IMG/VR virus record: IMGVR_UViG_3300024255_000126
Span: 1-27,376 of that record
Strand: one strand, 5' to 3'
From: a virus
Length of the DNA: 27,376 nucleotides
In this document: positions 1 to 27,376 of the stretch, one piece after another
How the letters are laid out: each line of letters opens with the position of its first letter
Numbering within the stretch: the first letter of the stretch is position 1
Program-made: the position numbers and the translations under genes
Notes under the pieces: model-generated
Seen by the model: the letters and a program-made list of their open reading frames with translations, nothing else
Databases searched by the model: none
What the model was told of the DNA's origin: nothing

Positions 1-2874
1 AGAAGAAAGGGTAAAGCGATCGGCCCGGGTACAAGACAATTAACGGGTTTTTCAGAAACTTGTACAAATATTATTCCGGGATCTTGTGCCGAGATAACAA
101 GTCCAACCGGCCAATGGCAATATGGTAATTGGGATTATGCACAAGGTAACTTATTTTGGTCGCCGTTACAATCCACGGAGGTTGTTACGTTTAAAATAAA
201 GATTATCCCGGGTGGAAACTTTACAAGCACGTTATACGATCTTTCAATTCTTGAAGATTTCAATAGCTCAAATCCCGTTTCATTATCATCATCAACAAAT
301 TTAACCGGGGTAAACGAAATTAGCGTAACGTATAATAATTTTGGGGCCGGTAATACATTTAGCGTTTTTGACGCTTTTAATATTTATGGGAACGTATCTT
401 CATTAAACGATTTTGAGTTTCAAATGCAACCTACGATCGAATGGCAAAAAGAAGATCAATTTGGGATAACAAGAAATTATGCATCGGCGTTTCCGTCGGT
501 ACAAACAAATTTAGATCTTTTAACAGACTTTATTCCAACCGATCAAGTACCTAAGATCAAGGTAATTGAATTTTTAACCGGGTTGTTTAGAATGTTTAAT
601 TTGACGGCTTATGTAGATGATTTTAGCGATGAAATAATTATACAACCATTAGATGAATTTTACGCTTCAAGCACAAAAACTTTCGATCTAACCGATTTAG
701 TAAATTCAAGCGATCACCAAGTAAACGAGGCTTTACCTTTTACCGATATTGAGTTTAAATATAAAGATCCTAAAAGTGTTTTAGCAACCGAATTTAGCGA
801 GATAAATAACCGAAAATACGGCCACCTTAGTTATTCGGCGTCAGCTACAAAAGAACAAAAATACAATATTGAATTACCTTTTGAGAATATGTTATTCGAA
901 AGGTTAAGCGGTTCAAGTACCGGAGGATTTACAGATATTCAACAAGGAACTTATATTACCGACGATCAAAACCCGGCTTTTGGGGCACCAATTTTATTTT
1001 ATATTCATCAAGTAGATATTACAAACGACAAAATCAATTTTGTTAATACTTTTAGGCCACCGGAGGGTGATCCGGTAACACCGGGAACAAACGATGCTTT
1101 GAGTACTGTAATGATACCGAGCAATGCGAGTGAAGTAGGTACATCAACAACGGCCCCGGCTTTTAATATAAATTTCGGATCTGAAATAAATAGCTATACT
1201 TTTACCGATTATAGCGGAAATAATAATTCCTTATTTGATAAGTTTTATGTAAATTATATTAGATCGGTTTTTGATCCACGAAATAGATTATTCAAATTTA
1301 AGGCTCAATTACCTTTAAACTTTTTGTTAAAATTTAAACTACAAGACAAGATTTTAGTAAGGGATCGTGAGTTTCATATAAATTCAATTAACGCTAATTT
1401 ACAAACCGGGCAATCAACTATTGAACTTATAAATCTCTTTGATCTTGATATTAATAATGCGATCCCGATAACGACAACAACCACGACGACGACAACCTCG
1501 ACAACTACGACAACAACCTCAACGACAACAACAACGTTGCCACCTACATTTAATTATAGGGTAATCGAGTTAGACGCGAGTTGTAATCAAACCGGGGATC
1601 CAATAGCTTTACAAAGCAATTCAGCTTTAACAATCGGGCAAATCGTTTCGTTAAACGAGCTTGGTGGTTGTTGGGAAGTTTTAGCGCCAACGGGTGCAAC
1701 GGGCACGGTAACGATAGCGGAAGAATTTATTGATTGTGTTACTTGTCAAGGAAATATCACGACAACAACGACAACCGAGGCCCCTAAATATTATTATATT
1801 GCTCAACAATGTTTTACAACTACGGAATATATTGTTTGGTCTAATCAAACGTCTGAAATAGGCGAAATTATATCCTTTGATTTAAACGGGGTTGAAATTT
1901 GTGCTACGATTATTTCGAATACAACCGAACAAACGCCTAATTATTATTTCGATACTTCGGGTTATGCTAATTGTAATGAGTGTTTAGGGATCACGACAAC
2001 GACAATACCACCCACAACCACCACTTGTATAAGTGGATCTATAGACGGATTTGTTTTTTGGAACGAATTTGAACGTTTTGATAATGGTACTTTTAGTTTA
2101 TATCCGAATAAATTTGCGGTTATGACTATAAGTATTGGTGTAGGTAATGAAAGCGTAAATTGTAGCACGGCCTTTGGTAACTTTCTTTTATCCCTTGTTG
2201 GCGGTGGTAATTCATTAATATTAAACCACGATAACCCACAAAATTACCCGGTACCAATGGCTACCAATGGTTTCGCGGCGAGTTGGGGTAATATAGGTGG
2301 CGATCCGATCGGCAATGATGGATATAAAGAATATGTCTATTATTTAGCCGGTAATCCGTTAGGAGATCCTATAAAGGTTTATAATTGGCAATTAGACTTA
2401 AATCAAAACCCAACCGGTTGCGATGAATATAACGGAAACGCCGATATGTCTGTTGTATGTTATGATTATCCTAATGTGGTAAATTCAAACGCTGATTTCT
2501 TTCAAGCCGTCACGCAATTCGATACGCAAACAAGATCTTTTGAACTTGTAACGGGTACACAATTTTGTAAGCTAAGATTAGTCAGCACCGGGGTTTTAGT
2601 AGGTGCAACCGGGTTTAGTTGGGCTCAATTAACCTATGTTTTACGTAAAGACGGGGTTATTTATCGACAAGGCGTTTTTGAAGTAGATGGGCCTTATGGC
2701 GGTTATGGTAGCGTAAATCAAAAAGAGCAAGATATAATCCTAAATGGGGATCAAGGCGAAGATGGTATTTACGAAATCACAATCGAGTTAGAAATGACAA
2801 CACACCCACTAAATCCACCACCTTACGCAACGGCAAGTTTTGAATTATTTACCCCGGCACCAACTTTAAATTAA
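1..2874 (+). CDS. Large tail/baseplate protein with Thr-rich linkers and Cys modules (5' end outside window)
   Basis: The frame is open from base 1, so the true start lies upstream. At least 957 residues are present, and the first in-frame ATG at 424 is internal. The N-terminal part (about residues 140-480) resembles the tail or baseplate hub-like protein of flavobacterial phages, with a segment around IEFLTGLFRMFNLTAYV. It is followed by three Thr-rich linkers at nt 1471-1533, 1756-1782 and 1990-2030. Between the linkers lie two modules of about 70 residues, each ending in a C-x2-C-x-G motif (CVTCQG, CNECLG). A final domain of about 280 residues, beta-rich by composition, follows. The gene sits 1 nt upstream of a glycosyltransferase and precedes the tape measure. 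A role at the distal tail in host contact is inferred from composition and context. A large minor tail fibre is the alternative. Confidence 0.6.
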   Translation, partial: RRKGKAIGPGTRQLTGFSETCTNIIPGSCAEITSPTGQWQYGNWDYAQGNLFWSPLQSTEVVTFKIKIIPGGNFTSTLYDLSILEDFNSSNPVSLSSSTNLTGVNEISVTYNNFGAGNTFSVFDAFNIYGNVSSLNDFEFQMQPTIEWQKEDQFGITRNYASAFPSVQTNLDLLTDFIPTDQVPKIKVIEFLTGLFRMFNLTAYVDDFSDEIIIQPLDEFYASSTKTFDLTDLVNSSDHQVNEALPFTDIEFKYKDPKSVLATEFSEINNRKYGHLSYSASATKEQKYNIELPFENMLFERLSGSSTGGFTDIQQGTYITDDQNPAFGAPILFYIHQVDITNDKINFVNTFRPPEGDPVTPGTNDALSTVMIPSNASEVGTSTTAPAFNINFGSEINSYTFTDYSGNNNSLFDKFYVNYIRSVFDPRNRLFKFKAQLPLNFLLKFKLQDKILVRDREFHINSINANLQTGQSTIELINLFDLDINNAIPITTTTTTTTTSTTTTTTSTTTTTLPPTFNYRVIELDASCNQTGDPIALQSNSALTIGQIVSLNELGGCWEVLAPTGATGTVTIAEEFIDCVTCQGNITTTTTTEAPKYYYIAQQCFTTTEYIVWSNQTSEIGEIISFDLNGVEICATIISNTTEQTPNYYFDTSGYANCNECLGITTTTIPPTTTTCISGSIDGFVFWNEFERFDNGTFSLYPNKFAVMTISIGVGNESVNCSTAFGNFLLSLVGGGNSLILNHDNPQNYPVPMATNGFAASWGNIGGDPIGNDGYKEYVYYLAGNPLGDPIKVYNWQLDLNQNPTGCDEYNGNADMSVVCYDYPNVVNSNADFFQAVTQFDTQTRSFELVTGTQFCKLRLVSTGVLVGATGFSWAQLTYVLRKDGVIYRQGVFEVDGPYGGYGSVNQKEQDIILNGDQGEDGIYEITIELEMTTHPLNPPPYATASFELFTPAPTLN
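1471..2030 (+). repeat. Thr-linker / Cys-module repeat array inside the tail gene
   Basis: Three stretches of ACN codons encode Thr runs. The first is about 22 residues with two Ser interruptions; the later two are shorter. They separate two related modules. Each module starts with an aromatic-rich strand (FNYRVIEL, KYYYIAQQ), has a central I-G-x-I-(V/I)-S motif, and ends C-x2-C-x-G followed by I-T-T-T-T. The DNA at the second and third linkers shares the stretch ATCACGACAAC. This looks like tandem domain duplication joined by mucin-like linkers. Confidence 0.7.
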
Positions 2875-2875
2875 T

Positions 2876-3802
2876 ATGATATATTTAAGCGCTCAACCCG
2901 ATAGCCTATATTTTGCTTGGCAAGTGGAAACTATGTTAACTAATTTTATTGATAAAGGGATCGATCCGAATAACGTTCACGTTGTGGTTGGATATACGGG
3001 TAATAACGTTAGCAGAGAATTTGTTAAATTAAAAGCTAAACACACGGAAGTTAATTTTGGGTTTATAAAAGATATTAGGCCCTTGAATAATTATATTTCT
3101 TCCGTAAGGCCTTTTATATTAATGAAATATTTTCAGAAGAATTGGCAATTAAAATACAAAACTATTTTTTATCACGATTGCGATATCTTGTTTACAAGGA
3201 AACCGGATCTTAATATTTTTAAAAAAGATGAGGTTTGGTATCAATCGAATACAAACGATTATTTAAATCACAAATACGTTAAATCAAAAGGCGACGATGT
3301 TTTGCAGAAAATGTTAAATATTGCGGAGGTTGAAGAAGATCTATTTAAAAGAAATATGTTTAGCTCGGGTGGGGCTCAAACAATAATGAAAAATGTTGAT
3401 TGGGTTTTTTGGCAAAAGGTTTATATTTTAAGTGAAAAATTATTTACTGAATTAACAGAATTAAACCGACAAAAGGTAAAAGAAGATCCAACGCACCACG
3501 CATTGCAAATTTGGTGCGCTGATATGTGGGCCCTTTTATTTACGGCTTGGAAATTAGGCCACGAAACAAAAGTAGATAAAATGTTAGAATTTACTTGGGC
3601 TACGTGCCCGGTTTCTAAATGGCATAAAAATTTAATTTACCACAACGCCGGAGTTACTCACCAAAACAAGAATTTATTTATGAAGCAAAATTTTACAAAT
3701 AAACTTCCATATTTCGTTAATATAGATATAGATCGAACAAAGGCCAATTCTAAATATTATGATTTAGTAAAAACTTTAGGTAAAAAAACTTGTTTAAAAT
3801 GA
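2876..3802 (+). CDS. GT-A fold glycosyltransferase-like protein
   Basis: The protein has 308 residues. A DxD-type motif lies at residues 101-103 within FYHDCDILF, preceded by a hydrophobic strand. This is the arrangement that binds metal and nucleotide-sugar in GT-A glycosyltransferases. A late HNAGV motif (about residue 256) could supply another active-site His. There is no signal peptide or membrane segment, so the enzyme should be cytoplasmic. The ATG lies 1 nt after the stop of the Thr-rich tail protein, and the stop overlaps the next ATG as ATGA, so it is translationally coupled inside the tail operon. Glycosylation of the adjacent Thr-rich protein is a natural inference. Action on hydroxymethylated DNA or on host surface glycans cannot be excluded. 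The fold call comes from the motif and not from a profile search. Confidence 0.6.
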   Translation: MIYLSAQPDSLYFAWQVETMLTNFIDKGIDPNNVHVVVGYTGNNVSREFVKLKAKHTEVNFGFIKDIRPLNNYISSVRPFILMKYFQKNWQLKYKTIFYHDCDILFTRKPDLNIFKKDEVWYQSNTNDYLNHKYVKSKGDDVLQKMLNIAEVEEDLFKRNMFSSGGAQTIMKNVDWVFWQKVYILSEKLFTELTELNRQKVKEDPTHHALQIWCADMWALLFTAWKLGHETKVDKMLEFTWATCPVSKWHKNLIYHNAGVTHQNKNLFMKQNFTNKLPYFVNIDIDRTKANSKYYDLVKTLGKKTCLK

Positions 3803-3948
3803 TAGCAGATATAATTGAAGCACTAAGATACGATTTTAAAAGCGATAGCGAGTATGTGGCGATTGCAAAAGGAAAAAACAAATTACCAACCACAATAAAA
3901 GAGGGTTATAACGAAATAAAGGAATTATGGCAATCGAAAAAACAATAG
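3799..3948 (+). CDS. Small protein between glycosyltransferase and tape measure (49 aa)
   Basis: The gene encodes 49 residues starting MIADIIEALRYDFKSD and ending in a lysine-rich tail (QSKKQ). Its ATG overlaps the stop of the glycosyltransferase (ATGA), and its last 22 nt overlap the start of the tape measure. The overlaps at both ends and a phage-like codon pattern argue that it is real. Its place just before the tape measure recalls the small tail-assembly chaperones of siphophages, but no family is recognisable and no slippery frameshift signal was noticed. Function unknown. Confidence 0.55.
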   Translation: MIADIIEALRYDFKSDSEYVAIAKGKNKLPTTIKEGYNEIKELWQSKKQ

Positions 3949-6020
3949 ACGTAAATGTAAATTTAGGCGATGCTACTAAGCAACTTGAATTTCTTAATGG
4001 CGAACTTGAAACCGCAAAAGATATTACGGCCGAATGGGAGAAAGAATTATTTGATTTAGAAAAACAATTAAAAGCCGTACCTAAAAATAACCTTGCGCAA
4101 CAAAAGAAATTGCGCGATGAAATTACCAAACAAAAGGATCTTATAAAAGAACAAAAGTTTGCGGTAAAAGATCTAACAAAAGCAAGGGGTAAAGCTAATG
4201 AGGTTGTTAAGAATGCTACTAAAAACCAAGCTGACTATACCGGGGCAACGGGCCTTGCGGATAGGGCAACCGGTGGTTTATTTGGAAGCGTTAAAAACCT
4301 AACCACTTCACTAACCTCGGCAACCAAAGGATTTAATTTTTTAAAGATCGCAATTATTGGATCGGGTATTGGTGCTTTAGCTTTAGGTATCTTGTCTGTT
4401 GTACAAGCTTTCAAAAGATCGGAGGAGGGGCAAAATAAGTTTGCTAAAATAATGGGCGTTATAGGGGCCGTTACGGATCAATTCTTAGATGTATTAGCAA
4501 GTGTTGGGGATAAAATCATAAGTGTATTTTCGGATCCTAAACAAGCGATAATTGATTTGAAAGATCTTATTATTGAAAATATTACAAACAGAATAACCTC
4601 GTTAATTGATACGTTTGGATTTTTAGGAAGCGCAATTAAAAAAGTATTTAGCGGAGATTTTTCCGGGGCCTTAAAAGATGCAAAAAAAGCCGGATCTTCT
4701 TACATAGATACTATGACCGGTGTCAAAAATACGATCGATAAAACTACCGAAGCCGTAAAAGAATTTGCTAAAGAAACTTTAAAGGAGGCAAATCAAGCCG
4801 GTAAGATAGCCGATAGACGCGCAAAAGCGGACAAATTAGAAAGGCAATTACTTGTCGATAGGGCCAAGGCTAATAGGGATATTGCCAAGCTAAGAGAACA
4901 AGCCGAGGATCGTGAAAAGTTTAGCGCCGAAGAACGTATAAAATTTATACAAGAAGCTTCTAAGATTGACGACGATATAACGGCTAAAGAAATTGCAAAA
5001 GTACGTTTAAGAGTACAAGCGAAGAAAGAAGAAAATGCCCTTGGTTTATCTACCAAAGAGGATAAAATGGAACAAGCCCAATTAGAGGCTGAATTGATCG
5101 CTTTAGAAACGCAAAGATTTTCAAAAAAGAGGGCGTTGACGGCAAGAACACAAGCTTTAGTGCGTGAGGCCCAAGCCGAGGAAAATAGAATAGCGCAAGA
5201 GAAAATAAACCTACAAAAACAAATAATTGAAGCGGAGGCAAACACGCTCGATGAAAAAAGGGAATTAGAATTACAAAAGGAGCAAGAAAAATACGATGCT
5301 TTAATTGAACAAGCAAAAGCCAACAACCTAAACACCGATGAACTTGAATTATCAAGGAATGAAAGGTTAGCCGAATTACGACAAGGTTTTGCAGATCAAG
5401 ACGATGCAATTAAGAAAAAATCAGTTGAAGCCCAAGCCAAGTTAGATAAAGAGAAACTTGACAATCAAATAGCTACGATACAAGCCGAAGAAAGCAACAG
5501 ACAATCACAAATACAACAAGTTGGTGGGGCTATAAATAGCTTACAAAGTATATTTAGCGCCTTTGGAGAAGAAAACAAGGCTTTAGCAATAGCCGGGATC
5601 GTTACAGAACAAGTTAGTGCGATCTCTAAGATCATATCTAACACCGCAGTAGCTAATGCAAAGTCGGTCGCGGCGACGCCATTAACGGGTGGTATGCCAT
5701 TTGTTGCGATCAACAATATAACGGCCGGTTTATCAATAGCCGGATCCGTGGCCGGTGCCGTCAAGGCAATCGGAGATCTAAAAAGTAAAAAGAAATCCCC
5801 AAGTAGTGGATCGGCGCCAAGAGGGGCCGGTGGTGGCGGAGGATCAGCCCCGGCAGAAGCGCCACCGTCATTTAATATCGTGGGTGCAAGTGGCACAGAT
5901 CAATTAGCGGAAGCGATCGGAGGGCAAACACAAGCGCCCGTTCAAGCTTATGTAGTATCTAATGACGTTACAAGCGCCCAATCAATGGAACGAAATATAG
6001 TCGAAAATGCAAGTATTTAA
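3927..6020 (+). CDS. Tail tape measure protein
   Basis: The protein has 697 residues and the layout of tape measures. It begins with a charged, coiled-coil N-terminus (about residues 20-95). A Gly-rich hydrophobic segment follows at about 137-162 (IGSGIGALALGILSVV). A long Ala/Glu/Lys/Gln coiled coil spans about 285-540. A second Ala/Gly hydrophobic zone lies at about 545-610, and a Gly/Ser/Pro-rich linker (GAGGGGGSAPAEAPP) leads to the tail. The C-terminal end, VVSNDVTSAQSMERNIVENASI-like, is typical of Bacteroidota phage tape measures. The length would suit a siphovirus tail of roughly 100 nm at 0.15 nm per residue. The ATG lies inside the preceding 49-residue gene. The antisense frames over the coiled coil are shadows of its repetitive codons. 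Confidence 0.85.
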   Translation: MAIEKTIDVNVNLGDATKQLEFLNGELETAKDITAEWEKELFDLEKQLKAVPKNNLAQQKKLRDEITKQKDLIKEQKFAVKDLTKARGKANEVVKNATKNQADYTGATGLADRATGGLFGSVKNLTTSLTSATKGFNFLKIAIIGSGIGALALGILSVVQAFKRSEEGQNKFAKIMGVIGAVTDQFLDVLASVGDKIISVFSDPKQAIIDLKDLIIENITNRITSLIDTFGFLGSAIKKVFSGDFSGALKDAKKAGSSYIDTMTGVKNTIDKTTEAVKEFAKETLKEANQAGKIADRRAKADKLERQLLVDRAKANRDIAKLREQAEDREKFSAEERIKFIQEASKIDDDITAKEIAKVRLRVQAKKEENALGLSTKEDKMEQAQLEAELIALETQRFSKKRALTARTQALVREAQAEENRIAQEKINLQKQIIEAEANTLDEKRELELQKEQEKYDALIEQAKANNLNTDELELSRNERLAELRQGFADQDDAIKKKSVEAQAKLDKEKLDNQIATIQAEESNRQSQIQQVGGAINSLQSIFSAFGEENKALAIAGIVTEQVSAISKIISNTAVANAKSVAATPLTGGMPFVAINNITAGLSIAGSVAGAVKAIGDLKSKKKSPSSGSAPRGAGGGGGSAPAEAPPSFNIVGASGTDQLAEAIGGQTQAPVQAYVVSNDVTSAQSMERNIVENASI

Positions 6021-6040
6021 AAAAAAATCGTTATAAGAAT

Positions 6041-6619
6041 ATGGATATAATAGAATTAATATTAGACGAAGATCAAGACAATTTTGTGGAAGCCATAAGT
6101 GTTGTTGAAAATCCGGCTATAGAGGAGGATTTTGTGGCTCTTAAATCTCAAACATTTAAGTTTGAAAAGCAAGACGAGGAAAAGAAGATCCTTATTGGCC
6201 CAATTTTGATACCTAACAAGCCGATTTACAGACGTTCGGGCAATCGTGAGTATTATATCTACTTTAGTAGAGAAACGGTCAGAAAAGCGTCGCAGTTGTA
6301 TTTAAAACAAAATATGCAACACAATTCGACATTAGAACACCAAATGGCTATAACCGGCTTAACGCTTGTTGAAAGTTGGATTTTAGAAGATAAAGAAAAC
6401 GACAAATCCAATATGTACGGAATGGATCTTCCATTAGGTAGTTGGGTAGGCGCTATAAAAGTTGATAACGACGAAATTTGGAACGATTATGTAAAAACCG
6501 GAAAGGTAAAAGGTTTCAGTATTGAGGGTTATTTCGCTGATAAGGTACAAGCACCCGAGGATAAAGAAGAAGAATTATCAAAGGCTATTATCGGAGAACT
6601 TAAAAACCTATTAAAATAA
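6041..6619 (+). CDS. XkdF-like prohead serine protease
   Basis: The protein has 192 residues and matches the XkdF/prohead-protease pattern throughout: a LIPNKPIYR strand (57-64), YYIYFSRETV (71-80), LEH with H100, the strand LVESWI (109-114), a LPLGSWVGAIKVDNDEIW block (130-147) and GFSIEGYF with S160. His100 and Ser160 are the likely catalytic pair. In this family the enzyme matures the procapsid by cleaving scaffold and capsid N-termini. It lies upstream of an acidic scaffold-like gene and the capsid gene, as expected. It follows the tape measure after a 20-nt A-rich leader that closely resembles the leader of the ParB-like gene at 23383. Confidence 0.85.
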   Translation: MDIIELILDEDQDNFVEAISVVENPAIEEDFVALKSQTFKFEKQDEEKKILIGPILIPNKPIYRRSGNREYYIYFSRETVRKASQLYLKQNMQHNSTLEHQMAITGLTLVESWILEDKENDKSNMYGMDLPLGSWVGAIKVDNDEIWNDYVKTGKVKGFSIEGYFADKVQAPEDKEEELSKAIIGELKNLLK

Positions 6620-6620
6620 A

Positions 6621-7055
6621 ATGGCTTACGAAAACTTTAAAACGCCGAGTAGAACAAGCCCGAGGAACGGCCGACGTGGTTGCTTATGCGAGAACAATAC
6701 ATACCACGTGGATTGTTGCGACGGATCGTTACAAGCCCAAGGGATCGGAAACATTTATGGGATGCCACATTTATTAACCGAATTTGGTGATGATCTTTTA
6801 CAAGAAAATTTTGGCTTAATAGGGATTGAGGGTGTTCCACCATACATTCCACCACCTTTGACAGAAGAAGAACAAGCGATTATTGATGCTGAAATAGAGG
6901 CAGAGAGAATAGAACGAGTTGATAATTGTTTTATGTCAAATCAAGATAGTAATAGTGGGCCGGATTACGCTAAACAAGAGGCTTATAAAATTGAAAGAAA
7001 TCTAAATAATTTACCTAACAACAGTAGTTATTCAGACTATTGTAGAACAATTTAA
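6621..7055 (+). CDS. Conserved phage protein with Cys-rich CDGSLQAQGIG motif
   Basis: This is a 144-residue protein starting 1 nt after the protease stop. Near the N-terminus it has a Cys cluster (C-L-C, then D-C-C-D-G) followed by GSLQAQGIG. I associate this motif with structural-region proteins of Bacteroidota phages, but no function is assigned to it. The middle is Pro-rich (PPYIPPPLTEEE), then charged and helical, and it ends YSDYCRTI. The Cys cluster could bind metal or form disulfides in the virion. Its place between the protease and the fibre-like gene suggests a virion or assembly role. Confidence 0.6.
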   Translation: MAYENFKTPSRTSPRNGRRGCLCENNTYHVDCCDGSLQAQGIGNIYGMPHLLTEFGDDLLQENFGLIGIEGVPPYIPPPLTEEEQAIIDAEIEAERIERVDNCFMSNQDSNSGPDYAKQEAYKIERNLNNLPNNSSYSDYCRTI

Positions 7056-7060
7056 AAATT

Positions 7061-7708
7061 ATGAGTAATAAATTAATATCACAATTACCCGAAGTTACTT
7101 CTGTTGAAGATACGGATATAATACCAACTGTTCAAAATGGTGTTACAAGTAAAATCAAATCAAATATATTTTTAAACACTATTAAACCGGTGTTTACCGC
7201 TATTGATTATGGGTTAGATTTACCTTATCAAAGTCCAAACGGACAGATACCAACAGAAGCAGACACTTTAACAAAAATAAGTTTTGGTGCCGATCAAATC
7301 GATAATGTAAACGGAATAACACTAAGTACTGACGGATTAATTACGTTTTCAAAAAAAGGAACATATTTTGTAAAAGCTACTTTAAGTGTTGCAAGAGAGG
7401 GAAATGCGGGTCAAGGTGGCGAAAGCGCTATTGGTCTTGTTGCTGAACAAGATGGGACTAATAATTGGGGAACACAAATGATACTTTTACCTAATTACAA
7501 ATCAACTCACCCTTTTGTTTGGGATATTATTGTTCAAATTACTGATATTAATGGTGGAAATAATTTATTAAGATTTTACCAATTTAGGGATAGTGGCTTA
7601 TCTTTTGGTGCCGGAGCTAATGGTGGTGGTCTTTATTCAACACCAATTACCAACCAAAATATTGACAAACCTTGGGTTGCCGGATTACAAATATCAAAAT
7701 TAGAATAA
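7061..7708 (+). CDS. Fibre/decoration protein with C1q/TNF-like jelly-roll pattern
   Basis: The protein has 215 residues. The N-terminus (MSNKLISQLPEVTSVEDTDIIPTVQNG) is the common start of phage fibre subunits that anchor to the particle. The rest is Gly- and aromatic-rich beta sequence. GLITFSKKGTYFVKATLSV (about 109-127) is typical of the C1q/TNF-like fold, where a strand reading G-x-Y-x-V follows a predicted turn. The C-terminus reads VAGLQISKLE. It probably trimerises as a head fibre or tail appendage. Its location between the protease and the scaffold-like gene favours a head fibre. Confidence 0.55.
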   Translation: MSNKLISQLPEVTSVEDTDIIPTVQNGVTSKIKSNIFLNTIKPVFTAIDYGLDLPYQSPNGQIPTEADTLTKISFGADQIDNVNGITLSTDGLITFSKKGTYFVKATLSVAREGNAGQGGESAIGLVAEQDGTNNWGTQMILLPNYKSTHPFVWDIIVQITDINGGNNLLRFYQFRDSGLSFGAGANGGGLYSTPITNQNIDKPWVAGLQISKLE

Positions 7709-7760
7709 TCGCTTAAACGCAAAATCAAATAAATAATTCGTTAAATATAAAAATTAAATT

Positions 7761-8354
7761 ATGAGTGCAACTGATACTTTAAATTCAGTCCGAGCATTGT
7801 TAGGATTGGAAACAAAATTAGAACAAATGAAATTAGAAAACGGCACAATTTTAGAAGCTGACAAGTTTGAAGCCGATCAACCGGTTTTTATCGTTACAGA
7901 TGATGAAAAAGTAGCTTTACCTATTGGATCCTATAAAATGGAAAACGGGTTTACCCTTTCAGTAGAAAAAGACGGTGTAATTGCTTCCTTAGAAGAAGTT
8001 TCTGACGAGGTTGAAGAAGAAGTAGAAACCGAAGAAGAAGAAAAAGAAATGGGTTATGTAAGCCGTGATGAATTTGAAATGGCTTTACAAGAGATCAAAA
8101 AAATGATCGATGATTTACGCCCGGAAGATGAAGAAGAAAAAGTTGAAGAAGAAGTTAAGGAAGAAGAAGTTGAGGAAGAATTGAGTAGCGAAACGGCCGA
8201 GTTAAAAGCAGAATTAAGCAAACCGGCGTCAGCACCAATTAAACACAACCCGGAAGCTTCAACAGAAAAAACGAGAAATTTTAAATTTGCTCAAAATCGC
8301 AAAAAAACGACTTTCGATCTTGTATTGGAAAAAATATCAAAAATTAAAAATTAA
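7761..8354 (+). CDS. Acidic scaffold-like protein upstream of the capsid gene
   Basis: This is a 197-residue protein. A folded N-terminal part (about 1-78) has the pattern LENGTILEADKFEADQPVFIV. It is followed by Glu-rich tracts at about 78-98 and 123-148, and by a short basic C-terminal helix (NRKKTTFDLVLEKISKIKN). An acidic, helical middle and a basic C-terminal helix, directly upstream of the major capsid gene and downstream of the prohead protease, fit a capsid scaffold whose basic tail binds coat protein. The assignment rests on composition and position. A 52-nt AT-rich gap precedes it without a recognisable promoter. Confidence 0.55.
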   Translation: MSATDTLNSVRALLGLETKLEQMKLENGTILEADKFEADQPVFIVTDDEKVALPIGSYKMENGFTLSVEKDGVIASLEEVSDEVEEEVETEEEEKEMGYVSRDEFEMALQEIKKMIDDLRPEDEEEKVEEEVKEEEVEEELSSETAELKAELSKPASAPIKHNPEASTEKTRNFKFAQNRKKTTFDLVLEKISKIKN

Positions 8355-8371
8355 ATAAATAGAAATTAGTT

Positions 8372-9319
8372 ATGGCAACTACAACAAACATTACAACTAC
8401 ATACGCCGGAGAATTTGCCGGTGAGTACATCGGGAGTGCATTACTTTCCGGGGCTACTTTATCACAAGGATTGATTTCAATCAAACCGAATGTAAAAGAC
8501 AAAGAGGTTATCAAGAAAGTTGATTATACATCAGCGATCGCAAACGCTTCTTGTGACTTTACACCAACGGGATCGGTTGATCTAACAGAAAGAATTTTAG
8601 ATCCTAAAGAATTGCAAGTAAATCTTGAACTTTGTAAAACACCATTTCAATCGGATTGGGAAGCAGAAAGTATGGGTTTCAGCGCTCACGATAGCTTACC
8701 ACCTAAATTTTCAGATTTCTTTATCGCAAGAGTAGGGGCCGATGTTGCCCAAGCGGTTGAGCAAAATATTTGGAGTGGATCGGCCGGGGCCGGAACATTT
8801 GACGGATTTACAACTTTATTTGCTGATGCTCAATTTGGTACTGACGGAGGAACAACGATTGTTCCGACTGCCGTGACTGCATCGAATGTTATCGCAGAAC
8901 TTGGTAAGGTGGTAGACGCTATACCAAGCGCTTTATACGGCAAAGAAGATATGCAAATTTATATTTCTCAAAATGTGGCTCGTGCTTATGTTCGTGCATT
9001 AGGTGGATTTGGATCTTTCCTAAACGGAGAAAACAATTCCGGTGTTAATACACAAGGAACAATGTGGTATCAAAACGGAGGATCTTTATCTTATGATGGG
9101 GTTACTTTGGTAACGGCACACGGGTTAGCAGACGACAGAATGGTGGCTTCTCAAAAATCAAATTTATATTTCGGAACCGGTCTTCTTTCAGATCATAATG
9201 AAGTGAAACTTATTGATATGGCCGACATTGACGGGAGTAAGAACGTGAGATTTGTAATGCGTTATACGGCCGGTGTACAATACGGGGTTGCTTCTGATAT
9301 TGTTTACTACGGAGCATAA
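8372..9319 (+). CDS. Major capsid protein (HK97-fold type)
   Basis: The protein has 315 residues. It starts MATTTNITTTYAGEFAGEYIGSAL and contains an early strand pattern, VIKKVDYTSAIANASCDFTPTGS. A long helical region (SDFFIARVGADVAQAVEQNIWSG) follows, then a central domain ending YISQNVARAYVRALGG, and a C-terminal VRFVMRYTAGVQYGVASDIVYYG. This layout is that of Bacteroidota-phage major capsid proteins, which adopt the HK97 fold. The scaffold-like gene upstream and the terminator immediately downstream support high, separate expression. Confidence 0.85.
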   Translation: MATTTNITTTYAGEFAGEYIGSALLSGATLSQGLISIKPNVKDKEVIKKVDYTSAIANASCDFTPTGSVDLTERILDPKELQVNLELCKTPFQSDWEAESMGFSAHDSLPPKFSDFFIARVGADVAQAVEQNIWSGSAGAGTFDGFTTLFADAQFGTDGGTTIVPTAVTASNVIAELGKVVDAIPSALYGKEDMQIYISQNVARAYVRALGGFGSFLNGENNSGVNTQGTMWYQNGGSLSYDGVTLVTAHGLADDRMVASQKSNLYFGTGLLSDHNEVKLIDMADIDGSKNVRFVMRYTAGVQYGVASDIVYYGA

Positions 9320-9340
9320 AAATTAATAATAATTAGCAAG

Positions 9341-9371
9341 AAAGGGTGGGTAAAATAACCTACCCTTTTTT
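9341..9371 (+). terminator. Intrinsic terminator after the capsid gene
   Basis: The inverted repeat AAAGGGTGGGT / ACCTACCCTTT has 11 bp with one G-T wobble and a 6-nt loop (AAAATA). The 3' arm runs into a T tract. It lies 22 nt after the capsid stop and probably sets capsid mRNA level relative to downstream genes. Confidence 0.85.
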
Positions 9372-9392
9372 GTTTAAAAAAATAGAAAAACT

Positions 9393-9932
9393 ATGAGTTG
9401 TTTACTAACATCGGGCCGAATAGAGCCTTGTAAAAAATCGGTTGGGGGCCTAAAGGCAGTTTATTTTATTGACTATGGCACATTAGGTGCTATTGCTTAT
9501 GTAAACGCTTCAACCTCTGCAGAAATTGACACGGTCGCCGGTACACCGACGGCTTACAAATACGATCTAAAGGGAACATCTTCTTTTGAACAAACAATTA
9601 ATTCTTCAAGAGAAAATGGAACTACATTTTACGATCAAACATTAAATCTTACGTTTAAGAAACTTGACAAAGATACGCACGATGAAATTGCATTAATCGC
9701 AGTAGCAAGACCGCACGTAATTGTTGAGGATAACAACGGAAATCTGTTTTTAAGTGGCTTAGAGCACGGGGCAGATGTGAATGGTGGTACGATTGTGACC
9801 GGGGCCGGAATGGGTGACTTAAGTGGCTATACTTTAACCTTGTTAGCACAAGAATTAGTACCGGCTAACTTTTTATCACAAGATTTAGCAACAACCGGTA
9901 TCACGGTTTCTGCATCACAAATAAATCCATAA
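9393..9932 (+). CDS. Probable tail tube / major tail structural protein
   Basis: The 179-residue protein begins MSCLLTSGRIEPCKKSVGGLKAVYFIDYG, a start I associate with abundant structural proteins of Bacteroidota phages. It continues as alternating polar and hydrophobic beta sequence (TSSFEQTINSSRENGTTFYDQTLNLTF), as in tail-tube subunits. It lies directly downstream of the capsid gene and is bracketed by two intrinsic terminators, consistent with a high-copy virion protein expressed as its own unit. A neck or second head protein is the main alternative. Confidence 0.55.
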   Translation: MSCLLTSGRIEPCKKSVGGLKAVYFIDYGTLGAIAYVNASTSAEIDTVAGTPTAYKYDLKGTSSFEQTINSSRENGTTFYDQTLNLTFKKLDKDTHDEIALIAVARPHVIVEDNNGNLFLSGLEHGADVNGGTIVTGAGMGDLSGYTLTLLAQELVPANFLSQDLATTGITVSASQINP

Positions 9933-9958
9933 GATATAATTTGAATTAGTATTTAAAC

Positions 9959-9988
9959 GGGGTGGCTTTAATTAGTCACCCTTTTTTT
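9959..9988 (+). terminator. Intrinsic terminator after the tail-tube-like gene
   Basis: The stem GGGTGGC / GTCACCC (7 bp, one G-T wobble, 8-nt loop TTTAATTA) is followed by seven T. It lies 27 nt after the stop codon. It closes the second of two one-gene segments that follow the scaffold-like gene. Confidence 0.85.
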
Positions 9989-10041
9989 GTACAATTTATC
10001 GAACAGATTGCAAAAATTATCGTTTTGTTCGTTATTACAAT

Positions 10042-10419
10042 ATGATAGTAGTTAACGCGACAGACAACACCCCAACAATAACGATATTACCAAAAATTAA
10101 CGTTCCGGCTTTTGTAGACGGGATTGGTGGGTATTATTTAGAATTTATTGATGATGAAACCCAAGAGGTTTTTATATTCGGCAATGGCGATGTGTTTGAG
10201 ATTAATGGGGATTTTTTCCAAATTGATATAAACAATAGCAATGGAGATTTAAAGGCCGAAAAATATTACACTATGCGAATGAAACGAAGCGCAAACGATT
10301 ATGTGGTGTACCGGGATAAAGCATTTGTAACAAGCCAAACCCAAGCGGTAAAATACAATAACAACCAAGATCAATATAAGGAAGCCGATACCGGCAATAA
10401 TGATTACATTTTATTATGA
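10042..10419 (+). CDS. Hypothetical structural-region protein (125 aa)
   Basis: The protein has 125 residues, rich in beta-prone sequence with a repeated FIFGNGDVFEINGDFFQID pattern and an Asn/Asp/Gln-rich C-terminus ending NNDYILL. No family recognised. It is the first gene after a terminator, and its stop overlaps the portal start (ATGA), so it is coupled to the portal gene. A 109-nt gap precedes it that also contains the previous terminator. No clear TAnnTTTG box was found in this gap, although some promoter is expected there. Confidence 0.6.
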   Translation: MIVVNATDNTPTITILPKINVPAFVDGIGGYYLEFIDDETQEVFIFGNGDVFEINGDFFQIDINNSNGDLKAEKYYTMRMKRSANDYVVYRDKAFVTSQTQAVKYNNNQDQYKEADTGNNDYILL

Positions 10420-12242
10420 AAAAAAAATCAACTAAAAGCGCAATTAATATTGTAAATCTTAACAATTACAATTCGCCGGATATTCAAGTTAATAAACAAA
10501 AAGATTGGGTAACGTTTGGCGACAAAAATGCGTATTTCAAATACCTTATAGATCGTTATAGTGGATCGCCAACTAATAACGCTATTGTAAACGGGGTTTC
10601 TCAAATGATTTATGGGAAAGGGATCGATGCAACTGACAATAATTTGTTCCCAAACGAATATGCACAAGCCGTAACGTTATTAAATAAAGAATGCGTTAGG
10701 AAGCTTACATACGATCTAAAACTAATGGGCCAATGCGCAATTCAAGTGATTTATTCTAAAGATCGCAAGAATATAGCCCAAGTTGAGCATATGCCGGTTG
10801 AAACCTTGGCAATGGAGAAATGTAACGACAAAGGCGAAATTGAAGCTTATTATTATTTCCCGGATTGGTCGGCAATTAAACCGACTGACAAGCCAATAAG
10901 AATACCGGCTTTCGGATCAAGTAAAGAAGCGATCGAAATACTTTATGTTAGGCCTTATGTAGCCGGTCATTATTATTTTAGCCCGGTTGATTATCAAGGT
11001 GGTTTACAATATGCAGAACTTGAAGAAGAAATAGCTAACTATCACTTAAACAACATATTAAACGGCTTGGCGCCGTCTATGTTAATTAATTTTAACAATG
11101 GGGTGCCGAATGAGGAACAAAGGGCCCAAATAGAAAGATCAATTAAAGATAAATATTCCGGATCTTCAAACGCCGGGCGCTTTATCCTAAGTTTTAATGA
11201 AAATGCCGATACAGAAAGTAGTATTGAAGCGATCCAACTAAGTGACGCTCATAATCAATACCAATTCTTATCAGATGAAAGTATGCGTAAAATAATGGTT
11301 TCACACCGTATCGTATCGCCAATGCTTTTAGGTATTAAGGATCAATCCGGCCTTGGTAATAACGCCGATGAACTAAAAACGGCTTCAATATTAATGGATA
11401 ACACGGTAATAAGGCCCTTTCAAGAGCTTTTATTAGACGCCTTTGATAAAATCCTTGCATTTAACGGAATAACGCTTAATTTATACTTTAAAACGCTTCA
11501 GCCACTCGAATTTGTTGAAATAGATACTGAAATTGTAGATGAAGAAACGATTGAGGAAGAAACCGGGGTTGAACAATTATCTGCAGATCCAAACGAGGCT
11601 TACCAATTAGGCGAAGATGATACGCAAGTGCTTTTAGGTAGTTTAAAGGCCGATGAAATGACCGAAGAATGGGAGTTTGTAGACAAAAGAGATCATAACG
11701 ACAGTATGATGAGCCACGAAGATTGGGCAACAATTTGTATTGAGCCAAAAGAGAATTTATTCACTGAATTAGCCGGTAAAGTAATACCGCAAAACAAACA
11801 AAAGAACGAAAATACATTTAGTTATTTAGATAAATCCTTTTATCGTGTAAGATATCGTTATAAAGAAACAATCCCGAGCGACAATTCAAGAACTTTTTGT
11901 AAGGAAATGATGAAGCGAATTGGATCTGACGGGAAACCGGCCGTGTACAGAATTGAAGATATTGACACCGCAAGTAAAAAAGGGGTTAATCAAAAGTTTG
12001 GGCACCAAGGAAAACCATACGATTTGTTTCGTTGGAAAGGTGGGCCCTACTGCCACCATATTTGGGAAGCGGTATTATACCGATTGAAGAACAAAACTAA
12101 ACCAAGTAAGTATTTAAAGAACTACCAAGAAACCGGATCCATACCGAAAACCTATCAACCAACACCATACGGGCACAAAGACGCAAAAATTGCCCCGGTC
12201 GATATGGAAAACGGCGGTCATCACCCTAATTGGAACAAATAA
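10416..12242 (+). CDS. Portal protein with extra C-terminal Cys/His domain
   Basis: The protein has 608 residues. The first part matches Bacteroidota-phage portals: YFKYLIDRYSGSPTNNAIVNGVSQMIYGKG near the N-terminus, a crown/stem region with YAELEEEIANYHLNNILNGLAPSM, and SHRIVSPMLLGIKDQSGLGNNADELKTA before the clip-like end. From about residue 380 an acidic linker leads to a separate domain (about 468-575). This domain holds C495 (RTFCKEMM), a YRIEDID helix, and a KGGPYCHHIWE motif with C546, H547 and H548. It resembles the C-terminal part of MuF-type minor head proteins, so this could be a portal/minor-head fusion. The portal forms the 12-mer DNA channel. Confidence 0.8.
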   Translation: MKKKSTKSAINIVNLNNYNSPDIQVNKQKDWVTFGDKNAYFKYLIDRYSGSPTNNAIVNGVSQMIYGKGIDATDNNLFPNEYAQAVTLLNKECVRKLTYDLKLMGQCAIQVIYSKDRKNIAQVEHMPVETLAMEKCNDKGEIEAYYYFPDWSAIKPTDKPIRIPAFGSSKEAIEILYVRPYVAGHYYFSPVDYQGGLQYAELEEEIANYHLNNILNGLAPSMLINFNNGVPNEEQRAQIERSIKDKYSGSSNAGRFILSFNENADTESSIEAIQLSDAHNQYQFLSDESMRKIMVSHRIVSPMLLGIKDQSGLGNNADELKTASILMDNTVIRPFQELLLDAFDKILAFNGITLNLYFKTLQPLEFVEIDTEIVDEETIEEETGVEQLSADPNEAYQLGEDDTQVLLGSLKADEMTEEWEFVDKRDHNDSMMSHEDWATICIEPKENLFTELAGKVIPQNKQKNENTFSYLDKSFYRVRYRYKETIPSDNSRTFCKEMMKRIGSDGKPAVYRIEDIDTASKKGVNQKFGHQGKPYDLFRWKGGPYCHHIWEAVLYRLKNKTKPSKYLKNYQETGSIPKTYQPTPYGHKDAKIAPVDMENGGHHPNWNK

Positions 12243-12248
12243 AAAGAT

Positions 12249-12749
12249 ATGGCAACGGCATTATTCATAACAACAAAGGATTTAAAAAGAAACACTATAG
12301 TTGACGGAAACGTTGATATAGACAAGTTTATTCAATTTATAAAAATAGCACAAGAAATTCATATTCAGAACTACCTTGGTGGGGCTTTATACAAAAGGAT
12401 CTCGGAAGATATTATAGCCGGTACTTTATCCGGAGATTATTTAACGCTTGTACAAGATTATTTAAAAGATATGCTAATTCATTTTGCAATGGTAGATTAT
12501 CTTCCATTCAGCGCTTATCAAGTGGCAAATGGTGGTGTGTTTAAACATACGTCAGAAAATAGCGTGTCAGCGACAAAAAACGAAGTCGATTATCTTGTAG
12601 ATAAACACCGTGATTTCGCACAATTTTATACAAAGAGATTTTTAGATTTTATGTGTTTTAATAGCACCAATTTTCCGGAATATAATGCAAACCAAAACGG
12701 CGAAATGTACCCGGATCACGATGCAAATTTCGTTGGTTGGGTATTATGA
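12249..12749 (+). CDS. Head-tail connector / head completion protein (DUF6712-like)
   Basis: This is a 166-residue, mostly helical protein with the stretch DKFIQFIKIAQEIHIQNYLGGALY (about 25-48) followed by LVQDYLKDMLIHFAMVDYLPF. I recognise this layout from a widespread connector-like family of Bacteroidota phages. It lies 6 nt after the portal stop, the usual place for the adaptor that docks below the portal. Its stop overlaps the next small gene (ATGA). The assignment is by family recall and context. Confidence 0.65.
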   Translation: MATALFITTKDLKRNTIVDGNVDIDKFIQFIKIAQEIHIQNYLGGALYKRISEDIIAGTLSGDYLTLVQDYLKDMLIHFAMVDYLPFSAYQVANGGVFKHTSENSVSATKNEVDYLVDKHRDFAQFYTKRFLDFMCFNSTNFPEYNANQNGEMYPDHDANFVGWVL

Positions 12750-12871
12750 TAAGAAAGAGCAAACCAAAACTTAAAAACGTTGAGTTGTTATTAAAGTTTT
12801 TAGGTAAAAAATTAAATAAAGAAAATGATTTGGTACCAAACAAATACGTTAAACAAGATCATAAGTTATGA
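12746..12871 (+). CDS. Small basic protein (41 aa)
   Basis: The gene encodes 41 residues with 12 Lys/Arg: MIRKSKPKLKNVELLLKFLG and so on, ending KQDHKL. It is joined at both ends by ATGA overlaps, to the connector upstream and to the fibre gene downstream, which strongly supports translation. No family recognised. It may form a single amphipathic helix. A structural or assembly role is inferred from position only. Confidence 0.55.
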   Translation: MIRKSKPKLKNVELLLKFLGKKLNKENDLVPNKYVKQDHKL

Positions 12872-14400
12872 GTATAAGAGACGAAGCTAAAATACTATCT
12901 ATACCGAGCGGAGAATTTGAGCCAAAGTTAAATTTTTGCAACGTTTTTTCCGGCCGAGGTTTCTCGATCGGGCAATTACCCGTTGAAATTAATGCTTCGG
13001 GAGGATATACGGGTTATGTAGACGGCAACTGCCACGCACGTTGGATAACACAAGGGCCAATGAGTAAATTTTCACGCCAAGGAGATTGGTCTATTCAAGG
13101 CGACGGGATCGGGTGCAACGATCCCAACCGGCCTATAATTGATTTCTCTAATTTTGATAATAATTCGTGCCCGTCATTTTCAATGATACCGCATACGCAA
13201 CAATATCTTAAATCTACTGAAAATCTCTTAGATACTAATAATTGGTTAGTGGGTGGATCCGGGCAAATAAATACAATAACCGATGACGCCGATCCTTATA
13301 ATGGAACGCCTTTTAGATATTCAAGAATTGGATCTGCAACACCAACAACCCCATTAAATGGTGCTTTATATCAAAAGATTGGATATAATAATAACGCAAG
13401 TTTTATATCTTTAAATGAATGGTCGGCAAGTTTATTTGTAAAAAGAGGATCTTTAAATACTCAAATAGGAATACAATTATTAACTAATAGCTTTACCACC
13501 GAACAACAAAATTACGCAATATTTAATTTTGATACCGAAAATGTAACTTCCCTTAATGGTTTTACCCCGACAAATGACAATGGTTGGAGAGATCAATTTA
13601 ATGTAGAACGATACGATAATGGTTGGTATCGAATACAAATGAGGATTTCGTTTTCTTTTTTACAAAAACGCGGAAGATACTTTGCAATTTATCCTTTAAA
13701 AAACGATGTTACCCCAACTTCTTGGAAAGCATCAAATGACGGTGGAAATTATAATGATTTTTTAGCACTTAGTGGCGCGTTTTTTGACATATCAAAACCT
13801 AATGTAACCACAAGGGGTAAGAAGATTACGGCACCACCGGAGGGCCCTTTAAATTGGCAAAGCAGTAGCGGTATTCAACCGTATATTAGAAATACAAGCA
13901 CACAAAACGTTGTCTTTCAAACGGAAACTAAATTTAGGCAAGTAATCGGGCCTTTAACCCAACCACCCGGGGTAAGTTATTCTTACTATTTTGATATTTG
14001 GGTTTCAGACGATACACCAAAAATATTTGCTCAATTTTACAACGATAATGTAATTGCTAATCCTTTCTTTATAGCTGATACAAAACTAAGTGGATATTAC
14101 TTTAAAGATACAAGAGGAAAAATGTACGTTTGGGTAAACGGGCAAACGCCAAGCACTGATCTTGGTAATATGGTTGAATTACCATACGGAAGAAATCAAG
14201 TTGTTTTTCAATCTAATGGAATTTGGATCAACGGCGTACAATATGATACCGATCGATCGTTTCAAACCGGATCTACTTATTTTAAAACCGATGCAATTTA
14301 TGGAACTTATTTTGATATGAGGGCCGAAACAAGATATTGGATAAATCAGTTTGCTATTTGGGAAAGAAATTTAACACAAAACGAAATTGAAAGCTTATGA
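12868..14400 (+). CDS. Receptor-binding / tail fibre protein with lectin-like domains
   Basis: The protein has 510 residues. After an N-terminal part of about 110 residues comes a phage carbohydrate-binding-like domain (about 118-275). Its signatures are ENLLDTNNWLVGG, WSASLFVKRG and NGWYRIQMRISF. A linker with APPEGPLNW follows. The C-terminal domain (about 345-510) has the concanavalin/LamG pattern, ending YWINQFAIWERNLTQNEIESL, the usual last strand of such domains. These domains bind cell-surface glycans, so this is a good candidate for host recognition. ATGA overlaps couple it to both neighbours. Confidence 0.65.
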   Translation: MSIRDEAKILSIPSGEFEPKLNFCNVFSGRGFSIGQLPVEINASGGYTGYVDGNCHARWITQGPMSKFSRQGDWSIQGDGIGCNDPNRPIIDFSNFDNNSCPSFSMIPHTQQYLKSTENLLDTNNWLVGGSGQINTITDDADPYNGTPFRYSRIGSATPTTPLNGALYQKIGYNNNASFISLNEWSASLFVKRGSLNTQIGIQLLTNSFTTEQQNYAIFNFDTENVTSLNGFTPTNDNGWRDQFNVERYDNGWYRIQMRISFSFLQKRGRYFAIYPLKNDVTPTSWKASNDGGNYNDFLALSGAFFDISKPNVTTRGKKITAPPEGPLNWQSSSGIQPYIRNTSTQNVVFQTETKFRQVIGPLTQPPGVSYSYYFDIWVSDDTPKIFAQFYNDNVIANPFFIADTKLSGYYFKDTRGKMYVWVNGQTPSTDLGNMVELPYGRNQVVFQSNGIWINGVQYDTDRSFQTGSTYFKTDAIYGTYFDMRAETRYWINQFAIWERNLTQNEIESL

Positions 14401-14696
14401 TTTTATACAAGAAATATTTATTTGACACGGCCGAACAATATCTAAAAAAAATTGAGGGTTTGCCTAACGATTTAGGATATACACCAATATTATTACCAAA
14501 CCCGGTTGTAAGTGAATTTGCTTTGCATTTAGGCCATACCGCAAAAGATGAAAAAGAAATGAAAGTCGAGGAAGATTTAACGTTAGCCGTTGATGTTCTT
14601 TGGGAAGATATAACCGAAAGCCCTTACGGGTGGAAAACATACGAAATTAACCCCACAGAGCCTTGGAATAGGGTTTTAGGAATAGATCAAAAATAA
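14397..14696 (+). CDS. Hypothetical protein downstream of fibre gene (99 aa)
   Basis: This protein of 99 residues starts MILYKKYLFDTAEQYLKKIEGL and ends EPWNRVLGIDQK. It is acidic in the middle with a conserved-looking GWKTYEINP stretch, has no membrane segment, and belongs to no recognised family. Its start overlaps the fibre stop (ATGA), and its stop shares one base with the next ATG. A fibre-associated or chaperone-like role is possible from location alone. Confidence 0.55.
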   Translation: MILYKKYLFDTAEQYLKKIEGLPNDLGYTPILLPNPVVSEFALHLGHTAKDEKEMKVEEDLTLAVDVLWEDITESPYGWKTYEINPTEPWNRVLGIDQK

Positions 14697-14848
14697 TGAA
14701 TTTAACAGATTTTAAAATATATGCTTTAAATGGAAGTAGCTTAATGATTAGTTTTACTAATATAGACGCAATACTAAAAATATTGCTTTTGGCGGTTTCA
14801 ATAGGATACACCATACACAAGTGGTATTTAATGAATAAAAAGAAATAA
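14696..14848 (+). CDS. Small single-pass membrane protein, candidate holin accessory (50 aa)
   Basis: The gene encodes 50 residues starting MNLTDFKIYALNGSSLMISF. One hydrophobic segment (about 26-46, ILKILLLAVSIGYTIHKWYLM) is followed by NKKK. This is a one-TM protein with a basic cytoplasmic tail. Similar small membrane proteins sit near the lysis genes of many Bacteroidota phages. It overlaps the preceding stop by one base and ends 1 nt before the next ATG. A role as holin partner is inferred; the true holin is more likely the gene at 15928. Confidence 0.55.
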   Translation: MNLTDFKIYALNGSSLMISFTNIDAILKILLLAVSIGYTIHKWYLMNKKK

Positions 14849-14849
14849 A

Positions 14850-15389
14850 ATGAAATACGCAAATGGTTGGGGTGCTACGTACCCACTTTCAGATTTTGGT
14901 TTTGGTGTGGTAGAGGCCGATCAAACAGTTTGGGAAGATATATTTCCAATAAGATATGGTTTTCACACCTCAAGCACAAGTAAACAAGGTTGGGTTGCAA
15001 GTAGTAATAGTGGCGGTTTAGAGGGCACTACAACGGGTTTAATTTGGACTTTAAATTCGGGTGTTAATTTTCAACTTGCGCAATCAGAAGACGGGTTAAA
15101 TATAGATACTACCGAAAGAAAGCCAAGCCGGGTAATTGTAAGATTTAGCAATATATCGGGTGATGTAAATAATGATAAATATAAGATCAAATTAGCTTTG
15201 AGTGGTGGATCTACGTTTAATTACGATTTTGATGTTGTTGGATTGACTGATTTTTTAAACATTCAAAACTTTTATATTGATATACCAAGTTATTCGAATG
15301 ATAAACTTGATAGAATAACTATTCAAACAAATACTTTAGCAAAGGATCCCGTTTCAGAATTAAAAATACACCAAGTAATAGTAGGATAA
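14850..15389 (+). CDS. Hypothetical beta-rich virion protein (179 aa)
   Basis: This 179-residue protein starts MKYANGWGATYPLSDFGFGVVEADQTVWE and is rich in Gly, Ser, Asn and aromatic residues. Its alternating pattern predicts a beta-sandwich (SRVIVRFSNISGD, KYKIKLALSGGSTF, RITIQTNTL). There is no signal peptide. It lies between the fibre and lysis genes and shares its last base with the next ATG, so a minor virion or host-binding function is plausible. No family recognised. Confidence 0.55.
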   Translation: MKYANGWGATYPLSDFGFGVVEADQTVWEDIFPIRYGFHTSSTSKQGWVASSNSGGLEGTTTGLIWTLNSGVNFQLAQSEDGLNIDTTERKPSRVIVRFSNISGDVNNDKYKIKLALSGGSTFNYDFDVVGLTDFLNIQNFYIDIPSYSNDKLDRITIQTNTLAKDPVSELKIHQVIVG

Positions 15390-15514
15390 TGATAAAAAAT
15401 TTAAGAAGATTAGCCGATTGGCTTGAACAAGTAAAATGCAATATACACAATAAGTGGAACGCTTTTTTAGAAAGCATTAAAATCACTTGCAAATGCGTAA
15501 GGTACACAAAATAA
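15389..15514 (+). CDS. Small Cys-containing basic protein (41 aa)
   Basis: The gene encodes 41 residues, MIKNLRRLADWLEQVKCNIHNK and so on, ending ITCKCVRYTK. It is basic and amphipathic, with three Cys (C-N-I-H and C-K-C). It overlaps the preceding stop (TAATG) and overlaps the amidase start by 22 nt. No family recognised. Its place before the endolysin makes a lysis-accessory role possible. Confidence 0.5.
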   Translation: MIKNLRRLADWLEQVKCNIHNKWNAFLESIKITCKCVRYTK

Positions 15515-15927
15515 TAATTCATTGCACCGCAACCCCGGAGGGCCGAGAAGTTTCTGTTGAAACGATCCGTAAATGGCACCTAAAAAGAGGTTGGCGTGAT
15601 ATTGGTTATCACTTTGTGATATCGTTAGACGGTAAAGTTAATGAGGGTAGGCCGATTGAACAAACCGGGGCCCACACAAAAGGCCATAACTTTGATAGTA
15701 TTGGGATCGCTTATGTTGGCGGTGTAGAAGCTGAAAAGAAAGACGGCAAGTGGATCGCTAAAGATACAAGAACACCGGCGCAAATAAACGCCTTAGAAGA
15801 AACGTTATGCTATCTAAAAATATTATACCCACAAGCGGTTGTTTACGGACATAATGATTTTAGTACAAAATCGTGCCCTTGTTTTAATGCAAGAGAAGAA
15901 TATAATTGGATCTCAAATCAATTTTAA
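15493..15927 (+). CDS. N-acetylmuramoyl-L-alanine amidase endolysin (T7-lysozyme type)
   Basis: The protein is 144 residues long counted from the ATG at 15493. A TTG six bases upstream is in frame, but the ATG gives the usual amidase start. It is an Amidase_2/PGRP domain along its full length. The zinc ligands are H10 (IIIHCTAT), H120 (YGHNDF) and C128 (KSCPCF). Lys126 and the GYHF tyrosine (Y39) match the catalytic residues of T7 lysozyme. It cleaves the bond between MurNAc and L-Ala in host peptidoglycan. With no signal peptide, it needs the holin encoded immediately after it, whose ATG directly follows the stop. Confidence 0.9.
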   Translation: MRKVHKIIIHCTATPEGREVSVETIRKWHLKRGWRDIGYHFVISLDGKVNEGRPIEQTGAHTKGHNFDSIGIAYVGGVEAEKKDGKWIAKDTRTPAQINALEETLCYLKILYPQAVVYGHNDFSTKSCPCFNAREEYNWISNQF

Positions 15928-16323
15928 ATGAAAAAAATACTTAATTTTTTAACCGGAAACGTATTACAAGAGATCGGTAAAGTAATTGATAATATCTTTA
16001 CGAACGATGAAGAACGATTACAAGCTAAGAACGAATTAACACGCATAATTCAATCGAAAGAATTGGAGTTACAGAAAATGCAAACCGATGTTATTATTGC
16101 CGAGGCGAATGGTAATTGGCTTCAACGATCTTGGAGGCCGATCCTTATGTTATCATTTGGATTTATAGTTATTTATGTAAAGTTTGTTGCACCTTTGTTC
16201 GGGTTTACGATCCCGGAACTTGAAGAAGATTTTTGGAATTTATTACAAATTGGTATTGGTGGGTATGTAGTTGGGCGAAGTGCGGAGAAGATTGCAGACA
16301 AAGTTGTTATCAATAAAAAATAA
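15928..16323 (+). CDS. Holin of the 3-TM family
   Basis: The protein has 131 residues. A soluble helical N-terminus (LQAKNELTRIIQSKELELQK) leads to the motif NGNWLQRSWRPILMLSFG. One or two hydrophobic segments follow at about 72-96, and another at about 106-118 (LLQIGIGGYVVGRSAEK), with a basic C-terminus. The W-x-R-P-x-x-M motif before the first membrane segment is typical of this holin family. It starts immediately after the amidase stop, forming a compact lysis pair. Confidence 0.8.
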   Translation: MKKILNFLTGNVLQEIGKVIDNIFTNDEERLQAKNELTRIIQSKELELQKMQTDVIIAEANGNWLQRSWRPILMLSFGFIVIYVKFVAPLFGFTIPELEEDFWNLLQIGIGGYVVGRSAEKIADKVVINKK

Positions 16324-16353
16324 ACATAATTAACCCTAATTTGCAACTATTTG

Positions 16354-16393
16354 ATTTCGCTTTTGGAAGTGCGAAATAATTATCATATATTTG
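16354..16393 (+). promoter_or_regulatory. Bacteroidota-type promoter with inverted repeat over the -33 box
   Basis: TTTTG at 16361-16365, a 20-nt spacer and TATATTTG at 16386-16393 match the Bacteroidota primary-sigma consensus (TTTG, about 19 nt, TAnnTTTG). The perfect 7-bp inverted repeat ATTTCGC / GCGAAAT (16354-16360 and 16371-16377) places the -33 box in its 10-nt loop. This suggests an operator. It lies in the 124-nt gap between the holin and the first early gene, at the start of the replication block. Confidence 0.6.
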
Positions 16394-16447
16394 ATTGTAC
16401 GAAGTTATTAAAAAAATTTGACAATAGCAACTAAATTTATAAACGAT

Positions 16448-16615
16448 ATGAATTTCCAATTAAAATTAGATCCATTAGGCAAGGTGGAAAAAAAGGGTGA
16501 AGCCGAAAAAGATATGTTTTGGTTAAAGTTGAAAACTTACAACGCAACGATTGAGGGAAAGTTTGAAAAATCTGAAATCAGACATATGATACAGATCTTA
16601 GATAATGCAATCTAA
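16448..16615 (+). CDS. Small hypothetical early protein (55 aa)
   Basis: The protein is 55 residues long counted from the ATG at 16448: MNFQLKLDPLGKVEKKGEAEKD, then MFWLKLKTYNATIEGKF. An upstream in-frame TTG would add 10 residues but lies closer to the promoter, and the ATG is preferred. The sequence looks like a small beta-rich fold with a C-terminal helix. No family recognised. It is the first gene after the promoter at 16386, and its end overlaps ninG by 11 nt. Confidence 0.55.
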   Translation: MNFQLKLDPLGKVEKKGEAEKDMFWLKLKTYNATIEGKFEKSEIRHMIQILDNAI

Positions 16616-17015
16616 AAAACCAAAAAAAAAACCAACAAGATCCAAGTTAGTAAAACAAGCCGATAAAGTATTTAGCGAATATATTAGAAGAAGATACGCA
16701 AACGGGTTTGGTGTTGCCGAGTGCTTTACTTGTGGCAAAGAAGATCATTGGAAGAAGCTTCAATGCGGTCATTTTCAATCCCGTAAACATTATTCAACCC
16801 GGTGGCACGAACAAAATTGCCAAGTGCAGTGCTCGGGGTGTAATATTTTCCGTTATGGAGAACAATATAAATTCGGCCTATACCTTGACAAAAAATACGG
16901 AAATAACCTTTCTGAAAAACTAATGCAAGAGGCCCGTAAAACCATAAAATTATCTAATTTCGAGATCCAAGAAATTATTGATCGTTATAAAGCTTTGTTA
17001 TTAGAATTAAATTAG
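16605..17015 (+). CDS. ninG: NinG/Rap-like recombination nuclease
   Basis: The protein has 136 residues. A basic N-terminus is followed by the NinG zinc/HNH-like core: C40-F-T-C43, LQCGHFQSRKHYSTRWHEQN (C54, H56) and C72-x3-C76-x2-C79-N, then YGEQYKFGLYLDKKYG. In lambda, NinG (Rap) is a structure-specific endonuclease that favours phage recombination at branched DNA. It lies in the early block with other recombination genes. Its stop codon abuts a consensus -7 box (17016). Confidence 0.85.
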   Translation: MQSKKPKKKPTRSKLVKQADKVFSEYIRRRYANGFGVAECFTCGKEDHWKKLQCGHFQSRKHYSTRWHEQNCQVQCSGCNIFRYGEQYKFGLYLDKKYGNNLSEKLMQEARKTIKLSNFEIQEIIDRYKALLLELN

Positions 17016-17023
17016 TATCTTTG
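16994..17023 (+). promoter_or_regulatory. Consensus Bacteroidota promoter at the end of ninG
   Basis: TTTG (16994-16997), an 18-nt spacer and TATCTTTG (17016-17023) match the TTTG / TAnnTTTG consensus. The -7 box starts immediately after the ninG stop. Transcription would begin near 17030 and meet a strong terminator at 17069-17105 before any gene. Confidence 0.55.
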
Positions 17024-17029
17024 ATTGGA

Positions 17030-17105
17030 TTTGTTAATACTCTTTTTAAGAGTTTTATTGTTTATATCAAGGGATCGGCATTTATTTTGTCGATCCCTTT
17101 TTTTT
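17030..17105 (+). ncRNA. Candidate small RNA of about 75 nt
   Basis: The segment between the promoter above and a strong intrinsic terminator holds no reading frame. It contains an AT-rich hairpin, ACTCTT-TTT-AAGAGT (17039-17053), and then the terminator hairpin. A free-standing promoter-hairpin-terminator unit of this size is what a small regulatory RNA would look like. The start is inferred as about 7 nt after the -7 box. The alternative is a leader attenuated before 17155. Confidence 0.35.
17069..17105 (+). terminator. Strong intrinsic terminator after ninG
   Basis: The perfect 9-bp stem AAGGGATCG / CGATCCCTT (17069-17077 and 17091-17099) has a 13-nt loop and is followed by a run of T to 17105. 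Confidence 0.85.
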
Positions 17106-17138
17106 ATCAACTATTTTTTGTAACTTAGCCGTATAAAC
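17104..17138 (+). promoter_or_regulatory. Promoter-like element, copy A
   Basis: TTATCAA followed by a T-rich stretch, then TAACTTAG (a TAnnTTTG variant) at 17121-17128, and TATAAAC at 17132-17138, 17 nt before the ATG at 17155. The same three blocks recur at 18517-18552 and 21097-21149, each upstream of a gene that follows a gap. A conserved promoter with its start region is the likely reading. No good -33 TTTG lies at the normal distance. Confidence 0.5.
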
Positions 17139-17154
17139 TTTAAAATCTTTTATT

Positions 17155-17274
17155 ATGAGTGATTATTTACGGGCCCGTATCGAGGCTATGCAAAGAGAAA
17201 TTGCAAAACTACAAAGCGAAATTGATGTTTTAAAAGCTAAAGCAGAAATACGCGAAAACGAAATTATAAACTAA
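17155..17274 (+). CDS. Small coiled-coil protein (39 aa)
   Basis: The gene encodes 39 residues, MSDYLRARIEAMQREIAKLQ and so on, a heptad-patterned helix that probably forms a coiled coil. It is the first gene after promoter element copy A and the terminator. It is followed 13 nt later by the annealing-protein candidate. No family recognised. The position and clean leader support expression. Confidence 0.55.
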   Translation: MSDYLRARIEAMQREIAKLQSEIDVLKAKAEIRENEIIN

Positions 17275-17287
17275 CAAATCTAAAACA

Positions 17288-17674
17288 ATGCAAAAAGACA
17301 AATTATTGGAATTGTACAAAAAGTACGATCTACAAAAGGAAGATTTCTTCAAGCACCAACACTACACTATCATAACCCGACAAGGAATAGACAAGATCCA
17401 AGCGATCGAACAAATCTTTATCGATTACGAGGTTATCAAATGCGAAACTAATTTTGCGGTTTTTAAGGCAATAGCCGAAAAGAAAGATAAACGGATCCAA
17501 ACTTTTGGAAGCGCTTATAAGGGCCCGACGTATAAAGACGGGAATACCAATTCGTGGTATGTTGCAGAAATGGCCGAGAAACGCGCTATGAGTAGGGCCG
17601 TTTTAAAATTAACCGGATTTTATGAATTGGGTGTTTTTGGCGAAGATGAAAGCGAAAGTTTTAAAAAAAATTAA
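17288..17674 (+). CDS. Candidate ssDNA-annealing / recombination protein
   Basis: This 128-residue protein has a central beta pattern (IFIDYEVIKCETNFAVFKAIAE, about 43-64). A NSWYVAEMAEKRAMSRAVLKLTG stretch (88-110) follows, then GVFGEDE (115-121). A Y/P-x-x-AEKRAxxRAVLKL helix after a small beta sheet recalls Erf/Rad52-like annealing proteins, which carry similar conserved helices. It lies upstream of an SSB-tip protein and in the same block as a RecE-like exonuclease, which usually partners with an annealase. The function is inferred. No profile match could be run. Confidence 0.4.
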   Translation: MQKDKLLELYKKYDLQKEDFFKHQHYTIITRQGIDKIQAIEQIFIDYEVIKCETNFAVFKAIAEKKDKRIQTFGSAYKGPTYKDGNTNSWYVAEMAEKRAMSRAVLKLTGFYELGVFGEDESESFKKN

Positions 17675-17693
17675 TAACTAAATATAAATAACA

Positions 17694-17984
17694 ATGGCAA
17701 ATAATATTTTAATAGACGGGTTGTTCGTAAACGAAAGCCCGGTAGAATGGATCGAAAAAGAGATAGTATTCGATGCAAAAACAATGGCGCAACTTTTAGT
17801 TGAGAATAAGGAAGTTTTCGAGGCAAATAACGGCCGTGGAAAGATCTCTATTTGTAGATCTAAAAAAGATCGAAATAAGTTTTACGGAACTTTATCAACT
17901 TGGATCCCAACCCAAAAAGAAGCGGTAAGCAGTAAAGCGCATATGCCGGATAGAGATAACGACGGCGATGATATGCCGTTTTAA
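17694..17984 (+). CDS. Small protein with an SSB-like acidic C-terminal tip
   Basis: The protein has 96 residues. It ends DRDNDGDDMPF, closely matching the acidic tip (DDDIPF) by which bacterial SSB recruits repair and replication proteins. The body (about 1-75) is beta-rich (GKISICRSKKDRNKFYGTLSTW) but shorter than a usual SSB OB-fold domain of about 110 residues. It could be a minimal phage ssDNA-binding protein. It follows the annealase candidate by 19 nt. A terminator begins 13 nt after its stop. Confidence 0.45.
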   Translation: MANNILIDGLFVNESPVEWIEKEIVFDAKTMAQLLVENKEVFEANNGRGKISICRSKKDRNKFYGTLSTWIPTQKEAVSSKAHMPDRDNDGDDMPF

Positions 17985-17997
17985 ATAACTAAATAAT

Positions 17998-18020
17998 AGG
18001 GGCAAATCAGCCCCTTTTTT
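17998..18020 (+). terminator. Terminator abutting a start codon
   Basis: The stem AGGGGC / GCCCCT with loop AAATCA is followed by six T that end exactly at the base before the ATG of the next gene (18021). The shape is that of an intrinsic terminator. Its placement could attenuate, or sequester initiation of, the downstream gene. Confidence 0.7.
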
Positions 18021-18515
18021 ATGCGTAAAATCGAAATAAAATATCCAATTATTTTTAACCGGGTTGCAAAAGATCTTGCAAATGACCGAACTATTGGTAT
18101 GCATAAGAATTATAAGAATAAAGATTATTATTGGGGAGATAAAACCCGTGAATTAAACGAACAAGGGATTTTAGCAGAATTGATTGCTCAATACTTTTTA
18201 GACACAAAAGTAACAAAATACAAAGCTTTAAGTTTTTTAGGCCAAGAGCCCGAAGTCGAAGCGGATCTTGTTATTGATCCGGATATAAATTGCGACGTTA
18301 AATTTATTCCGCATTACGGAAAGTTTCTTTTAGTTAATTTTAGATCCCATACCAATACGGCTAAAAAAGTAGATAGTTATATTTTTGTAAAGCCGACAAA
18401 AGAAGATTATAAAGGATATTGCACGGCTTTTTTATGGTATGTAAAATCCGATGAGGTGTCAAAATGGATCGTTGAAACGCAATTCAAAACCAAAGTTTTC
18501 AAATTTATCTTATAA
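18021..18515 (+). CDS. PD-(D/E)XK nuclease-like protein 1
   Basis: The protein has 164 residues. An N-terminal helix with E53 (NEQGILAELIAQYFL), then D82 (EVEADLVID) and D92-V-K94 (NCDVKF) give the order E...D...(D/E)xK of the PD-(D/E)XK fold. The strand FLLVNFRSH follows. No specificity domain is visible, so a structure-specific or repair nuclease is more likely than a restriction enzyme. Its ATG directly follows a terminator T tract, and a promoter-like element follows its stop. The assignment rests on the motif only. Confidence 0.5.
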   Translation: MRKIEIKYPIIFNRVAKDLANDRTIGMHKNYKNKDYYWGDKTRELNEQGILAELIAQYFLDTKVTKYKALSFLGQEPEVEADLVIDPDINCDVKFIPHYGKFLLVNFRSHTNTAKKVDSYIFVKPTKEDYKGYCTAFLWYVKSDEVSKWIVETQFKTKVFKFIL

Positions 18516-18516
18516 T

Positions 18517-18552
18517 TTATCAAATTTTTTTTATATTTTACGCTTTATAAAC
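18517..18552 (+). promoter_or_regulatory. Promoter-like element, copy B
   Basis: TTATCAAA, eight T, TATTTTAC (18534-18541) and TATAAAC (18546-18552) precede the helicase ATG at 18569. The order and spacing match copy A (28 versus 29 nt from the first to the last block). This 53-nt gap otherwise holds no feature. Confidence 0.5.
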
Positions 18553-18568
18553 AATTAACAAATCCATA

Positions 18569-19483
18569 ATGCTAATAGATTTTAACAAAACAACCCAATA
18601 CCTTAATGATGTAAGGTCGGGTAAAATTAAAGAGGGCCTAAGATTAGGGGTGCCGGAAATCGATCTTTACTTTCGTTTTAAACCCGGTAATTTTAACGTA
18701 ATATTAGGCCACGCAAACGTTGGTAAAACAACCGTGATATTATATTTAATGCTTTTATACACTAAAAGACATAACCTAAAGTGGCTTATCTTCTCGTCTG
18801 AAAACGAGCCTTATTCAATTCTAAGGAAGCTTGTAGAATTTTTAGATCTTAACCCGATCAACAAAGTTAAAGAAGCCGATTATCAAAAACATATTTCTTA
18901 CATAAACGAAAATTTTAAAATAATAGATCCGGGAACGTTACACACCTATCGAAGCTTATTAGATCTTGGAAAGGCCGTGAAAGACGCTTGGAATTATGAC
19001 GGAATGTTAATCGATCCTTATAATAGTTTAATAAAGGATCAAGAACTTATGAAAGGGGTTGGAGGCCACGAATACGATTATCAAGCGACAACCGAAATGA
19101 GGCTATTTTGTAAAAAAAATAACGTTTCAGTTTGGTTAAATACCCACGCAAATACAACGGCCTTAAGAATAAAGCACCCAATAGGCCACGATTACGTTGG
19201 GCACCCGATCCCACCATTGGCGAGTGATGTTGAGGGTGGTGGTAAATTCGTAAACCGTGCTGACGATTTTTTGGTTATTCATCGATACCTCCAACACCCA
19301 ACAGATTGGATAAATAGCCTTGTTCACGTTAGAAAAGTAAAGGAAGTCGAAACCGGTGGTAGGCCTACACCAATAGACGATCCAATCAAGCTGACAAGCA
19401 TACCGAATAACGTTGGATTTATGATAAACAATAAAGAATTGTTAGAGAAGCCTATAAAGGAAGAATTTAAACCATTAATATAA
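18569..19483 (+). CDS. DnaB-like replicative helicase (RecA-like core only)
   Basis: The protein has 304 residues and is a DnaB/Twinkle-type RecA core. Walker A is GHANVGKTT (47-55), an acidic strand reads FSSENEP (75-81), Walker B is MLIDPYN (146-152, D149), and motif H3-like NTHAN lies at 191-195. The end has KVKEVETGG, similar to the arginine-finger and loop region of DnaB. No N-terminal collar or primase domain is present, so it is shorter than cellular DnaB (about 450 residues). It would unwind DNA at the phage fork with a host or phage primase. The next gene begins immediately at its stop. Confidence 0.75.
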   Translation: MLIDFNKTTQYLNDVRSGKIKEGLRLGVPEIDLYFRFKPGNFNVILGHANVGKTTVILYLMLLYTKRHNLKWLIFSSENEPYSILRKLVEFLDLNPINKVKEADYQKHISYINENFKIIDPGTLHTYRSLLDLGKAVKDAWNYDGMLIDPYNSLIKDQELMKGVGGHEYDYQATTEMRLFCKKNNVSVWLNTHANTTALRIKHPIGHDYVGHPIPPLASDVEGGGKFVNRADDFLVIHRYLQHPTDWINSLVHVRKVKEVETGGRPTPIDDPIKLTSIPNNVGFMINNKELLEKPIKEEFKPLI

Positions 19484-19630
19484 ATGAGCATAAAGAAAAA
19501 ACAGACGGCAGTACAACGCTTAAAACGGCTAGAGAAAGCGGTTGGGGAACTTTATATTATGATCCACCACCTTTCTAAAAAAATAGATGAATTTGTAGAA
19601 GATCCTAAACCCGAAGAAAATGAATTATAA
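19484..19630 (+). CDS. Small helical protein after helicase (48 aa)
   Basis: The gene encodes 48 residues, MSIKKKQTAVQRLKRLEKAV and so on, ending DPKPEENEL. It has a basic N-terminal helix with Leu heptads and an acidic end. It starts with no gap after the helicase stop and overlaps the next gene by 11 nt. No family recognised; it may be a helicase accessory. Confidence 0.5.
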   Translation: MSIKKKQTAVQRLKRLEKAVGELYIMIHHLSKKIDEFVEDPKPEENEL

Positions 19631-19808
19631 TGGTTTCGCAATACAACACGTTTGGATCAAGGGCCTTGTTTTAGGTATATTATATTACGATCCTTTTATG
19701 GAAGTTACAAACGGAAATATACCTATTGAAGATTACGATCCGGAAGATTATTATCAAGTTGTAGATTTTTGTTTTATATTTTTTGCTATCAAAATTACAG
19801 TATGGTAA
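19620..19808 (+). CDS. Small conserved-looking protein beside the sigma factor (62 aa)
   Basis: The protein has 62 residues. It has hydrophobic strands at both ends (GLVLGILYY, and VVDFCFIFFAIKITVW at the C-terminus) with an acidic middle (IEDYDPEDYYQ). I recall similar small proteins with an FFAIxIxxW ending near sigma-like genes in flavobacterial phages, but their function is unknown. It overlaps both the upstream gene (11 nt) and the sigma-like gene (7 nt). The C-terminal segment could be membrane-associated. Confidence 0.5.
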   Translation: MNYNGFAIQHVWIKGLVLGILYYDPFMEVTNGNIPIEDYDPEDYYQVVDFCFIFFAIKITVW

Positions 19809-20293
19809 ACGTACTTGAAATAATAGCTTCTCAACATAATAAATGGGTGAACGTTGTTCGATCTTTTGGTATGTTTAATTATCCGGAAGATATTGTTCAA
19901 AATATGTATTTAAAGATCCACAAATGGGATGGTAAATACGATAATTCGATTATGTATAACGAAACCGAAATAAACGAGTATTTTATTTTTAAGGTTTTAA
20001 GAAACTTATTTTTAGATTATCACAAAACAAAAAAGATCAAAATCGATAGTACGTTTTATGAGCCGTCTATATCAGACATATCAAAATATATTTCAAAATA
20101 CGAGTATAAAGAAAGGCTTGGGATTGTAGAAGATGAAATAAAAACTTGGCACCTCTACGATCAAAAAATTTATGAGTTGATATTCTTGGAAAACAAATCG
20201 ATGTTAGAGTTATCTAAACAAACCGGGATCGATTATTATTCAATTTATAGATCGGTTAAAAAAATTAAAAAAATATTAATATCAAAATTATGA
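19802..20293 (+). CDS. Sigma-70/ECF-type RNA polymerase sigma factor
   Basis: The protein is 163 residues long counted from the ATG at 19802. Region 2 is seen as NYPEDIVQNMYLKIHKW (26-42), the core-binding helix, and FIFKVLRNLFLDYHKTKK (61-78), the -10 reading helix. Region 4 is seen as QKIYELIFLENKSMLELSKQ then IDYYSIYRSVKKIKK, a helix-turn-helix (about 133-158). It has the length of ECF factors and no region 3. It may redirect host polymerase to phage promoters. The three non-consensus promoter-like elements at 17104, 18517 and 21097 are candidate targets. Its ATG lies inside the preceding small gene. Confidence 0.75.
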   Translation: MVNVLEIIASQHNKWVNVVRSFGMFNYPEDIVQNMYLKIHKWDGKYDNSIMYNETEINEYFIFKVLRNLFLDYHKTKKIKIDSTFYEPSISDISKYISKYEYKERLGIVEDEIKTWHLYDQKIYELIFLENKSMLELSKQTGIDYYSIYRSVKKIKKILISKL

Positions 20294-20454
20294 AACTTGG
20301 AGATTTAGTACACACGATTACAAAGTACACCGGGATAAAGTGGCTTGTAAAAAAAATTACAAAGATATACGGAATTGAGGATTGCGGTTGTGATCGACGC
20401 CGAGAAGAATGGAACGAAATAAAAATAAATAGATTAGACAAATGGATAAAATAG
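20290..20454 (+). CDS. Small conserved phage protein with EDCGCD motif (54 aa)
   Basis: The gene encodes 54 residues. The pattern GDLVHTITKYTGIKWLVKKI (4-23) followed by GIEDCGCDRRREEWN (28-42) is one I recognise from many Bacteroidota phages, with no known role. The C-G-C pair could bind metal. It overlaps the sigma-like gene by ATGA and overlaps the next gene by 13 nt. Confidence 0.6.
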   Translation: MKLGDLVHTITKYTGIKWLVKKITKIYGIEDCGCDRRREEWNEIKINRLDKWIK

Positions 20455-20651
20455 ATCAAAAAGATTGGTACAAATTTCGGGCAAATACGAAGCCGAGTTT
20501 AAAAAAAGAAGAATTTAATTTGGTTTGCGAATTGCACGCAAAATACTTTAAGCATAAATATTACAAACCGTGTACGTGCAACCCACGGACAATAAAAACT
20601 TGGATTGCTCAACTAAACGATTTGTATGAAAAAGATAACGGCAACGAATAA
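20442..20651 (+). CDS. Small protein with CTCNPRTIKTWIAQLN motif (69 aa)
   Basis: The protein has 69 residues, charged and helical. The segment CTCNPRTIKTWIAQLNDLY (about 44-62) looks like a short helix-turn-helix with a preceding C-x-C. It follows the EDCGCD protein with a 13-nt overlap and overlaps the nuclease-like gene by 26 nt. The two small Cys proteins probably belong together. Function unknown; DNA binding is a possibility from the helix pattern. Confidence 0.55.
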   Translation: MDKIDQKDWYKFRANTKPSLKKEEFNLVCELHAKYFKHKYYKPCTCNPRTIKTWIAQLNDLYEKDNGNE

Positions 20652-21096
20652 ATTTGAAAAAGCTTTTGTAGGGTTTTTAAACACTTTCGATAATTGGGAA
20701 TTGAAATGGGTTGGGGATCAGAATTTATGCTATGACGCGATCGGTAAAACCCCGAAAGGTAATGATTGTGTAATTGAAATGAAATTCAGAAAGAAATATT
20801 ATGATACCAAAATGCTTGAAAAGTCGAAATATGAAAGCTTAATGGCCGTCAAAGATCGCGTAAAGATCTATTTTGTTTCCGATCCTAAGGGCAGTTATTG
20901 GTTTTGGTTAGATAAACTTACCGAAATGAATGTGATAAATAAAAAATGCCCGGCCACGTCTTATTGGGGAAAGGGCCGGATCAATAAAGAAGTTTATTTA
21001 TTAGAAGAAAGTCAAGCTTCTGTTGTTGATTACACGTCAGAAGATCGGCCCCCAAGTGTTTGGGAAAGCTATTTTGCTAAGAAAGATGAAAAATAG
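20626..21096 (+). CDS. PD-(D/E)XK nuclease-like protein 2
   Basis: The protein has 156 residues. D37 (NLCYDAIG) and E51-M-K53 (CVIEMKFRKKYYDTKMLEKSK) give the D...ExK core of Holliday-junction-resolvase-like and related nucleases. The strand VKIYFVSDPKGSYWFWLDKL follows. A role in resolving branched DNA or trimming ends in recombination is plausible. It overlaps the preceding gene by 26 nt and is the last gene of its unit before promoter element copy C. Confidence 0.5.
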   Translation: MKKITATNKFEKAFVGFLNTFDNWELKWVGDQNLCYDAIGKTPKGNDCVIEMKFRKKYYDTKMLEKSKYESLMAVKDRVKIYFVSDPKGSYWFWLDKLTEMNVINKKCPATSYWGKGRINKEVYLLEESQASVVDYTSEDRPPSVWESYFAKKDEK

Positions 21097-21149
21097 TTAT
21101 CAAATTTTTTTGATAATTGATATATTAGTTATAATTTAGCGGTATAAAC
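21097..21149 (+). promoter_or_regulatory. Promoter-like element, copy C, with palindrome on the -33 box
   Basis: A perfect inverted repeat, TTATCAAA-TTTT-TTTGATAA (21097-21116), contains the -33-like TTTG ending at 21112. After 19 nt comes TAATTTAG (21132-21139) and then TATAAAC (21143-21149), 23 nt before the ATG at 21173. It shares the TTATCAA, TAnnTTA and TATAAAC blocks with copies A and B and has the best -33/-7 spacing of the three. The palindrome suggests repressor or activator control. Confidence 0.55.
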
Positions 21150-21172
21150 AATAAATCTTAAAATTTTTAATT

Positions 21173-21448
21173 ATGAATTATCCAACTTTATTCGAATTAC
21201 TTAGGCCCGAACAATTAGCAAACTACTACGAAGCAAAACTACAATACCCGTCGATTGCCGAAAATCTTTTTAACGCTTTGACAACGAAAAATTTTGTAGG
21301 CCAACTATCTTTAAACGATTGTACCAATATTTGCGCTTGTTGTGGTGTGTCTTATTTGTTCAATTATTCTACTATCCACGATTGTTTTTATACTTATAAA
21401 GTTATAGACGGGAAAGCGGTTATAGATATAACTAAACCGGCAAAGTGA
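21173..21448 (+). CDS. Hypothetical early protein with Cys cluster (91 aa)
   Basis: The protein has 91 residues. A helical first half (FELLRPEQLANYYEAKLQYPS) is followed by LSLNDCTNICACCGVSYLFNY, in which four Cys (C-x3-C-x-C-C) could bind zinc. It has no recognised family. It is the first gene after promoter element copy C. Its stop overlaps the GTG start of the next gene (GTGA). Confidence 0.55.
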   Translation: MNYPTLFELLRPEQLANYYEAKLQYPSIAENLFNALTTKNFVGQLSLNDCTNICACCGVSYLFNYSTIHDCFYTYKVIDGKAVIDITKPAK

Positions 21449-21759
21449 ATAAGAAAATTAATAATCTAAAGGATCTCGAATATTTCGGGGCCTTTACATA
21501 TTGTGCCGAAACGGTATTAAAGTGGGAGAAGCTTAAACCGGATAACCCCGAGATAAAAGAGTTTGCCCGATCGATCGCAGTTGTATTTTTTTATGTAAAC
21601 GAGATCCAAAACGATCGACTTATGTACGATAAAGCAATAAGCGAATATAGAGCCGATAAAAACCGGGCCGTATTAAGGGCCCGTAAATCGGAAGACGAGG
21701 TTAAGAAACTAACCGAAGAATTAAATAAACTTAAAAAATTAACAAATCTAAATTTATGA
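21445..21759 (+). CDS. Hypothetical coiled-coil protein with GTG start (104 aa)
   Basis: The protein has 104 residues. It starts at GTG in a GTGA overlap with the preceding stop, so translational coupling explains the weak start. The N-terminal half is a mixed helix region (YFGAFTYCAETVLKWEKLKP). The C-terminal half is a charged coiled coil (ARKSEDEVKKLTEELNKLKK). No family recognised. Confidence 0.55.
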   Translation: MNKKINNLKDLEYFGAFTYCAETVLKWEKLKPDNPEIKEFARSIAVVFFYVNEIQNDRLMYDKAISEYRADKNRAVLRARKSEDEVKKLTEELNKLKKLTNLNL

Positions 21760-21911
21760 AAACTATTAAACAATTATCAACCGGCTTGTGGTGTTGCATA
21801 GATAACAAGGGCCGTGTATCTGTTTACACAAACGAAGAATATCAATCCATAACACACGAGATATGGTTTAAATCAATAATCAAAAAATTCTTTAGCGATG
21901 AACGTAAATAG
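21756..21911 (+). CDS. Small protein (51 aa)
   Basis: The gene encodes 51 residues, starting MKTIKQLSTGLWCCIDNKGR and ending IKKFFSDERK. It has a short beta-hairpin-like stretch (WCCIDNKGRVSVYT) and a basic C-terminal helix. It overlaps the preceding stop (ATGA) and overlaps the next gene by 14 nt, which supports it as a real gene. Function unknown. Confidence 0.5.
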   Translation: MKTIKQLSTGLWCCIDNKGRVSVYTNEEYQSITHEIWFKSIIKKFFSDERK

Positions 21912-22161
21912 CCTATACTACATAATAGAAACGTACCTAAACGGAAATAAAAGCCACGCAAGGGGTTATCTAAATAAGATCCGTTATACCAAGCCCGAAA
22001 TAATTAACGCTTGTAACTTGTTCGGAATGAAACCGGCTTTAGAAACGCTAACCCAATTAGGGGTGGATCGCTTATATTTAGTAAACGCTTTCCACGATTA
22101 CCAAAGAGAAAATATAGAGGAAGCGAAAACAATTATAAATAATTACAAACTTAAAAATTAA
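21898..22161 (+). CDS. Hypothetical helical protein (87 aa)
   Basis: This 87-residue, almost all-helical protein has the segments SLYYIIETYLNGNKSHARGYL, KPEIINACNLFG and VNAFHDYQREN. No motif points to a function. It starts inside the preceding small gene and ends 4 nt before the RecE-like exonuclease, so the two are probably co-translated. Confidence 0.55.
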   Translation: MNVNSLYYIIETYLNGNKSHARGYLNKIRYTKPEIINACNLFGMKPALETLTQLGVDRLYLVNAFHDYQRENIEEAKTIINNYKLKN

Positions 22162-22165
22162 CAAA

Positions 22166-22942
22166 ATGAATATCCAATTATTAGACGGCTCAAAAGAGCC
22201 ACAAAAAGATCTGTTGGCAAAAATGTACGACGATCATTATTATTACGGAGAATTAAACCAAAAGGCTTTAAGCAGTAGCAGTATAAAATTGCTTGTTGAT
22301 AGCCCGAAGAAATATTACTTTGTTCAAAAATACGGATCCGGGGAAAGCCAAGGAATGCGCGACGGAAGATTATTACATACTTTAGTTTTAGAGCCGGAGA
22401 AATTCGAGCAATTTAATTTTGTAGAGGTTGCAAGTAAAAATAGCAAGGCTTATAAAGAAGCCAAGGCCGAACACGGGGTGGTTTATACTTCAAAGGAACG
22501 ATCCGATGCAGAACGATTAGCCGATGCGTTATTAAGAAACGAAAAAGCAACACAAATATTGCAAGGGGCCGAGTTTGAGAAGCCTATTATCGGACATATC
22601 AACGGCCACGCCTTTAGGGGTAAAGCGGATATTGTAACACAATACGGTGGTATTTGCGACATCAAAACGACAACCGACATAAAAGCCTTTAAATATAGCG
22701 CTAACAAATACGGGTATGATCTACAATGTTATATCTATTGTCAGCTATTCGATATAAACTTTAGAAACTTTCAATTTCTTGTGCTTGATAAAGCGAGTTT
22801 AGATATTGGGGTGTTCGATGTATCGGAAGAATTTTACCTAAGGGGCAAAGCTAAAACCGAATTAGGGATCCAACGATACGAAGAATGGTTTATGAATAAA
22901 GAAGCCGATTTAGATAACTATTACATAGAAGATATTTTATAA
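22166..22942 (+). CDS. RecE/exonuclease VIII-like PD-(D/E)XK exonuclease
   Basis: The protein has 258 residues with the full set of RecE/lambda-exonuclease-like motifs: H71 (GRLLHTLVLEPEKF), E138 (EFEKPI), D155 (RGKADIV), D165-I-K167 (GICDIKTT) and Q187 in YDLQCYIYC. These enzymes degrade one strand of linear double-stranded DNA 5' to 3', leaving 3' tails for an annealing protein. The annealase candidate at 17288 and SSB-tip protein at 17694 would complete the system. It lies 4 nt after the preceding gene and 1 nt before the DnaA-like gene. Confidence 0.8.
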   Translation: MNIQLLDGSKEPQKDLLAKMYDDHYYYGELNQKALSSSSIKLLVDSPKKYYFVQKYGSGESQGMRDGRLLHTLVLEPEKFEQFNFVEVASKNSKAYKEAKAEHGVVYTSKERSDAERLADALLRNEKATQILQGAEFEKPIIGHINGHAFRGKADIVTQYGGICDIKTTTDIKAFKYSANKYGYDLQCYIYCQLFDINFRNFQFLVLDKASLDIGVFDVSEEFYLRGKAKTELGIQRYEEWFMNKEADLDNYYIEDIL

Positions 22943-22943
22943 T

Positions 22944-23354
22944 ATGAAACAATTAAAAGAAATAGCCGTAAAGATAAACCGATTAGCGGAGTTGGATATA
23001 TTTAACAATACAAGGAAACGGGAGTACATTGAGGCCCGTTCCTTGTTTTGTCTTATTGCTTATAGATATTGCAATGCAAATTATTCTCGAATAGCCGAGT
23101 TTTTAATATCAAACGGAAAATCAAGCGATCATTCGACAATATTACATTCAATTAAAAATTATGAAATTTATAAGATCTATAATAAAAATCTTGACATTTG
23201 GTTGGAAGATGTTATTGAGAATTTACAAAACCTTGAAAGTAATCAAAAGGTACAATTAGTAACACATAAATTAAATCAATTAACCGATCCCGGTTTAGAT
23301 CTAATAAACGAATTTGTTTCAAAGATCCACGGGGCCGAAGAATATCATAAATAA
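22944..23354 (+). CDS. DnaA domain IV-like DNA-binding protein
   Basis: The protein has 136 residues. Its middle (about 28-74), with ARSLFCLIAYRYCNANYSRIAEFL then SSDHSTILHSIKNYE, follows the DnaA C-terminal signature. In that signature R-x-x-A-x-Y helices are followed by (R/K)DHxTVLHAxxK. The DnaA AAA+ ATPase domain is absent. It probably binds origin-like DNA or modulates replication starts. The C-terminal 60 residues are charged and helical. The assignment rests on the DHSTILHS motif and its spacing to the first helix. Confidence 0.65.
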   Translation: MKQLKEIAVKINRLAELDIFNNTRKREYIEARSLFCLIAYRYCNANYSRIAEFLISNGKSSDHSTILHSIKNYEIYKIYNKNLDIWLEDVIENLQNLESNQKVQLVTHKLNQLTDPGLDLINEFVSKIHGAEEYHK

Positions 23355-23382
23355 AATAATTAATAAAAATCGTTATACAAAT

Positions 23383-23979
23383 ATGAAAACACAAAAAATC
23401 TCAATTCGTAAAGTAAAAACAAATCCTCAAAACCCGAGGATCATTAAAGATTATAAATTTAAGAAGCTTGTCAATAGTATTCAACAATTCCCTAAAATGC
23501 TCGAAATTAGGCCTATCGTTGTTAATTCTGATATGATTGTTTTGGGTGGTAATATGCGCTTAAAAGCTTCAGAAGAAGCCGGGTTGAAAGAAGTTTGGGT
23601 AACCCAAGTTGATGATCTAACACCCGAGCAACAACAAGAGTTTATCATAAAAGATAATTCAAGCTTTGGGGAATGGGATTGGGATATACTCGCAAACGAA
23701 TGGAACACCGAAGATCTAAAGTCTTGGGGCCTTGATGTTCCAAAATGGGAAGACGTTTCATTTGATACTGAAATAGAAGATACCGGGGAATATGATTACC
23801 CGGAAGATAATGTAAAAGGATCTCACGTTAAAATGGTTCAATTATTTCTTGATACAGATACCGAGCCTAATTTTAGAAAGTGGGAAGAATTTCTTCGAAC
23901 GATCTTTAAAACAGATAACCTAACAGACACGATCTACAAGGCGGTTGAAAAAATGTATAATGATGAAAACAAAAGTTAA
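23383..23979 (+). CDS. ParB/Srx-like nuclease-domain protein next to the TET/JBP gene
   Basis: The protein is 198 residues long counted from the ATG at 23383, which follows a leader nearly identical to that of the protease gene at 6041. An upstream in-frame extension is rejected because it runs through the previous gene. The ParB-like fold is seen in NPQNPRII (14-21), IRPIVVNSDMIVLGGNMRLKA (42-62, with the GGNMR motif) and EFIIKDNSSFGEWDWDILANEW (86-107). In many phages this domain is joined to DNA methyltransferases; here none follows. It ends with a segment of about 50 residues, VKMVQLFLDTDTEPNF and on. It overlaps the dioxygenase by 20 nt. It may guide or regulate the modification enzymes. 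Confidence 0.8.
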   Translation: MKTQKISIRKVKTNPQNPRIIKDYKFKKLVNSIQQFPKMLEIRPIVVNSDMIVLGGNMRLKASEEAGLKEVWVTQVDDLTPEQQQEFIIKDNSSFGEWDWDILANEWNTEDLKSWGLDVPKWEDVSFDTEIEDTGEYDYPEDNVKGSHVKMVQLFLDTDTEPNFRKWEEFLRTIFKTDNLTDTIYKAVEKMYNDENKS

Positions 23980-24868
23980 AGAACACAGATTAAAAGAAAG
24001 ATTAACAGACGAACAAGCCCGTAAATTAGCCGGAACTTTATTAGATGAAACCGACTACAATTTATTAGTTACTTATGATGCTGATATTTATTGCGAGAAA
24101 ACCGGCCAATGTATAGCCAAGTTTAGGAAGAAAGTTATCCCGGGTAATATTGCCAAAGATGCATTTGAAAATCTAAAAGGCGCTTCAACGCCTACAAACA
24201 ATAGACCATTTTCCGGTGGCGAGTTTGATGAAAAAGGACATACAACCCATTATAGGGTAAAGAAAGACGGCACCCGATCACAAACCAACCAAGCCTTGAC
24301 AAGTGTTAATTCGGGTATAATTGGTTATTTCGATCGGAACGCAAGATTTCCGTATTGCAGACAAACGGCCTTTAATGAAAAACAATTTAGCAAGTTTAAA
24401 AAAGCCTATCCAATAATTAACTTTGTTGATAAAGCTTACGCGAAACTAATGCCAAAACATTATGCATTGCAAAGGGCCGAGGCTGATAAAACCTCGCAAG
24501 ATTTTGTTATTAAAAATACCGCTTTTACCACGGTGACGGTCAATTCAAATTGGCAGACGGCCGTACATACCGACGCCGGTGATTTTGAAAAGGGTTTTGG
24601 AAACCTTGTTGCTTTAAGATCCGGGCGTTATACCGGAGGTTATTTCGTTGTTCCGAAATGGGGCGTTGCTTTCGATCTTCAACAATGCGATCTTCTTTTA
24701 GTTGATGTACACCAATGGCACGGCAACACGCCAATAAACAAAATAGATGAAGATGCAAAAAGGGTAAGCCTTGTAATGTACTATCGTAAAAATATGATTA
24801 GTTGCGGATCGGCTAAAGAGGAAATGGATATTGTTAAACGCCGAAAAAAAGGTACACACTTAAATTAA
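23960..24868 (+). CDS. TET/JBP-family 2-oxoglutarate/Fe(II) DNA base dioxygenase
   Basis: The protein is 302 residues long counted from the ATG at 23960 (a second ATG lies at 23963). The jelly-roll core carries H203-x-D205 (TAVHTDAGD), a distal His in DVHQWHGN (H254, with H251 nearby) for iron, and R268 (KRVSLVMYYR) for 2-oxoglutarate. The surrounding pattern matches the phage branch of the TET/JBP family: VNSGIIGYFDR (116-126), RQTAFNEKQF (134-143), TAFTTVTVNSNW (187-198), and GNLVALRSGRYTGGYFVVPKWGVAFDL (214-240). Members oxidise the 5-methyl group of thymine (JBP) or 5-methylcytosine (TET) in DNA. The neighbours favour thymine. The gene shares one base with the next ATG. Confidence 0.85.
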   Translation: MMKTKVKEHRLKERLTDEQARKLAGTLLDETDYNLLVTYDADIYCEKTGQCIAKFRKKVIPGNIAKDAFENLKGASTPTNNRPFSGGEFDEKGHTTHYRVKKDGTRSQTNQALTSVNSGIIGYFDRNARFPYCRQTAFNEKQFSKFKKAYPIINFVDKAYAKLMPKHYALQRAEADKTSQDFVIKNTAFTTVTVNSNWQTAVHTDAGDFEKGFGNLVALRSGRYTGGYFVVPKWGVAFDLQQCDLLLVDVHQWHGNTPINKIDEDAKRVSLVMYYRKNMISCGSAKEEMDIVKRRKKGTHLN

Positions 24869-25590
24869 TGGATTTATCATTTAGAGAATTTTCAGAAAAC
24901 ATTATTCAATCGGGTGACATAGATCCGGATTACATTTTGATCCGAGAAAAATGCGAGGAACTTGGTTGGGATAAAAAGCAAATGTTTAATTGGATCTTAC
25001 ACAAGCTTGTAATTTACGATAGTTATTCAGAATTGGAAGTGATATTGAAACGTAAAAACATATTTGATGTTAAGTACGGAACGGAACGCCGTAAATCAAA
25101 ACGATTTGCGCAAGATTATTTAAACAATATCCAAAGGGCTTTTATATTTACCGACGTGGAGAAGTTTTTCAGCCGTGACGGAAATGTTGTTTTCAATCAA
25201 ATAAAAACAATCAAAGGTTTTGGATCTTGGGCAAGTTGGAAATTTATGGATCTAATGAGTTGTTGTTACGGGCTTGACGTTGATTTTAATGGGATCGACT
25301 TTCGTGAAGCTTATACGTTTCCGCTAAAGGGCCTATTGATGATCCACGGGTACCCGGAAGATGTTAGGCTACTCAAAGATACGAAGCTTTATAATAAGCT
25401 AATTACAAGCACCCACGATATGTTAAGCGGTTTGGAAGATCTAAAAGCACCACACAATAACAACAAAGGCTTAAGGATCCAAGAAGTTGAAACCTTGTTA
25501 TGTAAATACCACTCTTATAAACACAATAAATATAAACCGGGCCAAGATCTTATTCACTTGGCGAAACGTGGTAAGGAATGTATAATATAG
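24868..25590 (+). CDS. alpha-glutamyl/putrescinyl-thymine pyrophosphorylase-like protein (aGPT-Pplase family)
   Basis: The protein has 240 residues. A helical N-terminus (EFSENIIQSGDIDPDYILIRE) leads to a helix-hairpin-helix-like core, IKTIKGFGSWASWKFMDLM (112-130). This is followed by GLDVDFNGIDFREAY and a C-terminal ETLLCKYHSYKHNKYKPGQD (208-227). I match this to the family that transfers an amino acid or amine onto phosphorylated 5-hydroxymethyluracil in DNA, known from phages phiW-14, SP10, ViI and M6. The location between a TET/JBP enzyme and a hydroxymethyl-U kinase type protein supports it. It overlaps the next gene by 13 nt. A generic HhH DNA glycosylase relative is the alternative. 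Confidence 0.7.
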   Translation: MDLSFREFSENIIQSGDIDPDYILIREKCEELGWDKKQMFNWILHKLVIYDSYSELEVILKRKNIFDVKYGTERRKSKRFAQDYLNNIQRAFIFTDVEKFFSRDGNVVFNQIKTIKGFGSWASWKFMDLMSCCYGLDVDFNGIDFREAYTFPLKGLLMIHGYPEDVRLLKDTKLYNKLITSTHDMLSGLEDLKAPHNNNKGLRIQEVETLLCKYHSYKHNKYKPGQDLIHLAKRGKECII

Positions 25591-26366
25591 TTGGGGCCGG
25601 GCTTTGCGGAAGTATGTTAGCTAAAGAGTTTGATAACCTCGGTATTGAATACCGGATCTTTGACGCAAAATTACCATTTAGCGCTTCAATTATTTCAGAG
25701 AATTTATTTAGCGATACTTGGTTGAAAGACGTTTCATACATAAAACAATCTTTAGATTTCATACACGACAATTACGAGGTTGAAAAGAGATTATTCGTTG
25801 GGCCTACAACCCAAAAAGAATTATATCATTTGCCGATACCAAATGTGTTGAGGTTTGATTATATCCAAGAGGAAGTGTTAGAAGCCACAAAAGAGGGCGT
25901 TAGAACGCATAACGGGTTTTATAAGGGCCGGAATATCATTTGCGCGGGTTTCCTCGCTAAAAAGCTATTTAAATTGCCTTATTTAGATGCATTGACCGGT
26001 CACGGGTTTTATATTAAGAAGCAAGTAATAAAAGATTACATAAATACCTACCGGCCTTATACTCACGAAAAAATAATGAATTGGCACGATGGTTTGATTT
26101 GGTACGGAGATAGCACCGCGATACGCCACAACAATTATATGAAAAAAAGAAAGGATTATATTCAGCGAAGTTTGGAAAGGCTAAAAGGCCACGGCCTTGA
26201 ATATGAGAAGATCGTTTATGGATCCCGGCCAATGAATATTAAAAATCCTAAAGAGGGGTTGTTAGTAAAGATTAATGAAAACAATATTATAATCAATGGC
26301 GGTTGGAAAGACGGGTTGGTTATTTATCCATACCTAATAAAAAAACTACACAAATGGCTAAAGTAA
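25578..26366 (+). CDS. FAD-dependent oxidoreductase/lyase of the DNA hypermodification cluster
   Basis: The protein has 262 residues. The N-terminus is a Rossmann FAD-binding motif: IVGAGLCGSM with G6-x-G8-x2-G11, and the ribose-binding acid D29 in YRIFDAK. The C-terminus (about 240-260, INGGWKDGLVIYPYLIKKL) is the second FAD-contacting part typical of D-amino-acid-oxidase-like proteins. NIICAG and WYGDSTAIR fit the same fold. Flavin-dependent lyases act on amino-acid-modified thymidines in phage hypermodification pathways, so this enzyme probably trims or oxidises the appended amino acid. It overlaps both neighbours by 13 nt. Confidence 0.75.
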   Translation: MYNIVGAGLCGSMLAKEFDNLGIEYRIFDAKLPFSASIISENLFSDTWLKDVSYIKQSLDFIHDNYEVEKRLFVGPTTQKELYHLPIPNVLRFDYIQEEVLEATKEGVRTHNGFYKGRNIICAGFLAKKLFKLPYLDALTGHGFYIKKQVIKDYINTYRPYTHEKIMNWHDGLIWYGDSTAIRHNNYMKKRKDYIQRSLERLKGHGLEYEKIVYGSRPMNIKNPKEGLLVKINENNIIINGGWKDGLVIYPYLIKKLHKWLK

Positions 26367-26866
26367 TTGCGATAGGCGGTGTTCCGGCAACCGGGAAAAC
26401 AAGTATGATGCGAGAAATCATAAAACACCATATGCCTTTAACAACATTTAAATACAAATTGGTAAGGGGTTTATACAATAGAAAAACAAACGTTTATATT
26501 ATAGGGATCTATGACAATTCGTTATTTAGCGGAACGGATAAATTAAGTATGGCGGTACAACCGGATTTTATCAAGCTTGTACAAATGGAGCCACGCGGTA
26601 CATTTATATTTGAGGGAGATCGATTATTCAATCGAAGCTTATTTCAAAAAGTAGATTGCGAGATTTTTGTTTTAGATGCTGATCAAGATCTAATTCACAA
26701 AAGACATATTGATCGAGAAGATACCCAAACGGATCAATTCAAGAAATCGAAACGAACAAAGATCCAAAATATATTAGTAAGCCATAAGGTTACGATCCTA
26801 ACAAATAATACAAAAGAGGAAGCACAAGAAAACTTAAAAACAATATTAAACGAGATAGAAAAATGA
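26354..26866 (+). CDS. P-loop kinase, likely 5-hydroxymethyluracil DNA kinase
   Basis: The protein is 170 residues long counted from the ATG at 26354; an in-frame extension upstream lies within the FAD gene and is rejected. Walker A is GVPATGKTS (9-17) just after the first strand. A strand with FEGDRLF resembles the catalytic acid region of small nucleotide or sugar kinases. The C-terminal half has VLDADQDLIHKRHIDRED and basic helices as a lid. In phages making hypermodified thymidine, such kinases phosphorylate 5-hydroxymethyl-dU in DNA, activating it for amino-acid transfer. The aGPT-Pplase-like neighbour supports this role. Its stop overlaps the small terminase start (ATGA). Confidence 0.7.
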   Translation: MAKVIAIGGVPATGKTSMMREIIKHHMPLTTFKYKLVRGLYNRKTNVYIIGIYDNSLFSGTDKLSMAVQPDFIKLVQMEPRGTFIFEGDRLFNRSLFQKVDCEIFVLDADQDLIHKRHIDREDTQTDQFKKSKRTKIQNILVSHKVTILTNNTKEEAQENLKTILNEIEK

Positions 26867-27216
26867 ACAAAACCGAACACACTAAAAAAGCGTTATTACA
26901 AGCGCTTGAAAAATCATTAGGCGTTGTAACCTCGGCGTGTAGAAAAATAGGCGTGGGCCGTACTACATATTATGATTGGTATAATTCCGATCCGGAGTTT
27001 AAGAAGAAAGTTGACGATCTACAAAACGTTGCTTTGGATATGGCAGAAAGCCAATTACACAAACAGATCCTTGGCGATAGTACAACGGCCACTATATTTT
27101 ACCTAAAAACAAAAGGAAAGAATAGGGGCTATGTTGAAAGAACGGAACATACCGGGATTGAGGGCACAAAATTATTTGAAATAGAAATTGTAAAAAGAAG
27201 TGACGAAGAAGATTAG
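26863..27216 (+). CDS. Small terminase subunit (HTH type)
   Basis: The protein has 117 residues. The N-terminal helix-turn-helix (ALLQALEKSLGVVTSACRKI, GVGRTTYYDWYNSDPEFKKKV) and LKTKGKNRGYVERTEHTG near the C-terminus match the small terminase of many Bacteroidota phages. It recognises phage DNA and hands it to the large subunit. It is joined to the kinase by ATGA and overlaps the large terminase start by 17 nt, so modification and packaging genes share one unit. Confidence 0.75.
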   Translation: MNKTEHTKKALLQALEKSLGVVTSACRKIGVGRTTYYDWYNSDPEFKKKVDDLQNVALDMAESQLHKQILGDSTTATIFYLKTKGKNRGYVERTEHTGIEGTKLFEIEIVKRSDEED

Positions 27217-27376
27217 AACAAATATCGTTTACGAGCACTTACAAAATAGCGATAAAAAGATCGTTGTTGAACAAGGCGGTACAAGATCCGGTAAAACGTA
27301 TAACGTGCTTTTATGGATCCTTGGCGATTATTGTAACAACAATACGGATAAAACAATTACGATCGTTAGGAAAACG
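27200..27376 (+). CDS. Large terminase subunit, N-terminal part (3' end outside window)
   Basis: The first 59 codons are seen. They are read from a GTG at 27200, the only plausible start in this frame and inside the small terminase end. The sequence VTKKIRTNIVYEHLQNSDKK is followed by VVEQGGTRSGKTYNVLLWIL, with the Walker A motif GGTRSGKT of packaging ATPases, and the strand ITIVRKT. The frame is open to the window end. The large terminase drives DNA into the capsid and cuts it. The missing part should hold Walker B and the RNase H-like nuclease. Confidence 0.8.
   Translation, partial: MTKKIRTNIVYEHLQNSDKKIVVEQGGTRSGKTYNVLLWILGDYCNNNTDKTITIVRKT

Follow-up and report, generated by a model that had tools for sequence, protein, structure and literature searches.

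Loss of restriction-like words and surplus of GATC, CCGG and GGCC in a phage genome with a predicted thymine-hypermodification cassette

Gene content and the modification cassette

The window analyzed here is the whole of virus record IMGVR_UViG_3300024255_000126 (27,376 nucleotides), about 27 kb of a genome of ~34 kb, the full size being inferred from the related contig L006. It belongs to a marine tailed phage that probably infects Flavobacteriaceae. The portal protein (positions 10416–12242, + strand) served as the query for collecting relatives. In the first large open reading frame (1–2874), runs of threonine (TTTTTTTTTTSTTTTTTSTTTTTLPP and similar) apparently separate small domains.

A cassette of five genes on the + strand is anchored beside the packaging genes. 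The first encodes a ParB-like protein (23314–23979) that matches the N-terminal part of ParB–methyltransferase fusions, with the methyltransferase domain missing. It is followed by a TET/JBP 2-oxoglutarate/Fe dioxygenase (23945–24868; PF12851, E 1.2e-28), in which H208, D210, H256/H259 and R273, the residues of an HxD...H...R motif, are invariant among relatives. Next come ADDT, an amino acid:DNA transferase (24868–25590; PF18724), and a protein of no assigned family matching phrog_16743 (25578–26366), whose first residues, MYNIVGAGLCGSMLAKEFD, resemble a dinucleotide-binding fold that may be FAD-dependent. The fifth gene encodes a P-loop kinase (26303–26866) with the Walker A motif GVPATGKTS and a weak match to Ploopntkinase3, a candidate for the kinase of hydroxymethyl-uracil in DNA. 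The terminase small subunit (26863–27216, + strand) closes the series.

The dioxygenase thus has ADDT and, by a weak match, a kinase as partners, with no cytosine methyltransferase found. A search for DNA methyltransferase domains gave none in the window's open reading frames or in the counterpart, in L006, of the missing part of the genome, and a phage methyltransferase protecting GATC, CCGG and GGCC is rejected over the same range. Because no such enzyme was found, thymine is a likelier substrate of the dioxygenase than 5mC. The part of the genome present in L006 and missing from the window also holds a gene for a glycosyltransferase of family 29 (sialyltransferase-like; L006:11951–12493); in the Pfam scan one sequence of the set hit PF00777, and the open reading frame was assigned by its sequence. 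Relatives keep the cassette order, but in many of them the middle differs. There, as at L007:6600–8465 and similar loci, the stretch from TET to kinase encodes a glutamine-amidotransferase-like protein, a GNAT acetyltransferase and a longer, full-length ADDT, which suggests that the same base ends up with another modification.

Surplus and lost words in the window

GATC occurs 232 times, CCGG 143 times and GGCC 106 times in the 27.4-kb window. These surplus words form one part of a genome-wide, strandless signature (1–27376). The first-pass annotation had tallied about 230 GATC and 140 CCGG, in agreement with these counts, and had called for Markov and codon-shuffled nulls; GATC and CCGG lie above all nulls tried. 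Base composition predicts 87–90 GATC, 27 CCGG and 27 GGCC, the corresponding figures for a dinucleotide chain are 67, 65 and 54, and for a trinucleotide chain 131, 112 and 84. A codon-preserving shuffle of the coding part, in which synonymous codons are permuted while proteins and codon usage are kept, gives 95.4 GATC compared to 216 observed (z 17), 48.8 CCGG compared to 139 (z 17) and 38.8 GGCC compared to 103 (z 11.5), with all three reading frames enriched for each word. GATC does arise at synonymous choices, as had been proposed, and its number lies above a codon-aware null. The 2.5 kb of non-coding DNA contains 16 GATC where 6.1 are expected, and this result together with the shuffle rules out codon usage alone as the cause of the excess. 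GATC sites are randomly spaced (CV 0.98) and evenly distributed along the whole window. Apart from avoidance of TGATCA, no longer context around GATC was detected in the window, and a longer motif containing GATC is ruled out. TGATCA occurs once and TATATA never, despite plentiful GATC; a BclI-like site is seemingly avoided.

The other part of the signature consists of lost words. CATG, CAGG/CCTG, CCAG/CTGG, GANTC, GAAGG/CCTTC, CAATTG and TATATA do not occur anywhere in the window (1–27376, strandless), and over the same range CTAG is found once, GCNGC twice, GCNNGC once, GGATG/CATCC twice and TGATCA once. CATG, CTAG, CAGG, CCAG, GANTC and GAAGG are each at or below 10% of expectation. Compared to the codon-preserving null, the lost words are at zero in every frame for which it predicts any, and in non-coding DNA they are likewise absent or almost so; the loss is frame-independent, as for avoidance at the DNA level. 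Most of them are recognized by known restriction enzymes (NlaIII, BfaI, HinfI, Hin4II, MfeI, Fnu4HI, Cac8I and FokI), and the asymmetric 4-mers CAGG and CCAG have no common Type II enzyme that we know of. In sum, about a dozen restriction-like words of 4–6 bases have been purged on a large scale despite the predicted thymine-hypermodification cassette. The earlier picture of a palindrome excess was therefore real for GATC and CCGG but incomplete, since it missed the loss of CATG, CAGG/CCTG, CCAG/CTGG, GANTC, GAAGG and CAATTG and the near-loss of CTAG.

The codon junctions C|ATG and C|TGG are not observed, compared to 17 and 19 expected in the codon-preserving shuffle. The T in these Met and Trp codons allows no silent change, so their absence points to selection and not to mutation bias of modified T, and context-dependent mutation of modified T is unlikely.

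Displacement, conservation and relatives

Losing words pushes synonymous choice onto others, and a Gibbs-sampled synonymous-codon model, in which lost words are forbidden and codon usage is refitted, gives the size of this effect. The expected number rises from 48 to 107 for CCGG, from 42 to 61 for GGCC and from 98 to 119 for GATC. The surplus of CCGG thereby shrinks from 2.9-fold to ~1.25-fold. For GATC, adding 19 further depleted words plus CATC/GATG brings the expectation to 128. In the main model versions 118–128 GATC are expected compared to 216 observed (z 11–15), which leaves a 1.7- to 1.8-fold surplus, and the purge alone is therefore insufficient to explain the GATC excess. By this modelling the purge accounts for about two thirds of the surplus of CCGG, about a third of that of GGCC and between a fifth and a quarter of that of GATC. 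The residual, about 1.7-fold direct preference for GATC is real and is conserved among lineage members. Its cleanest remainder is G|ATC in frame 3, where an Ile codon following G is ATC (71 observed, ~23 expected); the codon model revealed no forbidden synonymous neighbor that explains the frame-3 sites. As CCGG illustrates, a palindrome can seem enriched largely as the shadow of words lost elsewhere, and this matters for anyone inferring function from enriched words.

An explanation of the whole excess by forbidden words, including some as yet unlisted, is unlikely. It gains from the reduction of CCGG to ~1.25-fold under the known forbidden words, but it is weakened by the GATC surplus that persists after imposing the lost words and 20 further depleted word families, and even with the other xATC words also fixed the model expects 150 GATC, leaving 1.44-fold.

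The same signature is present in L004 and L062 (99.2–99.96% identical to the window), in L006 (92%) and, over 4 kb, in L005 (97%), and the zeros of the lost words recur in independent contigs of the window lineage. An artefact of assembly or of reading modified bases can be dismissed: modified bases can be misread, but several further metagenome data sets yielded contigs with the same words, synonymous changes within intact genes account for their gain and loss, and the non-coding part agrees. Between the window and its relatives L006 (92% identical) and L063 (88%), GATC is conserved at 0.828 compared to 0.712 for words of equal GC content, which places it at the top of its class (binomial p 0.002), and CCGG at 0.875 compared to 0.735 overall. 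Where a third-position G precedes ATC, it is retained in 24 of 25 cases, compared to 282 of 370 elsewhere. Existing GATC and CCGG are thus kept between lineage members above other words, and forbidden one-base neighbors must account for part of this conservation.

Of 67 non-redundant relatives, 49 have eliminated CATG, 11 CCAG and 7 CAGG; among those testable, GGCC is eliminated in 25 of 41 and CCGG in 7 of 15. GATC is eliminated in 18 of the 67 by distribution count, or in 17 of the 65 with at least ten expected. The GATC ratio across relatives runs from 0 to 3.7 and exceeds 2.2 only in the window lineage. A milder excess (1.5–2.1 in the codon null) is seen in L007, L045, L075, L104, L020 and L050–L053. 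Within one cassette type the ratio spans 0.3 to 3.7 and within the other 0 to 2.1, a spread that rules out GATC as a marker of cassette type. In relatives that do not avoid GATC, the ratio correlates negatively with GACC (rho –0.48) and with CATC (rho –0.44), with p uncorrected for 135 words. CAGG and CCAG have each been eliminated independently in several marine phage lineages (the window, L013, L034, L049, L065, L091, L115 and L120). Loss of one accompanies a rise of the other: L013 has no CAGG and 119 CCAG for 65 expected, and L049 has no CCAG and 151 CAGG for 89 expected.

Origin of the signature and relation to known systems

The GATC excess changes quickly and is specific to the lineage, a signature superimposed on restriction avoidance. 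The reading that we favor, and consider reasonably probable, is that a restriction-driven purge mainly shapes the words, that the CCGG, GGCC and GATC surpluses are partly displaced, and that an extra, direct preference for GATC is added. With restriction-like words forbidden, synonymous choice is pushed onto the remaining words. GATC, CCGG and GGCC would be safe words in the window lineage if its hosts do not cut them, whereas many relatives would have to avoid them. Many of their one-base neighbors (GACC, GGTC and GATG; CCAG, CTGG and CCTG) are depleted or forbidden and would help hold these words in place, and the GATC surplus that remains reflects the further direct preference of about 1.7-fold.

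The first-pass annotation had offered three meanings for the palindromes. Freedom from restriction through base modification fares badly: restriction-like words are strongly eliminated, so the GATC excess is no sign of such freedom, and GATC, CCGG or GGCC has been eliminated from relatives whose cassette is of the same kind. Restriction-site avoidance is usually read word by word, and the window lineage loses about a dozen words together. That these include the asymmetric CAGG and CCAG, despite the hypermodification cassette, suggests that modification need not replace avoidance. The cassette probably adds a second layer of protection that is incomplete; hypermodified T does not keep phage DNA from slow or partial cutting by certain frequent cutters, among them NlaIII, FatI, Sau3AI and MboI (PMC6449724).

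A host-wide signature, in which a particular host favors GATC and the phage follows, would suit the enrichment in all frames and the mildly GATC-rich relatives listed above. At family level it does not stand: for 16 pieces from the family group of a Flavobacteriaceae metagenome-assembled genome (MAG) the GATC ratio averages 0.82 and reaches 1.30 at most, so that the family as a whole does not share the excess. The words also shift between closely related phages (L055, L007), and we regard this explanation as improbable. The scan of named bacterial genomes with the TET protein gave no relative. The portal scan gave four, one of them 71% identical and located in a Flavobacteriaceae MAG (L142). 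This relative, the best hint of a host, has a different purge, with GATC 0, CATG 0 and CCAG 1.

The third meaning, palindromes as enzyme targets, would make GATC the site at which the phage modifies its thymine, or at which a later kinase or ADDT step acts, with more hypermodified T protecting or compacting the genome. In its favor, the window carries a seemingly intact cassette, GATC is under conservation, the lack of a detected phage methyltransferase makes thymine the likelier TET substrate, and GATC fits the type of resistant site in known hypermodified phages, which is rich in T before G or C (PMC6449724). However, no phage methyltransferase that would use the palindromes was found, and L055, whose TET fragment shares 90% identity with that of the window, has 4 GATC where 8 are expected and 24 CCAG where 10 are expected, the opposite of the window. 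L008, L009 and L013 share the cassette type (ADDT plus second protein) and have GATC at 0.3–0.5 of expectation, many other carriers of the cassette avoid GATC completely, and neither CCGG nor GGCC contains a T. We judge this explanation decidedly improbable, and give still less credence to its stronger form, in which GATC would be positively selected as such a target, synonymous codon choice would write protective sites into the genome and the preferred word may differ from lineage to lineage.

The Nonlabens (Persicivirga) phages P12024L and P12024S (L060 and L061; NC_018272 and NC_018271), sister phages of one host, have a capsid related to that of the window (34% identity). The TET protein of P12024L is 42% identical to the window's and lies beside a TET-associated glycosyltransferase and an N6/N4 methyltransferase; in P12024S this block is replaced by an ATPase/acetyltransferase gene. 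Unlike in the window, GATC is near expectation in the two phages (67 for 82 and 72 for 83), and CCGG and GGCC are avoided in both. P12024L, with TET, and P12024S, without it, have the same word signature, which also speaks against GATC as a target of modification, although the pair is very similar and the test is weak.

Phages M6, ViI and phiW-14 (PMC6449724) share with the window the route to modified T, through a kinase and amino-acid transfer, that is predicted here. They differ in that they use a 5hmdUTP pool, whereas the window's TET/JBP protein would hydroxylate T in DNA.

Elimination of sites, defined in a survey as a compositional bias below 0.1, is typical of orthodox Type II sites and was found for 7.1% of Type II sites and <0.5% of those of other types (PMC6286503). 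The window resembles these cases as a dsDNA phage that has near-totally lost the Type II-like words CATG, CTAG and GANTC. It differs from them in having lost many motifs at once, two of them asymmetric 4-mers, and in overshooting the spared palindromes GATC, CCGG and GGCC.

Follow-up and report, generated by a model that had tools for sequence, protein, structure and literature searches.

Five mutually overlapping open reading frames, all on the + strand at positions 23383–26866 of the window (the whole 27,376-nucleotide stretch analysed here), appear to encode a pathway for thymine hypermodification that begins with a TET/JBP dioxygenase acting on DNA. Leaving the exact final base aside, we put the probability of a route from T through 5-hydroxymethyluracil (5hmU) to an amino-acid-derived base at roughly 0.77; both activity on thymine and the identity of the product are what we infer from sequence. 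An earlier note had described five overlapping genes at this place, and an ORF check of the window finds every one of them. The carrier, a virus of marine bacteria, is represented in the window by only part of its genome: ~6.9 kb is missing, and a ~92% identical relative spans the gap and bridges both window ends. A genome-contig scan matched only two metagenome-assembled contigs and found no host. The cassette is bounded by a gene for a small-terminase-like HTH protein (26863–27216, + strand; PHROG 309, terminase small subunit, 6.9e-9); in the majority of related loci of the flavophage type, such a gene likewise comes after the kinase.

The second gene (23963–24868, + strand, 301 aa) would supply the first step. 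Its product matches the Pfam Tet_JBP domain (PF12851, 1.2e-28; 99.9 bits against a cut-off of 34.9), and residues H202, D204, H253 and R267, the HxD...H...R signature noticed earlier, are invariant in an alignment of 88 homologues. The AF2 model (mean pLDDT 75) matches TET2 at Z 19.0 and NgTET1 at Z 17.9, with the best AlkB-type chain at 13.3. Domain, metal triad, 2OG-binding Arg and double-stranded beta-helix fold together place the protein among the TET/JBP 2OG-Fe(II) dioxygenases. Phmmer searches of the PDB with the single TET sequence and with the kinase gave no match, and these two proteins were instead assessed by alignments and fold searches. We predict that the TET protein is a thymine hydroxylase working on DNA, and T is very probably its substrate. 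The residue eight positions after the 2OG Arg, expected to touch the base, is His in TET2 and NgTET1; among the 88 phage TETs, 75 have Arg there, 12 have Leu and one has Met. The only C5-methylase-linked TET looked at has Asp. As a marker of base specificity this position is suggestive, but one control cannot decide the substrate.

The third gene (24868–25590, + strand, 240 aa) had been read as an aGPT-Pplase-like HhH protein, a name we replace with amino acid:DNA transferase (ADDT): its product scores above cut-off for the Pfam ADDT family (PF18724, 1.9e-10; 41.3 bits against 26.2), and its nearest solved relatives are the amino acid:DNA transferase 25qc (7e-12) and the "Glycinyltransferase" 8z2m (1.4e-6). 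It also matches M6 ORF051 at 1e-9, and the motifs DxDP, GxERR, GxW..K and ETxLC are common to it, PaMx11 gp46 and M6. The FAD protein (25578–26366, + strand, 262 aa) has no significant match in Pfam; residues 4–253 match the solved "Flavin-dependent lyase" 8z2o at 1.4e-6 and 8z79 at 1.1e-5, a full-length homology that narrows the earlier call of a FAD oxidoreductase/lyase to a flavin-lyase homologue. It carries a GAGLxGS dinucleotide motif, matches PaMx11 gp47 by tblastn (1e-6), and pairs with the gp47-type flavin lyases in profile comparison (95.7%, E 9e-9). The last gene (26354–26866, + strand, 170 aa counted from the ATG at 26354) encodes a P-loop kinase whose match to Ploopntkinase3 (PF18751, 9.8e-4; 19.1 bits) lies under the cut-off of 27; its identity is firmed by profile–profile comparison with the kinases of M6 (gp54), PaMx11 (gp49) and actinophages (97.4%, E 1.3e-11, 151 columns), and fold searching returns the nucleoside/nucleotide-kinase fold. 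We predict that it is a 5-hydroxymethyl-dU DNA kinase.

The cassette's first gene (23383–23979, + strand, 198 aa) encodes a ParB-like protein, as first proposed: the match to Pfam ParB_N is just below cut-off (2.3e-5; 24.8 bits against 26.3), and PHROG 620 ("ParB-like partition protein", 3.7e-26) and PHROG 498 (4.4e-28) are both matched. A ParB-like gene occupies the first position in most related loci where upstream sequence is present. The protein is probably a DNA-binding or targeting factor, one that would bring the enzymes to DNA or restrict which thymines get modified, the least secure of our suggestions.

TET, ADDT and kinase cluster beyond chance, as in 49 of the 56 viral loci seeded on TET its neighbours include both an ADDT and a kinase; among the other seven, five are cut off and two have other modules. 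In the converse scan, seeded on ADDT, 33 of 34 loci had TET either at the locus or elsewhere in its record; the odd one out is a 7.6-kb fragment. The three genes remain linked across several arrangements, including TET-ADDT-FAD-KIN, TET-KIN-FAD-ADDT (L080), ADDT-FAD-KIN-TET (L068, L103, L107) and ADDT-KIN-TET (L101, L105); the tailoring genes located between TET and kinase, by contrast, have been exchanged time and again. Between near-sister TETs the FAD module alternates with GATase/GNAT (at least 12 label changes are forced by supported branches), which fits a shared 5hmU intermediate on which one tailoring set can stand in for another.

Under the proposed pathway, the TET/JBP protein would hydroxylate the methyl group of selected thymines in polymerised DNA to give 5hmU, a step suggested by its family membership and by the lack of any other recognised 5hmU source. 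The kinase would phosphorylate the 5hmU hydroxyl, as its M6 and PaMx11 homologues suggest; ADDT is predicted, from homology to the solved glycinyltransferase, to exchange the phosphate of phospho-5hmU for an amino acid, probably glycine, yielding N-glycyl-T; and the flavin-dependent lyase, by homology to that of PaMx11, is predicted to cleave N-glycyl-T, stripping the remaining glycine to leave 5-aminomethyl-dU. We hold the order of kinase and ADDT with high confidence, regard glycine as the likely amino acid, and favour 5-aminomethyl-dU as the final base with rather less assurance. The hypermodified thymine would most likely shield virion DNA against host restriction. At the level of sequence homology the logic of the earlier note is upheld, with thymidine-hypermodification homologues downstream, no dUMP hydroxymethylase, and a TET in its place; its unspecified "trimmed product" can be refined, since the trimming enzyme is a flavin-lyase homologue and 5-aminomethyl-dU via N-glycyl-T is therefore the likeliest product.

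The closest model is Pseudomonas phage PaMx11, whose genes run ADDT (gp46), FAD (gp47), GNAT (gp48), kinase (gp49), gp50 and a thymidylate-synthase homologue (gp51). ADDT, flavin lyase and kinase homologues stand in the same order in both, and the N-glycyl-T to 5-aminomethyl-dU chemistry of PaMx11 is likewise predicted here. The window differs in having neither the GNAT acetyltransferase nor the PF00303 hydroxymethylase, and has a TET and a ParB-like gene upstream instead; with TET in place of the hydroxymethylase, 5hmU would arise in the polymer, unlike in PaMx11. The front half of the pathway could also be shared and the product different, with another amino acid attached by ADDT, or with the flavin protein acting as an amine oxidase, so that the final base is not 5-aminomethyl-dU. 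ADDT and the FAD protein are each only ~21%–25% identical to the PaMx11 enzymes, so amino acid and product cannot be fixed from them, and the chemistry clearly varies among related loci, which carry GATase+GNAT+ADDT, ADDT alone or a glycosyltransferase. Against this, the best solved matches are a glycinyltransferase and a flavin-dependent lyase, adjacent in the PaMx11 order, and we consider a different product unlikely, if well within reach.

The proposal of oxidation in the polymer also depends on where 5hmU comes from. Of the PaMx11/M6-type pathway the window has a kinase, a transferase for the amino acid and a tailoring enzyme, and no dUMP hydroxymethylase (PF00303): the absence of this last enzyme claimed earlier holds both in the window and in the relative covering the ~6.9-kb gap, and none of the 38 distinct records of related viruses (fragmentary contigs, with the window and bridging relative among them) contains PF00303, nor do the complete genomes of five TET phages (Tonitrus, CloverMinnie, Matzah, P12024L and HTVC112P). 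A divergent enzyme that makes 5hmU as a nucleotide could escape profile searches, which may overlook very divergent members, leaving TET to oxidise further or to target something else. We give this very little credence, as the PF00303 profile does detect the distant enzymes of M6 (5.5e-20) and PaMx11 (3.3e-26); those two phages have PF00303 without TET, and the five complete TET phages show the reverse. To our knowledge, the only phage TETs with demonstrated activity follow a C5-methylase/5-methylcytosine route. In that route, as far as Burke et al. 2021 is represented in PMC12730594, 5-methylcytosine from a phage methylase is oxidised, and acting on T is therefore not what the family does by default; TET here might likewise oxidise 5-methylcytosine made by a phage or host methylase, with kinase, ADDT and lyase building a hypermodified cytosine. 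Methylophilales phage Melnitz-3, which has an HhaI-like C5-methylase immediately upstream of TET, offers a precedent, and C5-methylase-like proteins occur in four of the 38 related records, never beside TET. Yet PF00145 is absent from the window, the bridging relative, the other 34 records and the same five complete phages; across the 38 records and twelve phage records searched, it is mostly absent and never beside an ADDT-linked TET. The one C5-methylase-linked TET checked has no ADDT in its genome, and the relatives of our ADDT, kinase and flavin lyase are thymidine-hypermodification enzymes. A cytosine route is accordingly improbable, and thymine oxidation remains the preferred reading.

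Other systems share parts of this arrangement. Cytosine hypermodification by C5-methylase plus TET (Burke et al. 2021; Melnitz-3 is an example) resembles the predicted pathway of the window in relying on a phage TET/JBP to make a hydroxymethylpyrimidine for tailoring, and differs in its adjacent C5-methylase and its other downstream enzymes; the window has no TET-linked C5-methylase. Base J, made by kinetoplastid JBP and a glucosyltransferase, involves the same TET/JBP hydroxylation of thymine in DNA that is predicted here, and adds a sugar where the cassette is predicted to add phosphate and then an amino acid; Pfam finds no glycosyltransferase among the cassette domains, and glycosyltransferases may lie elsewhere in the genome. 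The nearest isolated relative, Nonlabens phage P12024L (portal 35.5% identity, TET 42% identical), is like the window without PF00303 and PF00145; at gp26–gp27 its TET is followed by a TET-associated glycosyltransferase (PF20691), where the window has ADDT, flavin lyase and kinase.

Iyer et al. are said to have predicted TET-first thymine hypermodification in 2013, and we know of no laboratory demonstration of such a step. The idea is not new, since Rhodococcus phage Tonitrus was annotated in 2025 with a thymidine hypermodification system of equivalent make-up (PMC11955845). Nor is the system confined to the Bacteroidota phages of the earlier note. In Tonitrus and Gordonia phage CloverMinnie, ParB, TET, ADDT and kinase lie close together at the genome start, without PF00303 as in the window; the order differs (TET-ADDT-kinase-Rossmann protein), and their TETs form a separate clade with N/L, not D/R, at two expected base-contact positions. 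Their last "hypothetical" gene was considered as a candidate flavin-lyase orthologue; in profile comparison only a 44-residue dinucleotide-binding N-terminus aligned (E 0.012). With no clear flavin lyase in CloverMinnie, the pathway there may stop at N-glycyl-T.

Tentatively, and at somewhat less than even odds, a large and widespread class of phages may write amino-acid-derived thymine marks on finished DNA, TET first, with a fixed ParB-TET-kinase scaffold, interchangeable tailoring (glycine and flavin lyase; GATase, GNAT and another ADDT; or glycosyltransferase) and a ParB-like protein choosing the thymines. If our reading is right, phages have two unrelated routes to 5hmU, one making the nucleotide before synthesis and the other oxidising T after it, both leading into one series of enzymes (kinase, transferase for the amino acid, lyase). 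Starting after replication would leave room for modification at chosen sites, something that replacing a nucleotide wholesale does not allow, and would mean that JBP activity on thymine has a counterpart in bacterial viruses. The prediction names a concrete product to seek, and Tonitrus and CloverMinnie are isolated phages in which to look. One further locus (L159, a 26-kb fragment) has ADDT and kinase, without TET and PF00303, and carries apparent radical-SAM and PLP enzymes of the M6 type.

The 27,376 bases of the window are the virus record of an uncultivated phage. In a search of phage records, only the Nonlabens phages P12024S and P12024L, which have a marine flavobacterium as host, gave matches to its portal and capsid proteins (34%–36% identity). 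The cassette of the window comprises five overlapping plus-strand genes (23383-26866) encoding a ParB-like protein, a TET/JBP oxygenase (TET), an amino acid:DNA transferase (ADDT), a FAD protein and a P-loop kinase; a small-terminase-like gene (26863-27216) follows directly. Pfam and PHROG scans concur with the ParB, TET and ADDT calls that an earlier note had made from sequence alone. The gene directly ahead of the cassette (22944-23354) has a product similar to the C-terminal, DNA-binding domain of DnaA (3.6e-7, just short of the Pfam cut-off). By eye, the product of 2876-3802 (no Pfam hit) and a protein of a ~92% identical relative (L082:11951-12493) look like glycosyltransferases, which might decorate virion or DNA.

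The window TET gene matches Tet_JBP at 1.2e-28 (Pfam). The AF2 model of the protein, which has a mean pLDDT of 75 and is poor in parts of ~80-136, matches human TET2 (Z 19.0, 3.6 Å across 246 residues), NgTET1 (Z 17.9) and CcTet (Z ~16.5), the best AlkB-type structure scoring clearly lower (Z 13.3). All of 88 phage TET homologues keep the metal triad (H202, D204, H253) and the 2OG arginine (R267). At two expected base-contact positions of the alignment the phage residues are unlike those of TET2, a pointer to substrate that is only suggestive. The window ADDT matches PF18724 (1.9e-10) and, among solved structures, the “Amino acid:DNA transferase domain-containing protein” 25qc (7e-12) and the “Glycinyltransferase” 8z2m (1.4e-6); the FAD protein is matched end to end by the solved “Flavin-dependent lyase” 8z2o (1.4e-6) and also by PaMx11 gp47. 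The kinase scores below the Pfam cut-off, but profile–profile comparison pairs it with the M6/PaMx11/actinophage kinase profile (97.4%, E 1.3e-11), and its predicted structure has a nucleoside/nucleotide-kinase fold. Several homologues of the 5hmU DNA kinase (M6 gp54, PaMx11 gp49, Cr30 gp114 and PHROG 800) are labeled “terminase small subunit,” which looks like a mistake passed on between annotations.

Kinase and ADDT both adjoin TET in 49 of 56 loci of a TET-seeded scan (five others are cut off and two hold other modules), and TET occurs in 33 of 34 loci or their records in an ADDT-seeded scan, the lone exception being a 7.6-kb fragment; with the cassette's own genes as seeds, these counts measure association and are no census. 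Gene order varies between deep lineages: TET-ADDT-FAD-kinase in the window, TET-kinase-FAD-ADDT in L080, ADDT-FAD-kinase-TET in L068, L103 and L107, and ADDT-kinase-TET in L101 and L105. Because the genes stay linked despite reordering, they likely work together. The reordered set of L068, preceded by ParB, lies on a contig of a Parcubacteria metagenome-assembled genome, far from the flavophage group. Another viral record (L159:1079-5411) has one run of ParB, a PLP-fold enzyme, a radical-SAM-like protein, ADDT and kinase that resembles the M6 tailoring set; neither TET nor PF00303, the thymidylate-synthase/dUMP-hydroxymethylase profile, was found in its 26 kb.

The earlier note had seen no dUMP hydroxymethylase, and this holds more widely: PF00303, a profile sensitive enough to detect the distant M6 and PaMx11 enzymes, is found in none of 38 distinct viral records with related cassettes. 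Roughly 6.9 kb of the window genome is missing from the record. The ~92% identical relative, one of the 38, aligns to both ends of the window; across the gap it carries terminase, tail and small genes, and neither PF00303 nor PF00145 (C5-cytosine methylase) was detected in its record. Among complete genomes, M6 and PaMx11 have PF00303 and lack TET, and Tonitrus, CloverMinnie, Matzah, P12024L and HTVC112P have TET and lack both PF00303 and PF00145, so that in these seven phages the two sources of 5hmU are mutually exclusive. The exclusion is not absolute across TET phages, as TET, kinase and ADDT coexist in Caulobacter phage Cr30 with an ordinary-looking thymidylate synthase (3.9e-113).

The alternative TET substrate is 5mC, with which the characterized phage route begins (Burke 2021, as summarized in PMC12730594). 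A pair of this cytosine type is seen in the cultured Methylophilales phage Melnitz-3 (L179:1323-3507), where an HhaI-like C5-cytosine methylase lies directly 5′ of TET and overlaps it; this control has no ADDT. PF00145 occurs in four of the 38 ADDT-linked records, in each away from TET. Since the downstream enzymes are of thymidine type, T is a more economical substrate than 5mC. To our knowledge, no phage TET has been proved biochemically to act on thymine.

Alongside the observed genes, their homology, their linkage and the absence of an alternative 5hmU source, we propose a route in which TET would convert T to 5hmU within DNA, the kinase would phosphorylate it, glycine would displace the phosphate through ADDT, and the flavin lyase would cleave the product to 5-aminomethyl-dU; the ParB-like protein may provide targeting, and the benefit would be protection from restriction. 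PaMx11 shares the ADDT-FAD-kinase run, its order being ADDT gp46, FAD gp47, GNAT gp48, kinase gp49 (the “terminase small subunit”), gp50 and thymidylate-synthase homologue gp51, whereas the window has neither GNAT in the run nor a hydroxymethylase. Lee et al. 2022 reportedly found that PaMx11 turns 5hmU into N-glycyl-T and 5-aminomethyl-dU by an ADDT/flavin-lyase-type route. The same chemistry from 5hmU is indicated by the title of Wen et al. 2024 (as quoted in PMC11946847), and 5-aminomethyluracil is among the natural phage bases (PMC11550810).

Iyer et al. 2013 are said to have predicted TET/JBP-made hydroxymethylpyrimidines as starting points of such pathways. With that prediction, and with the ParB, Tet-like, aGPT-Pplase2 and kinase set of Tonitrus, which its 2025 description takes to be possibly a system for thymidine hypermodification (PMC11955845), the TET-first concept is not new. 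This analysis adds the assignment of ADDT and the FAD protein as glycinyltransferase and flavin lyase, together with a named product; it also adds the comparison with phages that use a hydroxymethylase, and the repeated exchange of modules.

Close relatives differ in what lies between the same TET and kinase: some have ADDT and FAD, others a class-II glutamine amidotransferase, a GNAT protein and another ADDT clade. In type B cassettes (L005:6600-8465 and similar loci), which many relatives have, the latter set replaces ADDT and flavin lyase. In a phylogeny of 88 TETs, 13 changes of the FAD label are required, and well-supported branches force at least 12 of them; some sister TETs (such as L016/L020 and L028/L036) have unlike modules. 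Such exchange fits one common intermediate, which would be phospho-5hmU, with interchangeable finishing chemistry. In Pelagibacter phage HTVC112P (L059:5378-7600), an FkbM-type methyltransferase comes after ParB-TET, and neither ADDT nor kinase was seen next to it, which suggests that 5hmU could be O-methylated there.

Follow-up and report, generated by a model that had tools for sequence, protein, structure and literature searches.

A TET/JBP dioxygenase that probably hydroxylates thymine in phage DNA, encoded within a PaMx11-like hypermodification gene run

In the kinetoplastid base J pathway, the dioxygenases of the JBP type hydroxylate thymidine, converting T in DNA to 5-hydroxymethyluracil (5hmU; PMC10276184). 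Related TET enzymes of phages have been described together with C5-methyltransferases and glycosyltransferases (Burke et al. 2021, cited by PMC12730594). The known thymidine-hypermodified phages of the type of Pseudomonas phage PaMx11 and of M6 carry a nucleotide-level hydroxymethylase; a deoxyuridylate hydroxymethyltransferase and a 5hmdU kinase are reported for phage Lydia, a relative of M6, in PMC11946847, where a 2024 paper on 'Nalpha-GlyT and 5-NmdU' hypermodifications is also cited beside PaMx11. A 5hmdU DNA kinase acts on the polymer, adding a phosphate to the hydroxymethyl group (PMC7653180), and thymidylate synthase (TS) with aG/PT-PPlase1 has been associated with thymidine hypermodification in pelagiphages (PMC9599517), with no link to TET in the accessible sections of that article. 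The PaMx11 genes are ordered amino acid:DNA transferase (AADT), flavin enzyme, acetyltransferase, kinase, one further gene and a TS-family gene. We take the solved structures 8z2m (glycinyltransferase) and 8z2o (flavin-dependent lyase) to be products of PaMx11 genes, the PaMx11 functions being presumed from PDB entry names, the cited title and prior knowledge.

Here we analyse a TET/JBP dioxygenase gene in the window, that is, the whole of IMG/VR record IMGVR_UViG_3300024255_000126 (27,376 bases), which is a genome fragment without a large terminase gene. A megablast search of cultured phages with the window returned no match, so this marine phage has no close isolate.

Results

At the right end of the window, six genes lie on one strand with successive overlaps of 1–20 bases, in the order ParB-like protein, TET/JBP dioxygenase, AADT, flavin enzyme, P-loop kinase and small terminase (Table 1). 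The run shares with PaMx11 and Ab18 (Abidjanvirus) a homologous glycine-type AADT followed by a flavin-dependent lyase, with a phrog_800 P-loop kinase nearby. Those phages, however, carry a TS-family gene of the dUMP-hydroxymethylase type, have no TET/JBP gene and place an acetyltransferase between lyase and kinase, whereas the window phage has a TET/JBP gene overlapped by a ParB-like gene, and neither a TS nor an acetyltransferase gene. At the opposite end (positions 1–2874), a probable tail-region protein carries threonine runs (TTTTTTSTTTTTT) between repeated segments.

Table 1. Genes of the overlapping run at the right end of the window
Feature	Position	Strand	Evidence and remarks
ParB-like N-terminal-domain protein, 198 aa	23383..23979	+	overlaps dioxygenase gene by 20 bases
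TET/JBP Fe(II)/2-oxoglutarate dioxygenase, 302 aa; proposed thymine-in-DNA hydroxylase	23960..24868	+	PF12851, fold, invariant ligands; ATG 23960 to TAA 24868
AADT, probably glycinyltransferase, 240 aa	24868..25590	+	PF18724, M6 ORF051, PaMx11 gp46, 8z2m, 25qc
Flavin-dependent lyase homologue, 262 aa	25578..26366	+	PaMx11 gp47, 8z2o/8z79, phrog_16743
P-loop kinase, proposed 5-hydroxymethyl-dU DNA kinase, 170 aa	26354..26866	+	phrog_800, Walker A GVPATGKT
Small terminase subunit, ends overlapping run	26863..27216	+	phrog_309 6.9e-9 and others; kinase/small terminase overlap ATGA

The dioxygenase gene has exactly the boundaries that the original prediction gave it, and its product belongs to the TET/JBP family by both sequence and fold. 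Pfam Tet_JBP (PF12851) was matched at E 1.2e-28 (99.9 bits; cut-off 34.9), and this oxygenase domain is the only Pfam domain above cut-off; having no J-DNA-binding domain, the protein is not a JBP1 orthologue in architecture. An AlphaFold model, built from 32 related sequences (mean pLDDT 72, higher in the core and poor at residues 109–138), had only TET/JBP enzymes among its 16 best matches to solved structures (Z 15–18, including CcTet and CMD1 and led by TET2 at Z 18.3 and NgTet1 at Z 17.7); the first match outside the family was ALKBH3 (Z 13.6), with AlkB-type enzymes at 13.6 and below. Searching the solved structures directly with the sequence gave nothing at E <= 1; when a profile built from distant relatives was used instead, TET2 was the sole match, and a weak one. 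The fold match was set aside as substrate evidence, being uninformative on T versus 5mC.

Three IMG/VR scans, of which two used the protein and its alignment as queries and one used distant members of the family, recovered about 190 loci, many of them overlapping, from which 120 non-redundant dioxygenases were kept. In all 120, the Fe(II) triad (H203-x-D205 and H254) and the 2-oxoglutarate-binding R268 are identical, which bears out the earlier statement that every iron and 2-oxoglutarate ligand is present and leads us to expect an active dioxygenase. The weak profile alignment to TET2 sufficed to map two base-contacting positions, and is too slight to decide the substrate: D208 falls at the position of TET2 N1387 and R276 at that of TET2 H1904, each conserved in 119 of the 120 homologues. 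The N4 amino group of 5mC is hydrogen-bonded by TET2 N1387, NgTet1 D234 and CMD1 D350, and the base O2 is contacted by TET2 H1904, by H297 and by CcTet R393 (PMC11040006). Since O2 is common to T and C, R276 is neutral on substrate. Taken alone, D208 would suit 5mC at least as well as thymine and so counts against thymine, only weakly because the same aspartate occurs in nearly every gene context seen, methyltransferase-less ones included. No residue examined discriminates T from 5mC.

Several members of the family are annotated under other names (as queuine tRNA-ribosyltransferase, SNF2 DNA repair protein or DnaJ chaperone, in Nigel_2, Cr30 and HTVC112P gp18). Homologues were also found on MAG contigs assigned to Parcubacteria (L138) and Betaproteobacteria (L139); the downstream arrangement of the latter equals that of viral contigs L140–L143, which makes L139 a probable phage contig within a bacterial bin.

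Of the 120 non-redundant homologues, 110 have a ParB-like gene immediately upstream, an arrangement also seen in actinophages. The window protein scores just below the Pfam ParB_N cut-off (E 2.3e-5; 24.8 bits against 26.3), and its match to PHROG 498 (E 4e-28), a 633-position profile named DNA methyltransferase, falls in the N-terminal part of that profile. This adjacency and this match suggest a probable role for the ParB-like protein in targeting or regulating the dioxygenase.

Downstream, the AADT and the flavin enzyme are clear homologues of PaMx11 proteins and the kinase is a remote one, in keeping with the original prediction that the adjacent genes are of the thymidine hypermodification type. 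The AADT matches Pfam PF18724 (ADDT; 1.9e-10), phage M6 ORF051 (tblastn, 1e-9), PaMx11 gp46 and two solved structures, 8z2m ('Glycinyltransferase'; E 1.4e-6) and, with a better score, 25qc (E 7e-12), an AADT-domain protein whose entry name does not specify the amino acid. For the flavin enzyme, the matches are PaMx11 gp47 (6e-15 when the two were compared singly by BLASTP), with which it shares phrog_16743, and the solved 'Flavin-dependent lyase' 8z2o/8z79 (E 1.4e-6). Identity to the PaMx11 proteins is only about 20–25% for both enzymes. The kinase shares phrog_800 with PaMx11 gp49, a remote link made by profiles only (direct BLASTP was not significant, E 0.8): a profile of the kinase family (56 relatives) finds PaMx11 gp49 (6e-6), Gordonia CloverMinnie gp4 (1e-9), Kharcho gp75 and MementoMori gp3. 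Members of this kinase family have been misnamed as terminase small subunit (PaMx11 gp49 and, by position and name only, M6 gp54).

Among cultured phages, the order ParB, TET/JBP, AADT, kinase and terminase recurs in Gordonia phages Wooper and CloverMinnie and Rhodococcus phage Tonitrus, where, as in the window, TS and C5-methyltransferase genes are absent. These phages differ in having no annotated flavin-dependent lyase, a different gene of about 290 aa after the kinase and dioxygenases that are only remotely similar. The Wooper genes are annotated, in order, 'Tet-like J-binding protein', aGPT-Pplase2 and '5-hmU DNA kinase', so a thymine reading of such cassettes already exists in annotation. 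Another dioxygenase (42% identical, with a Tet_JBP domain) is gp26 of the Nonlabens phage P12024L, which likewise has a marine flavobacterial host. In P12024L (L058:16409-18674), however, the genes after the dioxygenase encode a TET-associated glycosyltransferase (PF20691) and an N6/N4 DNA methyltransferase, with no kinase or AADT. A C5-methyltransferase search of the complete P12024L genome gave no match; were T the substrate there, a glycosylated 5hmU resembling base J would be expected as product.

Kinase and AADT genes are present in all 50 homologues that are at least 60% identical and have at least 2.6 kb of downstream sequence. Between dioxygenase and kinase, 11 of these carry a cassette (A) consisting of a glycine-type AADT with or without the flavin lyase, and 39 a cassette (B) consisting of a class II glutamine amidotransferase, often a GNAT protein, and a different AADT, to which proteins of Vibrio phages and of phages such as Ag3 and SKML-39 are related. 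Mapped on the dioxygenase tree, the cassette changes between A and B 10 times while dioxygenase and kinase stay; when only the A form that includes the flavin lyase is considered, at least 6 changes fall on well-supported branches (of a quick tree with some long branches). Such exchange of tailoring genes around a persistent dioxygenase and kinase is as expected if what the kinase receives from the dioxygenase is always 5hmU.

Cassette B, seen at L005:6600-8465 and about 60 similar loci, has a stand-alone amidotransferase starting MCGIIGF and in many cases a GNAT acetyltransferase, and an amidated or ammonia-derived adduct is a possible product base. At L155:8951-11551 and L137, the TET/JBP gene is followed by a short P-loop protein without a Pfam match that looks sulfotransferase-like on inspection; one more gene and then those for an APS kinase (PF01583, 5.8e-19) and a cytidylyltransferase-like protein come next, possibly giving a sulfated thymine. 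In Pelagibacter phage HTVC112P and relatives (L059:7599-9195 and about 10 related loci), an FkbM-type methyltransferase follows the dioxygenase, and the product is possibly an O-methylated 5hmU.

The distribution of TET/JBP and TS genes among AADT-bearing phages is nearly complementary. PF00303 (thymidylate synthase/dUMP hydroxymethylase) was not found in the 27,376-base window, which makes this locus a variant of the PaMx11-type pathway rather than a strict member, and it is absent from 84 of the 85 records of the dioxygenase family. The whole records of PaMx11, M6, Ab18, SN1 and Bhz59 contain PF00303 and no TET/JBP gene, and the reverse holds for Tonitrus, Wooper and CloverMinnie. Only Caulobacter phage Cr30 departs from this pattern by carrying both; the score of its TS, 373 bits compared with 64–90 in the M6/PaMx11 group, suggests that this is a thymidylate synthase of the ordinary kind. 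TET/JBP and TS-family genes thus appear to be alternatives at the 5hmU-producing step. We attach no P value to this complementarity, given that these phages are not independent of one another phylogenetically and that fragments are numerous among the records.

The original prediction saw no cytosine methyltransferase in these 27 kb, and indeed PF00145 was not found in the record; as the window is a fragment, we rejected this absence as decisive and instead counted over whole related records. C5-methyltransferase-like genes occur in 4 of 85: 2 of 35 in one set (G014 over and G006 below the cut-off) and 2 of 50 in another (G032 and G033); PF00145 was found in none of 11 further cultured phages. 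Five records (G003, G006, G010, G014 and G025) are probably complete, as they have terminal overlaps of 77–131 bases. A methyltransferase elsewhere in the phage had been named beforehand as the observation that would speak against a thymine substrate: PF00145 is absent from three of these five (G003, G010 and G025), and short methyltransferase-like genes lie away from the cassette in the other two (G006 and G014; phrog_757 and phrog_363). Being unlinked, the latter make such a gene weaker evidence in either direction than had been assumed. A C5-methyltransferase is therefore neither linked to the cassette nor required, yet is not wholly absent from the group.

Discussion

We propose, with a probability of roughly 0.85, that this dioxygenase makes 5hmU from thymine in DNA and so feeds a post-replicative thymidine hypermodification line. 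In this pathway, the dioxygenase would use Fe(II), O2 and 2-oxoglutarate to hydroxylate thymine at its 5-methyl group once the phage DNA has been synthesised, as JBP does; the kinase would phosphorylate the resulting hydroxymethyl group to give 5-phosphomethyl-dU; the AADT would replace the phosphate by glycine, giving glycyl-thymine; and the flavin-dependent lyase would trim the glycyl adduct, probably to 5-aminomethyl-deoxyuridine (5-NmdU). 5hmU would thus arise on the polymer by TET/JBP action, whereas in PaMx11- and M6-type phages it would be made on the nucleotide by a TS-family enzyme and then polymerised in. With JBP1 and JBP2 the enzyme shares the fold and the proposed reaction, T to 5hmU in DNA; it differs in lacking a J-binding domain and in a proposed next step of phosphorylation and amino-acid transfer rather than glucosylation.

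The substrate is very probably thymine rather than 5mC. The original prediction leaned to thymine from gene context, and that lean is strengthened by the PaMx11-like neighbours, the co-occurrence of kinase and AADT in 50 of 50 close relatives, the rarity of C5-methyltransferases and the complementarity with TS. It is highly improbable that the enzyme is instead a 5mC TET, for which a C5-methyltransferase of host or phage would make 5mC, oxidation would yield 5hmC and the kinase, transferase and flavin enzyme would decorate cytosine. Phage TETs of that kind (Burke et al. 2021, cited by PMC12730594) resemble the window enzyme in being dioxygenases of phage DNA-modification operons, and D208 at the N4-contact position and the methyltransferase-like genes of the four related records are compatible with such an activity. 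However, they are described there with C5-methyltransferases and glycosyltransferases, whereas the window cassette has no linked C5-methyltransferase and has a kinase and an AADT instead of glycosyltransferases. Furthermore, most related records, including three likely complete ones, are without a PF00145 match, the cassette has a thymidine cassette as its homologue and in close relatives never lacks an AADT-family transferase, and TET/JBP nearly replaces a thymidine-specific hydroxymethylase gene.

An enzyme that oxidises T and 5mC with little discrimination, only the T product being used by the pathway, is a lesser possibility. The base contacts D208 and R276 would permit it, and NgTet1, with the same aspartate, also has some activity on T; selection for 5mC activity is nevertheless unlikely where no C5-methyltransferase is linked. 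For a thymine-oxidising enzyme, the end product of the line is a separate matter, and here 5-aminomethyl-dU is likely, judged from homology. A different final base, made with another amino acid or by a flavin enzyme that has drifted to another reaction, is a minority possibility of some weight: the low identity of the AADT and flavin enzyme to the PaMx11 proteins leaves room for it, as does the better score of 25qc than of 8z2m, but both neighbours that define the glycine/5-NmdU pair of PaMx11 co-occur here in the same order.

Cassettes resembling this one have been annotated before, in Gordonia and Rhodococcus phages, and a prediction of this kind was reportedly made by Iyer et al. in 2013. 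As far as these analyses show, what is new is that TET/JBP is paired with a glycine-type AADT and flavin lyase, that it interchanges with TS and that marine phages have swapped the cassettes repeatedly. We lean towards a broader reading in which thymidine hypermodification has two interchangeable entries: TS-like production of 5hmdUMP at the nucleotide level, and oxidation at the polymer level by a ParB-partnered TET/JBP enzyme that is widespread in marine phages. The second entry would, on the same reading, feed swappable tailoring cassettes for glycine transfer with a flavin lyase, for an amidotransferase with the other AADT clade, and for glycosyl- and possibly methyl- and sulfo-transfer.

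Being post-replicative, the proposed oxidation could be steered to particular sites by the ParB-like partner. If our reading of the substrate is correct, a prokaryotic thymine-in-DNA hydroxylase would mirror the JBP reaction of trypanosomes, would be a tool for writing 5hmU into DNA and would open the way to site-directed rather than random modification. It would also suggest a plausible context in which the thymine chemistry of JBP/TET enzymes could have arisen.
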